This document shows positions 1 to 64,000 of a DNA stretch of 64,000 nt, piece by piece. Within the stretch, counting starts at the first letter, position 1; each line of letters begins with the position of its first letter. A model generated the notes under the pieces. That model ran no database searches and was not told the DNA's origin. It worked only from the letters and a program-made list of their open reading frames with translations. The position numbers and the translations under genes are program-made. Origin of the DNA: an uncultured Methylocystaceae bacterium (lineage in GTDB: Bacteria; Pseudomonadota; Alphaproteobacteria; Rhizobiales; Beijerinckiaceae); contig CAIQCB010000062.1 in NCBI GenBank assembly GCA_903870245.1, positions 1-64,000 on the forward strand, written 5' to 3'.

Positions 1-654
1 GCGCATAAAACATGGGGCTTTGGCTTATGTTTTCTGCATCTTAGGAATGTCAAAGGTTATCCCTGGAACCACAAGCGAGTTTATCGGATTTACCGTGAAT
101 TGGAACTAAACTTGCGGATTAAGCCTCGTAAAAGGCTTGTGCGAGAAAAGCCGGAGGAATTGACAGTTCCAGAGGCGCCGAACAGAACGTGGTCAATGGA
201 CTTTATGGCTGATCGTTTGAGCGATGGTCGCGCATTCCGCCTCCTTAACGTATTGGATGACTTCAACAGAGTAGGCTTGGCGATTGATGTCGACTTTTCG
301 CTGCCGGCGGAGCGAGTGATCAGGAGCTTGAACCAGATCATTGAATGGCGCGGAAAGCCGGATAGCATTCGGGTTGATAATGGGCCTGAATACGTCAGCG
401 GCAAACTCGTTGAGTGGGCGGAAAAGCGCAACATTTGTCTGCAGTATATACAACCGGGAAAACCGCAGCAGAATGCCTATATCGAACGCTACAACCGAAC
501 AGTTCGGCATGAATGGCTGGATCAATATATCATTGAATCAATCGAGGAGGCGCAGCATCACGCGACACAATGGCTCTGTACATATAACAATGAACGCCCC
601 AACATGGGCATCGGCGGCATAACACCCGCCCAGAAACTGAAAAGGGCCGCATAG
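1..654 (+). CDS. IS3-family transposase (OrfB), 5' end cut off by the window edge
   Basis: The reading frame is open from base 1 and ends at TAG 652-654, so the N-terminus lies outside the window. The visible part is an rve integrase core of the IS3 OrfB type. The catalytic triad is recognisable as Asp in WSMDFM, Asp in RVDNGPEY and Glu in AYIERYNRT, followed by the usual YNNERPN ending. OrfB is normally made as an OrfAB fusion by programmed frameshifting; OrfA is not in view. The catalytic part shows no internal stop, so the copy may be intact upstream. It borders the accessory cluster that starts at 812. Identification is by motif only; the subgroup is not certain. Confidence 0.9.
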
Positions 655-697
655 ATTCTACTAATCCATCCCACTAAAAATGGGGGGATTACCTTTG
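1..697 (+). mobile_element. IS3-family insertion sequence, right-hand part
   Basis: This covers the transposase fragment plus about 40 bases of trailing sequence containing a C-rich then G-rich motif (cccactaaaaatgggggg) near 669-686 that could be part of the right terminal inverted repeat. The left end is outside the window, so the inverted repeat and the target duplication cannot be checked. The exact right border is therefore an estimate. Confidence 0.55.
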
Positions 698-815
698 ATG
701 GCGGCGCAAAAGTGTACCGTTCCTGAAAGTCCTGCTCCATGTCGCTGATTTGCATGGAGAGGTTGAAGGGATGGTTATAGTGGAACGCTATGCCGTGATT
801 TATAAGGCTCCCTAA
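698..815 (+). mobile_element. possible left-end remnant of an IS21-type element
   Basis: Directly after the IS3 end is a stretch with the phrase ggcggcgcaaaagtgtacc, which resembles terminal repeats seen in IS21-family elements. A short frame at 771-815 then reads MVIVERYAVIYKAP and stops, which resembles the first residues of an IstA transposase. The frame runs into the 3' end of the symporter gene. If correct, an IS21 copy was truncated when other DNA joined here. The match is from memory of family features and is weak. Confidence 0.3.
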
Positions 816-2515
816 AAGAAAACAATATTCAGCGCGGCGGTAAAAAGAATAACCAGAATTGCAATATTCGCCGGCCTAAGGAGCCAATGCTTGGCGCTAT
901 CATCAAGTTCTTGCGCATAACTATATACCAAGCCTTTCAGTTCAATGTCCGGCTTTGCCTTTGTGAATAAACTTACTGCTATCGTTACGGCGAAACAGAC
1001 ACTAAATGCCCAGATAGCTGTCCAGAAATTTTGAGCCATTTCACTTGGGTATGTCTCAATAACGAGACCGAGCCAACCGCCCTTGATTCCCGGCGTTGCC
1101 CGAAATGGTAGAGTAATGCCGTGATGAATGGCCGCAGTTGCGGTCCCCGCGACGAGACCAGAGAAAGCACCATGACCTGTTGCCCGAGCCCAGAACATGC
1201 CAAGCAAGAATGTCGCAAATTGAGGAGCGGTAAAAAACGCGGATACCAACTCCAATTCATCCATAATATTATTGAAGTGCGCGGCAAAATATGCAGCCGC
1301 GATCGCTAAGGGGACTCCACTTATCGTAGCGGCGCGGGCCATCCATAGATAGTGTTTATCATTGGCGTCTTTTCGTATGTAGGCCTGGTAGATATCATAA
1401 GTCCAAACTGTATTAAAGGCCGTGATATTGCCCGCTATTCCAGACATAAAACTCGCCATAAGCGCAGTTAACCCTAGGCCTAAAAGACCATTAGGAAAGT
1501 AGCGCGTGATCATCAATGGCATAGCGAGATCGAAGTTTGAGGAGCCATCCGCCTTCAAGGGGAAAGAAAAGCCATGGTTTGGATCAGCGTCGAGCGCGCT
1601 AGCCACCATACCAGGGACGATCACCAAAAACGGAAACAGCATCTTTGGAACTGCGGCAATAAGCGGTGTGTAGCGCGCGGCGTCCATGGACTCTGCCGCC
1701 ATTGCGCGTTGCACCAAAAGAAAGTCAGTACACCAAAATCCGAAGGACAGTACAAACCCTAACCCCATTACTAGCCCAAACCACTCGACACCCATAGGGT
1801 TCCTTGAGCTATCACCCATGTAGCGCCAGGCTTCATTCCAAGCACCCGGGGCGTAGCCTTGCGCAGTTGCGACTTGTGCTAGACCAATTCGCAGCCCTTC
1901 CCATCCGCCGATGTCAATCAACCCCAGAATTGCTAGCGGCGCGATGCCGAGAACGACGAGAAAGAATTGTAAAACTTCATTATATATGGCTGAGGTAAGT
2001 CCTCCTAGTAATGTGTATAGTAAGGTTATACCTGCACACAAGCAGATCGATAGCGTAAAATCCCAATTAAGTAACAGTTTTAGGAGTATACCCATCGCAT
2101 ACATTGAAGTTCCACACGAAAAAACCGTAATAATTGCGAATGAAATTGCATTAAAACCCCGCGTCTTTTCATCGAAACGAAGCTTTAAATATTCTGGCAC
2201 CGATCTCGCGCGCGATCCGTAGTAAAAGGGCATCATAAATATCGCCAGAAAAATCATTCCCGGCACAGCGCCCACCCAGTAAAAATGACTTGCAGCCATA
2301 CCGTATTTTGCACCGGATGCAGCCATCCCAATAACTTCCTGTGCTCCGATGTTGGCGGATATAAATGCTATGCCCGCTACCCAGGCAGGAATCCTTTTCT
2401 CGGAGAGCAAAAAATCTCCACTTGTGCGCATCTTATGCTTCAGCGCTGCGCCTACGACTAATAAAAATGTGAAATACAGGAAGAAAATCGCCCAGTCTAC
2501 GAATGCCAGCTTCAT
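812..2515 (-). CDS. SGLT-type sodium:solute symporter
   Basis: A 567-residue protein rich in hydrophobic segments (about 14 predicted helices), typical in length for the solute:sodium symporter family. The N-terminal helix is followed by a segment (about residues 33-75) that matches the SGLT helix 1-2 region, with SANIGAQE and YWVGAVPGM. The family couples sodium entry to uptake of sugars, inositols or related solutes across the inner membrane. It is the last gene of the minus-strand arm, 303 bases after the ROK kinase, so it may have its own promoter. With the kinases and glycosidases nearby it probably imports a sugar or cyclitol. The substrate cannot be read from the sequence. Confidence 0.88.
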   Translation of the reverse strand: MKLAFVDWAIFFLYFTFLLVVGAALKHKMRTSGDFLLSEKRIPAWVAGIAFISANIGAQEVIGMAASGAKYGMAASHFYWVGAVPGMIFLAIFMMPFYYGSRARSVPEYLKLRFDEKTRGFNAISFAIITVFSCGTSMYAMGILLKLLLNWDFTLSICLCAGITLLYTLLGGLTSAIYNEVLQFFLVVLGIAPLAILGLIDIGGWEGLRIGLAQVATAQGYAPGAWNEAWRYMGDSSRNPMGVEWFGLVMGLGFVLSFGFWCTDFLLVQRAMAAESMDAARYTPLIAAVPKMLFPFLVIVPGMVASALDADPNHGFSFPLKADGSSNFDLAMPLMITRYFPNGLLGLGLTALMASFMSGIAGNITAFNTVWTYDIYQAYIRKDANDKHYLWMARAATISGVPLAIAAAYFAAHFNNIMDELELVSAFFTAPQFATFLLGMFWARATGHGAFSGLVAGTATAAIHHGITLPFRATPGIKGGWLGLVIETYPSEMAQNFWTAIWAFSVCFAVTIAVSLFTKAKPDIELKGLVYSYAQELDDSAKHWLLRPANIAILVILFTAALNIVFF

Positions 2516-2818
2516 ACGGATCTAGCTCGATTAAGTTACGTATTGCACACAACATCAGAAACATATCTAAAGTTGCCTATTTAGAATAGGCTTGGCACCC
2601 GTCGTGCGCCAAGCTGGTGGGAATTCATGCGTAAGCTCAACCTGGGAAAAACCGTCCAAAGTGACGACGAGATCCTGACGCGCTGCGTGCGGCCACTGCT
2701 AGACGAGGCTTCTGCAAACCCTTCTAATCTTCTCTGACGGCCTCTAACTCCCTCTGATTTCGCAGAACCAGTTGCCACGGCCCGCTTGCTCATGCCGACA
2801 ATGACGGTGTCACGGAAC
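2516..2818. other. intergenic stretch between symporter and ROK kinase genes
   Basis: No convincing gene. A 36-codon plus-strand frame at 2627-2737 and an 87-codon minus-strand frame overlapping the ROK gene are both open, but neither has a recognisable product. The part next to the symporter start is AT-richer and is the likely place for its promoter. No hairpin with a T-run was found. Confidence 0.4.
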
Positions 2819-3763
2819 TCAACGGGACGCTCTAGCGCGGGCAAGGTCGGCGGCGCCGATGAGGCCGGCGTCGAGACCCAGGCCGGCTGCTACGATGCGA
2901 GCCTCTCCCCGCATGCCGCGCGCGGGAAGATGGGATAGAAAGGACTCTCGCGCCGCGTCAATCAACAGGCTTTCGGCGACGGACAGTCCGCCGGCGATGA
3001 CGAAACAACCGGGGTCCAGCACTGCGGCGATCGCGGCCATGCCGCGGCCCAGCCACCAAGCCGTCTCGCGCATCAGCCCCACGGCGACCGTGTCCCCCTC
3101 GGCGGCAGCGGCAGTGACAACGCCGCCAGTGATGGCCTCAATGCGTCCGCCTGCCCGCCGTAACAGGCTGTCGGCGGCGCCCTGCTGCGCCAATTTGCGC
3201 GCTTCGTTTTCGAGCGCCGTTCCCGAGCAATACATCTCCCAGCAGCCGTCGCCGCCGCAACTGCATCTCAGTCCGCCCGGTACAAGCGGCAAATGCCCAC
3301 ATTCGGCGGCCGTGCCGAAGCTTCCCCTGTAAATCGAGCCGCCAATGATGATCCCGCAGCCAACTCCAGTGCCGACCGTCAGGACGACGAGAAACGCCTC
3401 TCCGCTCCCTGCCCCAAATCGCGACTCCGCCCATGCCGCCGCATTGGCGTCGTTTTCTATCACCACCGGTAGCCCGAGACGGCTTTCCATCGTCCGCCGG
3501 ATCGGTTCGCTGCGCCAGCCGATGTTTTTTGCGAAGAGAACAGTCTCCCGTTCGGCGTCGATGAAACCGCCAACGCCAAGGCCAACCGCCGCAACCGGAT
3601 AGTCCTCACACAGCCCTTCGATGAGGACCGCGACAGCTTCTGCGACCTCCGCCGTTCGCGCGGGGGTGGGTCGCTGGAGCCGGGCGAGAACGCGCCCAGC
3701 GTCATCGACGACTCCCGCCGCGATCTTCGTGCCCCCGATGTCCACGCCAACCGTCAGTTTCAT
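2819..3763 (-). CDS. ROK-family sugar kinase (glucokinase-like)
   Basis: A 314-residue ROK kinase. The phosphate-binding DIGGTK lies at residues 8-13, the catalytic ENDANAAAWAE segment near 105, and the ROK zinc site is visible as ECGHLPL followed by CSCGGDGCWE near 155-173. All four usual zinc ligands (His, three Cys) are present, so it should be active. ROK kinases phosphorylate glucose, N-acetyl amino sugars, allose or, in some natural-product pathways, cyclitols. The gene follows the DUF2264 gene by 38 bases and is probably co-transcribed with it. The exact substrate is unknown. Confidence 0.9.
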   Translation of the reverse strand: MKLTVGVDIGGTKIAAGVVDDAGRVLARLQRPTPARTAEVAEAVAVLIEGLCEDYPVAAVGLGVGGFIDAERETVLFAKNIGWRSEPIRRTMESRLGLPVVIENDANAAAWAESRFGAGSGEAFLVVLTVGTGVGCGIIIGGSIYRGSFGTAAECGHLPLVPGGLRCSCGGDGCWEMYCSGTALENEARKLAQQGAADSLLRRAGGRIEAITGGVVTAAAAEGDTVAVGLMRETAWWLGRGMAAIAAVLDPGCFVIAGGLSVAESLLIDAARESFLSHLPARGMRGEARIVAAGLGLDAGLIGAADLARARASR

Positions 3764-3801
3764 GAGATGCTCGAAACGCTAGAGATTGCGGCGTCGCGCG
3801 T

Positions 3802-5070
3802 TCAGAATTTGCGCTTCCAGTCATCCCGGGGGATCGCGCGCAGATCTGCGACCGGGCGATCGGCCCAGTAGCCCTCTTCGCGAAGCGCGCCATGGAATTT
3901 CAACGCGTAGTCAGGGTGCATGTTGCCTCCCCCTTCACCCCACAGTCTTTGCGCGGAAAACGCCACGGCGTCATCGCTCCAAAAGGGATCATGCGCCGGC
4001 AGACCGAGCGGCAGAAACGCCAGTGACGCCATATAAAGACTGCCGGTAGATATGTATTCCTCCGCGAGTTGCGGCTGGCGGCTGCACAGACCGATCGTCA
4101 ACCAGCCCTCCGCGTCGAAAGACGCGTCGCCTAGCGTCCTGTCGATCACCGCAGACAGCGCCGTGCGGACCTGTGCCGGCGGCAGCTCCGACGGCAGGCG
4201 CCCCAGCCTCGCCTCGTTCGCGAGATGATGGAAGGCTCCGCAGCGATAGACGATCGATCGTCCCAGCGCCGGAAAGCTACCGTCCATCGCGATCAGGCGC
4301 TCCAGAACGCAGGCATATCTCTGCGCGATCTTTTCGAAACGCGACTGCATGTCTGCGTATTCCGCGTGCCGGATGGCGACTGCGGCCAGCACGGCGCGCA
4401 GAAAGGGATGAATGGAAAAACTGTTGTAATAGTCCCAGCGAAACTCCGGACCGTCTCCGTAGATGCCGTCCCCCTTGTACCAGAGATCGTGCTGCCGTAG
4501 CGCATAGTCGATGCGCATCCTGTCGTAGCGCTCGCCGACGATCATGAGAAAGGTTTCGATGAGCGCGCTGTACAGCAGCCAGTTATAATATCCGGGCTTG
4601 ATCGCACGGGTGCTCTTCAGCGCCGCGATGATATGCCTGCGCGTGTCCGGCTCCGCGTTGAACCACAGGGACGGGCCCCTCATCAAGGCGATCGCCAGAT
4701 GAGCGGCGTCGACGAGCGGCTGATCACCGTCGCAGAAATTCATGAAATCCCGCGCTCCGGGATCGACGGCGTTGGCGAGCGCGCGCCGGGCTAGAACCTC
4801 CATCTGCTCTCTCTCACGCTCCTCTTCCGGGTGATCCGCCGTAGTCTCCAGCCAGGGCGAGAGCCCGGACAGAAGGCGGGCGAACGCCTCGAGATGGGTG
4901 TAAGCGCGCCGATCAGCCGCGATTTGCGACGTCTTAGCTTCGACGGGCATGACGGATTTCAACCTGTCGTTGGCGAGCGCCGTGAGCGGAGGTTTCGTCA
5001 TCTTGATCAGCAGTGAGACCCAATACGCGCGACTTTCCCTGTTTCTGGCGCGCGACAGTAGACTGGACAT
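3802..5070 (-). CDS. DUF2264 domain protein
   Basis: About 420 residues with the DUF2264 signature over most of the length (for example FMNFCDGDQPLVDAA, YNWLLYSALIETF, FRWDYYNSFSIHPFL). DUF2264 proteins are related to alpha/alpha-barrel glycoside-processing enzymes and usually sit beside sugar catabolic genes; no reaction is firmly established. An in-frame ATG 36 bases further upstream (5106) exists, but the ATG at 5070 is preceded by GGAG at a suitable distance, so the shorter start was chosen. It sits between the HAD and ROK genes in the minus-strand operon. Confidence 0.8.
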   Translation of the reverse strand: MSSLLSRARNRESRAYWVSLLIKMTKPPLTALANDRLKSVMPVEAKTSQIAADRRAYTHLEAFARLLSGLSPWLETTADHPEEEREREQMEVLARRALANAVDPGARDFMNFCDGDQPLVDAAHLAIALMRGPSLWFNAEPDTRRHIIAALKSTRAIKPGYYNWLLYSALIETFLMIVGERYDRMRIDYALRQHDLWYKGDGIYGDGPEFRWDYYNSFSIHPFLRAVLAAVAIRHAEYADMQSRFEKIAQRYACVLERLIAMDGSFPALGRSIVYRCGAFHHLANEARLGRLPSELPPAQVRTALSAVIDRTLGDASFDAEGWLTIGLCSRQPQLAEEYISTGSLYMASLAFLPLGLPAHDPFWSDDAVAFSAQRLWGEGGGNMHPDYALKFHGALREEGYWADRPVADLRAIPRDDWKRKF

Positions 5071-5123
5071 GGCAGGAGGCTCTCCGTGTTTTCTGGCAGG
5101 GTCCATGGCGCCGCGGGAAGGCG

Positions 5124-5876
5124 TCAGCCCAGTATTTCGAGTAGCTGCGCGAGCGACTCGATCCGCCAGTCCGGCGAGACGGCGTCGTCTCTTCGCGACT
5201 GTCCTTCCCGGTCAATGTGGACGACTTTCAACCCTGCGCCGCGCGCGCCGACAACGTCATGCTCCAAACTGTCGCCAACATAGATGGCGTCGCTAGCGGG
5301 AATGCTCAGAGCATCCAGCGCGATCTGGAACAATTTCGGCTCCGGCTTGCTAACCCCGTGGTCGGAAGACATGACCACCACATCCCACCAGCCATCGAGC
5401 CGCAACATTCGCATCTCCGGCTCCGCATAGACTCGATGAGCATTAGACACGAGACCAAGTCGGTAACCGGCCTTCAACCGCTCAAGGGTCGGAAACACAT
5501 CGTCGAATACGCCAAACCGCAGCGTACTGAAAGCGCGGTAACTTTGCAGGAAACACAGCAGCAACCGCTCATCCGCCGCTTCGTCGCCAAGGGTCTTTCG
5601 AAGAACGGTGAGCATATCGATTTCTGGGAAGGGGCGACTTGGAAACGCGGCTTCCTGCTCACGGGCAATCGTCGCAAAGAAGTTCCGTCGAAGGCTTTCC
5701 GGGTCGACGTCGATGTTGTTGTACCCCAGAAAGAAAGCCAGATTCTTCCAGAGATCGGCCGATTCCTCGTCGATCAGCATATCAATCAGCGTTTTGTAGA
5801 GGTCGAACAAAATGAGGCGCGGTTTCATCTTCCTCGGCGTCACTGTTTGGGGGCGGCGGTAGGACCGTTTCGACAA
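5124..5876 (-). CDS. HAD-superfamily hydrolase with a DxY nucleophile motif
   Basis: A HAD subfamily IA protein. The nucleophile motif is FDLYKTL (Asp at residue 25 from this start), motif II is VSNAH, motif III Lys is in SKPEPKLF, and motif IV is YVGDSLEHDVVGA. The second Asp of the usual DxD is Tyr, as in dehalogenase-type and some uncharacterised HADs, so classical phosphatase activity is not certain. The start at 5876 has GAGG four bases upstream; the in-frame ATG at 5828 begins closer to the conserved domain and also has GAGG nearby, so either is possible. It lies 32 bases after the IMPase gene and 53 before the DUF2264 start. Confidence 0.82.
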   Translation of the reverse strand: MSKRSYRRPQTVTPRKMKPRLILFDLYKTLIDMLIDEESADLWKNLAFFLGYNNIDVDPESLRRNFFATIAREQEAAFPSRPFPEIDMLTVLRKTLGDEAADERLLLCFLQSYRAFSTLRFGVFDDVFPTLERLKAGYRLGLVSNAHRVYAEPEMRMLRLDGWWDVVVMSSDHGVSKPEPKLFQIALDALSIPASDAIYVGDSLEHDVVGARGAGLKVVHIDREGQSRRDDAVSPDWRIESLAQLLEILG

Positions 5877-5908
5877 GTCTCGCCTCGGGAGCAGCGGCTA
5901 GGTTCTGG

Positions 5909-6748
5909 TCAAGCGGGTCTATCCACCGCGACGCCGCCCGTACGATCCCTAAACGGGAGATCGGCGGCATGGGGCAAGAAAGCTTCATACATTTGTCGAT
6001 GCAGGGCTGGACAGGCAGCGACGACATCTCCAGTCTTTAAATAGGAATGTCCGCCCGCGAAATCGGTGACGACGCCGCCGGCCTCCTCAATGAGCACAAC
6101 GCCGGCGGCGATGTCCCACGGTTTCAGGCCGATCTCCCAGAAACCGTCTATGCGTCCGCATGCGACCCAGGCCATGTCCAACGCCGCCGCACCGCCCCTT
6201 CTGATCCCGGTGCCGCGTCGGGTGGCAGCGCGCAGCATGTCGAAATAGGCCCCGCAAACGTTTCGATCAATAAGCGGAAAGCCGGTTCCGAGCATGGCGC
6301 TCGGAAAATCCGTCTGCTCCGCGACGCGCAATACGCGGCCGTTCATCGTAGCCCCACCTCCACGCGCCGCCGTGAACAGCTCCTGACGGGCAGGATCATA
6401 GATCACGCCGCAGACGACTTCTCCGCTCTGAACGAGCGCGATCGAAACGGCGAAATGCGGTATCCCGCGTAGGAAATTGGTCGTCCCGTCGAGAGGATCG
6501 ATGATCCAGACGTATTCGTTTTCGACTTCACCCTGCTGTCCGCCCTCTTCACCAAGGAATCCATGCGACGGATACGCTTCCTTAAGAACGGCGATCACCG
6601 CCTGCTCGGCCCGGCAGTCGACTTCGCTGACGAAATCGTTAAAGGCCTTGGTCGTGACGGAAAGCGTGTCTCTCTCATCGAAATAGTGCATTATTATTTT
6701 ACCGGCGGCGTGCGCAGCCTGGGTTGCAACCACGAGTGTAGAGTCCAT
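5909..6748 (-). CDS. inositol monophosphatase family protein
   Basis: A 279-residue metal-dependent phosphatase of the IMPase/SuhB family. The full metal set is visible: Glu in GFLGEEGG (about residue 67), the two Asp of DPLDGTTN (84 and 87), and Asp in KPWDIAAG near 213. The family removes phosphate from myo-inositol 1-phosphate, related cyclitol phosphates, fructose bisphosphate or histidinol phosphate. GGGGA stands nine bases ahead of the start. It is one of two IMPase-type genes in the cluster and is more canonical than the one at 11768. Its place among kinases and a glycosyltransferase suggests a sugar or cyclitol phosphate substrate. Confidence 0.9.
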   Translation of the reverse strand: MDSTLVVATQAAHAAGKIIMHYFDERDTLSVTTKAFNDFVSEVDCRAEQAVIAVLKEAYPSHGFLGEEGGQQGEVENEYVWIIDPLDGTTNFLRGIPHFAVSIALVQSGEVVCGVIYDPARQELFTAARGGGATMNGRVLRVAEQTDFPSAMLGTGFPLIDRNVCGAYFDMLRAATRRGTGIRRGGAAALDMAWVACGRIDGFWEIGLKPWDIAAGVVLIEEAGGVVTDFAGGHSYLKTGDVVAACPALHRQMYEAFLPHAADLPFRDRTGGVAVDRPA

Positions 6749-6763
6749 CTCTAAAGTTCCCCA

Positions 6764-7636
6764 TTAAAGATAAAGTACGCCATTTTGCACACTGCCGGCG
6801 AGGCGCCCCCAGCGCATCGCCGCACGGTAAAGCCATGCGGCCCTGCGAACCTTTTCGCCGAACAACCAGGGCGAATGGGTCACGATCCAGCCCCATTCCA
6901 GACATGCCGCTGCGAGATCCGAGCGCGGCATGCCGGCCGCTTCGAAGGCCGCGTAAAGTTTCGGATGTGAACGCCCGTAGCTGTAGGCCTGATGCACGAC
7001 GCCGGACAGGTCAGACCTCAGACGGTAATGAATGACGGCGTCCTTTGCAAAGCCGAGAGTCGCTCCCCCGAGCTGCGCCCGCCAGAAAAACTCAACGTCG
7101 GTCGATCCATAACGATATGTCTCGTCGAAGAACCCCGCGTCGCGCCAGACCTTCTTGTGCATACCCGCGTTTGCGAACGGCGTGTAGAGCAGGAAGCCGA
7201 AACTGTCGAGCAAGCCATCGGCGCTCTTCGGCGGCCGCGCCGCTAGGGCGACCTCATCGTTCAACGTCCTTCTTTCGAGGCTCCCGCCCACCATGTCATG
7301 AGAGGCGAGCGCACGCGCCATAGACGTCACCCAATTCGAGTTGGCCACGTCGTCGGCGTCACAGAAGAGCAGAAGATCGCCGCGGCTCTCTCGAGCGCCC
7401 ATGTTTCTGGCGGCGTTGGCGCCCCGCAGAGAAGAGGCGTCCACAAGCCGCAAATGCGGCAGTCGGGGCGTCCAGGAATCGACGATGTCTCTCGTGCCGT
7501 CTCTCGATCCGTTGTCGGCGACGAGGATCTCCCAGTCTCCTTCGAAAGACTGGCGGCTGAGCGCCTCAAGTTGAGAGCCGATCGTCGCGGCGCTGTCGAG
7601 TGCAGGCATGATCACTGAGACGAAACACGATGTCAT
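6764..7636 (-). CDS. family 2 glycosyltransferase
   Basis: A 290-residue GT-A fold enzyme. VSVIMPALDSAATI opens the nucleotide-binding fold, ADNGSRDGT follows near 40-48, and CDADD near 92 is the metal-binding DxD equivalent. There is no membrane segment apart from mild hydrophobicity, so it is likely cytosolic or peripheral. It would transfer a sugar from a nucleotide donor; no donor-synthesising gene is in the cluster. It starts 14 bases after the PfkB gene and ends 15 bases before the IMPase gene, so it belongs to the same operon. Confidence 0.88.
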   Translation of the reverse strand: MTSCFVSVIMPALDSAATIGSQLEALSRQSFEGDWEILVADNGSRDGTRDIVDSWTPRLPHLRLVDASSLRGANAARNMGARESRGDLLLFCDADDVANSNWVTSMARALASHDMVGGSLERRTLNDEVALAARPPKSADGLLDSFGFLLYTPFANAGMHKKVWRDAGFFDETYRYGSTDVEFFWRAQLGGATLGFAKDAVIHYRLRSDLSGVVHQAYSYGRSHPKLYAAFEAAGMPRSDLAAACLEWGWIVTHSPWLFGEKVRRAAWLYRAAMRWGRLAGSVQNGVLYL

Positions 7637-7650
7637 GTAAACAAATCTTC

Positions 7651-8484
7651 CTAAGCCAGTTCATCAAGACGGAGCTGTCGTGAAAAAGGACCGGCGCCAG
7701 CGATGCACGCGGCGCCGCACCGAGCCGCGAATTCCACGGCGGACGAAATTTCATCGAAGCGCGCCAAGCCAAAAGTGAGCGCAGCCGCAAAACTATCTCC
7801 CGCCCCGTAACAATCGACGGCAGGGCCAGGAAGCGCAGCTGGCGCGTATGGAATCCAAGGGCCGCCGCGAATAGCGTAACGTCCGCCATAAGAGCCGTCG
7901 GTGGCGACCAAAACCGTCGGCGGCGCAGAAAGCATGGATGGATCATACGCCTCGTCTCGATCCCGGGAGCTGCCAACAACCGCGTCCAGGAAAATTTCCG
8001 CAGCGGTGGCGGTCGCCATCTCCCGCGCCGTAACGACAAGCGTCGCTGACGCTCGGGCGCTCCTCAGCACCGTCGCATCGCCGGCCGAAAAATAGATTGC
8101 ATCGTATTCTTCCAAACGATCCCACGGCAAACGATCACAATAAGAGGGCTGCAAACGCGCGCCAAGAGTCGTCGTAGTTCGTTCGCCGCCCGCCTCGATC
8201 AGGGCGAAGGCCTCGCGAGTTGGTGCGTTGCGAATTGCTGCAAGCACGTCGACTCCGTTGCTCTCCAGCGCCGCACGCGCATTACTTCCCGGGAGATCAT
8301 CGCCGAGAGCCGTGAAGAAAGCGCACTTGCTCGCCAATTTAGCTAATTGGACAGCGGCGACAGCGCCGCCGCCAGCAGGTCCCTCCCACGAAACATCCGC
8401 GTGTGCGATATCGCCCGATATCGGAATACGATCGACTCGTGCAATCCGCGTCCACTCGACATGCCCGATGACCGCTACCTTCAT
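7651..8484 (-). CDS. PfkB-family carbohydrate kinase
   Basis: A ribokinase-type fold: GPAGGGAVAAVQLAKL in the N-terminal substrate region and DCYGAGDSFAAALTFG with the catalytic Asp and anion hole near the C-terminus. At about 277 residues from the chosen ATG it has normal length. The frame is open 120 bases further upstream, but those codons lack the family beta-strand; MKVAVIGHVEW at 8484 is the natural start, though its ribosome site is weak. It is the first gene of the tight minus-strand run down to the ROK gene. The substrate is probably a sugar or nucleoside-like alcohol; ribokinase or adenosine kinase roles are not supported specifically. Confidence 0.87.
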   Translation of the reverse strand: MKVAVIGHVEWTRIARVDRIPISGDIAHADVSWEGPAGGGAVAAVQLAKLASKCAFFTALGDDLPGSNARAALESNGVDVLAAIRNAPTREAFALIEAGGERTTTTLGARLQPSYCDRLPWDRLEEYDAIYFSAGDATVLRSARASATLVVTAREMATATAAEIFLDAVVGSSRDRDEAYDPSMLSAPPTVLVATDGSYGGRYAIRGGPWIPYAPAALPGPAVDCYGAGDSFAAALTFGLARFDEISSAVEFAARCGAACIAGAGPFSRQLRLDELA

Positions 8485-8770
8485 TGTGCTAATCCGAGAC
8501 TCTTTTTCATGAGTTTTAACCATTTTTGTGACGTAGTCGCACAACCCATGGTTGAGGGCGCGAAATGTGCGCCCAACGCCTGTTTTTGACAAGCCCTTGC
8601 TCACAGAAGTTTTAGCACTTGGTGATTATGGCGCTTCGCCCGGCGCGGCAAAGCGACAGCGGAACAAATCCTGGTCGCTTCATCGCGTATTTATCATTAA
8701 TCGTGAGAGTGTTGGCTCGATCCGGGCAAAAGAGAATGTGCACCTCAGCGCATTTTTAGCTTTAGCTTGT

Positions 8771-9035
8771 TACTTTTGAACGTAAGCTGAGCCATACTTT
8801 GCAAAGCGATTTGTAGACACTTATGTTTTGATCTCTTCGCAGACTCGTCCAATGTGCCGCCATATCTCTTCAATAATACGTTTCTGCGCCCTCAGCACAT
8901 CGTGTTAGACTTTACAGAGGCCTGTTCGATCAGGTTGACATTGGGCGATTAGGCCGGTAAAAATCACAGCTGCGCGCTGTCAACGCGGATCGCGCGCCTA
9001 CGTTGGCGGACATATGGCTGTCGAATCTATGAATA
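8771..9035 (-). pseudogene. decayed IS630-family transposase, C-terminal remnant
   Basis: Read on the minus strand with frameshifts and stops, this stretch gives AQL-stop-FLPA-stop-SPNVNLIEQ, the typical IS630 segment AQLLFLPPYSPDLNPIE. After a frameshift it continues LRAQKRIIEEIWRHIG, then a short C-terminal tail with Asn-Phe-Ala and Gly-Tyr-like positions, ending at TAA 8771-8773. The catalytic Glu (NLIEQ) is retained, but at least two stops and one frameshift make it non-functional. The remaining intergenic bases 8485-8770 and 9036-9116 show no gene. The insertion separates the RmlD-like gene from the PfkB gene, which may once have been one operon. Confidence 0.8.
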
Positions 9036-9116
9036 GTTTAAATCAATGTTCGATCCGGGCGCGAAAGCAAAAGCTATTGATACATCCCTTAAAAAATTCT
9101 CATAAACCAAACAGCG

Positions 9117-9989
9117 TCAATCGAGCGCGTGGTGATCGGCCGCTTCGGTTCTGGCAACGATATCCCGGAGGGCGACTTCCAGTTCCGGCCCGGATAGATC
9201 ATGCCGGACACTCTCGAGAACGACCAGCGGCGGACGAAACTGTGCGCAAGCGGAGTCGATGTTAAGTATCGGGACGATATCCGTGGGAAGTTTCATCGCG
9301 TCGCGAATCCTGATCATTAGTTCGTAGCGCGTCATCGCCTCAGGACCCGAGAAATGTACAACGCCCGAGAGGTCCCACAACTTCTCAAGCGCGGGAGCCA
9401 GACTTTGCAAATACAGGGGCCCGCAGACGATATCTGTCTGTGCCGGCGTCTTCGGACTGGCAAATCGCTCGATGAAGCGGTTTGAGAAAGGACTGAAGCC
9501 GTACACGATCGGAATACGGACGACGAGATGACGGCTACCGGCAAGCAAACTTTCTGCCGCGACTTTCGTGTGTCCATAGACGCTTAAGGGGCGCGTCGGA
9601 TCGTTCTCCGTGTAAGGGCTCGGACTCCGGCCGTCGAAGACATAGTCGGATGAAAGATATATAATTTTTGTGGGTTTGTGATCGAGGCGTTCAAGAAGAG
9701 ATTCCACTGAGCCGACATTCAGCGAATGGGCCAGACCCGGATCTCTCTCGCAGCTTTCCAGATCGACGAGGCCGGCGGCGTGGATGATGAGATCAAAGTT
9801 TTCGGGTAAAATTTCGTCTAGAGTCGACGCATCGTTCAGATCGACATTTATCAGATCTTTCACCCTCCTTGATGAAGACGTGCCGATAACCTCATGACGA
9901 TTGATAAGATCTATCCAGATCCCGCCTCCGACAAAACCCGAGGCGCCCAGCAGCAAAATCTTCCGTCTCGATCGCGCGCTCATGAACAA
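9117..9989 (-). CDS. RmlD-like NAD(P)-dependent sugar reductase / epimerase family
   Basis: A 290-residue extended SDR of the dTDP-4-dehydrorhamnose reductase type. The Rossmann glycine motif GASGFVGGG is at residues 15-23, SSDYVFDG near 113-120, and the catalytic Tyr and Lys are in YGHTK (138 and 142). The family reduces a keto sugar nucleotide or builds a related sugar. The other rhamnose genes (rmlA, rmlB, rmlC) are absent, so dTDP-rhamnose synthesis is not supported here. It is transcribed away from the aminotransferase arm. ATGs at residues 1 and 3 are both possible starts. Confidence 0.85.
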   Translation of the reverse strand: MFMSARSRRKILLLGASGFVGGGIWIDLINRHEVIGTSSSRRVKDLINVDLNDASTLDEILPENFDLIIHAAGLVDLESCERDPGLAHSLNVGSVESLLERLDHKPTKIIYLSSDYVFDGRSPSPYTENDPTRPLSVYGHTKVAAESLLAGSRHLVVRIPIVYGFSPFSNRFIERFASPKTPAQTDIVCGPLYLQSLAPALEKLWDLSGVVHFSGPEAMTRYELMIRIRDAMKLPTDIVPILNIDSACAQFRPPLVVLESVRHDLSGPELEVALRDIVARTEAADHHALD

Positions 9990-10263
9990 CGCCTCATCCT
10001 GCTTTTCATTTAGGCGCAGGCACTTCGAAAATCGTGACTACCTAAGTCAGACCCATAGCATTGCGCCGATGGACGAAACAAGACGCTTCTCTACAGCTTT
10101 ACAGTGAGTGGGGGGCCGACTTTTTCCGGCTCGCGACACCGCTATCTACGGGTTCTTTGGAGATCAGTCGGTAGAGGTGCGCCGCACCGCATGTTGTCCT
10201 CTACGCAGGGGTGTTGGCGATGCGCTAAAGAGCTGAATACATGAAGGCGCCAAATAAAAAAAC

Positions 10264-10303
10264 ATTCTTGAAACAAATAAATATTCTTGAACTTAAGCTT
10301 GAA
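10264..10303 (+). promoter_or_regulatory. direct repeat of ATTCTTGAA, possible operator
   Basis: ATTCTTGAA occurs at 10264-10272 and again at 10283-10291, 19 bases apart start to start, and CTTGAA occurs a third time at 10298-10303 next to an AAGCTT palindrome. Repeats about two helical turns apart could be bound by one dimeric regulator. No regulator gene is present in the cluster, so the binding protein is unknown. Confidence 0.35.
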
Positions 10304-10317
10304 CAGATGCAGGCATA

Positions 10318-10346
10318 GGCGGGAAAAAATCCCGTCTGGTTTTTTA
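10318..10346 (+). terminator. hairpin with T-run in the aminotransferase leader
   Basis: A 7-base stem (10318-10324 with 10330-10336, including one G-U pair) around an A-only loop is followed at 10340 by a run of T. It looks like an intrinsic terminator on the plus strand. It lies about 115 bases upstream of the aminotransferase and after no plus-strand gene, so it may act as an attenuator if the promoter is upstream of it, or simply shield the operon. Confidence 0.55.
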
Positions 10347-10386
10347 TTTCCGTGTGGTTTTGTGCAGGCGTCTCCGACCCAGAGAA

Positions 10387-10464
10387 ATGTTTATGTTTGA
10401 GGGCATTCTGAAATCAGGTATTGAAAAGCGCAGAGTTGAAAATCAGCGAAGGATTTTTTTATGA
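10387..10464 (+). CDS. possible 25-residue leader peptide coupled to the aminotransferase
   Basis: An ATG at 10387 opens a 26-codon frame (MFMFEGILKSGIEKRR...) whose TGA stop overlaps the aminotransferase ATG as ATGA. This arrangement is typical of translational coupling. The peptide is basic in its second half and matches nothing I recognise. Its ribosome site is weak (AGAGAA). It could be a leader, a coupling device or chance. Confidence 0.3.
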   Translation: MFMFEGILKSGIEKRRVENQRRIFL

Positions 10465-11771
10465 ACGCCGAAACCTTCACCTTCGATGGACGCAAGCAAA
10501 ACTCCTTTGATCCGAATGTCCGCAATTTTTATTTCCTACCAGATGAATTAAAGGTGACACGAGGCGAAGGCGTCTATCTTTACACCGACGAAGGTCGACG
10601 ATTTCTCGACTGCTCCGCAGGAACTTTCAATCTGTCTCTGGGTTACTCGCATCCGGAGATTGTGTCGGTAATACAAGAACAGGCCGAAAAGCTCATTCAT
10701 GTTACCTCGAAGTTCCAGGTGGATCCGGTCAATGCGCTCGTACGAGGTCTCGCGGAGGTCGCGCCGCCGGGGCTGACGAAGGTTCATCTCAAATCTTCCA
10801 GCGGATCAGACGCTAACGAGGGCGCGGTAAAGATTGCGCAGCATTTGTCGGGCAAAAGCGACGTGATTTCGCTTTTTCGCGCCCATCTCGGACAAACGAT
10901 CGCCATGACTCAGGCAGGTGCGGCGTTTCGGCGAAAGCCATTTGCGTTTCAGTTGCCCGGAATGCTTCATGTGCCTGATCCAGATTGCCGGCGCTGCTTC
11001 TACAAGCAGGAGCGCAGTACCTGCGGCCTGTTGTGTGTCGAACGAATCAATGATTTCATCGATTATGCCAGCTCGGGCAAGGTCGCATGTCTGATCATGG
11101 AGCCGATCACCGGCAACGGTGGCAATCTCGTTGCTCCGGACGGATATCTGCAGGCATTAAAAAAGCTCTGCGAAGAGCGCGACATCATTCTTATTTTTGA
11201 TGAAGTTCAGACGGGCTTCGGCCGGACGGGTCGGATGTTTGCAGCTGATCATTTCGGAGTCGCGCCGCACATGCTAACCTTCGGTAAGGGTCTTGGCGGC
11301 TCGGGAATGCCGATAGCCGGCATTCTCACCCAAGAGCATCTGAGCGGCGTGCCAGGCCACCATATCAACTCGACCTTCGGCGGGAATATCCTGTCCTCTG
11401 CCGTCGCAGCGAAGACGCTGGAAATATTGCGCAGGCCAGGCTTCTTGGAAAACGTCCGTGAGGTCGGCGATCATATCATGGCGCGGCTGAGGGCGATTGC
11501 GCCGAAGGTCAAATTTATCTTCGACGTCAGGGGCGTTGGCCTGATGATCGGCATTGAAATCGTCGACGCCGACGGCAAACCCGATGCGAAACTTACCAAT
11601 CATCTGGCCAATCTCGCGCAGGATCGCGGCCTCCTCATGCGCACGTCGCTATACGGTTATGGCAACGTCCTGAAAATCAGGCCGGCCCTCGTCATCACCA
11701 AGGCTCAGGCCGACGAGATGCTGGACATCCTGGAGCCGCTACTGCTGGAAGTTGCGGGAGTTCGCGCATGA
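10461..11771 (+). CDS. class III PLP-dependent aminotransferase
   Basis: A 436-residue fold-type I aminotransferase of the GabT/ArgD class. The phosphate-binding SSSGSDANEGA is at about 112-122, Asp247 in FDEVQTGFGRTG contacts the pyridine nitrogen, and the PLP lysine is Lys276 in FGKGLGG. A four-cysteine insert (Cys176, 179, 188, 192) is present, as in several class III enzymes, and might bind metal. AAGGA lies eight bases ahead of the ATG. It is the first gene of the plus-strand arm and overlaps the next gene by four bases. The amino acceptor is probably a keto sugar or keto-cyclitol given the neighbours, but that is inference. Confidence 0.9.
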   Translation: MNAETFTFDGRKQNSFDPNVRNFYFLPDELKVTRGEGVYLYTDEGRRFLDCSAGTFNLSLGYSHPEIVSVIQEQAEKLIHVTSKFQVDPVNALVRGLAEVAPPGLTKVHLKSSSGSDANEGAVKIAQHLSGKSDVISLFRAHLGQTIAMTQAGAAFRRKPFAFQLPGMLHVPDPDCRRCFYKQERSTCGLLCVERINDFIDYASSGKVACLIMEPITGNGGNLVAPDGYLQALKKLCEERDIILIFDEVQTGFGRTGRMFAADHFGVAPHMLTFGKGLGGSGMPIAGILTQEHLSGVPGHHINSTFGGNILSSAVAAKTLEILRRPGFLENVREVGDHIMARLRAIAPKVKFIFDVRGVGLMIGIEIVDADGKPDAKLTNHLANLAQDRGLLMRTSLYGYGNVLKIRPALVITKAQADEMLDILEPLLLEVAGVRA

Positions 11772-12676
11772 AAGCTCTGATACAGGAGCTTTCTCATCAT
11801 ATCCGCGATGTCATTCGACGCGGGCGCGGTTCTGTGCCTAACCGATATACGAGCGGTATAGCAAAGGGTGGCGACGCGGAATTTCCGGTAGACAGATTGG
11901 CTGAAGACGCAGCCTGGGAGTTCCTGAAAAAGAGAGAGATCTCTGTCGCGGTGTATACCGAGAGCGAGGGACTGAGAGTCATTGGCGACGATCCCCGCTA
12001 TGTCTTCGTCATTGATCCGATCGACGGAACCCGTGGCGCTGCGGCGGATTTCGAGATGGCCTGTGTTTCCATAGCGGTCGCGCGTTTTAGCGAAACGCCC
12101 ACCATCGGAGACATTGAATTCGCCATCCTGCAAGAAATTAAAACCGGAAACTGGATTTACGCTGACGAGTCAACAAGTGGGATTGAGAGCGCGGGATACG
12201 AAGGCGGATTGCCGCAACTCGGAACCACGACCAGCCTCGAGCGCATGTTTTGGACACTGGAGTTCAACGGGCATCCCGCAAGCCTGATGATTCAGAGCTA
12301 CGGCCATCTGATCGACGCATCAGCTAACCGCGGCGGAGTCTATGTCGTCAACAGCGCCTCGTTCTCGATCTCGCGCATCATTACCGGGCAGATGGACGCC
12401 TATGTCGATATCGGCAATCGGCTGTTGCGCGATCATCCCGAGACGGAAGTCGACTTCCGCAGAGTGGGCCACGGAAACATACTGCATCTGTTCCCATATG
12501 ATATCGCCGCAAGCGTCTATCTGGCTGAACGCGCCGGGGTCATCATTACGGATGCATATGGCGCTTCCCTGCGGAGCACGCTCCTTTTGGATATCAGCCC
12601 TATGAATCAGCGCTCTTGCGTGGCGGCTTGCACAGCGGAATTGCACAAGGGACTGCTCGACTCCATCCGCTGGTGA
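11768..12676 (+). CDS. divergent inositol monophosphatase-like phosphatase
   Basis: A 302-residue protein of the IMPase superfamily. The metal ligands remain: Glu in the TESEG segment, the two Asp of IDPIDGTRG, and Asp in PYDIAAS near the end. The usual TTN after DGT is replaced by RGA, and spacing differs from SuhB, so it represents a distinct subgroup (CysQ-like and cyclitol-phosphate enzymes are alternatives). The ATG overlaps the stop of the aminotransferase (ATGA), pointing to coupled translation. With the neighbouring APH-like kinase it could form a phosphorylation/dephosphorylation pair in the same pathway. Confidence 0.85.
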   Translation: MKALIQELSHHIRDVIRRGRGSVPNRYTSGIAKGGDAEFPVDRLAEDAAWEFLKKREISVAVYTESEGLRVIGDDPRYVFVIDPIDGTRGAAADFEMACVSIAVARFSETPTIGDIEFAILQEIKTGNWIYADESTSGIESAGYEGGLPQLGTTTSLERMFWTLEFNGHPASLMIQSYGHLIDASANRGGVYVVNSASFSISRIITGQMDAYVDIGNRLLRDHPETEVDFRRVGHGNILHLFPYDIAASVYLAERAGVIITDAYGASLRSTLLLDISPMNQRSCVAACTAELHKGLLDSIRW

Positions 12677-12683
12677 TTGCAGG

Positions 12684-13898
12684 ATGAATAAAAAGTCTTG
12701 GCGGGAAGACCTTTTCGCGGGTTCCGAACTCGAAGTTTTGGAGTTAGTCTGCGAACGGCTAAAATTTGAGGTCATCGAAGAAATTCTCGAAGGCGGCTCT
12801 GCGGCGCGGGTTTGGCTCGCCAACGACAGCGCCGGCGATCGCTTCGCCGTGAAGATTGTGGTTGCGACGCCTGGCGTCGTCGACGGGCACGACATCGACT
12901 CTTTCAGGCTGAAGGTCACCCAGATCGATAGCATCCGGACGAAGGCGCCCAAACTGGGAGAGACCTATCTACCAATTTTGTATAATGTCGAAGGCGAGAA
13001 CTGGGCCTGCCAGATTACGCCCTATTTCGAGTCGACCGATCAGGCGGCGCCGCTGAGGCAGCCGGGCGGAGAGGATGTATTTTTTCGTAATTATGCGCGT
13101 TTCGTCGATGATTTGCTGGTGAAGGGTTACGGGGTTGAGACCGCAGCCCCACCGCCCGATTATTTGGAGCGGATCGTCATCGGCCGGTTCTTGCGCCGCA
13201 TCCCCATGCTCGAGAGCGCTTTCCCTGAAGCGCTCGCGGCGGACAACATGGTCATAAACGGACATTTCTGCATCGCGCCCAAGATATTGCTTCCACATCT
13301 GCTGCGCCAGACGGCGCATCCCGATATGTCGCCGGTGCGGCTCGGGCTTTGCGCTCATGGCGACGCCAACACGCGAAACGTTCTGTGCGGGATTGAAACG
13401 GAATTTCGCCTCATCGATCCTCGTGGTTCTACGGAGTTTTGGGATCCGGTTTACGATCTGGCGAAGTCACTTTTTTGTCTCACAGTGTGGGATCCAGCCC
13501 TGCGTCTCGGATTCAACATTTGTAGTTCCGCTCGCGGAGAGACGCCAGACTACGCCGTAAGTTTCCAGCGACCGCTGTATGCCGGATACAAGAGGGCGAT
13601 CGAAGAGTTTTTGCCCTTCCTCGCGCAACAGGCTGGGGTGCAGGAAATGATGCAGGGCGATGCGTGCTGGAAGAGCCGTCTCTTGCTCACGCATGATCTA
13701 CATGTGCTCGCCGAGGCTCCCTGCCGGCTTTCCGATCGCAAGCCGAAATTCGGAGCGGATGGCGCCTTGTCCACTCCCGAAGATCTGGCCCTCGGATTTT
13801 ATCTGCTGGGCACGCTTTTCATCAACGAGCTGGCGCGGCAGCTTGAGAGCGGCGATGAACTCGACGCGGTACGTCACCTGTCGTTTATCGGGCTTTAG
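12684..13898 (+). CDS. APH-fold phosphotransferase (small-molecule kinase)
   Basis: A 404-residue kinase-like protein. The N-lobe shows a glycine-rich turn and Lys57 in FAVKIVV, the catalytic loop is HGDANTRN (His225, Asp227, Asn232), and the metal-binding DPRG has Asp245. This is the aminoglycoside/choline/homoserine kinase fold. The N-terminal extension and large C-terminal helical part are longer than in resistance enzymes. The gene begins seven bases after the IMPase gene. In this setting it may phosphorylate a cyclitol, amino sugar or the end product (self-protection), but none of these can be read directly. Confidence 0.82.
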   Translation: MNKKSWREDLFAGSELEVLELVCERLKFEVIEEILEGGSAARVWLANDSAGDRFAVKIVVATPGVVDGHDIDSFRLKVTQIDSIRTKAPKLGETYLPILYNVEGENWACQITPYFESTDQAAPLRQPGGEDVFFRNYARFVDDLLVKGYGVETAAPPPDYLERIVIGRFLRRIPMLESAFPEALAADNMVINGHFCIAPKILLPHLLRQTAHPDMSPVRLGLCAHGDANTRNVLCGIETEFRLIDPRGSTEFWDPVYDLAKSLFCLTVWDPALRLGFNICSSARGETPDYAVSFQRPLYAGYKRAIEEFLPFLAQQAGVQEMMQGDACWKSRLLLTHDLHVLAEAPCRLSDRKPKFGADGALSTPEDLALGFYLLGTLFINELARQLESGDELDAVRHLSFIGL

Positions 13899-13992
13899 CG
13901 CCGGAGCGCATCTGGGAGGCGATATTTTGTCTGCAATGACGCGGCGGCGAACTTCAGTCTTTCCGGCTGCTATCTGAAGGATCTATCAGGCC

Positions 13993-15819
13993 ATGTGTGG
14001 AATCGCAGGCGTCGTTCTTCGTAATTCGACAGTCGATCGCACGACGCTTGAGACCATGCTTGACCAGCTGCGGCACCGCGGCCCGGACGGGTCTGGGATT
14101 TTTGTGCACGAAGGATTTGGGCTCGGCCATACGCGCTTGTCAATCAACGATCTCGAGGGAGGACAACAGCCGCTTCTCTGTCCAGAAAAGAACCTCGCCG
14201 CTGTCGTCAACGGCGAGATCTATAATTTTGTCGAGCTTCGCGCGGAAATGGAGGCGGCCGGCGTCAGCTTCGCGACACGATCCGACAGCGCCTGCGCCCT
14301 TCACGCCTACGCCCTGAATCCGGAGAACTTCGTTCAGCGACTGAACGGAATGTTCGCGCTGGCGATCCTTGACGGGCGACGCAAGGTCCTAACTCTGGCG
14401 CGCGACCGCCTCGGCGTCAAACCGCTCTATTACGCGCTGTTACACGACAAGTTCATTTTCGCCTCGGAGATAAAGGCGATCCTGCCTTTGTTATCCGGAC
14501 AGCCCGTGCTCGAGGCGGAAGCCCTCTCCCAGTTCCTGCACAGCCATTGCACGACCGGAACGGAGACGGTGTTTCGCGGGATCAGGCGCCTTGCTCCGGG
14601 CGAGATCATCACAATTGACGCGAATCTGAACATGACGTCGCGTCGCTACTGGAGCGCGCTGGATGTCGCCGGAAGGCGAACGCGAAGCGTCGCGGCGCTG
14701 GAGGAGGAGTTCGAAGACCTCTTTCGTCAGGTCATGCGGGAACATATGAGGTCCGACGTTCCGTTCGGACTCTTCCTGTCGGGCGGCAACGACTCGGCAA
14801 TTCTGCTCGCGATGTTGTCGCTTTATCAGGACAGGCCGGTTAGAACCTTCTCGATCGGCTTCGACGACTGCGCCTTCGAGGATGAACTGGGCGACGCCGA
14901 GAGCGTTGCCGCGGACTTTTCCAGCGACCACACCTCGATCCGGATGAACCGGGCGGACTTCTTCGGGAGAATCCCCTATTCAATCTGGGCGTGTGACGAT
15001 CTGATGCGGGACAATGCAAGCCTGCCAACGTCGTTTCTCTCTGAGGCGGCGCATCGCGAGTTGAAGGTTGTCTTCTGCGGCGAAGGCGGCGACGAGGTCT
15101 TTGGCGGCTATCCGCGTTATTGGGGCAGCAAATTGGGCTGGCTCGTCGAGTCACTCCGCGCGCCCGGCTCCGGAGGGTTCCGGACGCGCAGCGACTGGTC
15201 GGCGGAAACGTCCGCCCTGTTGCTCGGCGAGAGGCTGACGCGAGAGGGCGCTTCCTTTCGAAAGCCCCATGTCTCCGCCTGGAAGGCGACGCCGCGCGGC
15301 TGGAGTGATCTGCAACGCCGCCAATATACCGATATCGTGACCGATCTTACCGACAGTCTGCTGGTCAAGGCGGATCGCATGACCATGAGTTTCGGAATCG
15401 AGGCGCGAGTGCCCTTCCTCGATCACAGGGTCGTGGAGTTTGGCCTTTCGCTGCCCGATTCCTTAAAGATCGTGAACGGAGAGCCAAAGATATTTCTGCG
15501 GCGCTGGGCGGAGCGGCATCTGCCGAAGGAGCTGCTTTACCGGCCGAAGAAGGGATTTTCAGTCCCGGTACGCGAGTGGCTGCGCGGCGACTGGCTCGAC
15601 CGGCTCGAAAAGCGGCTGATGGAAAATACGGCGGTGGGCGAATGGTTCGACGTCTCAGCTTTCCCGCGCGTCTTCAATGCGCAGAGGAGGGATGGCCGGG
15701 CGACGCGAGAGATCTTCGGGATCATGCAGTTCGCCATATGGCACCGACTCTTCGTCGAGACGCCAGGCGTCAGGCCGGGCGCCAACGAGGATCCGCTGGA
15801 CTGGATAAGCGGCAAGTGA
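13993..15819 (+). CDS. glutamine-hydrolysing asparagine synthetase family protein
   Basis: A 608-residue AsnB-type enzyme with both halves intact. Cys2 of the class II glutaminase is in MCGIAGV, RHRGPDG and NGEIYN follow, and the synthetase half has the ATP-pyrophosphatase loop SGGNDS near 260 and EGGDEVFGGYPRYW near 360. It would transfer ammonia from glutamine to an activated carboxylate. Housekeeping asparagine synthesis is possible, but the position inside the operon suggests amidation of a pathway intermediate, as for AsnB paralogues in polysaccharide and antibiotic clusters. A 94-base gap separates it from the kinase gene. Confidence 0.9.
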   Translation: MCGIAGVVLRNSTVDRTTLETMLDQLRHRGPDGSGIFVHEGFGLGHTRLSINDLEGGQQPLLCPEKNLAAVVNGEIYNFVELRAEMEAAGVSFATRSDSACALHAYALNPENFVQRLNGMFALAILDGRRKVLTLARDRLGVKPLYYALLHDKFIFASEIKAILPLLSGQPVLEAEALSQFLHSHCTTGTETVFRGIRRLAPGEIITIDANLNMTSRRYWSALDVAGRRTRSVAALEEEFEDLFRQVMREHMRSDVPFGLFLSGGNDSAILLAMLSLYQDRPVRTFSIGFDDCAFEDELGDAESVAADFSSDHTSIRMNRADFFGRIPYSIWACDDLMRDNASLPTSFLSEAAHRELKVVFCGEGGDEVFGGYPRYWGSKLGWLVESLRAPGSGGFRTRSDWSAETSALLLGERLTREGASFRKPHVSAWKATPRGWSDLQRRQYTDIVTDLTDSLLVKADRMTMSFGIEARVPFLDHRVVEFGLSLPDSLKIVNGEPKIFLRRWAERHLPKELLYRPKKGFSVPVREWLRGDWLDRLEKRLMENTAVGEWFDVSAFPRVFNAQRRDGRATREIFGIMQFAIWHRLFVETPGVRPGANEDPLDWISGK

Positions 15820-15871
15820 ACGCAAGGAACTGACGGCGACTTTCTACGAGGACGCGAGTTCGACAAGAGGA

Positions 15872-16954
15872 ATGCAGATGTCTGTCAAAAACGAGGACTT
15901 GCCGCAATCCATCACAACAATGCCGGCCCTGATCTACTCTGGCCCGTCGAAGAGCCTGCAGCTGGCGCGTCGCCCTGTCCCGCGTCTGGTGCGCGACTCT
16001 GACGTGCTGGTGCGCGTGGTCGCGACGGGGATCTGCGGCACGGACCGAGGCATCGTAATGGGAACGTTTCCGGCGGTAGACGGCGTGATCCTTGGACATG
16101 AGGCGGTCGGGATCGTTGAGGAGGTCGGAAAGAGCGTCTCGTCGCTCCAAACCGGCGACAGAGTTGTGATCAATCCAACCTACGCCTGCGGTGAATGTCG
16201 CCAGTGCCGGCGCGATGCGGCAGCCTATTGTTCTGGAAAGGAGGGGCGCGAAGTCGGCGTCGACTGCGACGGCGCTATGGCAGGGTTCATCCTTTTGCCG
16301 GAGACGTCGATCCTCCGCATTCCGGATGAGATGAGTTTCCGGCGCGCGACACAGATCGAGCCTTTGGCCTGCGTCCTTAACAATCTTTCTGCGATAGCCC
16401 CGCGGCACGGGGATCGCATCTTCGTCTTCGGCGCAGGTCCGATCGGGACGCTCTGCGCCTATGTTCTGGCGACGCGGGGATTTCACGTCCATATCGTCGA
16501 AAAGGACGAGCGCCGCGCTGACATCGCGCGAGACGCCTTGGACGCCTTGACGCCGTCGCATGTCGCGGTGTCGATCGCCCCGCCCAATGGCGAACGGCCG
16601 GATGTGATCATCGACTCGGTCGGATGGCTTTTGGAGGAGGCGCTCGGCCTGATCGGTGAGGGCGGTACGGTGCTCATCATGGGTGAACGCGAAGGAGTTG
16701 AGGCGCGTGTCCCACTGCGGCCGCTCGTCACGCGCGGCGTGCGCATCGTCGGCGCCGGCCCCTATTCGCCGCAGGATTTCGAACTGGCGGCGCAACTCGC
16801 GCAGGATCTGCCGCTGGAGCGGTTCATCACCGATGAAGCGCCGCTGGAGCGTTTCGTCGACGCATTCGGGATGCTGGCGGCCGGGCCGGAATCGACGGGC
16901 GGCTATCGGGCGCTGAAGGTCCTGCTCGTCTCCGACGAACGCAGTCTTTCATGA
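15872..16954 (+). CDS. zinc-dependent medium-chain alcohol dehydrogenase
   Basis: A 360-residue MDR enzyme. Catalytic zinc ligands are Cys55 (GICGTD), His76-Glu77 (GHE) and Glu in IEPLACVLN; the structural zinc site is Cys106, Cys109, Cys112 and Cys120. The NAD-binding loop is VFGAGPIGT near 190. It resembles sorbitol, threonine and scyllo-inosamine dehydrogenases, so a polyol or cyclitol oxidation that feeds the aminotransferase is plausible. ATGs at residues 1 and 3 compete; AGAGGA is better spaced for the second (15878). The stop overlaps the glycosidase start by four bases. Confidence 0.88.
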   Translation: MQMSVKNEDLPQSITTMPALIYSGPSKSLQLARRPVPRLVRDSDVLVRVVATGICGTDRGIVMGTFPAVDGVILGHEAVGIVEEVGKSVSSLQTGDRVVINPTYACGECRQCRRDAAAYCSGKEGREVGVDCDGAMAGFILLPETSILRIPDEMSFRRATQIEPLACVLNNLSAIAPRHGDRIFVFGAGPIGTLCAYVLATRGFHVHIVEKDERRADIARDALDALTPSHVAVSIAPPNGERPDVIIDSVGWLLEEALGLIGEGGTVLIMGEREGVEARVPLRPLVTRGVRIVGAGPYSPQDFELAAQLAQDLPLERFITDEAPLERFVDAFGMLAAGPESTGGYRALKVLLVSDERSLS

Positions 16955-19065
16955 GGCCGCAGGTCAGAGACGGAGTTCTCCAGCTGAAGGGCGCAGCGCG
17001 GCTACTTCTGGCGGGCGACTATCCCTATTACCGGGATCCTCCCGAGCTGTGGGCTCCGAAGTTGCGCATGATGCGTGCGGCGGGGCTTGAGGTCGTCAGC
17101 TTCTATGTCCCGTGGCGTCATCATGAGGTCGCATTCGACGGCTGCGAGAGCAAGCTTGTTTTCTATAACGACGGTAATAGGGACTTGGTCGGATTTATCG
17201 GCGCAATTCAAGCTGCGGGTCTGTATGCATTGCCCAAGCCCGGTCCGTTCGTCCATGCGGAATTGCCGTTCGGCGGCCTGCCAGATCGGCTGAGTCCAAG
17301 CTCCAATCCGCTATTGCAGGCCGCGATGTCGGCGCATGGCGCGCCGCTGGCCTATGAGCGCTATCAGCTGCCGTCGATGCACGATCCGGCATTTCTGGCG
17401 CAGACGGCCGATTGGCTCGCGTCGGTCGGTGATGTCCTGCGTCCATGGCTCTGTCCGCAAGGCCCCGTCGTGGCGGTACAGATCGGCAATGAAGGCTGCT
17501 ATGGAGAGATGGCGCGTGGCTTGAACCGTCTGGATTACTCGGCCTGCGGCCTCGCCGCATTCGACGCGGCCTTCCCAGGACAGGAGGCGCCGCGCAGCGG
17601 CGGATTGCCCGGCGTGTCGGCCGATCCGGGCGCCTATCTGCGCTGGGGGCTCTGGTCCGGGCGCGCGACCATGGCCGCGCTGGAGTGGATGGCGGGCCGC
17701 CTAGCGCTGGATGTGCCGGTCTTCACTAACAACGCGCCGCCGAAACCGGAGCAGGATGGCGAGTGTCGACACCATGACTCATGGCTGGCGCGCAGCGCTG
17801 CCGGGTCGACGCGCTTGCACTATGGCTACACGAGCTGGGTCGGCAACGTCGTCGCCGATGACCGGGCGCTTGTCGATTATGTTCTCGCCGCAGCGTTGAG
17901 GCGCGGGCCGAACCTTGAGGAAAACTGGTCCCTGTCATGGGCCGAGGCCGATTGCGCCTTCGCCTGCCGGCCCGTGTATCAGGCGCTGCTCGGCCTGGCC
18001 TTCGGCGCGACGGGGCTCAACGTCTACACGGCCTGCGCCACGACAGCATGGGGCGCGCATCTGTCGATCCGCGCGGAAGATCTGGACGATCCGGCGCGCG
18101 CGCGGTTTCTCGATCCACCCTATGGCGACATCGCGCCAATCGGCCCGGCGGCTGAGGCGGGTCCCGGCTTTCGGGCGCTTTGCGTGTTGACGCATTTTCT
18201 CTCGTTCGTCGGCGCGTCGCTCGTAGGATCGGAAGAGGAGCCGGGATTGGCGTTTTGGCTTTATCCGCCCTATGGCGCTATCGCAGCCTGGGGCGCGCCC
18301 GCGGACGGCGAGGCGACGGCGCCCTCCTCAAGTGCGTATCTGACGCCTTTCGCCCTGCATTGCCTCATGAGCAACATTCCGTTTTGTCTCATTGAGGACG
18401 ATCCGTCGGCAGATCGGCCGATCGTGGCGGCTTCGGGGGCTTTCATGACTGAACGGCGCCAGCGCGTCCTGGCAAACCACATAGAAGATGGCGGCGCCCT
18501 GCTCCTGATCGGCCAACAGCCGGAGATGGACGAAGAATTCAAATCTTGTCGGGTTCTTAGAAACGCGATCGCCAGTCTGGCGCCGTCTGTCAGGTCCAGC
18601 GGACGCGTTCGCGTCTTGACCGCCGGGGTGTCGGAAATCGGTGCAGCCGTCGATGACTGGCTGCGCTGCCTGCCGGAGGTCCGGCGTTCCCCTGCGCGGG
18701 CCGGCTGGATGGAAATCCATCGTCGGGCGCCGGCGGAAAACGGTCGCTTCGTTTTCTTTTTCAATCGCACCGACTCTGTCGCAAAGGTTGAGAGCGAGAT
18801 CGGCAGCGAGGCGCTTACGCTCGATCTGGCTCCCTATGGGTGCGCCATCGTTCATGTTGTCGCTGACGAACTGGCGGGTTTTTATTCGAAGGGCCTGAAT
18901 GAAAAGTTTGGTTCGGGCGTGGCGCCCCGCGTTAGGTTCGGTAGAAGCGAACTCATCGCGGACGAGCCCTGCGACGTTTCGGTGATCAGAAGGGGACGGG
19001 ATTTCATCTTCGAGACCAACGGGAGCGATAAGCCTCTGCGAATGACCCTAGTCCATCGTCTGTGA
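16951..19065 (+). CDS. GH35-like beta-galactosidase family glycosidase
   Basis: A 704-residue protein with a TIM-barrel N-terminal half like GH35/GH42 enzymes. KPGPFVHAELPFGGLP matches the GH35 substrate-site loop, VAVQIGNEGCYG contains the likely acid/base Glu181, and NLEENW near 321-326 has the candidate nucleophile. The C-terminal half (about 400-704) contains a glutamine-amidotransferase-like domain typical of GH42 and then beta-sandwich sequence. No signal peptide is visible, so it acts in the cytosol. It is last in the arm and translationally coupled to the dehydrogenase. The product could be a pathway hydrolase or a salvage enzyme for imported glycoside. Confidence 0.78.
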   Translation: MRPQVRDGVLQLKGAARLLLAGDYPYYRDPPELWAPKLRMMRAAGLEVVSFYVPWRHHEVAFDGCESKLVFYNDGNRDLVGFIGAIQAAGLYALPKPGPFVHAELPFGGLPDRLSPSSNPLLQAAMSAHGAPLAYERYQLPSMHDPAFLAQTADWLASVGDVLRPWLCPQGPVVAVQIGNEGCYGEMARGLNRLDYSACGLAAFDAAFPGQEAPRSGGLPGVSADPGAYLRWGLWSGRATMAALEWMAGRLALDVPVFTNNAPPKPEQDGECRHHDSWLARSAAGSTRLHYGYTSWVGNVVADDRALVDYVLAAALRRGPNLEENWSLSWAEADCAFACRPVYQALLGLAFGATGLNVYTACATTAWGAHLSIRAEDLDDPARARFLDPPYGDIAPIGPAAEAGPGFRALCVLTHFLSFVGASLVGSEEEPGLAFWLYPPYGAIAAWGAPADGEATAPSSSAYLTPFALHCLMSNIPFCLIEDDPSADRPIVAASGAFMTERRQRVLANHIEDGGALLLIGQQPEMDEEFKSCRVLRNAIASLAPSVRSSGRVRVLTAGVSEIGAAVDDWLRCLPEVRRSPARAGWMEIHRRAPAENGRFVFFFNRTDSVAKVESEIGSEALTLDLAPYGCAIVHVVADELAGFYSKGLNEKFGSGVAPRVRFGRSELIADEPCDVSVIRRGRDFIFETNGSDKPLRMTLVHRL

Positions 19066-19862
19066 AGAAACCACCTGTCACGCTCACAATGTCTCCTGTG
19101 TATTTTTCGAGCGTTTGAACACTTTTGCTGCGTTCTAGTGTAATTTGTATAGTCACGGTGATCAGCTAGCCGCCCGACCGGTACGAAATCGATCGGAGAT
19201 TACTGGTGCTGTTCGGCGGCGGGGGGATCGGATTGTTTCAGCAGACGGCCGACGACCATCCGTATTCGCTCGTGCTGAAAATACCAAGCTTGCCGCGCGA
19301 GCAGTCGACAAGCTAACTCCTTGCACGGGCGATCGATCTCATCAAGTTGCCGGATCTGGAAGGTTGCTGTCTTAATGCGGATCGCCGACTTGGCTGCCGG
19401 AATTCGAAGTCGGGCGCGGCGTCAGAACAAACTTTGGCGACATAGGCCGGGAACCGCGCCCTTCGCATGCGGCGGCGACGGATAAAGATGTTCTTGCTTG
19501 GCTCCGAAATATGAACCTTTGCGACGTTACAGGATTCCACACAAATCGCAGAGATTATACGCCTCGTAATGTCTTAACGATCTTCCCTGCGCCGCCAGAA
19601 TCATTAAAACCGTGTCGCCTTCGCCAACCTGAGCAATTGATCTATTCCAAGACAATGGAAATGGCGTCATCCGGCTCTTCGCAGATTTTGACTGAATGTC
19701 CTGCACAATAAGGGAATAAATTTCATCTTCTGTTGACCTGAAAGCCGCTTTGTGAGCCTTTTTGCGTTTAGTTTAGAACCGAGCAGAAAGTTTAGGAACT
19801 CATCTTGTCGAAGATACAAGTCAGAGGAGTAATCTACTCAAACCATCGCATAAATCTTATGG
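19066..19862. other. gene-poor stretch after the cluster
   Basis: No confident gene in about 800 bases. A plus-strand frame from the stop near 19374 to 19711 is open (with DKDVLAWLRNMNLCD in it) but lacks a good start and is not recognised; it may be a gene remnant. Composition shifts from GC-rich before 19500 to AT-rich after it. No terminator hairpin was seen directly after the glycosidase. Confidence 0.4.
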
Positions 19863-20057
19863 ATGCCGTTCATGAATTTTGACTTAAGACAGCTGATCGG
19901 GACTCTGTTAAGTCTAATAGGACTTCTGCTCATCACGCAGGGATTGGCTGAACCTTCTCTCGCCCCAGGATCAATCGGAATGCCGGTAAATTTTGTCTGG
20001 GGCTGTGTTGTAATGGCATCCGGCCTCACCTTGATATGGATTGCGTCCCGCTGGTAG
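19863..20057 (+). CDS. small two-helix membrane protein
   Basis: A 64-residue frame with two hydrophobic segments: about residues 8-28 (LIGTLLSLIGLLLITQGL) and 43-62 (NFVWGCVVMASGLTLIWIAS), joined by a Pro/Gly loop. The pattern is of a small inner-membrane protein with no assigned function. ATG at 19863 and a second ATG three codons later are possible starts. No clear operon partner; the SDR gene begins 106 bases downstream. Confidence 0.55.
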   Translation: MPFMNFDLRQLIGTLLSLIGLLLITQGLAEPSLAPGSIGMPVNFVWGCVVMASGLTLIWIASRW

Positions 20058-20162
20058 AACTCGGGAAGCGGGATAGGAGTATTCCGAGTCAAAATCATGC
20101 GAAGATTCAAAATGGATTAAAAAGACCATTTCGAATTGCAGAGTTCATCGGAGAGAACTGGC

Positions 20163-20861
20163 ATGCCAACTGTCTTGATAACAGGTGCGAACCGCGGCTT
20201 GGGACTCGAATTTTGTCGACAATATGCAAGCCTTAACTGGAGAGTACATGCAACTTACAGAAATCTGAAAGCGAAAGAAGAATTGGATAAACTCGTAAGT
20301 ACGCATGCAAACATCACCCTTCATGAGCTGGACGTTTCGGATTTTTCAGCGATTGATCGCCTGGCAGATTACATGTCGTCTGAAAACATAGACTTGCTAA
20401 TTTGCAACGCAGGGATATTCGGCCGTGAAGAAAGCAATCGATTCGGTACAATTGACTATACTGAGTGGATGGATGCCCTTGTCATCAACGCTAAGGCGCC
20501 AGTTAAGCTTACCGAGGCATTTTTACCCCATTTGAAGCGCAGTGAGCGACGCATCATCGTCGTCATGTCCAGCTGGTTAGGTAGCATCACAGACAACAAG
20601 AATGGTGGATTTTTAATCTATAGATCAAGTAAAGCTGCGCTCAACGCGGCAATGAAGAGCTTGGCTATCGACTTGCGAAAAGACGAGATAGGTGTTTTGA
20701 TAATGCATCCTGGCTGGGTGAGAACTGACATGGGCGGACCGGAAGCTCCGGTGGAATGTATCGATAGTATAGCGGGCATGGTCAGCGTCATAGACAATTT
20801 CCGCCTAGACGAGGATACGGGTCGATTCATAGACTTTGAGGGTAAAGATGTGAACTGGTAA
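20163..20861 (+). CDS. short-chain dehydrogenase/reductase, first of a tandem pair
   Basis: A 232-residue classical SDR, closest in layout to the C-factor/sniffer group. TGANRGLGLE is the cofactor glycine motif, CNAG follows near 80, and the catalytic Tyr and Lys are in YRSSKAALN. GGAGAG lies seven bases ahead of the ATG at 20163, so the nine upstream codons of the open frame are not used. It is about half identical to the next gene and keeps the same spacing, with almost the same DNA at 20331-20366 and 21051-21086. The substrate is unknown. Confidence 0.88.
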   Translation: MPTVLITGANRGLGLEFCRQYASLNWRVHATYRNLKAKEELDKLVSTHANITLHELDVSDFSAIDRLADYMSSENIDLLICNAGIFGREESNRFGTIDYTEWMDALVINAKAPVKLTEAFLPHLKRSERRIIVVMSSWLGSITDNKNGGFLIYRSSKAALNAAMKSLAIDLRKDEIGVLIMHPGWVRTDMGGPEAPVECIDSIAGMVSVIDNFRLDEDTGRFIDFEGKDVNW

Positions 20862-20882
20862 CGTGATTACAAGGTTATTCAC

Positions 20883-21578
20883 ATGCGGACAGTATTGATT
20901 ACAGGTTCCTGTCAAGGGCTAGGGCTCGAGCTTTGTAAGCAATACGCCTCATGTGGGTGGAATGTCCTGGCTACGTGCTTGTCGCCCAATTTCGCGACAT
21001 CTCTTAACCAGCTTGCGAGGCATTCTCCAAACGTCTCTGTCTTAGAATTAGACGTGGCGGATTTTTCGGCGATTGATCGTCTGGCAGAGACGTTAGCACA
21101 TCAGACAATTAACTTGATAATATGCAATGCAGGCATAAACGATGATAACACTGCCTTAGGCTTCGGAGGCCTAGATTACACTGCTTGGAAAAAGACATTT
21201 ATAATAAATACCCTCGCGCCTGTCAAAATAGCAGAGGCATTTTTGACCCAACTCAAACGAAGTGGGGATGCTTCAATCATTGCCGTTTCCAGCTGCATGA
21301 GCAGTATCTCTCGGAATGAGAGCGGTGGTTACATCACCTATCGTGCAAGCAAAGCAGCGCTCAATGCTGCCATGCGGAGTGTTGCTAGGGATCTTGAATC
21401 ACAGGCCATAAAAGTTATGCTCTTGCATCCCGGTTGGGTAAGAACAGCAATGGGAGGACCAGATGCAACTCTTAGCCCGAGTGAAAGCGTGGCAGGAATG
21501 CGTCGCGTTATAGAAGAAAGTTCGATTTGTAAAAGCGGCCTTCTCTTTGACTTTCAAGGAAATCAAATGGACTGGTAA
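20883..21578 (+). CDS. short-chain dehydrogenase/reductase, second of a tandem pair
   Basis: A 231-residue SDR with TGSCQGLGLE at the N-terminus, CNAG near 80 and the catalytic Tyr-Lys in YRASKAALN. It begins 22 bases after its paralogue, with AAGG ahead of the ATG, so the two are probably co-transcribed. Both end in a similar DFxG-x-x-x-W tail. The cofactor loop has Cys instead of Asn after TGS, which may change cofactor or substrate choice. Duplication followed by divergence is the likely origin. Confidence 0.87.
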   Translation: MRTVLITGSCQGLGLELCKQYASCGWNVLATCLSPNFATSLNQLARHSPNVSVLELDVADFSAIDRLAETLAHQTINLIICNAGINDDNTALGFGGLDYTAWKKTFIINTLAPVKIAEAFLTQLKRSGDASIIAVSSCMSSISRNESGGYITYRASKAALNAAMRSVARDLESQAIKVMLLHPGWVRTAMGGPDATLSPSESVAGMRRVIEESSICKSGLLFDFQGNQMDW

Positions 21579-22372
21579 GAGAGGCTGCTACATTGGGATG
21601 CATCTAAGGGCTTAAAAGTTGGAATAGTGTGCAAAGCTTCCGGCACATCCAAAGCACGAAATAAAGGTAGCCTGGTTTCTAAACCGAGCAATCCGCTCGC
21701 GTGACCTTCACAGAATGGCAAGGAAAGCTGCCGAGCAAGGATCCGGTCTATAATTAGCGCTGCACCAATTGCCTAAAATAGATCGAGCATCGTACTGAAG
21801 GCGAGCTTAGGAGAGAGTTTAATTTAAGCTAATGTGTCTGGCGAAGTGACCTTTCGCTCAAACGCTGATGATTGAGTGAGAGTAATCTCGGTTCAGCGAG
21901 GTGATGATCGCGGTTCGGATGCTATCCGCCGTCTTGCGTGGCTTTGGCAATTACGGCGCGTGATAGGAAGTCGGCACGTTATGGAATGCAACCCGTTAAT
22001 TTACGAACACATAGATCGGACAGATCGCATAGCGAAGCAGTTTGGGCGTTCTTGAGCCGCGACAGCGTGGGCTGCAAAGCAAGATGAAGGGAATCTGTCA
22101 GTCAAGTATCCACAGACGTGCATGAACGCCGGGTTGGAGCGAAAAAAGTTGACTTCGGCAGCGTCTACACTTCCGTATCATTGATCTTTGTCACGAATTT
22201 TTGGGAGACCGTTTGATTAAATCTTGAATGCTTGACAATAAAGTGTGTTCGCAGAATAACTGTAAAATTGATGATTACATTTGTCGGAAAAATCTTAACA
22301 GTGTTTTTCGCGTGGACCGCCACAAATCGTCGTGCGGTTTTGAATGGGAACGGCAAGACAGGATAGCAAGCC
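21579..22372. other. gene-free stretch in the AT-rich island
   Basis: About 800 bases without an open frame of interest. Frequent stops in all frames and mixed composition suggest decayed or foreign DNA. A few phrases (for example around 21700-21760) look like the end of an old gene, but I could not assign them. The last 100 bases are AT-rich and probably hold the promoter of the 190-residue orphan. Confidence 0.4.
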
Positions 22373-22945
22373 ATGGTTGGTTTCAATGCTGATTATTCGA
22401 ATAATGAGTCGGGCTGGGCGGGAATAACTCAGATCTTTGGGCCATCCCAGCCGTCGGACATGAACGCGGGGGTTTTATTTACGTATAATTTTCAAAACAA
22501 AACAACCGGATCGTCTTTCAACTATGACCTGAGTTCTCTACTCGCATGTTTGAACCCGCACCTTGTCTCGGGAAATTCTACCGGGACGGTTGCGCCGGGC
22601 GAAACTGCACAGGTTTCAATACTCAATTACTCAGCAGGCGGAAACGGTGATGACCAGGACGCAGATTGTTACTTGTGGCAGATCGCCGCCGCGCCGCTTG
22701 TGACCACCGCCAGCGGCGAAACCATCTGCTTCTGGTTTTATACAGATGGTAAAATATCCGCTTGGCAACAGATCGAAATCTGCAACAACAGCCAGAGCAG
22801 TTTTCCTATTACCAGCACCCCGACCAACACCTCCTCTCAGATGAACTGCGAAAATTCGAGCATGGGTCTCGGCATCGGTATTGGTGGCGGCGGGGGCGGT
22901 TTAACAACCAACAACATCTGGATTCAGGTCTATGATGTGACCTGA
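22373..22945 (+). CDS. orphan protein with a glycine run, function unknown
   Basis: A 190-residue acidic protein rich in Asn, Ser, Thr and Gly, without signal peptide or membrane helix. It alternates short hydrophobic and polar stretches as in beta-sandwich proteins and has a glycine run (GIGIGGGGGG) near 172-181. Six Cys are scattered. AGGA lies about nine bases before the ATG and a good terminator follows, so it is likely a real single-gene unit. I do not recognise the family; a structural or carbohydrate-binding role is only a guess. Confidence 0.6.
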   Translation: MVGFNADYSNNESGWAGITQIFGPSQPSDMNAGVLFTYNFQNKTTGSSFNYDLSSLLACLNPHLVSGNSTGTVAPGETAQVSILNYSAGGNGDDQDADCYLWQIAAAPLVTTASGETICFWFYTDGKISAWQQIEICNNSQSSFPITSTPTNTSSQMNCENSSMGLGIGIGGGGGGLTTNNIWIQVYDVT

Positions 22946-23861
22946 TTGCTCCGGGCCAAATCCTCGAAAAATTTAACACTAATTTGGCGAATTTGAGTTG
23001 GTGTGTTTGATGATTAATTTATGACAATGCGTACATCACGTGAGTGATGTGTGAGAAAAGTGTTCCAGGATAGCCTGCCGGACAGCGGGCGTTTTTTTTG
23101 GCTGTGACGGAGAACCCTTGTATTTTTAATTTCGTCACGCAGGTTTGACGCCAAGTGATTGAAGAAAGGCGCAATCAATCGTCTTCATAAATGCATGACT
23201 ATGTTGGTTTAACCTTGACCGGTCGTGGAGAGATCAAACGTAAGTTCTTCCTTAAGCTCGTGATGCCCCTGTTCTTGCGTTCGCTATAGATGTCGGCCGT
23301 CTTCAGGCTGATGACCTCCTACGCGCTCAGACCGTCGGCATTGGCGGTGGTGAACGCGACGCACTCCTTGAGGCTCAAGAAGCTTTTTGGCATGGTAACC
23401 GTCAAGGTCTGTATGGTAAGTCAGGCGGACGACAGGAGGCGATATCGTATGTTTGGGCCGTGTGTGGCATGACGATAGCGCTCCTCCGCTACCAAATATC
23501 ATATAATAACAATAATTTATAATTTATGCGCCTATCGGGGCGCGAAGTAAAAAACGCTGCGCGCTGATCTCGATCAGTTGACCCGCGTCCGCACGGCCTT
23601 TCTGACTTTTCTGACCATCCTGACGCTGCTTGTTCGCTGATCGCTCCGGACAAGCCTGGAAATGTATTCCAATAGAAACGCCCTCCCCTCGGCACTCGAA
23701 AATACACTTCTGAATCGCCGCATTTTTCTCAGTCAGCGAACCTTTCAAAAGTGAGCTGAGGATTAAGCCTGGCGTCGTATGTAGACAATGCTCGCGCCCG
23801 GATTTAACTATAAGGAGGTCTAAAAGCGAAGGTCCTGAAAACATTCAAAAAAACTGACGCC
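22946..23861. other. long intergenic stretch with a terminator and a possible gene remnant
   Basis: Besides the terminator at 23073-23099, a plus-strand frame from about 23252 to 23523 reads like coding sequence (for example DALLEAQEAFWHGNRQGLYG) but has no usable start codon, so it may be a truncated gene. The minus-strand frame at 23524-23844 is open but shows no family features. The rest appears non-coding. Confidence 0.4.
23073..23099 (+). terminator. intrinsic terminator downstream of the orphan gene
   Basis: A 6-base stem (23073-23078 with 23085-23090, one G-U pair) with a six-base loop is followed by eight T. It is 128 bases after the stop of the 190-residue gene, on the plus strand. 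Confidence 0.7.
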
Positions 23862-24815
23862 ATGGTTTCTAAAATCAACAAAGCTGCCCGGAACAGGCTA
23901 ATGTTTAATCTTTTGACCAAAGGCGATATCTGGCGTCTTTCTATAGTTTTTGGTTTTGTTCTTTTTGCGCTGCAATCGTTCGTTTGTAAAAGGGTATTTA
24001 TAGATTGGGAGAGTTTCCTCTGGACAATACCCAGCACATGTCTTCTGGGTGTGATTTGGCTTTTTTACGGCCTAAGAAACGCAAATTCTATTGACTCTCG
24101 TATTTCAAGATTTGCGATTGTAACTGCGCAAACTGTATTATTTTCGAATGTAGCTGTTATCGGCAACTACCTCGGTTTTTGTTTCAAGCGTCAATTATAC
24201 GATGATCATATCGCTGTCCTCGACTCCTATTTTGGGATCAATTGGTGGAATTACGTACTATGGATAAAGTCCAATGCCTTTTTAGCAAATCTTACAACCG
24301 GCGCGTACGATACGACTGGCGCCCAAATTTTCATAATATTCATGTTCTCCGGGCTCAAGGGCTCCCCGGACAAGTTTGAACGATTTACTTTGGCAACCAT
24401 TCTCGCGACTGCGATCACAATTGTTGTATGGATAAATTTTCCAACATTTGGCGCTTTGCCTCTTTATTATTCACACGGGTTAACTCAACCCGCATTCGAA
24501 TTAGCAATGTCCAAAACTTATGCGATGGAACTTCTCGATTTACACAAGAGTAATTTGATACATGTGAACGCAAACCATCTTCTGGGATTAATCGGGTTGC
24601 CATCTTATCATGCGATACTTGCCATCTTTACTGTTTACGCTGCATGGGAGTTTCCTTTGTTGAGAGAGTTAGCGATAATAATCAATTTCATGGTGATGTT
24701 ATCTATTCCTGCTGACGGTGGTCATCATTTTTTCGACATGTTCGCAGGAATGGTTGTCGCCGCAGTATCTCTCACGCTGGCGAATTGGCTTCTTCAACAG
24801 AAGAATAATAGTTAA
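23862..24815 (+). CDS. PAP2/Aur1-like integral membrane phosphatase or phosphotransferase
   Basis: A 317-residue membrane protein with about six or seven helices. The PAP2 motifs are readable: LPSYHA with His250 and GGHHFFDMFAG with His289 and Asp292. The layout fits the PAP2_3 group that includes inositol phosphoceramide synthase-like enzymes, which move or remove phosphate-bearing head groups of lipids on the membrane surface. Base composition is clearly AT-richer than the core genes, so it may be acquired. It converges on the decarboxylase gene. Substrate is not determined; an inositol-lipid link to the cluster upstream is only a thought. Confidence 0.78.
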   Translation: MVSKINKAARNRLMFNLLTKGDIWRLSIVFGFVLFALQSFVCKRVFIDWESFLWTIPSTCLLGVIWLFYGLRNANSIDSRISRFAIVTAQTVLFSNVAVIGNYLGFCFKRQLYDDHIAVLDSYFGINWWNYVLWIKSNAFLANLTTGAYDTTGAQIFIIFMFSGLKGSPDKFERFTLATILATAITIVVWINFPTFGALPLYYSHGLTQPAFELAMSKTYAMELLDLHKSNLIHVNANHLLGLIGLPSYHAILAIFTVYAAWEFPLLRELAIIINFMVMLSIPADGGHHFFDMFAGMVVAAVSLTLANWLLQQKNNS

Positions 24816-24884
24816 TCATTCATCTCATATGGCATAAGCTTTGGCGTTCGACTGAATAAAATTCATCCGCATGGTTTTCGTCCC

Positions 24885-26573
24885 TCACGTCGCATGGGGC
24901 GTCCTGAACTTGTAAATCTGATCGATAATCTCCTGCGGCAGCGGCTGGCTTTCGGATTCCGGAATCATCACTTCGATATAGGCGGCGGAGTCGCCGGCCT
25001 CGATCGCGGCGAGCGCGGCCTCCAGCTCGCCGACTGTCGTTACGCGACGCGAGAGCCAGTCTGCGCAGCCCATGGCCTTCGGCAGCAAATGATACTCAAG
25101 CGTCGCCAGATTGTCGTATTCGTGGCCGCGTTCGCTGAGGACGTCTTCGATCCCATAAATCCCGTTGTTGAGAACAAAAATCACCGGTTTGAGATTATAC
25201 CGGCCCATCACCGCGAGTTCGTTGAAGGTCATCTGGTGCGAGCCGTCGCCTGTCACGATGACGGTGCGTCCGGCCGTATTCGCCAGGGCGACGCCCATCG
25301 CCGCCGGCGTCGCCCAACCGATGGAGCCCCAGAGCGTCTGGGTCTCGCACCCGACGCCATCGGGTAGTTTTGCCGCACCGAGATGAAACATGCAGGTCCC
25401 GGTTTCGATCACCAGCACATCGCCGCTGCGCAGGAAGCGTTGCAGTCGCGGGTAGAAATGAGCCGATCCGAGCTCGTCATCCGCCGCGCCAGAAATCGTC
25501 GGCGGCTCATGCTGCGGCGCATCGGTCTTGCCCGAAAAGACCGGAGATTGTTCGATCAGACCATCGATCAGGTCCTCAATCGCGACATGGGAGAAGACTG
25601 TTGCGCCGAGTTGCACCATGGAATTGTGAATACTGATCATGCGTTCCGAGGGAATAACGTTACTCCACAGACCGGTGTTTAAATCCTCCAGAACGATTCC
25701 GCCCAGATCGAGGATGAGATCGGCGTTTTGAACAATATCGCGCACGGCAAGCGGCGATGAGCGGTCGCCGTTATACATGCCAAGGTAATTCGGATGGCCC
25801 TCGCTGACCACGCCCTTGTCCATCGGCGTCGTCGCATAGGGAATTCTGGTTTTGTCGAGAAAGGTTTTGAGTTTGTCCCGCAATCCGTAGCGAGCCAGCA
25901 TAGCGCTCGGCAGGACAACCGGATTTTTGGCCGCCTTGAGCCGCGCGATTACTGCCTTGAGGGCGCCGTCTAGTTCTATGGCGGCGCTGGACTGACGTTT
26001 GATGCTGGCGAGAGGCGCCCCGGTCACGGGCGCGCCGACGATGCTCATCCGCGCATGGTCCATCGGAATCACAATATAGGCCGGTGCGCTTTGGCGCAGC
26101 GCCTCGCGAATGACGCGTTCGATTTCGTGCACGGCGTTATCGGGCGTCAACAGGGCGCTCACGCAACAGGCGGCGGCGGAGAGACTCTCGAAATTGCCGT
26201 AAACGCCGTCGCCAAGTGTGTGGTGGGTGATCAAACGCTGGTGGGCGATGCGGCGGCTCGGCGCGCCAACAAGATGAAAAATCGGCAGCCGGTGCGCCTT
26301 CGCGCCCATGACGCCATTCAGCGCGCTCAATTCGCCTACGCCATAGGTCGTTGTGAGGATCGCCGCGCCTTTTCTGCGGGCGTATCCGTCGGCGGCGTAG
26401 GCGGCGTTCAGTTCATTGGCGCAACCGATCCAATCCAGCGTCGGACAGACCTCTATGGCGTCGTCGATGGGAAAGGAATAATCTCCCGGCACCCCAAAGA
26501 CCTTGTCGATCCCCAGATCGGATAATCTCCTGACGAGATATTCTACGACGGTCGGATTTGGCATGATTGTCAC
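24885..26573 (-). CDS. thiamine-diphosphate 2-oxo acid decarboxylase (pyruvate/indolepyruvate decarboxylase type)
   Basis: A 562-residue ThDP enzyme with the three-domain layout of pyruvate decarboxylase. Glu54 in ANELNAAYAADGYAR activates the cofactor, the paired His117-His118 in THHTLGDG is the decarboxylase hallmark, and the ThDP/Mg motif GDGSHQ...NN lies around 430-460. The His pair argues against acetolactate synthase. It would make an aldehyde from pyruvate, indolepyruvate or another keto acid. The start is at the first Met or at residue 4. A Ste24-type protease gene ends 36 bases upstream on the same strand. Confidence 0.9.
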   Translation of the reverse strand: MTIMPNPTVVEYLVRRLSDLGIDKVFGVPGDYSFPIDDAIEVCPTLDWIGCANELNAAYAADGYARRKGAAILTTTYGVGELSALNGVMGAKAHRLPIFHLVGAPSRRIAHQRLITHHTLGDGVYGNFESLSAAACCVSALLTPDNAVHEIERVIREALRQSAPAYIVIPMDHARMSIVGAPVTGAPLASIKRQSSAAIELDGALKAVIARLKAAKNPVVLPSAMLARYGLRDKLKTFLDKTRIPYATTPMDKGVVSEGHPNYLGMYNGDRSSPLAVRDIVQNADLILDLGGIVLEDLNTGLWSNVIPSERMISIHNSMVQLGATVFSHVAIEDLIDGLIEQSPVFSGKTDAPQHEPPTISGAADDELGSAHFYPRLQRFLRSGDVLVIETGTCMFHLGAAKLPDGVGCETQTLWGSIGWATPAAMGVALANTAGRTVIVTGDGSHQMTFNELAVMGRYNLKPVIFVLNNGIYGIEDVLSERGHEYDNLATLEYHLLPKAMGCADWLSRRVTTVGELEAALAAIEAGDSAAYIEVMIPESESQPLPQEIIDQIYKFRTPHAT

Positions 26574-26609
26574 CTGTTAAATGAACCATGAGATCTGGTG
26601 CGTTAGTCT

Positions 26610-27854
26610 TCAGCCTGAACTGCGTAATTGCGCGACCCGAACCGGCACGGGCGGATGCGAGAAATAGAAACGCGCGTAGAGCGGATCGGGCGTCAGACTT
26701 GCGAGATTGTCACGGGTCAATCGCGTCAACGCCGAAATCATCGGCTCCTTGCCAACAATTTGTCGCGCGAAATCATCCGCCTCGAACTCCGCTTTGCGCG
26801 AACGGGAGGACAGAAGCGGTTTAAGCAGATGCGCCACGGGCTCCTGCGCCAGCATCACCGCCACAAGCACGAGACCGGGATCGTTGGGCAACCCGAACCA
26901 GGCGGAGAAATCGCCGGTTGAAAAGGCCCAGTACAACACCGCGAAACCCAGGAAAGCGACAACTGCCGCCTGCAAAATCATCTGCCTGACATGGCCATAT
27001 TTGAAGTGACCCAGCTCATGGGCGAGTATGGACTCGATTTCGTCGAGCGAATGTTTTTCGAGTAGCGTGTCGAAAAAGACGATGCGCTTGGCTTTGCCAA
27101 ATCCGGAAAAATAGGCGTTGCCATGAGCCGACCGAGTCGAGGCGTCCATAACGTAGAGGCCCCTGGACTCGAAGCCGCATTTCTTGAGCAAGGCCTCCAT
27201 TCGGCTTTTGGCGTCTCCCTCCGCCATCGGCGTGAAGGTGTTGAACATGGGCGCGATCACCGTGGGATAGATTACGGTCATTGCCAGCGTCAGCGCCATG
27301 AAGCCAACCCAGACGACAAGCCACCAGCTATCGGGCAGCGCGCGCAACAGGCCGAACATGGCGTAAAGCGCCGGCACGGCGATCGCCGCGGTCAGCGCCA
27401 GACTTTTGGCTTCGTCGAGGAAGAAGGTCTTGGGCGACAGGCGGTTGAATCCAAATTTTTCCTCCAGCCAAAAGGCGTTGAGAAAAGAAAACGGAAGTTC
27501 GAGCACGTGTCCGATCAGGGTGAAGAGGCAAACAAAAACCACGCTGCGGGTCAGGCCCGGTTCGATCAAGCCCGCGACCAGGCCATATAAAGGACCTAAC
27601 CCTATTGCGAGCCATGCTATGGACAGCAGGCCGTCGAACGTCGTCTCGACGATTCCGAAGCGGGTGCGCGCAATGGTGTAATCTGCGGCCCGGCGATGGT
27701 CATCAATCGTGACTTCTCCGGCGAAATCCGGCGGAACGACTTCGCGATGACGCGAGACATTGTCGATTTGTCGTTTCCTGAGATACACCCCGAGACCGCA
27801 AGAGAGCATAATCGCAAGGCAGACGAGAGCGCCGGCTGAAGTCATGGATGTCAA
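26610..27854 (-). CDS. M48 family (Ste24/CAAX-type) membrane zinc protease
   Basis: A 414-residue integral membrane metallopeptidase. The zinc motif HELGH is at 279-283 and the third ligand is in EFEADDFA near 356. Hydrophobic helices lie at about 8-24, 74-96, 102-120, 152-172 and 178-200, plus two after the zinc site, as in Ste24. The bacterial members cleave membrane-associated or misfolded proteins; prenylated substrates are unlikely here. It is followed by the decarboxylase gene, but a functional link is not evident. Confidence 0.9.
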   Translation of the reverse strand: MTSMTSAGALVCLAIMLSCGLGVYLRKRQIDNVSRHREVVPPDFAGEVTIDDHRRAADYTIARTRFGIVETTFDGLLSIAWLAIGLGPLYGLVAGLIEPGLTRSVVFVCLFTLIGHVLELPFSFLNAFWLEEKFGFNRLSPKTFFLDEAKSLALTAAIAVPALYAMFGLLRALPDSWWLVVWVGFMALTLAMTVIYPTVIAPMFNTFTPMAEGDAKSRMEALLKKCGFESRGLYVMDASTRSAHGNAYFSGFGKAKRIVFFDTLLEKHSLDEIESILAHELGHFKYGHVRQMILQAAVVAFLGFAVLYWAFSTGDFSAWFGLPNDPGLVLVAVMLAQEPVAHLLKPLLSSRSRKAEFEADDFARQIVGKEPMISALTRLTRDNLASLTPDPLYARFYFSHPPVPVRVAQLRSSG

Positions 27855-27953
27855 ACTCCGCAGAATCTACTTTCCGGAGTATCTAGGACGGAAATCCGCT
27901 ATGCGCGAGAGGCGCCCGGCGTGAAACTTCCAGTTCGCGGAGAAAGTGCAGAC

Positions 27954-28328
27954 ATGCGTTATTCGATGATCGCCGCCCTGATCGCGGCCTTGCAGGGCGC
28001 CGCCGGCGTCTCCCTTGCCGGGGCTGCGGCGCATGTTGAGGCCAGCCCCCTGCTCTCGACCGCCAGCCAATTCCTGATGACGCACGCCGCCGTCGGGCTG
28101 GCTCTGGCTTCGTTTCTGGTCCGGGAGGTCCCATATCCGGGCGGCCTGAGGGCGGCGGTTCTGGCGCTTCAGACCGGCGTCGCCCTTTTCGCCACGGATC
28201 TCGTCGCGCGCTCGTTTCTTGGTGGCAAACTCTTCGCCTACGCGGCGCCAATTGGAGGCGGTCTGACGATTCTCGCCTGGCTTGGCCTCGTCATCTGGGC
28301 GGCTCTGAGTCTGCGCCAGACGAAATAA
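27954..28328 (+). CDS. DUF423 membrane protein
   Basis: A 124-residue protein with four hydrophobic helices. The C-terminal phrase APIGGGLTILAWLGLVIWA is the DUF423 hallmark. GGAGA is about ten bases before the ATG at 27954; the open frame extends 11 codons further up but without such a site. Function of the family is unknown. It is divergent from the protease gene. Confidence 0.8.
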   Translation: MRYSMIAALIAALQGAAGVSLAGAAAHVEASPLLSTASQFLMTHAAVGLALASFLVREVPYPGGLRAAVLALQTGVALFATDLVARSFLGGKLFAYAAPIGGGLTILAWLGLVIWAALSLRQTK

Positions 28329-28398
28329 ACTTCGCGATACGGGTCCAAAACGCCCTGAAATGCTGGACATATGGGTCATTCCACCCCACGATCCCCGA

Positions 28399-28827
28399 AT
28401 GTCGATGTCGCCAACCCCAGACGATTCCCCCTCGAACGCGTCTCAGGACGCGGGCGAGGAGAATGACATCCTGAGCGGGCGGCGGGTCCTGATCGTTGAG
28501 GACGACCCCTTCATCGCCATGGCGCTGGAGGACACTCTGCTCGATTTTGGCATGTGCCCCGCCGGGATCGCCAGCAATCTGCGCGAGGCGGAGCGGCTGG
28601 CCCGCGAGAGCCTGTTCGATGTCGCCCTGCTCGACGTGAACATCGGACATGACACCATCGATCCTGTCGCCGACGCCGTTGCGGCGCGCGGTTTGCCCTT
28701 CATATTTACAACTGGCCATGGCCGCGCCGGCCTGCCCGAGGCCTATCGCGATCGCGCCATTGTCGAAAAGCCTTTTTATGTCGACGAAATTCTCCGCGCG
28801 CTTCGCGAAGAGTTGCAGCGCGGCTAG
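28399..28827 (+). CDS. single-domain response regulator
   Basis: A receiver domain without an output domain. Acidic pocket EDD, phosphoacceptor Asp in LLDVNIG, Thr in TTGHG and Lys in EKPF are all in place. Its N-terminal 25 residues are low-complexity Ser/Pro/Asp-rich. ATGs at 28360, 28399 and 28405 are possible and none has a strong ribosome site. No histidine kinase is adjacent, so its partner is elsewhere. Confidence 0.85.
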   Translation: MSMSPTPDDSPSNASQDAGEENDILSGRRVLIVEDDPFIAMALEDTLLDFGMCPAGIASNLREAERLARESLFDVALLDVNIGHDTIDPVADAVAARGLPFIFTTGHGRAGLPEAYRDRAIVEKPFYVDEILRALREELQRG

Positions 28828-29028
28828 ATGCGCCGGATCATCAATGAGTTGTCTTTCAGTTGAAGCCCCTCAGGCGCAAGGTTTTTCCGGGTGAGGCGCT
28901 CTCATTGCTCCATCATGGGAAGCCTGTTGCGGACGCTTGCGAGAATTTGCGTATTGTGGCTAGTGGCGAAACTCAATTAAATATATGAACAAGCTATCGG
29001 ATTCATTTCCGAAACACAGGAGTTAACA

Positions 29029-30579
29029 GTGTTCGCACGTCCCCGGCTTGTCGTTCGTTTGCTCACTTCTCTTTTAGCATTCCTGACGATTGCAGGAGTC
29101 GTCAGGGCCGAGTCGTCAAAAAAGCCCAATATTCTCGTGATCTGGGGCGACGATATCGGCCAGTTTAATCTCAGCGCCTATAATCGCGGCATGATGGGAT
29201 ACCGAACCCCAAATATCGACGGCATCGCCGAACAGGGCGCCTTATTCACGGACTGGTATGGTCAGCAAAGTTGCACAGCCGGGCGCGCCGCCTTCATCAC
29301 CGGACAGTCGCCCATTCGCACAGGACTGACCAAGGTGGGATTGCCCGGCGCTGCTGAGGGAATGAAGAAAGAAGATCCGACCATCGCCGGTATGCTCAAG
29401 CCTCTGGGCTATATCACAGGCCAGTTTGGTAAAAATCATCTTGGCGACCGTGACGAAATGATCCCTACGAATCATGGCTTTGATGAATTCTTTGGCAATC
29501 TTTATCATTTGAACGCTGAGGAGGAGCCGGAAAACCCGGACTATCCAAAAAGCGAGGAGTTCAAGAAAAAATTTGGTCCGCGTGGCGTGATCCACAGTTA
29601 CGCCGACGGCCGGATGGAGGACACCGGGCCGCTGAACAGAAAACGCATGGAGACGATCGACGAAGAGACGACCAATGCGACGCTTGATTTTATGGATAAG
29701 GCCGTCAAGCAGGATAAGCCGTTCTTCATTTGGTATAATTCGACCCGGATGCACATTTTCACGCATCTCAAGGCGTCGTCCGAGGGCAAGACAGGTCTTG
29801 GCGTCTATGCTGATGGCATGGTCGAGCATGACGCGCTTGTCGGCCAGCTGCTTGCAAAGCTGAAAGAGCTGGGCGTCGAGGATAACACCATAGTGATCTA
29901 CACAACGGATAACGGCGCGGAAACCTTCACCTGGCCCGATGGCGGCACGACAATGTTTCGCGGCGAGAAAAACACGAATTGGGAAGGCGGCTACCGCGTT
30001 CCCTTCGTGATACGCTGGCCCGGCGTGATCAAACCGGGCGTTGTCGTCAACGACATCGGCGCCCATGAGGATCTCGCCACCACCCTCCTCGCGGCTGCGG
30101 GCAATCCTGATATTCGAAACGAAGTGGCCAAAGGCAAGCGCATCAACGGTCGCAACTACAAGGTCCATCTCGACGGCTATAATTTGCTGCCGGCGTTCAA
30201 GGGCGAGGCGGCCTGGCCGCGTCAGGAGTTTATTTACTGGACAGATGACGGTTCGGTCGCAGCGCTGCGCTACGGCAACTGGAAGGTCACCTTCCTCGCG
30301 CAAAACGCCAAGGGCCTCAAAGTATGGCAGCAGCCCTTCGAACCGTTGCGCGCGCCGCTTCTGACAAACCTCCGAATGGACCCTTTCGAGCGGGCCGAGG
30401 AGGAAAACGCGATGGGCTATCAGCGCTGGTATCTGGACAGGATGTTCGCCGTGGCGCCTGCTGCGGCCTATGTCGGCCAGTGGCTGCAGAGCTTCAAGGA
30501 GTTTCCGCCGCGTCAGAAGCCGGGCAGCTTTAATCTCGATCGGGTGATGGAAGCCGTCACCAAATCCCAGGGGCATTGA
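29029..30579 (+). CDS. secreted sulfatase (arylsulfatase family)
   Basis: A 516-residue sulfatase starting at GTG with AGGAG seven bases upstream. A Sec signal peptide covers about residues 1-27 (cleavage after VRA). Metal ligands Asp41-Asp42 are in IWGDDIG, and the site for formylglycine is Cys82 in CTAGR, a common variant of CxPxR. GKNHLGD and YTTDNGAE carry further active-site residues. It would hydrolyse sulfate esters in the periplasm and needs a formylglycine-generating enzyme, which is not in the window. The DUF4345 gene follows. Confidence 0.9.
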   Translation: MFARPRLVVRLLTSLLAFLTIAGVVRAESSKKPNILVIWGDDIGQFNLSAYNRGMMGYRTPNIDGIAEQGALFTDWYGQQSCTAGRAAFITGQSPIRTGLTKVGLPGAAEGMKKEDPTIAGMLKPLGYITGQFGKNHLGDRDEMIPTNHGFDEFFGNLYHLNAEEEPENPDYPKSEEFKKKFGPRGVIHSYADGRMEDTGPLNRKRMETIDEETTNATLDFMDKAVKQDKPFFIWYNSTRMHIFTHLKASSEGKTGLGVYADGMVEHDALVGQLLAKLKELGVEDNTIVIYTTDNGAETFTWPDGGTTMFRGEKNTNWEGGYRVPFVIRWPGVIKPGVVVNDIGAHEDLATTLLAAAGNPDIRNEVAKGKRINGRNYKVHLDGYNLLPAFKGEAAWPRQEFIYWTDDGSVAALRYGNWKVTFLAQNAKGLKVWQQPFEPLRAPLLTNLRMDPFERAEEENAMGYQRWYLDRMFAVAPAAAYVGQWLQSFKEFPPRQKPGSFNLDRVMEAVTKSQGH

Positions 30580-30583
30580 CATA

Positions 30584-30608
30584 CTCCCGCAGGGTTCGCC
30601 CTGCGGAG
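30584..30608 (+). terminator. strong hairpin with UUCG loop after the sulfatase gene
   Basis: An 8-base perfect stem (30587-30594 with 30599-30606) closes on TTCG, extended by two more pairs across a bulged C. Only a short T-run (agtcttta) follows, so it may be a weak terminator or an mRNA-stabilising structure between the sulfatase and DUF4345 genes. Confidence 0.5.
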
Positions 30609-30646
30609 TCTTTATCCGGTTTTTCGACCATGCTCAGGAGCCTGCG

Positions 30647-31024
30647 ATGAAGGCGAAGAAATTCTTCTTGATTTTCGCCTTCGTCGCGGTCTCGATCATC
30701 GCGCTTCTTTACGGAATATCTCCCGACTGGTTCGCCAAAACCTTCTTCGGGATTGAACGGCTCGACATTAATCTGGCCCATATCCTCAGGGCGATTATGG
30801 GTCTTTATCTGGCGCTGGGCGTCTTTTGGTGCGTCTCCGCATTCGATGATCGTTTGCGGGGAGCGGCGGTCCTGACAACCGTCTTTTTTTCGGGCGGATT
30901 GGTTTCAGGACGGCTTCTCAGTCTTGCGATGGACGGAAAGCCCTCTACCCTGCTTTTGTTTTATATGGCGATTGAGTTTGTTTTGATCCCGGTCGCAGTT
31001 TACTTTTACAAATTGCCGGATTGA
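30647..31024 (+). CDS. DUF4345 membrane protein
   Basis: A 125-residue protein with four hydrophobic helices, matching DUF4345 in length and in the central HILRAIMGLYLALGVFW segment. No function is assigned to the family. It is 67 bases after the sulfatase gene, separated by the hairpin. Confidence 0.75.
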   Translation: MKAKKFFLIFAFVAVSIIALLYGISPDWFAKTFFGIERLDINLAHILRAIMGLYLALGVFWCVSAFDDRLRGAAVLTTVFFSGGLVSGRLLSLAMDGKPSTLLLFYMAIEFVLIPVAVYFYKLPD

Positions 31025-31231
31025 CGCCGTCGTGTCGTCTGTCGGAAACAGCAACATCTATTGGTCAAATCTCGACTTCCCCCGATCATGATCAATCGTC
31101 GCGCGAATAAATCAGGATGCGCAGCGCATATACTCTAATCGCTTTCAGGGCATAGGCTGCGCAGCCGGCGGCCTCAACCAAGTCAAGTCAAAGTCATGGC
31201 CTGTGCTTGGTTCGGGGGGTGGTTTCGGTCC

Positions 31232-32005
31232 TCAGAATGGAAAGAGACCGCCGCCGCCCGAGGGCTGCTGGGGTTGCGCCGCCGCTGGCGCGCTTTCGGA
31301 TGAAGCGGCAGGACGCGGCTTGGGCTTTTTCTTTTTCTTTTTGCGCTCCTCGGGGGGCGGCGCATTATCGGGTTCGGCCCCTTCAGTTTGCGGCGCGGCG
31401 TCTACCGGCGCGCCCGCGTCCAGGGGGGGCGACGCTTCTGGCGCAACCGAATCCGCCGGTCCAATCGGCGCATTTTCAACCGGCGTCGGCGCGACGGGCG
31501 TTACTTTGCGGGACGGTTTTTTCGAGTCTCCCGACGCGGCTGGCGCCGGTTGTGTCGCTGCGACTGGCGTAGCGGTCTCTTTGCCGCCCTTACAATCCAC
31601 CAGCCAGACGTCATAAACAGGGTGTTCGACCCCGTGCAGACCGGGACTCGCCGCAAACATCCATCCTGAGAAAATCCGCTTCGACTCTTTCGCGGTCGCG
31701 GCGGCGGCGCGCTCGGCCTTGAAGTCCCGACGGGGTTTGACGATCAGTTCGTCGACCTCGACGAAGCTGGTGGTCTGTGGGGTCTCGGTTTGCGGTCGGG
31801 TATTACAAACTCGTGGAGTCACCTGAAGCGTGCCGAATTGAACCGACTCGCCGATTGCGACCTCAAAATTGATGATTCGACCAGTCGTTTTGTCCAGGCC
31901 GGCGAAAATGGCGGTCGGATTTCGGATCGGATCGGCTTTGCAAACGCCTGTCGAAGCGGCGAGCGCCAACAAAAGGGCTTTCCCGAAACCGGGTTTCTTC
32001 ATCAT
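31232..32005 (-). CDS. DUF2155 periplasmic protein with a proline/lysine-rich tail
   Basis: The start at 32005 (or 32002) gives a signal peptide ending near CKA, then a DUF2155 domain with TGRIINFEVAIGE, SGWMFAASPGLHGVEHPVYDVWL and two Cys. After about residue 145 the chain becomes low-complexity Pro/Ala with a poly-Lys patch near 238-244. The open frame extends upstream to 32047 but that part carries no signal peptide. Neighbouring NDUFA12 is the common arrangement in Hyphomicrobiales. The function is unknown. Confidence 0.82.
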   Translation of the reverse strand: MMKKPGFGKALLLALAASTGVCKADPIRNPTAIFAGLDKTTGRIINFEVAIGESVQFGTLQVTPRVCNTRPQTETPQTTSFVEVDELIVKPRRDFKAERAAAATAKESKRIFSGWMFAASPGLHGVEHPVYDVWLVDCKGGKETATPVAATQPAPAASGDSKKPSRKVTPVAPTPVENAPIGPADSVAPEASPPLDAGAPVDAAPQTEGAEPDNAPPPEERKKKKKKPKPRPAASSESAPAAAQPQQPSGGGGLFPF

Positions 32006-32062
32006 TACCGCACCGCGCCTGGTATTTTGTGAGCCCCGACAACACAAGATTTCGACGCTCGA

Positions 32063-32470
32063 TCAACCCTCTGGTCGCCAGGCTTCGTAATCGCCGCCCG
32101 CTGCAGGACGCTCGCCCGTCGAGAGTTGCGAGCCCGGCGGCCGCCATGCCTGCGGCGTGCCGGTCAAATTGGGCTGATAGGGAAGCTCCCATTCCTTGAC
32201 GGCATAGGTTTCCTGCGTCGGCGGCGTGTCCACGGTGTGGTGAAGCCAGCCATACCAGCCTGTAGGCGTCGCTGAACCCTCGCAATATCCGTTGTAAATC
32301 ACCCAGCGGCGCTCGAAGCCCAGCGCCGGATCAATCTTGCCGCCGCGCGTGCGATAGTAGACATTTCCGAATTCGTCCGTCCCGACGCGCTCGCCATAGA
32401 GGAGCGTCCACAGCCCCGTGTTGAGAGTCGCCTTGTTCCACCAGGTGAAGAAGCGAACAATGTAGGACAT
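32063..32470 (-). CDS. NADH:ubiquinone oxidoreductase accessory subunit, NDUFA12 family
   Basis: A 135-residue homologue of the complex I accessory subunit NDUFA12 (B17.2). FFTWWNKATLNTGLW, RVGTDEFGNVYYRTR and WYGWLHHTVD are the family signatures. The frame is open to 32503, but MSYIVRFF at 32470 matches where homologues begin and has AGGGG upstream. It acts at the complex I membrane-arm interface. The DUF2155 gene follows it in an operon. Confidence 0.92.
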   Translation of the reverse strand: MSYIVRFFTWWNKATLNTGLWTLLYGERVGTDEFGNVYYRTRGGKIDPALGFERRWVIYNGYCEGSATPTGWYGWLHHTVDTPPTQETYAVKEWELPYQPNLTGTPQAWRPPGSQLSTGERPAAGGDYEAWRPEG

Positions 32471-32541
32471 TCTGCCGGGCCCCTGAGCGCAACGCTCAAT
32501 CATTAATATCGACCCCTTATGGCGTCCGCGCGCGACGGTGT

Positions 32542-33528
32542 CTAGTCCGGAACGCGCGCGCCGCTCGGAGCCGGAAGATCGCCGGGCGCAACGAAAAGTC
32601 CAAAAGCGCGCGGCCCGTCTCCGGTCGCGGTTTTCCCCAACGTCCGCAAGCGCTGCGGATCAATCGCCCAGAGTTCATTGGAGAACCAACAGGCGACCAG
32701 CACCTTTTCGCCATCTGGCGTCGCCGAGATCCCCTCGGGATACTCTCCGACCGGGATTTCTCCCAACGAAGCCAGGTTCTTTTCGTCGAAGACGCTGACG
32801 CTGTCGGCGTGCTGGTTGGCGACAAAAATCCGACCTGCGGCCAGCGCCACGGCATAGGGGCGGCTACCGGTCTTCAACGTCGCGACGACGCGACGCGCGG
32901 CAATGTCGATCACGCTGACATTGTCGGACTCGACATTCGCCGTATAGGCCCTGACGCCGGCGGCGTCGACGACGATCCCGAAAGGGTGACGCCCGACCGC
33001 AATGGTTCCCACACGCTCGAAACGCACTGCGTCGACAACAGAGATGGCGTTATCGTCACGATCCGCCACCAGGATGGTCTTGCCGTCGGGTGTCGCCGTA
33101 ACGCCCGACGGCGCAGCTCCGACCCCGACACGGCGCAACGTCGTTCCTGATGCGGGATCGATCTCGAAAAGACGGCCGCCATACAGATCGGCGACATAGA
33201 CCCGACCGCCATCGGGCGAGGCGGCGACGCCGAGGGGGCCGCCTGCGACGGGGATGCGTCGCTCAATCCGGCGGGCGCGCGCGTCGACAACGGTGACAAA
33301 CTGGCCTTCCGGGCTGGCGACGAAAGCTCGCGCGCCATCACGGCTAACGGCGACCCCGGCGGGTTTTCCTCCGATTGGCAGCGTCGCAGCGACGGAGAGC
33401 GTCGAGAGATCGACAATATCGAGCGCGTCCGCGCCCTGCGTTGTGACGAAGGCTTGTCCGGCATAAGCGAGCGGCGACGCCATCGCCAGCACGGCAAAGG
33501 CAATTGCGGACAAGCGCCAGAGAGTCAT
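32542..33528 (-). CDS. YVTN-type beta-propeller protein, secreted
   Basis: A 328-residue protein with a signal peptide (about 1-23, ending AYA) and seven or so repeats of the YVTN type (for example VAVSRDGARAFVAS, GVTATPDGKTILVAD). Such propellers occur beside PQQ-dependent dehydrogenase genes. It overlaps the upstream SRPBCC gene by four bases, so the two are translated together. It may be an accessory in the periplasmic alcohol oxidation system, inferred from the neighbours. Confidence 0.85.
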   Translation of the reverse strand: MTLWRLSAIAFAVLAMASPLAYAGQAFVTTQGADALDIVDLSTLSVAATLPIGGKPAGVAVSRDGARAFVASPEGQFVTVVDARARRIERRIPVAGGPLGVAASPDGGRVYVADLYGGRLFEIDPASGTTLRRVGVGAAPSGVTATPDGKTILVADRDDNAISVVDAVRFERVGTIAVGRHPFGIVVDAAGVRAYTANVESDNVSVIDIAARRVVATLKTGSRPYAVALAAGRIFVANQHADSVSVFDEKNLASLGEIPVGEYPEGISATPDGEKVLVACWFSNELWAIDPQRLRTLGKTATGDGPRAFGLFVAPGDLPAPSGARVPD

Positions 33529-34130
33529 CGAACCGTCGTTCCGCTTTCGCCGCTTTCGCCGCTCTCGACCCTCGCCTTGAGCGCCGAGAGATTCGCGCGA
33601 TGGAGGGCGGTGACGGCTTTCAGAGCGGTCTCATCGTCGAGACCCGCCGGCGGATCGTTAAATGGATGACCGCGGTAAAAACGCCCCTTCCACTCAACCA
33701 GCGAGCGTCCGTCCGTCGTCGGCTTCACCGTGACATGGCTCATGTAATTAATCGCGGGCAAACGTTTCACGTTGTCCCGGTCGCGATGGAAGGCCAGCGT
33801 CTTCTTCTCGTCGTCCCAGCGGATGAGCGTTTCTTCGACAATTCCGCCATCCCTCATGATCAGCTTTCGTCTGTCGATTTCGGGCGTATGACCGCCCGAG
33901 GACTCGACCCGCGCTACCCCGGGAAGCCAATCGTAACCGCCGAAGTCGCTCGCAACGGCCCAGACGCGTTCGGGCGCTGCGGCGATCTCGATCGTCTCCA
34001 CGGATTTGAGCGGGGCGGCGCCATGCGCGGCCCATGAGTTCGGTCCGGGGATGGACGCCGCGTCCTGCGCCGTTGCGGCGCAGACGGTCAACAGGAGAAG
34101 AAAAGCCGCGCGGCTGAAAAGGTTGACCAT
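33525..34130 (-). CDS. SRPBCC (MxaD-like) periplasmic protein
   Basis: A 201-residue protein with a signal peptide (about 1-21) and the same layout as MxaD: IEIAAAPERVW, DWLPGVARVESSGG, VEWKGRFYRGHPFNDPP, then DETALKAVTALHRA. MxaD helps methanol dehydrogenase pass electrons to cytochrome cL. This is a second, diverged copy 49 bases after the closer homologue, with GGGG six bases before the start. The last residues repeat ESGESGESG. Confidence 0.82.
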   Translation of the reverse strand: MVNLFSRAAFLLLLTVCAATAQDAASIPGPNSWAAHGAAPLKSVETIEIAAAPERVWAVASDFGGYDWLPGVARVESSGGHTPEIDRRKLIMRDGGIVEETLIRWDDEKKTLAFHRDRDNVKRLPAINYMSHVTVKPTTDGRSLVEWKGRFYRGHPFNDPPAGLDDETALKAVTALHRANLSALKARVESGESGESGTTVR

Positions 34131-34179
34131 TGCCGACCCCGGCGCTGCGCGGCTGTATCTTGTTCAGGAACAGACTGAA

Positions 34180-34731
34180 TTACTTGCCTTCCGCCTTCGC
34201 CTTCAAGCCGGCGAGGCCCGCTTTGTAAATATCGGTGACGGCCTTCAGCGCCGCCTCGTCGGAGAGTTCCGGCGGCGGATCGTTGTTCATGAAGCCGCGA
34301 TAGAACGCGCCTTTCCATTCCACAACGCTCTTGCCGCCCTCTTCCTTGACGCTCAGCGTCGCGGCGTAATTGTTCACCGGCAGGACTTTCGGATCGACGG
34401 CGTCGATCTTGTAGCCAATGGTTTTATGATCCGGTTCGTATTTGGTGACGGATTCGTCGATCACGCCGCCGCTTTTCAGGGTGATCTTGCGCTTGGCGTC
34501 GACGGCGTTGCCGCCGGAGCCCTCCGTCTTGGCGACGGGCGGCAGCCAGCTCAGATCCTGAAAATTGCCGACGATGGCCCAGACCTTGTCAGCCGGCGCG
34601 TCGATCTCGATTTTTTCGATCACTTTCTGCCGTGAGGGGCCATGCGCGAAAGCCGGGACGGCAAGCCATCCGGCGGAAACAAGCGACAGGGTCGCAGCGA
34701 CGAGGGCGCGACGCGCAATCACAAAGGACAT
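34180..34731 (-). CDS. mxaD: MxaD family protein, methanol oxidation accessory
   Basis: A 183-residue SRPBCC protein with signal peptide ending near AFA. KIEIDAPADKVWAIVGNFQD, LPPVAKTEGSGG, LKSGGVIDESVTKYEPD and WKGAFYRGFMNNDPPPELSD closely match the known MxaD of methylotrophs. The ATG at 34731 has AGGAG eight bases upstream; the open frame upstream to 34857 is not used. No methanol dehydrogenase gene is near, so the assignment is to the family rather than to a proven role. Confidence 0.85.
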   Translation of the reverse strand: MSFVIARRALVAATLSLVSAGWLAVPAFAHGPSRQKVIEKIEIDAPADKVWAIVGNFQDLSWLPPVAKTEGSGGNAVDAKRKITLKSGGVIDESVTKYEPDHKTIGYKIDAVDPKVLPVNNYAATLSVKEEGGKSVVEWKGAFYRGFMNNDPPPELSDEAALKAVTDIYKAGLAGLKAKAEGK

Positions 34732-34982
34732 GGGAAAGTCTCCTGAAACCTGAGCGGCCCGCCTTCTTCGGCGGGAAACGCACATAAAGGGACTGTCAGG
34801 CGCGTCGTCAAGCCGACACACTTCATCAAGTTCGCCTGCGGCGCTCCCCTTCTGCATTGGGCATAAAGGGAAGGCCGCAAGGTTGGGGATGATCCCCCTC
34901 TATCTTGTTGGGAGGGGGAAGGTTGCGCGCAGCGCCATGTGAGGGAGTTTCAGATAGAGCCAAAAAGGGTTACGCGGGCGTC

Positions 34983-35744
34983 ATGGCTCCATGCTATCAG
35001 CGCCTCATGCCCTATCTCCGCGCCCTGAAACTTCTCTTCGTGGTGATTTTTGGCGTGGTCGCGCTGGCGCCTGTCCAAACTTTCGCGCGCCGGCGGCGCG
35101 ACTGGCGGCTACAGGATAAAATCCAGACAGGCTTCTGTCGGGCGGCCTGTCGCGCCATCGGCCTGAGAATCGCAGCGCGCGGCGCTCTGCCTGATCAGGC
35201 GCCGCGACTTGTCGTCGCCAACCATGTCTCATGGACGGACATTATCGCGCTTGCGAGTATTTACCCCTTTGTTTTTCTATCGAAAAGCGAGGTTAACAGC
35301 TGGCCCTTGCTCGGGCTGCTGGCGCGTGTGCAAGGCACGATATTTGTTGTGCGCGACGCGCGTCGCGACATCGCAAGAGCAAGCGGAGCGCTTGCCGATG
35401 CGCTGGACGCCGGGCGGGACGTCGTCGTTTTTCCGGAAGGCACATCGACCGATGGCCGTGAGATTCTGCCCTTCCGGCCCGGTCCGTTCGAGGCCTTGCA
35501 GAAAACCGGCGGACCTGCCGTCGTGGCTCCTGTCGCCTTGCGCTACACCGACATCGCTGGTCATCCCGTCGATCTCGGCTGGTACGGCGACATGACTCTC
35601 GTCGATCACATTCGCAAACTTCTGCGCCAGAACGGCGCAATCTGTCATATCCGATTTGGCGAGGCGATCATTCCGACAGGGGTTGATCGAAAAACGACGG
35701 CCATGCTGGCCGAGAAGCAGGTTCGCGCTCTGCATGCGGACTGA
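34983..35744 (+). CDS. olsA: 1-acyl-sn-glycerol-3-phosphate-type acyltransferase, probable OlsA
   Basis: An acyltransferase of the PlsC group: NHVSWTD gives HX4D, FPEGTSTDG is the second motif, and an N-terminal hydrophobic helix (LLFVVIFGVVALAP) anchors it. The convergent OlsB gene 16 bases away suggests that it adds the second acyl chain of ornithine lipid. The open frame continues upstream with only a TTG; ATG at 34983 or 35007 fit better. Without the OlsB neighbour it would be called a generic lysophospholipid acyltransferase. Confidence 0.8.
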   Translation: MAPCYQRLMPYLRALKLLFVVIFGVVALAPVQTFARRRRDWRLQDKIQTGFCRAACRAIGLRIAARGALPDQAPRLVVANHVSWTDIIALASIYPFVFLSKSEVNSWPLLGLLARVQGTIFVVRDARRDIARASGALADALDAGRDVVVFPEGTSTDGREILPFRPGPFEALQKTGGPAVVAPVALRYTDIAGHPVDLGWYGDMTLVDHIRKLLRQNGAICHIRFGEAIIPTGVDRKTTAMLAEKQVRALHAD

Positions 35745-35760
35745 CGACGACGATCCGGTT

Positions 35761-36654
35761 TCAGGCCGCCTGACGGGTCTCGCGGCCTAAAAACTCCAGA
35801 TAACGGCTTTCTATCCTTGCGACCGGCATGACGACAAATACATCGGTCGTGTTGAACTTGTCGTCCACGACGGCGCCGTCGCCAAAACGCGCCCCAAGCC
35901 GCAGGTAACCCTTCACGAGCGGCGCCAGCGCCGCGCGCGACTTTTTTTCGTCCATCGACTCGCGCGGGAGCATCGCCATGGGGACATAAAGCTCTGGCCG
36001 GGCGCGGACGCTCCACATATCCCCGGCGCTTGCGAAATGGGCGAGATAGCTCAACGCCTCGGCATGATCCGCGGGACGGACGCCGGGGAAACTTGCGCAG
36101 CCGAACATCACGTCGATTCGATGAGCCCGGATATAGGCCAGCAGCCCGCGCCAAAGCAGTTCGAGCGTCCGTTGTCCGCGATGCGAGGCAAGCACGCAGG
36201 ATCGCCCCAGTTCGAGAATCCGTTGACCCCGATGGCGATCGAGCAGCGGCGCGATATCGTATTCGCCGGCGGCGTAATAGCCCCCTGCCCGGTCCGCCAT
36301 CTCGTCGCGGAGCAGACGATAGGTTCCAACAACCCTGGGCCGCAACTTTCCTTTTTTTGTCATTGCGCCATGATCGATAACGATCAGATGATCGCAGTAT
36401 TTGTCGAAGCGATCGGCGTCGCGGCGCGTGAAGGCTGTGCGGGCGTCCGGGATCGCCCCGCCCTCCTCGAAAAAGACCTTGTAGCGCAGGCGCTGGGCCT
36501 TGCGCATCTCGCGTCGATCGACGGTGAGACGGACTTCAAGCGTCCCGAGCCTGCCAAGGGATTCCATCGGGAGAATAGGCGTTGTGCGACGCGGGGCCGG
36601 TGTGACGTGGGCCGGCGGATCTTCCGCATATCCGGTCGCGCGAGCTTTCCACAT
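35761..36654 (-). CDS. olsB: L-ornithine N-acyltransferase
   Basis: A 297-residue GNAT-fold enzyme of the OlsB/hemolysin-like family: AQRLRYKVFFEEGG, CDHLIVID, VGTYRLLRDE, ELGRSCVL, HRIDVMFGCASFPG and the C-terminal FNTTDVFVVMPVAR. It transfers a 3-hydroxyacyl chain from ACP to ornithine to make lyso-ornithine lipid, a phosphorus-free membrane lipid. GGGGGAG lies ten bases ahead of ATG 36654, so the 13 upstream codons of the open frame are probably not translated. It is convergent with olsA, not co-transcribed. Confidence 0.9.
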   Translation of the reverse strand: MWKARATGYAEDPPAHVTPAPRRTTPILPMESLGRLGTLEVRLTVDRREMRKAQRLRYKVFFEEGGAIPDARTAFTRRDADRFDKYCDHLIVIDHGAMTKKGKLRPRVVGTYRLLRDEMADRAGGYYAAGEYDIAPLLDRHRGQRILELGRSCVLASHRGQRTLELLWRGLLAYIRAHRIDVMFGCASFPGVRPADHAEALSYLAHFASAGDMWSVRARPELYVPMAMLPRESMDEKKSRAALAPLVKGYLRLGARFGDGAVVDDKFNTTDVFVVMPVARIESRYLEFLGRETRQAA

Positions 36655-36859
36655 TGGCGAATTTCTCCCCCGGAAACGCTCTCCTCTGACCATTTTGCGG
36701 CGAAGATTTTATGACGACGTTGCGCCGCACAAAAATTATGCGGTGGAGGAAAATTTCGGCTGAAAATTCCGGCTTGCCGAAAAACGGGAATCAGACGACC
36801 CTTTATAAACATAGACTTGGGCTTTGATTTGGGCTTTTAGCCTCTTTTATCCCCGAAAT

Positions 36860-36906
36860 TCTCCACATATTGTCGGTTCGTTAATTTTCGACACTATATC
36901 TTGACG
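36860..36906 (+). promoter_or_regulatory. pair of NrdR-like boxes upstream of nrdJ
   Basis: Box 1 (36860-36875) and box 2 (36891-36906) match the NrdR consensus ACACWATATATWGTGT at about 10 and 11 of 16 positions. Their starts are 31 bases apart, the usual three-turn spacing. NrdR represses ribonucleotide reductase genes when dATP is high. The boxes lie about 280 bases before the nrdJ ATG, so the leader is long. Confidence 0.7.
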
Positions 36907-36943
36907 TCATCGACGGATTCGCGCATCTTGCAGGGGTTACGCG

Positions 36944-37183
36944 ATGACAGGGCGGCGGAACTGGCGACGAACGGCGTTTTTCACGTTCGGTTTGACCGGG
37001 TTTGATCCGACGGGGCGTCAACCGCGCTTACGCGTATCTCTCGTTTCTGGCGTGCTCTCGGATGCGGTGTTTCCGCCGCATGATCCGAAGGCGCGGTTTT
37101 CGAGTTCCGAGTTTCACATCGACAGCGCTGCGGCCCATGAGCGGTCGAGCGCAACGCGGGCTTGCGCCCCGAAGGGACAATAG
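36944..37183 (+). CDS. possible small ORF in the nrdJ leader
   Basis: A 79-codon frame between the NrdR boxes and nrdJ. AGGGG lies seven bases before its ATG, a strong ribosome site, and the stop is three bases before the nrdJ ATG. The product is basic and of no known family, with low-complexity end. It could be a real small protein, a coupling ORF, or chance in GC-rich sequence. Confidence 0.3.
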   Translation: MTGRRNWRRTAFFTFGLTGFDPTGRQPRLRVSLVSGVLSDAVFPPHDPKARFSSSEFHIDSAAAHERSSATRACAPKGQ

Positions 37184-37186
37184 AAA

Positions 37187-40100
37187 ATGAAAATCGAGCG
37201 GCGATACACCACGGCGGGCGAATCTCCCTACGCCTCCATCGAGTTCCGGACCACGAAAAGCGAAATCCGGAATCCAGACGGCTCGGTGGTGTTTTCGCTG
37301 GAAAACATCGAGGCGCCGGCGCAATGGAGCCAGGTAGCCTGCGACGTTCTCGCCCAGAAGTATTTCCGCATGGCTGGCGTGCCGGCCCGGCTGAAGCGGG
37401 TCGAGGAAAACAGCATCCCCTCTTTTCTGTGGCGCTCGACCGCCGATACGGAAGCGCTTGCCGCACTGCCGAAAGATCAGCGTTATACGTCAGAAATTTC
37501 CGCCAAACAGGTGTTCGACCGCCTCGCCGGCGCCTGGACCTACTGGGGATGGAAGGGCGGCTATTTCGACGCTGAAGAGGACGCGCAAGCGTTTAGCGAC
37601 GAACTGCGTTACATGCTCGCCGCCCAGATGGCGGCGCCCAATTCGCCGCAATGGTTCAACACCGGACTGCATTGGGCCTATGGCGTCGATGGCCCCGGCC
37701 AGGGTCATTTCTATGTCGACTACGCCAATGGCAAGCTGGTGAAGTCGAAATCCTCCTACGAGCATCCCCAGCCGCACGCCTGCTTCATCCAGTCGATCGA
37801 GGACGATCTCGTCAACGACGGCGGCATTATGGATCTATGGGTGCGCGAGGCGCGCCTGTTCAAATATGGCTCCGGCACCGGCACCAACTTCTCGAAGCTG
37901 CGCGGCGAGAAGGAAAAGCTTTCGGGCGGCGGCTCTTCTTCGGGTCTGATGTCCTTCCTCAGGATCGGCGACCGCGCCGCCGGCGCCATCAAATCCGGCG
38001 GCACCACCCGTCGTGCGGCGAAAATGGTCGTCGTCGACATCGACCATCCCGATATCGAGGCTTTCATCGACTGGAAGGTGAAGGAGGAGGAAAAGGTCGC
38101 CGCGCTCGTCACCGGCTCGAAGATCGTCAAGAAGCATCTCAAGGCGATCATGCGCGCCTGCGTGAATTGCGAGGGACCCGGCGACGATTGCTTTAATCCG
38201 GAAAAGAACCCGGCGCTGAAACGCGAGATCAGGGCGGCGCGTCGCGAAGACGTGCCGGACAATCTGATCAAGCGGATCGTACAATATGCGCGTCAGGGCT
38301 TCACCGACGTCAGCTTCGACACCTACGACACGGACTGGGACAGCGAGGCCTATCTCACCGTCGCCGGACAGAACTCGAACAACTCGGTGCGCGTTACGGA
38401 CGATTTCCTGCACGCCGTAGAGAAAGACGGCGACTGGACGTTGACGCGGCGTCTCGACGGCAAGCCGGCGAAAACGCTCAAGGCGCGCGCGCTGTGGGAC
38501 AAGATCGGCTACGCCGCCTGGGCCTCCGCCGATCCCGGCATCCAGTTTCACACGACAATCAATGACTGGCACACCTGCCCGGCCGGCGGACCGATCCGCG
38601 CCTCGAATCCCTGCTCCGAATATATGTTCCTCGACGATACGGCCTGTAATCTGGCGTCGTTGAACCTGTTGCAGTTCCGCGATCCTCAGACCAAGCGCAT
38701 CGATATCGACGCCTATGAACACGCCGTGCGCCTGTGGACCGTCGTGCTTGAAATCTCGGTGCTGATGGCGCAGTTCCCGTCGAAGGAAATCGCCCAGCTC
38801 TCCTATGATTACCGCACGCTCGGCCTCGGTTACGCCAATGTCGGCGGGCTTTTGATGTCGTCCGGCATTCCCTATGACAGCGAGGCCGGCCGCGCCATCG
38901 CCGGCGCGCTCTCTGCGATCATGACCGGCGTCTGCTACGCCACGTCCGCCGAAATGGCGAGGGAACGCGGACCCTTTGCGCGTTTCCTCGACAATCGCGA
39001 ATCGATGCTGCGCGTTGTCCGCAACCATCGTCGCGCCGCGCATGGCGAGCGCGCCGGATACGAAGGCCTCGCCATCAATCCGGTGCCGCTGGATTACGCC
39101 GCCTGCCCCGACCCGCAACTGATGGAGCGCGCCGCGCGCGCCTGGGATCGGGCGCTGGCGCTCGGCGAACAGCACGGCTATCGCAATGCGCAGGTCACGG
39201 TGGTGGCGCCGACCGGCACCATTGGCCTTGTCATGGATTGCGACACCACCGGCATTGAGCCTGATTTCGCGCTGGTGAAATTCAAGAAACTCGCCGGCGG
39301 CGGCTATCTGAAAATCGTCAACCGCGCCGTCCCGGAAGGTCTGCGCGCGCTGGGCTATCGCGAGAGCGAGATCGCCGAGATTGAGGCCTACGCTGTCGGT
39401 CACGCCTCGCTGGCGCAGGCGCCGGGGGTCAACGCCGCGACGCTCCGCGCCAAAGGCTTTACGGACGAAAAACTCGCGGCGGTCGAGGCCGCCCTACCCT
39501 CCGCCTTCGACATCAAATTCGTCTTCAACAAATGGACGCTCGGCGCCGATTTTCTCATGCAGTCGCTGAAAGTGACGCCGGAGCAACTTGAGGATCGCAA
39601 CTTCGATCTACTGACGCATCTCGGCTTCCTTAAATCGGAGATCGAGGCGGCCAACACCCATGCGTGCGGGGCCATGACTCTGGAGGGCGCGCCCTTCCTG
39701 AAGAAGGAGCATTACGCCGTCTTCGATTGCGCCAATCCCTGCGGCCGTATCGGCAAGCGCTATCTCTCGGTGGAGTCGCACATCCGCATGATGGCGGCGG
39801 CGCAGCCCTTCATCACGGGCGCGATCTCCAAGACCATCAACATGCCCAATGACGCGACCGTGGAGGATTGCGAGCAATCCTATCTGCTCTCATGGCGTCT
39901 CGGCCTGAAGGCGAACGCGCTCTATCGCGACGGCTCGAAACTGTCGCAGCCGCTCTCCGCGCAGCTCATCGCCGGCGACGACGAGGACGCGGCGGAAGCG
40001 GTGGAGGAAGTCGTCGCCGCCAATATGCCGGCGCGCGCCGCCGCTCTCGCCGAGCGCATTGTCGAACGCGTCGTGCATCAGGTGGTGCGCGAGCGCGAGA

Positions 40101-40828
40101 AACTGCCGGATCGCCGCAAGGGTTATACGCAGAAGGCGGCAGTCGGCGGCCACAAGGTCTATCTGCGCACCGGCGAATACGCCGACGGGCGCATCGGCGA
40201 AATCTTCATCGACATGCACAAGGAAGGCGCCGCCTTCCGCTCGCTGATGAACAATTTCGCCATCGCCATCTCGCTCGGCCTGCAATATGGCGTGCCGCTT
40301 GAGGAATATGTCGACGCCTTCACCTTCACCCGCTTCGAGCCCGCCGGCCCGGTTCAGGGCAATGACGCGATCAAGAACGCAACGTCGATTCTCGATTACG
40401 TGTTCCGCGAACTCGCCGTGTCCTATCTCGGCCGCAACGACCTTGCGCATGTCTCGCCCGACGACATCGGCCATGACGTGCTTGGCAAGGGCGAGCATGA
40501 GGGCAAGGCGCCGGAGACGAACAGCGTCGTCTCGCGCGGCCTGCTGCGCTCCAAGACCGACAGACTGATGGTGGTGCAGGGCGGCGGCGCGACGGCGCTG
40601 CGCAGCGAGCCTGAGATTCTTCAGGAAACGGAGGCGGCGTCCGCGCTCTCGACGCTGGGCTGGACCGAGCCGACGAGGACTGTCGAAGGCATGGCCGAAC
40701 GCCGCGCCGAAGCGCGCATGAAAGGCTATGTCGGCGAAGCCTGCCCGGAATGCGCCAATTTCACGCTGGTGCGCAACGGGACGTGTCTGAAATGCGAGAC
40801 CTGCGGCAGCACGACAGGGTGTTCGTGA
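37187..40828 (+). CDS. nrdJ: adenosylcobalamin-dependent (class II) ribonucleotide reductase
   Basis: A 1213-residue class II reductase that makes deoxyribonucleotides from ribonucleotides using coenzyme B12 and needs no oxygen. [21 protein letters not shown] holds the active-site Asn/Cys/Glu region near 470-490, [12 protein letters not shown] and [15 protein letters not shown] are typical of the long alphaproteobacterial form, and a C-terminal zinc-ribbon-like Cys cluster (CPEC...[14 protein letters not shown]) supplies redox cysteines. AGGG stands upstream of the ATG, with NrdR boxes further up and an intrinsic terminator after it. It is a single-gene unit. No NrdAB or NrdDG gene is visible. 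Confidence 0.96.
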
Positions 40829-40879
40829 GGGTTAATTAGAATCCTGATCTCTTGCAGAAAACTGTAATGAAATATAGCC

Positions 40880-40914
40880 GGGCGCGATCATTAGAATCGC
40901 GCCCAAAGCTTTTT
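40880..40914 (+). terminator. intrinsic terminator of nrdJ
   Basis: A perfect 9-base stem (40880-40888 with 40896-40904) with a seven-base loop, followed by aaagcttttt. It is 51 bases after the nrdJ stop. Confidence 0.85.
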
Positions 40915-40998
40915 AATCAACAACACGATGTATAACCAGTTTTGCCGATTGAACTTCGCAGCCTTAGCGCTCGGCGTTTCACCAGAGTATTGTCTGGT

Positions 40999-41220
40999 GT
41001 GATTAAAGAGAAAATTCCTCTGCTCTTTTGTTTTGTCGTGATTTCTTTCGCTGCATCGATATCCACATCGCCTGAAATCGATTTGAACAGCTATCAGAGC
41101 TATCCTCAGCGTGTAAAAATGGCGTTTAACTTCAAGATAATAATCCAACGCACCGCTGGCTGTATCGAGCGCGAAACGCGTTTTTTATGTGACTTCATCA
41201 CACAACACCCGCCGTATTAA
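40999..41220 (+). CDS. small secreted protein, unknown
   Basis: A 73-residue frame from GTG with a clear Sec-type signal: MIKEK, then a hydrophobic core LLFCFVVISFAAS, then a polar mature part with two Cys and TQHPPY at the end. The frame is open 19 codons further upstream from a TTG, but the signal peptide fits the GTG. The gene is AT-rich relative to nrdJ. The ribosome site is weak, so the call is tentative. Confidence 0.42.
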   Translation: MIKEKIPLLFCFVVISFAASISTSPEIDLNSYQSYPQRVKMAFNFKIIIQRTAGCIERETRFLCDFITQHPPY

Positions 41221-41381
41221 ATTCCCCTAACATCACGACAAAGTCACATATCTCGGCGCGTCGATCCGCGATGGTCGTCTCAAGCCCGGAGCGACTGGCG
41301 GTCTTTTCGGGAAAGAAATCTCCATCCGCCCCAATTGCCAAGCCAACGCAAAACGGCTTTGCTTAATATCGGAGACGCAAA

Positions 41382-41843
41382 ATGTCGGCTGAATTCACCT
41401 TCCTGACGATGACTGGTTTTTTTCTGCTTGGGGCGATCATGATCGTGCAGGGCGGAGTCGGTTTCATGCAAAGCCATCTCGTTTTGCTCGATACGAATTC
41501 GAAACTGGCGCAAACGACGATTTTCGCGCTCGCCGCCATGATGTTCGTCGCCGCTATTGGCGTGCATTTCACCGGCAGCAGCAATACGGCGTTTCTCAAG
41601 GGGCAAATGGCGCAAACCTCGCAATGCGAACTGGAGAGCGAGGCGGCCAATCCCGCCGCGCGGGGCGGATCTTCCGGCGTGATCGGCAGGCAGATCGTCG
41701 CCTGCATGCGAAACGCCGGCTTCGATTGGGTGGTCGAGGTCCCCCTGTGTCGCGAGGCGCCGGTGGCGACCAACGGCTATTGCTACCAATCCGCCTCATG
41801 GCTCAATCGCGCCATCACCGGCGCGCAACTGGCGTTCAACTAA
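41382..41843 (+). CDS. small membrane protein, unknown
   Basis: A 153-residue protein with two hydrophobic helices at about residues 8-28 and 45-63, then a soluble part of about 85 residues with four Cys. It looks like an inner-membrane protein with a periplasmic C-terminal domain. GGAGACGC is ahead of the ATG. It is not recognised; a hairpin follows its stop. Confidence 0.62.
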   Translation: MSAEFTFLTMTGFFLLGAIMIVQGGVGFMQSHLVLLDTNSKLAQTTIFALAAMMFVAAIGVHFTGSSNTAFLKGQMAQTSQCELESEAANPAARGGSSGVIGRQIVACMRNAGFDWVVEVPLCREAPVATNGYCYQSASWLNRAITGAQLAFN

Positions 41844-41860
41844 ACCGGCGGACAAAGTCG

Positions 41861-41885
41861 CCCGGGGCCGGCCCCCGGGTGATTT
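41861..41885 (+). terminator. GC-rich hairpin after the 153-residue gene
   Basis: A perfect 7-base stem (41861-41867 with 41873-41879) with a five-base loop is followed by a short T-run (tgatttt). Probably a weak intrinsic terminator. Confidence 0.5.
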
Positions 41886-41969
41886 TCCCGCGCCCTGCCC
41901 TAACTCCTGTCGCGGGGCGGCATGCGGCAGCGGCAACAAATATTAAACATGACAATCCGGAGCGTTTTC

Positions 41970-42092
41970 ATGAATTACCGTATGGCGATTATTGTGATTG
42001 GCGTCTTGCTGTTCGTGGCCGCCATGATTCCCTACGCCTACAAGCCGAGATGCAGCTCGCCGGCGGAATGTCCCACGACCGCGCCCTATTAA
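41970..42092 (+). CDS. 40-residue single-helix membrane protein
   Basis: ATG 41970 with GGAG nine bases upstream opens a 40-codon frame. One hydrophobic helix spans residues 5-20 (MAIIVIGVLLFVAAMI), followed by a short tail with two Cys (PRCSSPAECPTTAPY). It looks like a small inner-membrane or periplasm-facing protein. It sits between two other small genes. No family is recognised. Confidence 0.55.
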   Translation: MNYRMAIIVIGVLLFVAAMIPYAYKPRCSSPAECPTTAPY

Positions 42093-42164
42093 AACTCTTC
42101 CTCCCGGCGTAAGTTGTCGCGCCTGATCGCCCGCAGGCTTGCAACGGGCGCAGGAGCCAAGAGG

Positions 42165-42557
42165 ATGTTGATCCCGCGCCGCTATCGCTTGTCCGCCCTG
42201 CCCTGTCTCGTCTCCCTGGCCTTCGCCGTGTTGGCGACCGGGGTCTTCGGTTCAGCGACGCCAGCGCGCGCGCAATGGGGCGGCTGGGGACCGGGCTGGG
42301 GCGGCTATGGCGGTTACGGCAGCTATGGCTATGGCGGCGAGGGTTGCGGCAATCTCAATTGCGAGGGCGACGGCTGGGACGGCGGCTATTCGGACATGAA
42401 GGACAAGGAAAACGCCGCCGAAGGCCCGAACGATTTCGACAAGGAATTCGCGCCAGCCAAACGCGGCAAGCTCTGTAAATCCAAAACGCCGACTTACAAT
42501 GATTGGGGCGATTTTACCGGCTGGAAGCCTGTTATGATCCCCTGCAAGAATTCGTAA
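42165..42557 (+). CDS. secreted glycine/tyrosine-rich protein
   Basis: A 130-residue protein. The N-terminus (MLIPRRYRLSALPCL...) is a Sec signal with cleavage after PARA. The mature part begins with a Gly/Trp/Tyr-rich segment (WGGWGPGWGGYGGYG) and has a soluble C-terminal part with four Cys, ending GWKPVMIPCKNS. GGAG is eight bases before ATG; the frame upstream from TTG 42114 is not needed. Probably a periplasmic or surface protein of unknown role. Confidence 0.65.
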   Translation: MLIPRRYRLSALPCLVSLAFAVLATGVFGSATPARAQWGGWGPGWGGYGGYGSYGYGGEGCGNLNCEGDGWDGGYSDMKDKENAAEGPNDFDKEFAPAKRGKLCKSKTPTYNDWGDFTGWKPVMIPCKNS

Positions 42558-42600
42558 GGGTAATCCGACGGCGACCTGACTTCGTCCCTGTCGATCCATC

Positions 42601-43680
42601 ATGACCCGCATTTATAACTTCAGCGCCGGACCATCGATGTTGCCGCCTCCCGTCCTGGAGCGGATTGGGGCGGATGTGCCGTCGTGGCGTGGAACCGGCG
42701 TGTCGGCGATGGAATTAAGCCATCGCGGCGCGGCTTTCCGGGAGATCGCCGAAAAAACACAGGCCGATTTTCGAGCGCTTCTTCGTATCCCGGATCATTA
42801 CCGCATTCTTTTTCTTGCCGGCGGCGCGACCTTGCAATTCGCCGCCCTCCCGCTCAACCTGCTGGGCGCTAAAAGAACCATCTCATTTTTTGATACCGGC
42901 GCCTGGTCGAAAAAGGCGATCATGGAGGCGCGCAAATATGCGGCTGTCGAGATCGTCGCGAGTTCCGCAAGCTCGGGCTATACGACGATACCGCCCCGGG
43001 AACACTGGCGGATCGCCGCCAATACGGCCTATGCGCATTACACGGCCAACGAGACGATCGACGGCGTCGAATTTCCCTTTATCCCGGATGTCGGATCTGT
43101 TCCCCTCGTGTCTGATATGTCATCGACGCTCCTGTCGAGACCGATTGATGTTGAACGTTTCGGATTGATCTACGCTGGCGCCCAGAAAAATTTGGGGATC
43201 GCGGGTCTCTCGATCGTGATCGTGCGGGAAGATCTTCTGGATCGGGCGCGCGCTGACACGCCCACTGTGCTGAATTACGCCGTGCAGGCGCAACAGGGGT
43301 CGATGGCGAACACCCCGCCAACCTTCGCCTGGTATGTTCTGGGACTTGTGCTGGAATGGTTGCGCGATCAGGGCGGCGTCGTTGAAATTGAAAAGCGCAA
43401 TATGTCGAAGGCGCTCAAACTCTATGAGTTCATCGACTCCTCGGACCTGTTCGCCAATGCTGTCGAAAAATCCGTTCGCTCCCGCATGAATGTCCCCTTC
43501 CGACTGACTGAACCGCTGGAATCGGATTTTTTATCCGAATCCGTAGCGGCGGGTCTGTTGAATTTGAAAGGCCATCGCTCCGTCGGCGGAATGCGCGCCA
43601 GTATCTATAACGCCATGCCGGAAGCGGGCGTTGAGGCGTTAATCTCATTTATGAAGGATTTCGAGCAAAGAGGCGGATGA
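42601..43680 (+). CDS. serC: phosphoserine aminotransferase
   Basis: A 359-residue class V PLP aminotransferase. YNFSAGPSMLP at the N-terminus and the PLP lysine Lys196 in YAGAQKNLG identify the SerC family in the form known from gammaproteobacteria and Bacteroidetes. It converts 3-phosphohydroxypyruvate to phosphoserine in serine synthesis, and often also serves pyridoxal phosphate synthesis. It ends 20 bases before the convergent gyrA stop. No serA or serB is next to it. Confidence 0.92.
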   Translation: MTRIYNFSAGPSMLPPPVLERIGADVPSWRGTGVSAMELSHRGAAFREIAEKTQADFRALLRIPDHYRILFLAGGATLQFAALPLNLLGAKRTISFFDTGAWSKKAIMEARKYAAVEIVASSASSGYTTIPPREHWRIAANTAYAHYTANETIDGVEFPFIPDVGSVPLVSDMSSTLLSRPIDVERFGLIYAGAQKNLGIAGLSIVIVREDLLDRARADTPTVLNYAVQAQQGSMANTPPTFAWYVLGLVLEWLRDQGGVVEIEKRNMSKALKLYEFIDSSDLFANAVEKSVRSRMNVPFRLTEPLESDFLSESVAAGLLNLKGHRSVGGMRASIYNAMPEAGVEALISFMKDFEQRGG

Positions 43681-43700
43681 CGCAGTTTGGAGCGGGTATA

Positions 43701-46436
43701 TTATTCCCCGCTCTCTTCTTCTTCGCCAACGTCGCCGATGTGCTCCACCGAGACGACGCGCTCATCCTCTGCGGTGTTGAAGACGATCACGCCCTGCGTG
43801 CCGCGTCCGGCGATCCGGATGCCGCCGACCGGGCAGCGGATCAACTGGCCGCCATCCGTCACAAGCATGATCTCGTCGTCCTGCGCCACTGGGAAGGCGG
43901 CGATCAACTTGCCGTTGCGGGCGTTCACGGCCATAGCGACAATGCCTTTACCGCCGCGTCCGGTGGTGCGGTATTCGTAGGAAGAGGTGCGCTTGCCGTA
44001 GCCATTTTCAGAAACGGTCAAGATAATCTGTTCCGCCACCTGCATGGCGGCAAAGCGCTCGTCAGACAGTTCGACGGCGCCCAAAGCTTCTTCCGCCTCG
44101 GTCTCGGCCCCCGTCTCGGTCGAAACGTCTTCGCCCATGCGACGGCGCAGGGCGTTGGCGCGTTTGAGGTAGGCGGCGCGCTCTTCTCCGGTCGCCTCGA
44201 AGTGATGCAGGATAGAGAGCGAGATGATCCTGTCGTCAGACGCCAGCGTCACGCCGCGCACGCCCATTGAGGTGCGGCCCTGGAAGACGCGCACTTCAGG
44301 TACGGCGAAACGAATGCATTGCCCGGCGCGGGTGGTGAGAAGAATGTCGTCGTGCTCCGTCGCGGTGGCGACATCGACGATGGCTTCGCCGGCGTCGAGC
44401 TTCATGGCGATCAGGCCATTGCGACGCACCTCGCAGAAATCCGAGAGCTTGTTGCGTCTCACCGTGCCGCCGGTCGTTGCGAAGATCACATCAAGCGTGC
44501 TCCAGCTCGTTTCGTCTTCCGGCAAGGGCATGATGGTGGTGATGCGTTCGCCGGGCTCCAGCGGCAGCATGTTGACGAGCGCTTTGCCGCGGGCCTGCGG
44601 CGCCGCCAACGGGAGACGCCACACCTTTTCCTTGTAAGCCTTGCCGAGCGATGAGAAGAATAACACCGGCGTATGCGTATTCGCCACGAAAAGACGATGG
44701 ACGAAATCCTCGTCCTTCGTCTGCATGCCGGCCCGACCCTTACCGCCGCGTCGCTGCGCCCGATAGGTCGAGAGCGGCACGCGCTTGATGTAGCCGGCGT
44801 GCGAAACCGTGACGACCATGTCTTCGCGGGCGATCAGATCCTCGTCCTCGACCTCGCCGTCGGCGTCAACGATCTGGGTGCGGCGTGGCGTGGCGTGGGC
44901 CTCTTTGACGGCCAACATCTCTTCCTTGACGATGCCAAACAGTTTTTCGCGCGAGCCGAGGGTTTCAAGGTAATCGGCGATTTCCGACGCCAGCTTGTTG
45001 AGCGCCTCGGCGATCTCCTCGCGTCCCAGCGCGGTCAGCCTTTGAAGGCGCAGGTCGAGAATCGCGCGGGCCTGCGCCTCGGAAAGACGGATAGTGCCGT
45101 CGGCGGCGAGGCGATGACGCGGATCAGCGATCAATTCGACCAGCGGGGCCATATCCTTTGCCGGCCAGTCGCGCGCCATCAAAGCCTCGCGGGCCGCCGC
45201 AGCGTCCGGCGAGTTGCGGATGAGGCGGATCACTTCGTCGATGTTAGCGACGGCGATCGCCAGGCCAACTTGCAGATGCGCATTGTCGCGCGCCTTGGCG
45301 AGTCGATATTTCGTGCGGCGAGTAACGACGGTCTCACGGAAATCAATAAAGGCGCGCAGCACATCCGGCAGCGTCAGCAGTTCCGGGCGGCCGCCGTTCA
45401 ATGCAATCATGTTGACGGCGAAGCTTGATTGCAGCGCGGTATGCCGCCAGAGCTGATTGAGTACGACGTCCGGCACCGCCTCTCGTTTCAGTTCGACGAC
45501 AATACGCATGCCGTCGCGGTCGGATTCGTCGCGCAGATCCGAAATGCCTTCGATGCGTTTTTCGCGCACCAACTCGGCGATCCGCTCGATCAGCGCCGCC
45601 TTGTTCACCTGATAGGGAATTTCGGTGAAGATGAGCGCCTCGCGATCCTTGCGCAGCGTTTCGATCTCCGCCCTGGCGCGCATGATGATCGAGCCGCGTC
45701 CGGTCGCATAGGCGTTACGGATGCCGCCGCGTCCGAGAATCGTCGCCGCTGTCGGAAAATCCGGGCCAGGCACGATCTCCATCAATTCGGCGATCGTCAT
45801 ATCCGGACGATCGATCATGGCGATGCAAGCGTCGATCACTTCTCCGAGATTATGCGGCGGAATATTGGTCGCCATGCCGACGGCGATACCGCCGGCGCCA
45901 TTAACCAGCAGATTGGGAAACCGCGCAGGCAGAACTGACGGCTCCTGCTCCTTACCGTCGTAATTCGGGTGGAAATCGACAGTCCCTTCATCAATGTCTT
46001 CGAGCAGGGCCAGCGACGGTTTGGCGAGACGCGACTCGGTATAACGCATGGCCGCCGGCGGATCGGCGTCGACAGAGCCGAAATTGCCCTGCCCGTCCAC
46101 GAGCATCAGCCGCATCGAGAAGGGCTGCGCCATGCGCACCAGCGCGTCATAGATCGCCGCGTCGCCGTGAGGGTGATATTTACCCATCACATCGCCGACG
46201 ATGCGGGCCGACTTGACATAAGGTTTGTCAGGGGTGTGGCCGTTTTCGTTCATCGAGAACAGGATGCGGCGATGTACCGGCTTCAGGCCGTCCCGGACAT
46301 CGGGCAAAGCGCGACTTACGATCACGCTCATCGCGTAATCGAGATAGGAGCGCTTCATTTCATCGGCGATGGACACAGGCCGGATGTCGGAGCCGGGTTT
46401 GTTGGCGTCGTCTTTTTTTGTGTCGTCGTCGGCCAA
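43701..46436 (-). CDS. gyrA: DNA gyrase subunit A
   Basis: A 911-residue GyrA. The catalytic tyrosine is Tyr132 in RYTESRL, and the C-terminal beta-pinwheel shows GyrA-box sequence QRRGGKG near 565. The quinolone pocket reads [10 protein letters not shown], with Ala at the place of Ser83 in E. coli and Asp at the place of Asp87. An insert with acidic repeats (about 775-790) lies between blades. Together with GyrB it introduces negative supercoils. The gene runs alone and convergent to serC. Confidence 0.97.
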
Positions 46437-46611
46437 GGTAACGCCAATCTGAAAGTGAATGAAATCAACTTTGATCTATAGGCGATTCGTGTGCAGAGCG
46501 CCAGCCGGCTCAAAAGATAAAAACTCATATATTTCAATAATTTAGTTCTGTGACCGGAACTCTTGCGCGAATGGCGCCGACGAAGATCAATTCTTTATTC
46601 GTCACGCTTCA

Positions 46612-47496
46612 TCACGGTGATCGTCGCCCCTGGCGTTCCGGACCGGAGAGCGCCTCCCTACGAGTTCTTGCGGGTTGCGCACCGCCCGGTTCGATAAGAC
46701 CAAAGTCCTTCGACTCGGATTCCGGCTTATCGATCGCAATCGGTTTACCCCTCATCAGAAACAGGCTTTCGGCGCCTGACGCGGCGCCTTGACCTCTTAT
46801 CCAGGGCGCAAGCGAAAGATCGACGTCTGAGGCAGATCCTGACGGCGGTTCTGAGTCTGTCGGGACGATCGACGAAGCCTGGTCATCAGGCCGGGCGCGA
46901 CGACGCCGAAAAATTTGGACCAATGCGCCAACGCCAACCAGGAACAAAAATCTCCCGATCCACATGACCACGGCCCGCAATCGCGTCAGGGGGGGAGCGG
47001 CACTGGCTTCAGCACGAATTTCGGTCGCCGGCCCGGCAGAAGAATCGGCCGGGGTCGTCAAGGTTTCGACGGGCCGGTTAAACAGGACGGAATCCGCTGC
47101 AAAAGTGGGATTGTAATAAGCGATAAGCCCAGGAACCGTGATCGCCGACGGCGTAAACAAAATCGATGGCTGGCTCTCTTCCGCCTGTTCGATTTGCGCA
47201 TTCGCCGTCAGAACCAGCGCGCCAAGAGGTTGCGTATGTGCAGGATAGGAGCTCGTAACGACGATTGGCTCCTCCCGCCCTTTACTGATCTCTGGCGGTT
47301 TTTCGGCCTGCGGAATGGGTCGAACATCATCGCGCCCGGCCGATGGGCGAGGAGCCCCCGGGGGGCGCTGGGCTTGCGGCAATGATCCGAGATCCAGAAT
47401 GACCGGCCCGACGCTGCGACGGTGAACGTTGGCTTCGGCAATCGATGTCGAGAGAGAAAAAAACGCCACCAGCAGGATTTTCAAGCTCACGGTCAT
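46612..47496 (-). CDS. secreted or membrane-anchored hypothetical protein
   Basis: A 294-residue protein from the ATG at 47496. A signal peptide (about 1-22) is followed by a low-complexity Pro/Ser-rich stretch, and a hydrophobic helix near 182-203 (VVMWIGRFLFLVGVGALVQIF) with a basic RRRR stop-transfer segment. The cytosolic tail of about 85 residues is polar. I recognise no family; the layout suggests a membrane protein with its main domain in the periplasm. Confidence 0.55.
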   Translation of the reverse strand: MTVSLKILLVAFFSLSTSIAEANVHRRSVGPVILDLGSLPQAQRPPGAPRPSAGRDDVRPIPQAEKPPEISKGREEPIVVTSSYPAHTQPLGALVLTANAQIEQAEESQPSILFTPSAITVPGLIAYYNPTFAADSVLFNRPVETLTTPADSSAGPATEIRAEASAAPPLTRLRAVVMWIGRFLFLVGVGALVQIFRRRRARPDDQASSIVPTDSEPPSGSASDVDLSLAPWIRGQGAASGAESLFLMRGKPIAIDKPESESKDFGLIEPGGAQPARTRREALSGPERQGRRSP

Positions 47497-47629
47497 AGGC
47501 TTTCTCCGACCCTCCAAGGCCCCCCAAGTCGCGAGATATTCATGAGCTTAACTATAAAGACGGATAAAAGCCAGACCTTATCCAATCGCGGACAATGACG
47601 TCCGGGACGATGATCTGCAAAATCGGCGT

Positions 47630-47866
47630 TTAGCGTTTCAGGAGTTTTGAGCTTCTCAGGCTTTCGATCAGCGCAAGCAGGGAGACGTGCTCCTCCTGCT
47701 CTTCCGGGGATGGTTGATAGGCGCGTACCTGAGTTTCGAGGTCGTCGAGGCGCGCCATGCCATTGTTGTAGAGCCGCTCGATTCCCCGCTTGCGCGCATC
47801 TTCGATGAGAATGAGCGTCTGGGAGACATTCCGAAAATCGTGTCGGCCCGGCTTCTCGTCAAACAA
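47630..47866 (-). CDS. small helical protein at the tail of the suf operon, unknown
   Basis: A 78-residue frame starting 11 bases after the sufA stop on the same strand, so it is likely part of the operon. The sequence is charged and helical (IEDARKRGIERLYN, PSPEEQEEHVSLLALIESLR), without Cys, signal or membrane segment. No family is recognised. A partner in iron-sulfur assembly is possible only by position. Confidence 0.5.
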   Translation of the reverse strand: MFDEKPGRHDFRNVSQTLILIEDARKRGIERLYNNGMARLDDLETQVRAYQPSPEEQEEHVSLLALIESLRSSKLLKR

Positions 47867-47877
47867 ATGGAGCCCGT

Positions 47878-48237
47878 TCAGGTCGCGGCCGTAAGAGAGG
47901 CGGCAGGCTTAAGCTCGACGCTTTCGCCGCAGCCGCAGGCAGATGTCTGGTTAGGATTTTCGAAGACAAAGGTCGAGGCGAATTGCGTAGTTTTCACATC
48001 CATTTTGGAGCCCAGCAGGTAGAGAACGGCGCTGGCGTCGACAATGACTCGACCGCCCTCTGTGTCGATCACCTCGTCGCCTTTACGCGGTTCGCCGATC
48101 TCCATTTTGTAGGACATGCCGGCGCAACCGCCCTTCTCCACCGAAACGCGCAGGCCGGCGCCATGGTTGGCGCTGGCGAGAAGGCCGCGCAGACGTTCAA
48201 CAGCGGCTGGACTGACGGTCATAACAGCGAGACTCAT
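47878..48237 (-). CDS. sufA: A-type iron-sulfur carrier
   Basis: A 119-residue A-type carrier. The three cysteines are in GGCAGMSY and CGCGES. It takes up and hands on 2Fe-2S or 4Fe-4S clusters in the cytosol. It sits in the suf operon after sufT, 30 bases apart. IscA and SufA are hard to tell apart by sequence; the suf context supports SufA. Confidence 0.9.
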   Translation of the reverse strand: MSLAVMTVSPAAVERLRGLLASANHGAGLRVSVEKGGCAGMSYKMEIGEPRKGDEVIDTEGGRVIVDASAVLYLLGSKMDVKTTQFASTFVFENPNQTSACGCGESVELKPAASLTAAT

Positions 48238-48266
48238 GTCGCTTCTTCCTTCGATTCAGGTCGAAT

Positions 48267-48638
48267 TTACCACATATCGAGCGCCATGCGCGCTTCATCC
48301 GACATGCGGCTTTGATCCCAGGGTGGATCGAAAACCATATTGACCTTGACCTCCGACACCCCCGGGACGGCGCTAACGGCGTTTTTGACCCAAACCGGCA
48401 TTTCGCCCGCCACCGGACACCCGGGGGCAGTGAGAGTCATGTCGATTTCGATGACCCCGCCTTCGGCGACGTCGACACGGTAAATCAGTCCGAGTTCGTA
48501 AATATCAGCCGGGATTTCCGGATCGTAGACGGTCTTCAGCGCCTTGATGATATCAGCGGAAAGACTTTCCTCAGCTTCAGAGAGCTGTGAGGGCCGAGTT
48601 TCCTTTGGATCGGCGGATATGGTCGCGTCGTGCGTCAT
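48267..48638 (-). CDS. sufT: SufT, DUF59 / MIP18-type Fe-S assembly factor
   Basis: A 123-residue MIP18-like (DUF59) protein: YDPEIPADIYELGLIY, LTAPGCPVAGEMP with the conserved Cys, VKVNMVFDPPW. The ATG at 48638 has GGAG upstream and is 17 bases after the sufS stop; the frame is open further back inside sufS. SufT helps mature Fe-S proteins when demand is high. Confidence 0.9.
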   Translation of the reverse strand: MTHDATISADPKETRPSQLSEAEESLSADIIKALKTVYDPEIPADIYELGLIYRVDVAEGGVIEIDMTLTAPGCPVAGEMPVWVKNAVSAVPGVSEVKVNMVFDPPWDQSRMSDEARMALDMW

Positions 48639-48654
48639 GAGCACGTCTTTCTCC

Positions 48655-49899
48655 TCAACCGAAAAATTGTTTGGCTTTATGCAGCGCCTCGACCAACCGA
48701 TCGATTTCCTCGCGGGTATTATACATCGCAAAGGATGCGCGGCAGGTGGATGTCACGCCAAATCGCGCTAGCAAGGGCATGGCGCAATGCGTTCCTGCGC
48801 GTACGGCGACGCCGTCGCGGTCGATGATCGTTGCAATGTCATGTGCATGCGCGCCAGCGATATCGAAGGCGATGATCGGCCCCCTGTCGGCGGCATGACC
48901 ATAAATGCGCAGACCGTCGATTTCGCAAAGCCGCGCCATCGCATAGGCGGTCAGTCCAGCTTCATAGGCGTGAATCGACGAGCGGCCGACCTTTTCTACA
49001 TAATCGATCGCCGAGGCCAGGCCAACAGCTTGCGCGATTGGCGGCGTTCCGGCCTCGAAGCGTTGTGGCGGAGAATTATAGGTGACAGCGTCAAGAGTCA
49101 CCGTTTCGATCATTTCGCCGCCGCCGGCATAGGGCGGAAGATATTCAAGCCATTTACGCTTGCCGTAAAGGACCCCGATCCCGGTCGGACCGTAAAGTTT
49201 GTGGCCTGTCACAACATAAAAATCGACATCCAGCTTCTGCACGTCAACATCAAGATGCACAGCGCCCTGCGACCCATCGACGACAATCAGAGCGCCGTGG
49301 TCGTGAGCGATTCGCGCCGCCGCCTGAACAGGAACTGGCGCCGCCAGCACATTCGACATATGCGTCAGCGCGACGACTTTGGTGCGACTGGTGAACAGTT
49401 TTTCATAGGAGTAGAGATCGATCTGTCCGTTATCGTCAACCTCGATCCATTTGATGACGGCGCCCTTGCGTTCGCGCAGAAAATGCCAGGGAACAATATT
49501 TGAGTGATGCTCCATCATCGATAGAATGATTTCATCTCCCTCGCCGATATGCGCCAGCCCGAGAGACGCAGCGACAAGGTTCAACGCCTCGGTCGCGCCG
49601 CGCGTGAAGATGATCTCTTCGAGGAACTCAGCATTTACAAAGCGGCGCACCGTTTCGCGCGCGCCCTCGTAGGCTTCTGTCGCGGCATTGGCGAGAAAAT
49701 GAAGTCCACGATGCACATTTGCATATTCGTGCTCGTAAAATTGATTTACCCGGGCCAGCACATCTTTCGGCTTTTGCGCTGATGCGGCATTGTCGAGATA
49801 GGCGAGCGGTTTGCCATAGGGCCGCTCGGCGAGGATGGGAAAATCAGCACGAATGGTGTCGATATTGAATATCTTCGCGGGTGAAGAAATCTGGTTCAT
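48655..49899 (-). CDS. sufS: cysteine desulfurase, SufS type
   Basis: A 414-residue class V PLP enzyme. The PLP lysine is in VTGHKLYGPTG and the persulfide cysteine in STCRASFAMYNT, the group II desulfurase pattern. It removes sulfur from cysteine for cluster assembly on SufBCD. It overlaps sufD by four bases. Confidence 0.94.
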   Translation of the reverse strand: MNQISSPAKIFNIDTIRADFPILAERPYGKPLAYLDNAASAQKPKDVLARVNQFYEHEYANVHRGLHFLANAATEAYEGARETVRRFVNAEFLEEIIFTRGATEALNLVAASLGLAHIGEGDEIILSMMEHHSNIVPWHFLRERKGAVIKWIEVDDNGQIDLYSYEKLFTSRTKVVALTHMSNVLAAPVPVQAAARIAHDHGALIVVDGSQGAVHLDVDVQKLDVDFYVVTGHKLYGPTGIGVLYGKRKWLEYLPPYAGGGEMIETVTLDAVTYNSPPQRFEAGTPPIAQAVGLASAIDYVEKVGRSSIHAYEAGLTAYAMARLCEIDGLRIYGHAADRGPIIAFDIAGAHAHDIATIIDRDGVAVRAGTHCAMPLLARFGVTSTCRASFAMYNTREEIDRLVEALHKAKQFFG

Positions 49900-51197
49900 G
49901 ACGGAGTCCTTTCCGCCAGCCAGCCGCCAATGCGCTCGAGAACGAAATCTCGTGATCTGTAGTCCGAGATATCGATGAGCGATTCATTGGCGAAGGCTTC
50001 GAGCAGCAGCGACTGAGCCTCGCCGCGCGGTAGGCCGCGCGCCATCAGATAAAAAAGCTGATCTTGATCGAGACGACCGCAGGCGGCGCCGTGACCGCAT
50101 TTGACGTCATCTGCGAAGATTTCAAGCTCCGGCTTGTTATTCATCGTCGCGCCATCGGAGAGAAGTATGGCTTTCGACTGCATGACGCCATCTGTCTTTT
50201 GAGCGCCGGGTCGGACAACAATTTTGCCCTGAAAAACTCCTATCGCATGTTCGTCGAGTATCGTGCGGAATCTCTCATGGCTGGCTCCATGCGGCTGACG
50301 GTGGTCAACAAAAAGCGTCGTATCAGCATGCTGACGACCGCGCGCCAGAGTAACGCCATTGAACGAAGCGCCGGCAAATTCGCCATCAAGCGCCGCGAAG
50401 AGCTGACGCCGTAAAAGTCCTCCGCCTTCGATCAACTGATGCGCCTTGAGTTGCGCATGCGAGGCCAAATGCGCATTCAGGCTGAAGACGCTCACGGAGT
50501 CGCCGCCAAAGCCAGAGATGTGGCTCAGCATATCGAGTTTAGAGTCATGTTCGAGGCGCAGCGCCAGAAGATGATTAAGCTGTGTCGCATTCGAGGTTTC
50601 CCTCTCCAGCACGCCTGCCGTTTCTATCGCCTTCACGCTCGCGCCGGCGCCGACGATCAGCGCCGAGCGGGTGAAGATCGCTTCTGGCAGGCTTGCGCCA
50701 ACCAGCGTCACGAACTCGATCGGGCGTGCAATTGTTGCTCCTGAAGATACAGAAACAACAACTCCATCCTGCATCAATGCGCCGTTCAGCGCCACGGCTG
50801 CGTCCTCTGCTCCAGCGCCGTCGGGCCAGAGCGCGACATTTATTTCGGGATTGTCGTCGGCTAACGCCTCGTGCAGGGATCGAACGCGAAGACCGACGGG
50901 AAGCTCAGAAAGGTCTGACAGATCAGGCCGAAATTTTCCGTCAAGCGTAACAAGTCGTATCGAGTCATGGGTTCGAGCTAATAGCGGTTTGCGCTCGTCG
51001 CCCGCCGCGAGAGGAGCCGGTTTGGCCAGCGCGGCTTTCAGATCGGTATAATGCCATGATTCGACGCGACGATTGGGCAAACCGCGTTCGAGGAAAGCCT
51101 GGTAAGAGCCGGCGCGCCTTTGCGCCGCGCCGGACTTCTGCATCGTCTGGTATTGCGCCTCATAAATTGCGTCGGCCTCATTCGCCAGTTTGATCAT
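49896..51197 (-). CDS. sufD: Fe-S cluster assembly protein SufD
   Basis: A 433-residue beta-helix scaffold protein. The C-terminal RLDQDQLFYLMARGL and EIFADDVKCGHGA segments are SufB/SufD family hallmarks; the latter holds the conserved Cys and His. SufD forms the complex with SufB and SufC. The stop overlaps sufS by four bases. Confidence 0.92.
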   Translation of the reverse strand: MIKLANEADAIYEAQYQTMQKSGAAQRRAGSYQAFLERGLPNRRVESWHYTDLKAALAKPAPLAAGDERKPLLARTHDSIRLVTLDGKFRPDLSDLSELPVGLRVRSLHEALADDNPEINVALWPDGAGAEDAAVALNGALMQDGVVVSVSSGATIARPIEFVTLVGASLPEAIFTRSALIVGAGASVKAIETAGVLERETSNATQLNHLLALRLEHDSKLDMLSHISGFGGDSVSVFSLNAHLASHAQLKAHQLIEGGGLLRRQLFAALDGEFAGASFNGVTLARGRQHADTTLFVDHRQPHGASHERFRTILDEHAIGVFQGKIVVRPGAQKTDGVMQSKAILLSDGATMNNKPELEIFADDVKCGHGAACGRLDQDQLFYLMARGLPRGEAQSLLLEAFANESLIDISDYRSRDFVLERIGGWLAERTPS

Positions 51198-51200
51198 GGC

Positions 51201-51953
51201 TCAGGCCGCCTCCCCGGCGAGATAATCCCGATAACCGTTCTTTTCGAGTTCGAGCGCCAGTTCCGGGCCGCCGCTTCGCTGAATGACGCCCTGCGCCATG
51301 ACATGCACTGAGTCCGGCCGGATATAATCCAGCAGACGTTGATAATGGGTGATAACCAGGAAGGAGCGTTGCGGCGAACGAAGGCTGTTCACGCCATCGG
51401 ATACGACGCGTAGGGCATCGATATCAAGACCGGAGTCGGTTTCATCCAGAATGCCGACGGAAGGCTCCAGCAAGGCCATCTGGAGTATTTCCATTCGCTT
51501 TTTCTCGCCGCCTGAAAACCCGGAGTTGAGCGGACGACGCAGCATTTCCTGACTGACTCCGAGTTTGGCCGCCGCTTCGCGGACAAGTTTCATCAGATCG
51601 GGCGTCTGCAACTCCGGCTCGCCGCGCGCTCGCCGTTGCGCATTGAGCATTGCTTTGAGAAACTGCATGGTTGCGACGCCTGGAATCTCCACAGGATATT
51701 GAAAGGCGAGAAACAGACCGCGCGCGGCGCGTTCGTGCGGAGCAAGGTCGAGGATATTCTCGCCATTGATGAGCACTTCTCCCTGAGTGACCTCGTAGCC
51801 TTCGCGCCCGGCGATTACGTAAGAGAGCGTCGATTTGCCGGTGCCATTGGGGCCCATGATGGCGGCGACTTCGCCGTCTTTCACCGTCAGCGTCAGACCT
51901 TTGAGGATTTCCCGATCTCCAACGGAGACATGAAGGTTTCTAATCTCAAGCAT
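51201..51953 (-). CDS. sufC: Fe-S cluster assembly ATPase SufC
   Basis: A 250-residue ABC-type ATPase. Walker A is GPNGTGKST near 34-42, the signature is SGGEKKRME, and Walker B is VGILDETDSGLD. It drives the SufBCD scaffold. The ATG at 51953 (MLEIRNLHVS) fits family starts better than the ATG at 51971. Three bases separate it from sufD. Confidence 0.95.
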   Translation of the reverse strand: MLEIRNLHVSVGDREILKGLTLTVKDGEVAAIMGPNGTGKSTLSYVIAGREGYEVTQGEVLINGENILDLAPHERAARGLFLAFQYPVEIPGVATMQFLKAMLNAQRRARGEPELQTPDLMKLVREAAAKLGVSQEMLRRPLNSGFSGGEKKRMEILQMALLEPSVGILDETDSGLDIDALRVVSDGVNSLRSPQRSFLVITHYQRLLDYIRPDSVHVMAQGVIQRSGGPELALELEKNGYRDYLAGEAA

Positions 51954-51976
51954 TGGTTTTCGGCCCCGCATACGTC

Positions 51977-53449
51977 CTAACCGACGCTGCCCTCAAGAGA
52001 AATCGAGATCAGCTTTTGCGCCTCGACGGCGAACTCCATTGGCAATTGTTGCAAAACGTCGCGGACAAATCCGTTGACGATCAGCGCAGTTGCTTCTTCC
52101 GCCGTCAGACCGCGCTGCATGGCGTAGAACAATTGATCCTCGGAGATTTTAGAGGTCGTCGCCTCATGTTCGAACTGTGCGCTCGTATTCTTCGACTCGA
52201 TATAGGGAACAGTGTGGGCGCCGCAGTCGTGACCGATCAGCAGACTGTCGCACTGTGTATAGTTGCGCGCGTTATCCGCCCTGCGATGCGCCGAAACCTG
52301 TCCACGGTAGGTGTTCTGCGATTTTCCGGCCGAGATGCCTTTCGAGACGATACGGCTTTTGGTGTTGCGGCCGAGATGAATCATCTTTGTGCCGCTATCG
52401 ACCTGCTGATGTCCGTTCGACACCGCAATGGAGTAGAATTCTCCTTGCGAATTGTCTCCGCGCAATATGCAACTCGGATATTTCCAGGTGATCGCCGAAC
52501 CGGTCTCTACCTGAGTCCATGAGATATGAGAATTCCGACCACGGCAGTCGCCGCGTTTGGTGACGAAATTATAGATGCCGCCCCTGCCCGAACTGTCGCC
52601 AGGATACCAGTTCTGCACCGTCGAATATTTGATCTCTGCGTCGTCCAGCGCCACCAGTTCGACTACAGCGGCATGAAGCTGATTTTCGTCGCGCTTGGGC
52701 GCGGTGCAACCTTCGAGATAGCTGACATAGGAGCCAGCGTCGGCGATGATCAACGTGCGTTCGAACTGGCCGGTCTTCTGCTCGTTAATGCGAAAATAGG
52801 TGGATAGCTCCATTGGGCACCGCACGCCCTTTGGCACATAGACGAAAGAGCCATCTGAGTAGACAGCTGAATTCAGCGTCGCGAAAAAATTATCGGTCAC
52901 GGGCACGACCGAACCAAGATACTGGCGCACCAGCTCGGGGTGCGTCTGCACGGCTTCGGAAATCGGGCAGAAGATCACGCCGGCTTTCGCCAGTTCTTCC
53001 TTGAACGTCGTCGCCACAGACACGGAATCGAAAACAGCGTCGACCGCTATCTTGCGCGTTTCGACCCCGGCAAGGATCTCCTGCTCGCGCAAGGGAATAC
53101 CCAGCTTCTCGTAGGTGCGCAAAAGTTCCGGGTCTACGTCGTCAAGGGTTTTGGGGCCCGGCGTGGATTTCGGGGCGGCGTAGTAATAGAGGTCCTGATA
53201 GTCGATCGGGGGATAATGGACCCGCGCCCAATCCGGCTCGCGCATGGTGAGCCATCGACGGTAGGCTTCGAGACGCCATTGCGTCAGCCATTCAGGCTCG
53301 TTTTTTTTCGCAGAAATAAACCGAACGATGTCTTCGCCAAGACCTTTTGGAGCCTTTTCAGACTCGATATCGGTCGTGAAGCCATACTTATAGGCGTCGA
53401 CGTCGATCGCCTCGACGCGCGCTACGGTCTCTTGACGAGCCGCCATCAT
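51977..53449 (-). CDS. sufB: Fe-S cluster assembly protein SufB
   Basis: A 490-residue scaffold subunit of Suf[34 protein letters not shown] and [19 protein letters not shown] are SufB signatures, with cluster-binding Cys in the last part. ATG at 53449 with GGAG five bases away is likely; an ATG follows directly. It is 23 bases before sufC. Confidence 0.95.
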
Positions 53450-53512
53450 TCCATCTCCTCGTCGCAGCGGGTTCAAGGCCCGCCGGCCGATCAGGTTTAG
53501 ATCGAGGCAGCC

Positions 53513-54673
53513 TCACCGATCAGGGGCAGAGCGCCGGGACCGGATCTGGCTTACAACGGATTCTAGAACCATTACAAACTCATCTATATCTTTCGGCGAG
53601 GTTGTCCAGCCCAGACTGACGCGAAGGGCGGTTTTCTCCGTTGCGCCCATCGCGGCGAGCACATGCGATTCCCGGACCTTTCCGGACGAACAGGCGGAAC
53701 CGCTCGATAGCGCGACGCCGGCGATATCCAGGGCCATCAACGCCGTTTGGGCGTTAATGTCCGGAAACGCGAAAGCGCTGGTGTTTGGCAAGCGCGTCGC
53801 CTCCCGGCCGAAAAACACTGTTTGGGGAGCAAAATGGACGATTGACGCCTCCATTCGATCACGCAGCGCCGAAATCCGCATCGCTTCCTGCGCCAGATCG
53901 GCCAGGGTCTCCTGAAAAGCCGCCGCGAAACCGCTAATGGCGGCAATATTTTCGGTGCCTGCGCGCCGACCAAATTCCTGTCCCCCGCCTCGCAGGAGAG
54001 GCGTCTCGAACAATAAATCGTCATTCGCGAAGACAATGGCGCCCGCGCCTGCGGGGCCGCCCATTTTGTGAGACGAAAAAAACAGGATGTCAGCGCCAGT
54101 CGCTCCGAAATCCGCCTCGACGCGACCAACGGCCTGAGTGGCGTCGCAAACTACGCGACCTCCGGCGGCGTGGATCAGCGCCGCCGCCGCCCGCACGGGT
54201 TGCAAAACGCCGGTTTCGTTATTGGCCGCCTGTATCGCGAGCAGCACGCGGCGGCCGGCGTGATGCGCGAGCGCCGCTTCCAGCGCCGGTAGCGAGAGAT
54301 CGCCAGAAGCCTTCAGCGCCACCGTCTCGACACGCTCCGGCGGAAATCGATGGCCGGACAAAACCGCCGGATGCTCGCCAGCCCCAACGAGAAGGACATC
54401 GAAGGGCCCGGCGTCGCCAGCTGTCCGTAGACTGGGCGTTAGCGCCAGATTGGCGGCCTCGGTCGCCCCGCTGGTGAAGATCACATTTCGCGCCTGGGTT
54501 CCGAATCCCCGCGCAATGATCGTGCGCGCTTCTTCCAGCCTGGCTTTGGCGGCGCGTCCCTCCGCATGAACCGAAGAGGCGTTGCTCGGGGCCTCCATCG
54601 CCTGCGCCAGCGCCGCGCGCGCCCGGGGCCGAAGCGGCGAGGTCGCGTTATGATCAAGATAAATCCGACGCAT
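53513..54673 (-). CDS. cysteine desulfurase, NifS/IscS type
   Basis: A 386-residue class V desulfurase, different from the SufS type. The PLP lysine is in FFSSHKMGGPAGAG and the loop cysteine in SSGSACSSGKV, the group I pattern. It opens the suf operon just before sufB, as in many alphaproteobacteria. It would supply sulfur to SufBCD or to tRNA thiolation. The operon thus codes for two desulfurases. Confidence 0.92.
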   Translation of the reverse strand: MRRIYLDHNATSPLRPRARAALAQAMEAPSNASSVHAEGRAAKARLEEARTIIARGFGTQARNVIFTSGATEAANLALTPSLRTAGDAGPFDVLLVGAGEHPAVLSGHRFPPERVETVALKASGDLSLPALEAALAHHAGRRVLLAIQAANNETGVLQPVRAAAALIHAAGGRVVCDATQAVGRVEADFGATGADILFFSSHKMGGPAGAGAIVFANDDLLFETPLLRGGGQEFGRRAGTENIAAISGFAAAFQETLADLAQEAMRISALRDRMEASIVHFAPQTVFFGREATRLPNTSAFAFPDINAQTALMALDIAGVALSSGSACSSGKVRESHVLAAMGATEKTALRVSLGWTTSPKDIDEFVMVLESVVSQIRSRRSAPDR

Positions 54674-54682
54674 GGCGGTCTT

Positions 54683-55273
54683 TTAGCGGCGCGCGTCGGA
54701 TAAGTGGAGAGACGACCCTCGGGACGCCTTAAGCGATTGCAAATCCCTCAATCCATAAGCCATGTCGGGCAGCGTCATGCCAAAGATTTCCCAGACGCCC
54801 TCTACCCCCGTCGGCGCCGCTCCGAGACGTTCGTAGAAATCACGCGCGCCTAAGCTGTCGCGAAACACCCAGAAACCGCATGCCCGGCAGCCATGGGCGA
54901 TGAGATGAGACGACATTTCCAGCACCAGTCGGCGACCGACCCCCTGCCCCTGAATCCGTCGAAGCAGATATAGCGAAACGATCTCTGCGTCATACCCCAG
55001 CGGCAATAGTTTTTGCGATGTCTGCCGGCGGCAGGCGCCGAAACCCGCCGGTTGGCCGGATGCGTCCAGCGCCAGGAACACAGCATGGGCGGGATCGGTT
55101 GCGGCGACGGACATTTGGGTCCGCCAACGCGCCTCCCAATCCGTCGGGTCGAGGTTGGCCAGAACGTCCGCCGGCATCCAGCCATCGTAGGTTTCTCGCC
55201 AGGCCTCGATATGGAGGCGCGCGAGTACGGGGATGTCGGCGGCATGGGCGCGGCGGAGGATATGTGACGCCAT
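54683..55273 (-). CDS. GNAT-family N-acetyltransferase
   Basis: A 196-residue GNAT. The acetyl-CoA pyrophosphate loop is RRIQGQGVGRRL near 105-116, and YERLGA follows. Located nine bases before the desulfurase gene, so it may be co-transcribed with suf genes. The substrate is unknown. Confidence 0.85.
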   Translation of the reverse strand: MASHILRRAHAADIPVLARLHIEAWRETYDGWMPADVLANLDPTDWEARWRTQMSVAATDPAHAVFLALDASGQPAGFGACRRQTSQKLLPLGYDAEIVSLYLLRRIQGQGVGRRLVLEMSSHLIAHGCRACGFWVFRDSLGARDFYERLGAAPTGVEGVWEIFGMTLPDMAYGLRDLQSLKASRGSSLHLSDARR

Positions 55274-55368
55274 TTTTGCGCTTCAATTTGGCTGGGCTAA
55301 TCCGCGGCGCCAGGGTTTTGCCGGCGCCGCTTGGCGTGATATGGGCTCCGCCAGAAAAAAGTCGCGTC

Positions 55369-55866
55369 ATGATTGATCTGGTCATCAAGTTTTCGCCCCT
55401 GAGCCCAACCGACGAGCCGCTGGTCGACAAACTCGACGAACGCGCCTTCGGTCCCGGTCGCTTTGCGCGCACGGCCTATCGACTGCGCGAGGGCGTCCCC
55501 GCCGACGCCTCCCTTTCCTTTGTGGCGCGTGTGGGCACATTGCTGGTCGGCGCCATCCGGATAACCCAGATATTGGTCGACCAGACGCCAGCTTTGCTTT
55601 TGGGTCCACTGACCGTCGAACCCGCCTTTCGGTCTCAGGGCGTTGGCGAGTCACTGATGAAGCGCGCTCTTGAGGCTGCGCGCGCCGCCGGTCATGGTCT
55701 GGTGCTGCTCGTTGGCGATGAGGACTATTATGCACGGGCCGGATTTCAGCGTGTCCCGCCGGGCAAGATCGTCATGCCTGGACCGGTTGATCCGGCGCGC
55801 CTGCTCTATCACGAACTGAAACCCGGCGCCTTCGCTGCGACCGCCGGGAAAATGCGACGGCGATGA
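55369..55866 (+). CDS. GNAT-family N-acetyltransferase, YhbS-like
   Basis: A 165-residue GNAT: LLLGPLTVEPAFRSQGVGESLM has the CoA-binding loop, and GDEDYYARAGFQRV is the YhbS-type C-terminal pattern. The ATG at 55369 has no strong ribosome site; the upstream frame to 55018 overlaps the opposite acetyltransferase gene. It overlaps zapE by four bases. Confidence 0.82.
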   Translation: MIDLVIKFSPLSPTDEPLVDKLDERAFGPGRFARTAYRLREGVPADASLSFVARVGTLLVGAIRITQILVDQTPALLLGPLTVEPAFRSQGVGESLMKRALEAARAAGHGLVLLVGDEDYYARAGFQRVPPGKIVMPGPVDPARLLYHELKPGAFAATAGKMRRR

Positions 55867-57023
55867 AGAACAAGTCCTCTTCGCTCGCCCGACGCTACTC
55901 AGAACTTGTCTCGGCGGGAGAATTGACGACCGACGCCAGTCAGAGCGCGGCCGTTCAGTCCCTTCAGGTCGCACTCGACCAGTTGGCCGCACCCGATCAA
56001 AACAGCGGCGGTAAACTGCTTGCCCGGGCGCTGGCCTGGATCAGAAAGTCCGGATCGCTACGCGGCGTATACCTCTGGGGCGATGTCGGGCGTGGCAAGA
56101 CAATGTTGATGGACATGTTCTTCGAGGCGGCGCCAGTTGCTAAAAAGCGTCGGGAACATTTTCACGCCTTCATGGCCGACATCCACGAACGTCTGCACAG
56201 AGCCCGAAGCCTCACGCTCGCCAAAGGCGGGGACCCCGTCGGATATGTCGCCGCCGAAATCGCCGACGGAGCGCAATTACTTTGCTTCGATGAATTTGCT
56301 GTGCATGATGTCGCCGACGCCTCAATCCTCGGCCGGCTGTTTACGCATCTGATTGAGAGCGGCGTGTTTGTCGTCGCAACCTCAAATGTCGAACCCGCCC
56401 GGCTTTACGAAGGGGGTCGCAATCGCGATCTGTTTTTGCCCTTTATATCTTTGCTGCAATCGCGCCTCGACGTCGTTCGGGTCGATGCGCCGACGGATTA
56501 CCGTCAGGAGAAGGGACGACTTGGCGACGTATATTTCGCGCCCCTTGGCGACACTGCGACGCAAGCGATGGATCGGCTGTTTCTCGCGCTCGCCGGCGTC
56601 GAACGCGGCGCGCCGGAGTCTCTGAACTTCAAGCGCCGCTCGATCTTCGTGCCGCAATCCATTGGCCGGATCGCGCGCATGGGGTTTGGCGATATTTGCG
56701 GTCAGATGCTGGCGGCAAGCGACTTCATGGCGCTGGCCCGCCACTATGACAGCTTGCTGATCGAAGATATTCCGGTTTTGTCGCCGGATCGTCGTAACGA
56801 CGCCAGACGATTGATCATGCTGATCGACGTACTTTACGAGGCCCGCGCCCTGCTTGCCATATCAGCCGCCGCAGAACCAGCCGCGCTCTATGCAGCGGCG
56901 ATCGGCGCGGAGGCGAATGATTTCGCCCGCGCCGCCTCGCGCCTTGTGGAGATGCGTTCTCAAAGTTGGGTCGAAAGCACAGTCGCCGGCGCAGGTCTCA
57001 GGGCTTCGACATACATTCCTTGA
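55863..57023 (+). CDS. zapE: ZapE/AFG1-family ATPase
   Basis: A 386-residue AAA-type ATPase. Walker A is GDVGRGKT at 73-80, Walker B LLCFDEFAVHD is near 140, and VVATSNVEPARLYEGGRNRD is the sensor region typical of ZapE/AFG1. The family acts at the cell-division ring or in membrane protein quality control. Translation is coupled to the acetyltransferase (ATGA), and the 3' end overlaps the opposite small Cys protein gene by 26 bases. Confidence 0.9.
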   Translation: MKNKSSSLARRYSELVSAGELTTDASQSAAVQSLQVALDQLAAPDQNSGGKLLARALAWIRKSGSLRGVYLWGDVGRGKTMLMDMFFEAAPVAKKRREHFHAFMADIHERLHRARSLTLAKGGDPVGYVAAEIADGAQLLCFDEFAVHDVADASILGRLFTHLIESGVFVVATSNVEPARLYEGGRNRDLFLPFISLLQSRLDVVRVDAPTDYRQEKGRLGDVYFAPLGDTATQAMDRLFLALAGVERGAPESLNFKRRSIFVPQSIGRIARMGFGDICGQMLAASDFMALARHYDSLLIEDIPVLSPDRRNDARRLIMLIDVLYEARALLAISAAAEPAALYAAAIGAEANDFARAASRLVEMRSQSWVESTVAGAGLRASTYIP

Positions 57024-57291
57024 TGTCACTGGACTTTTTCATCTGCTCAAACCGGTCAGCGCAAAATCGCGACAGTTCGGCGCGGATTTTGGGATCTGTC
57101 GCTGCGGCGCGCATGCCCATAGCGCCTTCCAGCAACTCTTTCTGCGCATCGTGCAACTGTCGCGGCGACAATTCCGAGGAACAGCTTTCATAGCGCTTCA
57201 AAAAAGCGTCGCAGGAGTCGACGCCCGTCGGATCGACGGCGAAGGCGGGGGTTGTGACGAGGACAAGGAATAGGATCAGACTGTTTTTCAC
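56998..57291 (-). CDS. small secreted four-cysteine protein
   Basis: A 97-residue protein from GTG at 57291 with GGAG nine bases upstream. Signal peptide about 1-18 (LILFLVLVTTPAFA), then a helical mature part with four Cys at regular distance (SCDAFLKRYESC...RFCADRF...KECMSKP), which suggests two helix-joining disulfides, as in twin Cx9C or coiled helical hairpin proteins. No family is recognised. The longer frame reading upstream to 57534 has no signal peptide and is not used. Confidence 0.68.
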   Translation of the reverse strand: MKNSLILFLVLVTTPAFAVDPTGVDSCDAFLKRYESCSSELSPRQLHDAQKELLEGAMGMRAAATDPKIRAELSRFCADRFEQMKKSSDIKECMSKP

Positions 57292-57536
57292 GAGCGTCGG
57301 CTCCAGGTTATGATGGTGATCATATAACCGCGCCCGCACCCGAATTAAACGGGCGACGGGCCTGTCATGGGACCCGCCGCCCGGTGAACCTCCGGCGAAA
57401 GTGTCTCGCGAACGCCGGAGATATCCGTATTTTGCAGGAGCATTTCCCTGTCTGATTGAAGCAGACCGGCACTCCGGTTTCTGTTTTTTCCTGTTATCTT
57501 TCGCCGAAACGATTTCCGTCTCGGTGAAAAACAAAT

Positions 57537-58988
57537 CTAGAGGCCGGCGAGATAGACCGTGGGATCCACAGGCGTCGAGCCCTTGCGCAACTCGAAGTGC
57601 AACTGTGGCGAGCCAACATTGCCGGTCTGGCCGGATCGGGCGATCGTCTGACCACGCTTCACCTTGTCGCCACGCTTCACCTCGATCTGGCTATTGTGTG
57701 CATAGGCGGAGACGTAACCATTGGGATGGCGGATGAGAATCATGTTGCCAAATCCCTTTAATTCGCTGCCTGCGAAAGCGACTTCGCCCTCTTCGACCGC
57801 CTTCACCTGGGTGCCTTCCGGCACGGCGATGTTGATGCCGTCGCCGCCGCTGGAGAAGCCCTGAATGATGCGGCCACGCACTGGCCAGCGGAATTCCGGA
57901 CGTTTTTCTTCACCGGAAGCCGATTTCTGGCTATCGGCTGTTGCGCTGTTGGGTTTGAGCACATCCGGATTGATGGCCCCGGTTGATGAGGTATCGACGT
58001 TGGCGCTCTTTCCTGCCGACGCCGATGTCGTGGCGGCCACTTTCTGATCAACCCGCGCAATTTGTGCAGAAGCTGTCGGTGCTGACGCCTGCGCCGTCTC
58101 GGCGGCGAGACCACCTTTTCGGGCCGTCGCGTATTTTAGCGGGTCGTTTTTCGCCAGTGCTTTAGCCGCCTTTTCAGCGTCGGCCTTCGACTTAAGTTCC
58201 GCCTGCTTTTTCGCCCGGGCGTCGAGGTCCGCTGCTTTTTTGCTCCGCAAATCATCTTGCGGCTGAGACTGCGCCGCCTTGCGTTCATTTTCCTTTGCCG
58301 CAGCCTTCTCACGCTCGGCTTTCAGCTCTTCCTGACGCTGGGCGAGACGCTCGGCTTTGGTCATGACCGGGGCCGCAAGCGGTTTGGCTTCGGTGACCTT
58401 GCCGGATAGGCCGCCGCCTCCGGAGAACTGTTGCGGCGATTGCGCCGGCGTCGCTTTTGCGACAGCTCCGGGGTTAGCGTTGGCGCGATAGACCGGAATA
58501 ATCAGCTTGGCGCCGGGACGGATCTCTGCGGCCGTCGCATAGCCATTGGACTTCACCAGCGCGTCGGTTGGAACGCCGTAACGATTGGCGATCACCGCCG
58601 GCGTCTCGCCTTGCGCCATAACGACGGGCGTGCCGCCAATTGCTGTCCAGTGCGGGTCGGCGCCGGGCAGCGGGCCGGGGATGCTTGGCGCGGCGACAGG
58701 CGTGGATACGATGGGCGCGGAATGCTGATTTGCCGCGGGGGGCGGCAGCGGTCGGGAGTCGACAGGCGCCAGCGACGCCTGTCGATAGGTCGGCTCCTGC
58801 TGGATGCTGCCAGTCGGCGTTTGATCGACTGAACGGGCGGCGAGAGATTTCGCACCCCCAAATGGATCGTTGAAGGGATCTGCGTAACGCGAAGACTCCG
58901 CGCAGCCTGCCGTCAAGGCGGCCGCGCTGACCGCCACCATTAGCCGCACCGCGACCCGCGAAATTGCTCTACGACGTTCTCTAGCCAT
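57537..58988 (-). CDS. LysM and LytM (M23)-domain lipoprotein, NlpD/EnvC-like
   Basis: A 483-residue protein. A lipobox LTAGC puts the lipidated Cys at about residue 28. A LysM domain near 110-160 (GETPAVIANRYGV) binds peptidoglycan, a charged coiled-coil (about 200-290) follows, and the C-terminal M23 domain (about 375-483) ends with PQLHFELRKG. The first metal-site motif reads GDGINIA where an active enzyme has HxxxD, so the site is degenerate, as in NlpD. It probably activates an amidase during cell separation. The ATG at 58988 was chosen for the lipobox. Confidence 0.88.
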   Translation of the reverse strand: MARERRRAISRVAVRLMVAVSAAALTAGCAESSRYADPFNDPFGGAKSLAARSVDQTPTGSIQQEPTYRQASLAPVDSRPLPPPAANQHSAPIVSTPVAAPSIPGPLPGADPHWTAIGGTPVVMAQGETPAVIANRYGVPTDALVKSNGYATAAEIRPGAKLIIPVYRANANPGAVAKATPAQSPQQFSGGGGLSGKVTEAKPLAAPVMTKAERLAQRQEELKAEREKAAAKENERKAAQSQPQDDLRSKKAADLDARAKKQAELKSKADAEKAAKALAKNDPLKYATARKGGLAAETAQASAPTASAQIARVDQKVAATTSASAGKSANVDTSSTGAINPDVLKPNSATADSQKSASGEEKRPEFRWPVRGRIIQGFSSGGDGINIAVPEGTQVKAVEEGEVAFAGSELKGFGNMILIRHPNGYVSAYAHNSQIEVKRGDKVKRGQTIARSGQTGNVGSPQLHFELRKGSTPVDPTVYLAGL

Positions 58989-59113
58989 GACGCTGCCCAC
59001 TCGCACGCAAATACTACGCATCAGGCAATAGGCGACGCGGGTTAAGGACCCGTTTAAGAAGAGCCGGATTGATCGGAATATGTAAATTTCGCCGGGTTTC
59101 TTAAAGAAGGTTT

Positions 59114-59773
59114 TTACAATGATTGGGCTGCGCCCTGCGCGCAAAATACTAGCCGGCACGGACCAAGATCGTTTTCGTCCAATCCCCCCGACAAATTGCG
59201 AACAAGCTTAATCAATCGTTGACGCCGATCGGGCATGGCCCGTCCGTAAATCATAACGCCCCGCGGCGCGAGCGCCGCGATCAAAGCCGGCGACGGGGTC
59301 GAGAGCGCGGTCTCGACAAAAATTCGATCGAACAGGCCCAGTTCTGAAGGCGGCTCCAGGCCATCCTCATGGAGCACCCGAACATTAGCGAGCGCCAGAG
59401 CGGCGATATGCGCTGAGGCTTCGATCGCCAGCGCCCGATAACGCTCCAGCGCCACGACCTCGCTGGCCAGCCGGGAGAGGATTGCAGCGCCGTAGCCGGA
59501 CCCTGCCCCGACATCGAGCACGCGATGACTTTTCTCGACGGCGAGCGCCGCAATGCGACGGGCAAGATCGACCGGCCGCGTCATTGTTTGTCCGCAGCCG
59601 ATGGGCAAGGAAATATTGCGATTGGCGAGATCTCGATAACGATAGGGCGTAAAGGCCTCGCGTGGGGTCGATTCAATCGCGCGCAAGACGTTGAGATCGC
59701 GCATCCCGGCGCGACGGATGGCAAGGAGCAGCGCGCCACGCTCCTCTGGAGAAGCGCGCCCGGCTTCGATCAT
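59114..59773 (-). CDS. pcm: protein-L-isoaspartate O-methyltransferase
   Basis: A 219-residue SAM-dependent methyltransferase. [13 protein letters not shown] is the SAM loop near 85-97, and [12 protein letters not shown] is the isoaspartate-specific segment. It repairs isoaspartyl sites in aged proteins. The start overlaps the surE stop by four bases, and the LytM gene follows, which is the common stationary-phase arrangement surE-pcm-nlpD. Confidence 0.93.
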
Positions 59774-60543
59774 GTGCTTGCCTCAAAAGCCGCGGCGAGG
59801 CTGGTCACGGTCGGATGATCGGTGAGGTCGAGTTGCAGGGGAGTCACTGAAATGCTGTTTTGCTCCACAGCCTCAAGATCCGTGCCGGGGCCCGGACGGT
59901 AATTGCCCCGCTGAAAGGAGATCCAGTGATAGGGATTGCCGCGACCATCGCGGCGCGTGTCGATCTTCATCAGATCATTGCTGCGTCGTCCCTGCATCGT
60001 CACCGCGACGCCCTGAACCTCGCCGGGCTGGCAATTGGGAAAATTAATATTCATCAACACATTTTTCGGAATGCCGGCGTCGAGAATTTTTTTCACGATG
60101 GCGGGGCCATGGGTTTCAACGCAATCCCAGATGATCGTCTGACGACCGGCGAAAAAATCATAGACCTGCGACAGCGCAATCGCCGGCACGCCGAGAATTG
60201 TAGCCTCCATCGCCCCGGCGATGGTGCCGGAATAGGTTACGTCCTCCGCGAGGTTCTGGCCGCTGTTGACGCCGGACAGCACCAGATCGGGCGGATGATC
60301 AAGCAGCAAGTGACGCACGCCCATGATCACGCAATCTGTTGGCGTGCCCTTGAGCGCATAATGACGCGGCGATATTTCGCGCAGCCGTAACGGATCGTTG
60401 AGCGACAGGGAATGCGCGACGCCAGATTGCTCGAACTCGGGGGCGATCACGAATACATCGTCGCTGAGCGTGCCCGCGATGCGTTCGGCGATGGCGAGGC
60501 CTGGCGCATGAACGCCGTCGTCATTGGTAACCAATATGCGCAT
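59770..60543 (-). CDS. surE: 5'/3'-nucleotidase SurE
   Basis: A 257-residue phosphatase with [10 protein letters not shown] at the N-terminus (metal-binding Asp-Asp), SGVNSGQN and [11 protein letters not shown]. It hydrolyses nucleoside monophosphates and short polyphosphates. It is 11 bases downstream of serS and coupled to pcm. Confidence 0.95.
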
Positions 60544-60554
60544 GACGTCTTGCC

Positions 60555-62694
<2,140 letters not shown>

Positions 62695-62698
<4 letters not shown>

Positions 62699-63087
62699 GT
62701 GCGGGCGTCCCCGTCGGAGAGAGTGTCCTTGTCTGGCGTGTCCTCCGGCGTGGCGGGTTGGGCGGGTTCCTTCGGCGACAATCTGGTTTGGGCGGCGATC
62801 GCCTCAGTCATCTGCTTGCGCGCCTCGATCAATGGATCGAAAGCGGCGTCCAGCTCTACCGGGTTGCGCAGAACGTTTTTTGCTGCATCGACCTCCTTGC
62901 GCAGGGCGTCAATTTCGGCCTCGCGCATCGCCTCCATGAAGTGGCCCTGAAACTCCGCCGCCATGCGCCGCATACGCCCGGTCGCCTGTCCCAGGGTGCG
63001 CAGCACGCGCGGCAAATCTTTCGACGGAATCGCCACAAGCGCGACAATGCCGATCACCAGAAGTTTACCGGGGTCGAGATCGAACAT
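62695..63087 (-). CDS. tatB: Sec-independent translocase subunit TatB
   Basis: A 130-residue protein with the short TatB helix (LLVIGIVALVAI) and the PRVLRTLGQATGRMRRM amphipathic helix with charged tail. The C-terminal part is low-complexity. It pairs with TatC in substrate binding. Coupled to tatC by overlap. Confidence 0.94.
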
Positions 63088-63135
63088 GTGCCCCTGGAGT
63101 GCCCGCCGCGCGGGGATTTGGATGCGCCTGCGGTA

Positions 63136-63348
63136 TCAGACCTTGTTGCCGTCGGCGGATTTATCGTCCAGCGCGCGCGTTTCAACCGGCTTGTTCTCGG
63201 CGGCTTCCTCTTCCGCAAGGCCTTTCTTGAATGCCTTGATGCCCTTGGCGACATCGCCCATCACATCGGAGATTTTGAATTTGCCGCCGAAGAGAACGAA
63301 AACCACGCCGCCCACGACGATCCAGTGCCAGATCGACAGACTGCCCAT
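63136..63348 (-). CDS. tatA: Sec-independent translocase subunit TatA
   Basis: A 70-residue protein starting at ATG 63348, with GAGG eight bases upstream. [21 protein letters not shown] is the TatA helix, then [19 protein letters not shown] the amphipathic helix, with an acidic tail. TatA multimers form the pore. The longer frame to 63378 is not needed. Confidence 0.95.
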
Positions 63349-63438
63349 TTTAACGGCCTCCCAGGCGCAAAAACCCATGAATCGGATGAAGATAAATTAA
63401 GCCTCCGGCCCCGCAAAAACAAGGCGAGGGTCTGGTGC

Positions 63439-64000
63439 TCAAGCCGTGTCGTCCTCATTCTCCCCGGATGGGAAGTCGAGAGGCTCAGGCGCTTCCAGAA
63501 ACTCCATCTCCAGCATAGCCGGCGCTTCGTCCTCCAGAGGGTCTTCGTCGTCACGCAGCGCCTCGTCGTCGGAGGGCTGCGGCACGCCGAAGCCCTTGGG
63601 CAGTCGTCCGTCGAACAAGCCGGCGCCCTTGAGTTCCTCTAGCCCGGGCAAATCGCCGATCTGCTCAAGGCCGAAGTGCAACAGGAAGGCGTCTGTGGTG
63701 CCATAGGTGATCGGCCGGCCAGGCGCCTTGCGCCGGCCGCGAAGCCGAATCCAGCCGGTCTCCAGCAAGACGTCCAGCGTGCCCTTGGAAATGGCGACGC
63801 CACGAATTTCCTCGATCTCGGCGCGGGTCGTCGGCTGGTGATAGGCGACGATCGCCAGGGTCTCCAGAGCGGCCCGCGAGAGCTTTTTCTCCTCGACCCG
63901 CTCACGCGAAAGAATCCATGACAGATCGCCGGCGGTGCGGAAAAACCATTTCTTGCCGACGCGCGTCAGATTCACGCCGCGCGCGGCGTAATGGTCGCGC
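63439..64000 (-). CDS. scpB: segregation and condensation protein B, 5' end cut off by the window edge
   Basis: A winged-helix protein: the visible part starts RDHYAARGVNLTRV and continues with KKWFFRTAGDLS, LSRAALETLAIVAYHQPTTRAEIEEIRGV and YGTTDAFLLHFGLE, the ScpB core. The N-terminal part is beyond base 64000. The C-terminal tail (about 60 residues) is acidic and Pro-rich. ScpB acts with ScpA and SMC in chromosome compaction. The tat genes follow on the same strand, a usual rhizobial order. Confidence 0.92.
   Translation of the reverse strand, partial: RDHYAARGVNLTRVGKKWFFRTAGDLSWILSRERVEEKKLSRAALETLAIVAYHQPTTRAEIEEIRGVAISKGTLDVLLETGWIRLRGRRKAPGRPITYGTTDAFLLHFGLEQIGDLPGLEELKGAGLFDGRLPKGFGVPQPSDDEALRDDEDPLEDEAPAMLEMEFLEAPEPLDFPSGENEDDTA

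Follow-up and report, generated by a model that had tools for sequence, protein, structure and literature searches.

A probable azasugar (iminosugar) biosynthetic cluster with extra tailoring genes in an uncultured Methylocystaceae bacterium

Azasugars (iminosugars) are sugar look-alikes which block sugar-cutting enzymes, that is, glycosidase inhibitors, and drug derivatives of them exist. Since their rings close spontaneously, a cyclase is not needed. In bacteria, the three-gene cluster gabT1-yktC1-gutB1 is known from Bacillus, Paenibacillus, Chitinophaga and Streptomyces, and the combination of aminotransferase, phosphatase and dehydrogenase is taken as the azasugar signature, with no cyclase expected (PMC8382821). 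According to the same work, the dehydrogenases of non-Bacillus producers are about 32% identical to B. velezensis GutB1 (Table 1), the C2 epimerase and C1 reductase of bacterial DNJ were not identified, the reductase/epimerase genes of the producers being neither identified nor clustered, and no genes are assigned to the steps that follow ring closure; neither 'cyanobacteri' nor 'proteobacteri' occurs in its main text. Also described are 'disordered' azasugar clusters of Streptomyces, in which genes for APH-type, ROK and sugar-nucleotide/NAD(P)-binding proteins are interleaved and for which no products are given (PMC8466323); the main text of that paper names neither PfkB nor a galactosidase, and a glycosyltransferase only for another compound. 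In addition, the DNJ-producing S. lavendulae of PMC6713920 is a strain other than CCM 3239, and the authors failed to clone the DNJ genes from it.

Gene content and extent of the cluster

The window, that is, the whole stretch of 64,000 nucleotides analysed, contains a locus which, with a probability of roughly 0.8, is a horizontally acquired azasugar biosynthetic cluster with extra tailoring genes. The original prediction had outlined 14 open reading frames as one unit (812-19065); all were found, in a left-pointing arm of eight (812-9989) and a right-pointing arm of six (10461-19065), which a divergent gap of 471 bp separates. Thirteen of the 14 proposed families are backed by Pfam/NCBIfam (SSF, ROK, DUF2264, HAD, IMPase, GT2, PfkB, RmlD-like, class III aminotransferase, IMPase, AsnB, zinc dehydrogenase and GH35-like), the proposed APH-fold protein at 12684-13898 having no model in either. 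The genes form one unit, very probably biosynthetic in nature, but its right end had been set too early: because two SDR genes further on are also present in the Phormidium cluster, the unit was extended to 21578, and the 16 genes counted below are the 14 plus these two. The left end may be cut, since the first base of the window is also that of the contig.

100..654, plus strand: transposase ORF, integrase-core (PF13683/PF00665), at the contig start; boundary, outside the pathway
812..2515, minus strand: SSF sodium/solute symporter (PF00474)
2819..3763, minus strand: ROK kinase, glucokinase-like (PF00480; above the cut-off of TIGR00744 glucokinase)
3802..5106, minus strand: DUF2264/former GH154 protein (PF10022; 71% to Phormidium)
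5124..5876, minus strand: HAD phosphatase (PF00702/PF13419; 59% to Phormidium)
5909..6748, minus strand: IMPase-type phosphatase 1, IMP1 (PF00459; 60% to Phormidium)
6764..7636, minus strand: GT2 glycosyltransferase (PF00535; 70% to Phormidium, 51-55% to three actinomycetes)
7651..8604, minus strand: PfkB-type kinase (PF00294; 59% to Phormidium, 49-55% to three actinomycetes)
8820..8990, minus strand: degenerate transposase-like remnant between two cluster genes (reading frames inspected)
9117..9989, minus strand: RmlD-like reductase (PF04321; 61% to Phormidium, 52-55% to Kitasatospora and S. sioyaensis)
10461..11771, plus strand: class III aminotransferase, putative GabT1 role, signature gene 1 (PF00202)
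11768..12676, plus strand: IMPase-type phosphatase 2, IMP2, putative YktC1 role, signature gene 2 (PF00459)
12684..13898, plus strand: APH/MTR-kinase-like protein (motifs and structure model; 44-61% in five related loci)
13993..15819, plus strand: AsnB-type glutamine-dependent amidotransferase (PF00733 and PF13537; 65% to Phormidium)
15872..16954, plus strand: zinc dehydrogenase, putative GutB1 role, signature gene 3 (PF08240/PF00107)
16951..19065, plus strand: GH35/GlmA-like glycosidase (PF01301 and PF22369)
20136..20861, plus strand: SDR a, past the originally predicted end (PF00106; 62% to a Phormidium cluster gene)
20883..21578, plus strand: SDR b (PF00106; 64% to a Phormidium cluster gene, 49% to SDR a)

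The transposase ORF is presumably of IS3 type, while the remnant has what we take to be an IS630-like look; one 27-aa piece of the latter had no Pfam match. As had been predicted, none of the cluster ORFs matched a cyclase in Pfam/NCBIfam, nor did any of the 16 genes match a nucleotidyltransferase.

The azasugar core and its recurrence in other genomes

By sequence, the right arm carries the bacterial azasugar signature (aminotransferase, IMPase-type phosphatase and GutB1-like zinc dehydrogenase), the three families PF00202, PF00459 and PF08240 with PF00107 all lying within 6.5 kb; the oxidation-transamination pair of the original prediction is indeed the core of the cluster. The aminotransferase, 80% identical to that of Phormidium, shares 46.7% with the P. 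polymyxa aminotransferase adjoining gutB1 and 58% with that of S. lavendulae CCM 3239, identities which put this PF00202 protein above the limit of the GabT1 network, roughly 40% to known members. The IMP2 gene overlaps it by 4 bases, and its product, of one of the two types (PF00459 or HAD) found for clustered phosphatases, is 55% identical to the CCM 3239 protein and 82% to that of Phormidium. The dehydrogenase is 35% identical over 357 positions to P. polymyxa GutB1, annotated in the database as 2-amino-2-deoxy-D-mannitol dehydrogenase, and 44% to the CCM 3239 enzyme; PF16912 scored below its cut-off, the other two families of a clustered aminopolyol dehydrogenase (PF08240/PF00107/PF16912, within 10 kb) being present. 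The APH and AsnB genes separate it from the phosphatase, and, because it is the fourth ORF after the aminotransferase, it lies outside the +/-3-ORF scan of PMC8382821, but inside the 10-kb scan as used in PMC8466323.

The exact published consensus SGNXFRXXXFPNXXXXXXXLXVPXPYCXRC is absent from the window's aminotransferase, which reads AGAAFRRKPF...LHVPDPDCRRC, keeping FR, F and L.VP.P.C.RC and replacing SGN by AGA; S. lavendulae and other signature loci likewise deviate (SGE...). In the aminotransferase tree, the window pairs with Phormidium (100/99) inside a six-member clade (100/99).

The conserved co-occurrence which the original prediction had offered as a check was borne out in another phylum: 14 of the 16 genes recur in the cyanobacterium Phormidium on one 19.9-kb contig, reordered and with 52-82% identity, as against none of 33 control ORFs from the rest of the window. 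Moreover, the soil actinomycetes Kitasatospora, Streptomyces sioyaensis and Actinoplanes regularis hold 8-9 cluster genes each, and GT2 is kept (51-70%) in each of the four related neighbourhoods. Without any SSF, DUF2264 or GH35 match, the three-gene core is found in seven Streptomyces/Kitasatospora loci (L024, L026-L031). At E 1e-60, the aminotransferase had no match in 38 other genomes of the genus, which suggests acquisition of the cluster by horizontal transfer. The composition of the Phormidium contig fits its own genome best, and is closer to the window (0.51) than that of other sampled contigs (0.14-0.27); the contig could be misbinned.

Accessory genes and proposed pathway

Relatives of the ROK kinase reach 41-42% in L021 and L023 and 34% in L022, these actinomycete matches (34-42%) being only of ordinary family level, and the Phormidium contig has a PF02685 glucokinase in its place. 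IMP1 has kin of 37-41% in 7 further aminotransferase loci. The true start of PfkB is probably downstream of the listed GTG, judging from where the alignments begin. The RmlD-like protein is a candidate azasugar reductase or epimerase. The proposed APH-fold protein matched nothing in Pfam, NCBIfam or PDB sequences; its HGDxNxRN and IDPRG motifs, which we take to be the catalytic HGD...N loop and the following Asp motif, are invariant in seven aligned sequences, the window's included. With its model (pLDDT 83), the matches listed by Foldseek include 2pyw, 2bkk, 1j7l and 3i0o (TM-scores 0.33-0.54), 5-methylthioribose kinase and APH(3')-IIIa among them, although the best 50 rows are mostly protein kinases, headed by plant SYMRK. 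It is put forward as a candidate self-protection or carrier-phosphate kinase.

As regards the glycan-type genes, the DUF2264 protein is, by sequence kinship, a relative of the beta-D-glucuronate dehydratases (BcGDH-type), its PDB matches being 9o4u (E about 1e-91), 9nwf (about 1e-90) and, third, 8oi4, titled beta-galactosidase (4e-84); the activity of the former GH154 uronate dehydratase family is described in the accessible text of PMC12269599. The best plasmid matches of AsnB are about 37%. In the GH35-like protein no signal peptide is evident by eye, E181 (in GNEG) and E323, the second Glu assigned by eye, are invariant in six aligned sequences including the window's, and alignment with PDB GH35 enzymes is limited to the N-terminal third and one later domain. 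Among 80 aminotransferase loci, its gene occurs only where IMP2 does (7/17 with IMP2, 0/63 others), which is a new observation; it is not confined to such clusters, since the Nonomuraea locus L015 has a relative (35% over 76%) without an aminotransferase or IMP2 match. The symporter, a candidate transporter peculiar to this locus, had no match in any of 86 compared loci. The symporter, ROK, DUF2264 and GH35-like families are compatible with glycan catabolism too.

From homology we infer a core in which the aminotransferase would aminate a ketose phosphate (fructose 6-phosphate in known cases), IMP2 would remove the phosphate, and the zinc dehydrogenase would oxidize the freed hydroxyl; with no cyclase involved, the amine would then close onto the carbonyl so formed, yielding a mannojirimycin/nojirimycin-type ring. 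The imported sugar or inositol originally envisaged need not be the starting point, known pathways using fructose 6-phosphate or another ketose phosphate. The product and the tailoring steps, the roles of which are more speculative, can only be inferred: the RmlD-like enzyme and the SDR pair might account for C1 reduction and for any epimerisation, GT2 might add a sugar, perhaps a uronic acid, to the azasugar, AsnB might amidate a carboxylate and the DUF2264 protein might dehydrate a uronyl unit. Phosphates could be added by the APH-fold, PfkB and ROK kinases and removed by the HAD and IMP1 phosphatases, either for precursor supply or to keep the product inactive inside the cell, while the GH35-like enzyme could trim the glycoside or act as a tolerant or activating glycosidase and the symporter could be the local transporter. 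We hold only tentatively, and rather doubt, that the cluster encodes every step towards glycosylated, phosphate-protected azasugars of a new class, with a uronamide or unsaturated uronyl group, that the RmlD-like reductase and SDR pair are the first clustered C2 epimerase/C1 reductase candidates, and that the block moved between alphaproteobacterium, cyanobacterium and actinomycetes. The reductases, kinases, glycosyltransferase and glycosidase kept beside the core, partly across three phyla, provide named candidates for the steps after ring closure and for self-protection, and the cluster suggests that azasugar-type chemistry occurs in a cyanobacterium and an alphaproteobacterium.

Alternative readings and comparison with described systems

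The pseudo-oligosaccharide kinship originally proposed does exist: a Streptomyces hygroscopicus locus (L038), which from its gene content we take to be of the validamycin type, has an aminotransferase 53% identical to that of the window, as well as weak ROK, RmlD-like, GT2 and dehydrogenase matches (26-30%). Furthermore, ValM shares a 40% network cluster with the azasugar aminotransferases (PMC8382821). A validamycin-type aminocyclitol pathway, with a ValM-like aminotransferase, a ValN-like dehydrogenase and a cyclitol from elsewhere or imported inositol, is nevertheless improbable, since L038 differs in its DHQS-type cyclase and its GT20 enzyme, the latter without counterpart among the window's cluster genes, lacks an IMP2 match, and matches the dehydrogenase at just 28% over 64%. 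The cluster has no cyclase, the single DHQ-synthase match of the whole genome, on another contig, being presumably AroB. In an alignment of 84 aminotransferases, moreover, the window's segment GAAFRRKPF is of azasugar type and not of the RAPF type seen in L038 (NGTTKMRAPF). The predicted pathway kinship stands, with the emphasis shifted from aminocyclitol to azasugar, whose signature the three core enzymes form.

Still less probable is the catabolism of an imported glycoside or uronic-acid glycan, with import by SSF, breakdown by the GH35-like and DUF2264 proteins, phosphorylation by ROK/PfkB, and the aminotransferase and dehydrogenase acting on an aminopolyol. SSF, ROK glucokinase, DUF2264 and GH35-like proteins are typical of catabolism, and in Hymenobacter a DUF2264 relative of 49% identity has GH88, GH43 and beta-galactosidase genes as neighbours; against this, biosynthetic families are conserved (GT2 in the four neighbourhoods, AsnB in Phormidium), the symporter recurs in 0/86 loci, the 16 cluster ORFs gave no GH88/GH105 match, and the seven loci named above have the core without SSF, DUF2264 or GH35 matches. 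The least probable reading is a cell-surface or exopolysaccharide aminosugar locus with the azasugar-like core as a glycan building block: GT2, RmlD-like and AsnB proteins are found in surface glycan loci, one of which (L018) holds an AsnB relative, but this is just 37% identical, and flippase, polymerase, nucleotidyltransferase and polysaccharide export families are absent among the 16 genes.

Read as an azasugar cluster, the locus may be set beside three described systems. The galactosyrin gsn cluster of Pseudomonas syringae also closes an iminosugar ring through a zinc-dehydrogenase-family oxidase and has a phosphatase, but, as far as the accessible text of PMC11844564 goes, it lacks an aminotransferase, and its RibD-like reductase acts on a purine-pathway amine. 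With gabT1-yktC1-gutB1 the window shares the three enzyme families (aminotransferase 47-58%, dehydrogenase 35-44% to P. polymyxa and S. lavendulae), differing in two interleaved genes, in an aminotransferase which departs from the consensus, and in 13 further genes, candidate reductase/epimerase genes among them. The claim that no described cluster has this set holds for the exact, fuller set only, since the 'disordered' Streptomyces clusters of PMC8466323, with their APH-type, ROK and sugar-nucleotide-binding proteins, likewise have APH-type and RmlD-type proteins (IPR029903, which we take to be the RmlD-type domain) encoded among the three core genes or next to them, and by their sequences the S. 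sioyaensis and Kitasatospora loci look like clusters of this kind. Compared with them, the window and Phormidium lie outside Streptomyces and add GT2, PfkB, AsnB, DUF2264, IMP1, HAD and the SDR pair, the fuller set (GT2, PfkB, AsnB, DUF2264) and its spread over three phyla being what is new here.

Probable azasugar core of the cluster

At the level of sequence, the cluster carries the signature of bacterial azasugar (iminosugar) pathways. According to PMC8382821, the hallmark is one cluster in which an aminotransferase is joined by a phosphatase and a dehydrogenase (gabT1, yktC1 and gutB1), the families being PF00202; PF13419 or PF00459; and PF00107, PF08240 and PF16912. Within 6.5 kb the window holds PF00202, PF00459 and PF08240 with PF00107, PF16912 staying below the cut-off, and the gene of the PF00459 phosphatase (IMP2, an IMPase-type protein at 11768-12676) overlaps the aminotransferase gene by 4 bases. 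The best match of the aminotransferase in the plasmid collection is a Paenibacillus polymyxa protein (46.7% identity), whose operon is annotated in the order aminotransferase, gutB1 (2-amino-2-deoxy-D-mannitol dehydrogenase), HAD phosphatase; the zinc dehydrogenase of the window shares 35% identity with this GutB1. The published azasugar aminotransferase consensus has no exact match in the window aminotransferase, and in an alignment of 84 aminotransferases its segment, GAAFRRKPF...LHVPDPDCRRC, resembles the azasugar-type sequences. IMP2 has no match in the plasmid collection. When 385 genomes of the class were searched with it, matches at E 0.001 came from 41 others, none of them strong (best E 1.8e-9, 31% identity).

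The alternative is an aminocyclitol route of the validamycin type. The Streptomyces hygroscopicus locus L038, which we take to be of this type, includes among ten scanned ORFs a DHQS cyclase together with GT20, ROK, RmlD-like and GT2 genes, whereas the window cluster is without a cyclase; in the same alignment, the group holding L038 reads like NGTTKMRAPFP where the window aminotransferase has GAAFRRKPF. Since ValM falls within the same 40% network as the azasugar aminotransferases (PMC8382821), what decides between the two types is this segment, together with the phosphatase and the lack of a cyclase. The lack of a cyclase, already noted in the original prediction, was confirmed and is expected of an azasugar route, because ring closure there, by the amine on the newly formed aldehyde, is spontaneous; the only DHQ-synthase match of the genome lies on another contig and is presumably AroB. 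Azasugar-type chemistry is given a probability of 0.82.

Gene content and limits

The 14 ORFs originally reported are all real, eight running leftward (9989 to 812) and six rightward (10461 to 19065), and their families agree with Pfam/NCBIfam, except that the supposed APH-fold kinase (12684-13898) matches no Pfam or NCBIfam model and no PDB sequence. The extent of the cluster stood as regards these genes, while its right end at 19065 proved too short, since two SDR genes (20136-21578) belong to the set common with the cyanobacterium Phormidium. As the window begins at contig base 1 and an integrase-core ORF occupies 100-654, the left end may be truncated. Between the leftward genes one further feature was found:

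8820-8990, minus strand, degenerate transposase-like remnant between the PfkB and RmlD genes

This remnant, which we take to resemble the last part of a DDE enzyme of the IS630 type, is a sign of earlier rearrangement within the cluster. Promoter-like sites in 8600-10480 number 2 against 1.7 expected, and terminator-like sites 5 against 2.5; repeats in window 1-24000 do not go beyond short imperfect pairs, and neither of the two long gaps gave a DNA match in the plasmid collection.

In the APH protein, the motifs HGDxNxRN and IDPRG, presumably catalytic, are invariant in an alignment of seven sequences. Its AlphaFold model (pLDDT 83, from six sequences) gave Foldseek matches including 5-methylthioribose kinase and aminoglycoside phosphotransferases, with modest TM-scores, the 50 matches listed being mostly protein kinases. 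Used as a single query, the protein had no match in the genome collection, and none at E 0.001 in 148 other genomes of the family; its one distant plasmid match is from S. mirabilis (32%), in a 29 kb locus where no further cluster gene was detected.

Recurrence in other phyla and possible transfer

The genome collection was scanned with an alignment of aminotransferase fragments, giving 148 relatives, and the best 80 of these loci, together with six others, were compared with the 14 cluster proteins of the window, and then once more after inclusion of the SDRs. Conserved co-occurrence elsewhere, set as a check on the original prediction, was indeed found, and the cluster genes occur together across phyla. 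In the closest relative, Phormidium sp. FACHB-1136, the full 19,852-bp contig carries 14 of the 16 cluster genes (52-82% identity), lacking the symporter and the ROK kinase, in the order HAD, aminotransferase, IMP2, APH, RmlD, GH35, dehydrogenase, SDR b, SDR a, PfkB, GT2, IMP1 (the IMPase-type protein at 5909-6748), AsnB, DUF2264, with a PF02685 glucokinase between SDR a and PfkB. The two aminotransferases pair in the tree (100/99), inside a six-member clade (100/99). Kitasatospora sp. A2-31 has 9 of the 16 (aminotransferase, IMP2, APH, dehydrogenase, GH35, GT2, PfkB, RmlD and, at 41%, ROK), S. sioyaensis 8 (ROK at only 34%) and Actinoplanes regularis also 8, with a partial GH35 match and no RmlD found within 36 kb, while a 3.2 kb piece of a Frankiaceae MAG bears the aminotransferase-IMP2-APH block. 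As a control, 33 further ORFs from window 22373-63642 (at least 150 aa, chosen by length and not all proven genes) were compared with the related stretches of Phormidium, Kitasatospora, S. sioyaensis and Actinoplanes, and none has a match at E 1e-5; the same choice by length misses HAD, whose Phormidium match was established in a separate comparison. To the right of the cluster, at 24885-30579 and beyond, lie TPP enzyme, M48 peptidase and sulfatase genes, followed by chromosomal housekeeping genes (gyrase A, SufBD protein), none with a match in the four related stretches.

Among the best 80 of 148 aminotransferase loci, 17 have an IMP2 relative, and 7 of these carry the GH35-like gene, against none of the 63 others (Fisher p 6e-6, kinship among loci being ignored and some loci incomplete). 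Of the seven, three fall in the six-member clade; the other four (L025, L033, L040 and L063, in four unrelated MAGs, an actinobacterial one and one each of Propionibacteriaceae, Archangium and Tissierellales) are simple aminotransferase-IMP2-dehydrogenase-GH35 runs, with GH35 identities of 26-36% (in L040 over part of the length) and an MFS match near three of them. In one type of azasugar cluster this gene may be a general fourth component. As all six aligned sequences keep a carboxylate at each of two positions, its product is probably an active glycosidase; the PDB kin include exo-beta-D-glucosaminidase and beta-1,2-glucosyltransferase. Locus L015 of Nonomuraea gerenzanensis has a GH35-like relative (35% over 76%) with ROK and SDR matches (28-31%) nearby and no aminotransferase or IMP2 match, so that the restriction to IMP2 loci holds within the 80 aminotransferase loci only; L015 possibly hints at an older role of the GH35-like family.

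Regarding transfer, a search of 38 other genomes of the genus, 29 of which reach 90% completeness with no more than 5% contamination, gave no aminotransferase match at E 1e-60, and 397 other genomes of the phylum sample gave none at 1e-100. The tetranucleotide make-up of the cluster nevertheless fits that of the host (0.96), which lends no support to a recent acquisition from a strongly differing genome. The Phormidium contig correlates at 0.73-0.82 with five other stretches of its own genome and at 0.51 with the window, to which it is nearer than the other sampled Phormidium stretches (0.14-0.27); a simple contaminant is disfavoured, since the contig fits its own genome better than the window. 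Mobility is suggested by the two ends of this contig, one of which has an integrase gene and the other a weak match to a transposase. On the side of the host, the B12-dependent ribonucleotide reductase gene shares 78% identity with Sinorhizobium DNA over 3.3 kb, which agrees with a place in the Alphaproteobacteria.

Putative tailoring genes and known azasugar systems

Outside the core, we infer the tailoring roles from family membership, and every one of them stays conditional, as do substrate, ring and order of steps. The DUF2264 protein is near enzymes solved as beta-D-glucuronate dehydratases, a group whose activity is described in PMC12269599, and somewhat less near one titled beta-galactosidase; combined with AsnB, this kinship suggests that the product has a unit of uronic acid or uronamide. 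The RmlD-like gene and the two SDR genes are candidates for the epimerase and C1 reductase steps of DNJ, a known azasugar, for which PMC8382821 gives no assigned gene and no clustering. PMC6713920 argues that S. lavendulae may bypass mannojirimycin, so that not every route requires an epimerase. A pathway to a glycosylated, phosphate-protected azasugar with a uronamide or unsaturated uronyl group, in which these genes would act as epimerase and C1 reductase and which would have moved as a block between phyla, is conceivable and, taken as a whole, rather doubtful.

Other gene combinations were also observed. In Myxococcus (L083, L085, L086), the aminotransferase and dehydrogenase adjoin an RmlD-like gene (33-35%) as well as a remote APH relative (26%), possibly a further azasugar cluster type. 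Seven loci (L074, L080-L082, L088, L089, L091), from Micromonospora, Actinoplanes, Arthrobacter and MAGs, join an azasugar-type aminotransferase to an IMP1-like IMPase (37-41%), with no IMP2 match; plasmids of Paenibacillus, Streptomyces and Erwinia (L014, L016, L019) have DUF1349 genes near an azasugar-type aminotransferase/dehydrogenase pair; and in betaproteobacterial Noviherbaspirillum (L050, L059) a validamycin-side aminotransferase occurs with RmlD-like matches (27%).

With respect to known systems, glucosidase inhibition is reported for Synechococcus, yet no YktC1 or GutB1 homologues were found there, according to PMC8402191. In the titles, abstract openings and main-text passages covered, no description was found of the fuller gene set, of the GH35 linkage or of a cyanobacterial or alphaproteobacterial member, nor, by title, any paper on the kifunensine cluster. 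The sugar-nucleotide/NAD(P)-binding proteins of the "disordered" Streptomyces clusters are, we assume, RmlD-type. In PMC8466323, such gabT1-yktC1-gutB1 clusters are described from 41 Streptomyces genomes, other azasugars being suggested with no product given, and interleaved in them are APH-type, ROK, intradiol dioxygenase and sugar-nucleotide/NAD(P)-binding proteins.
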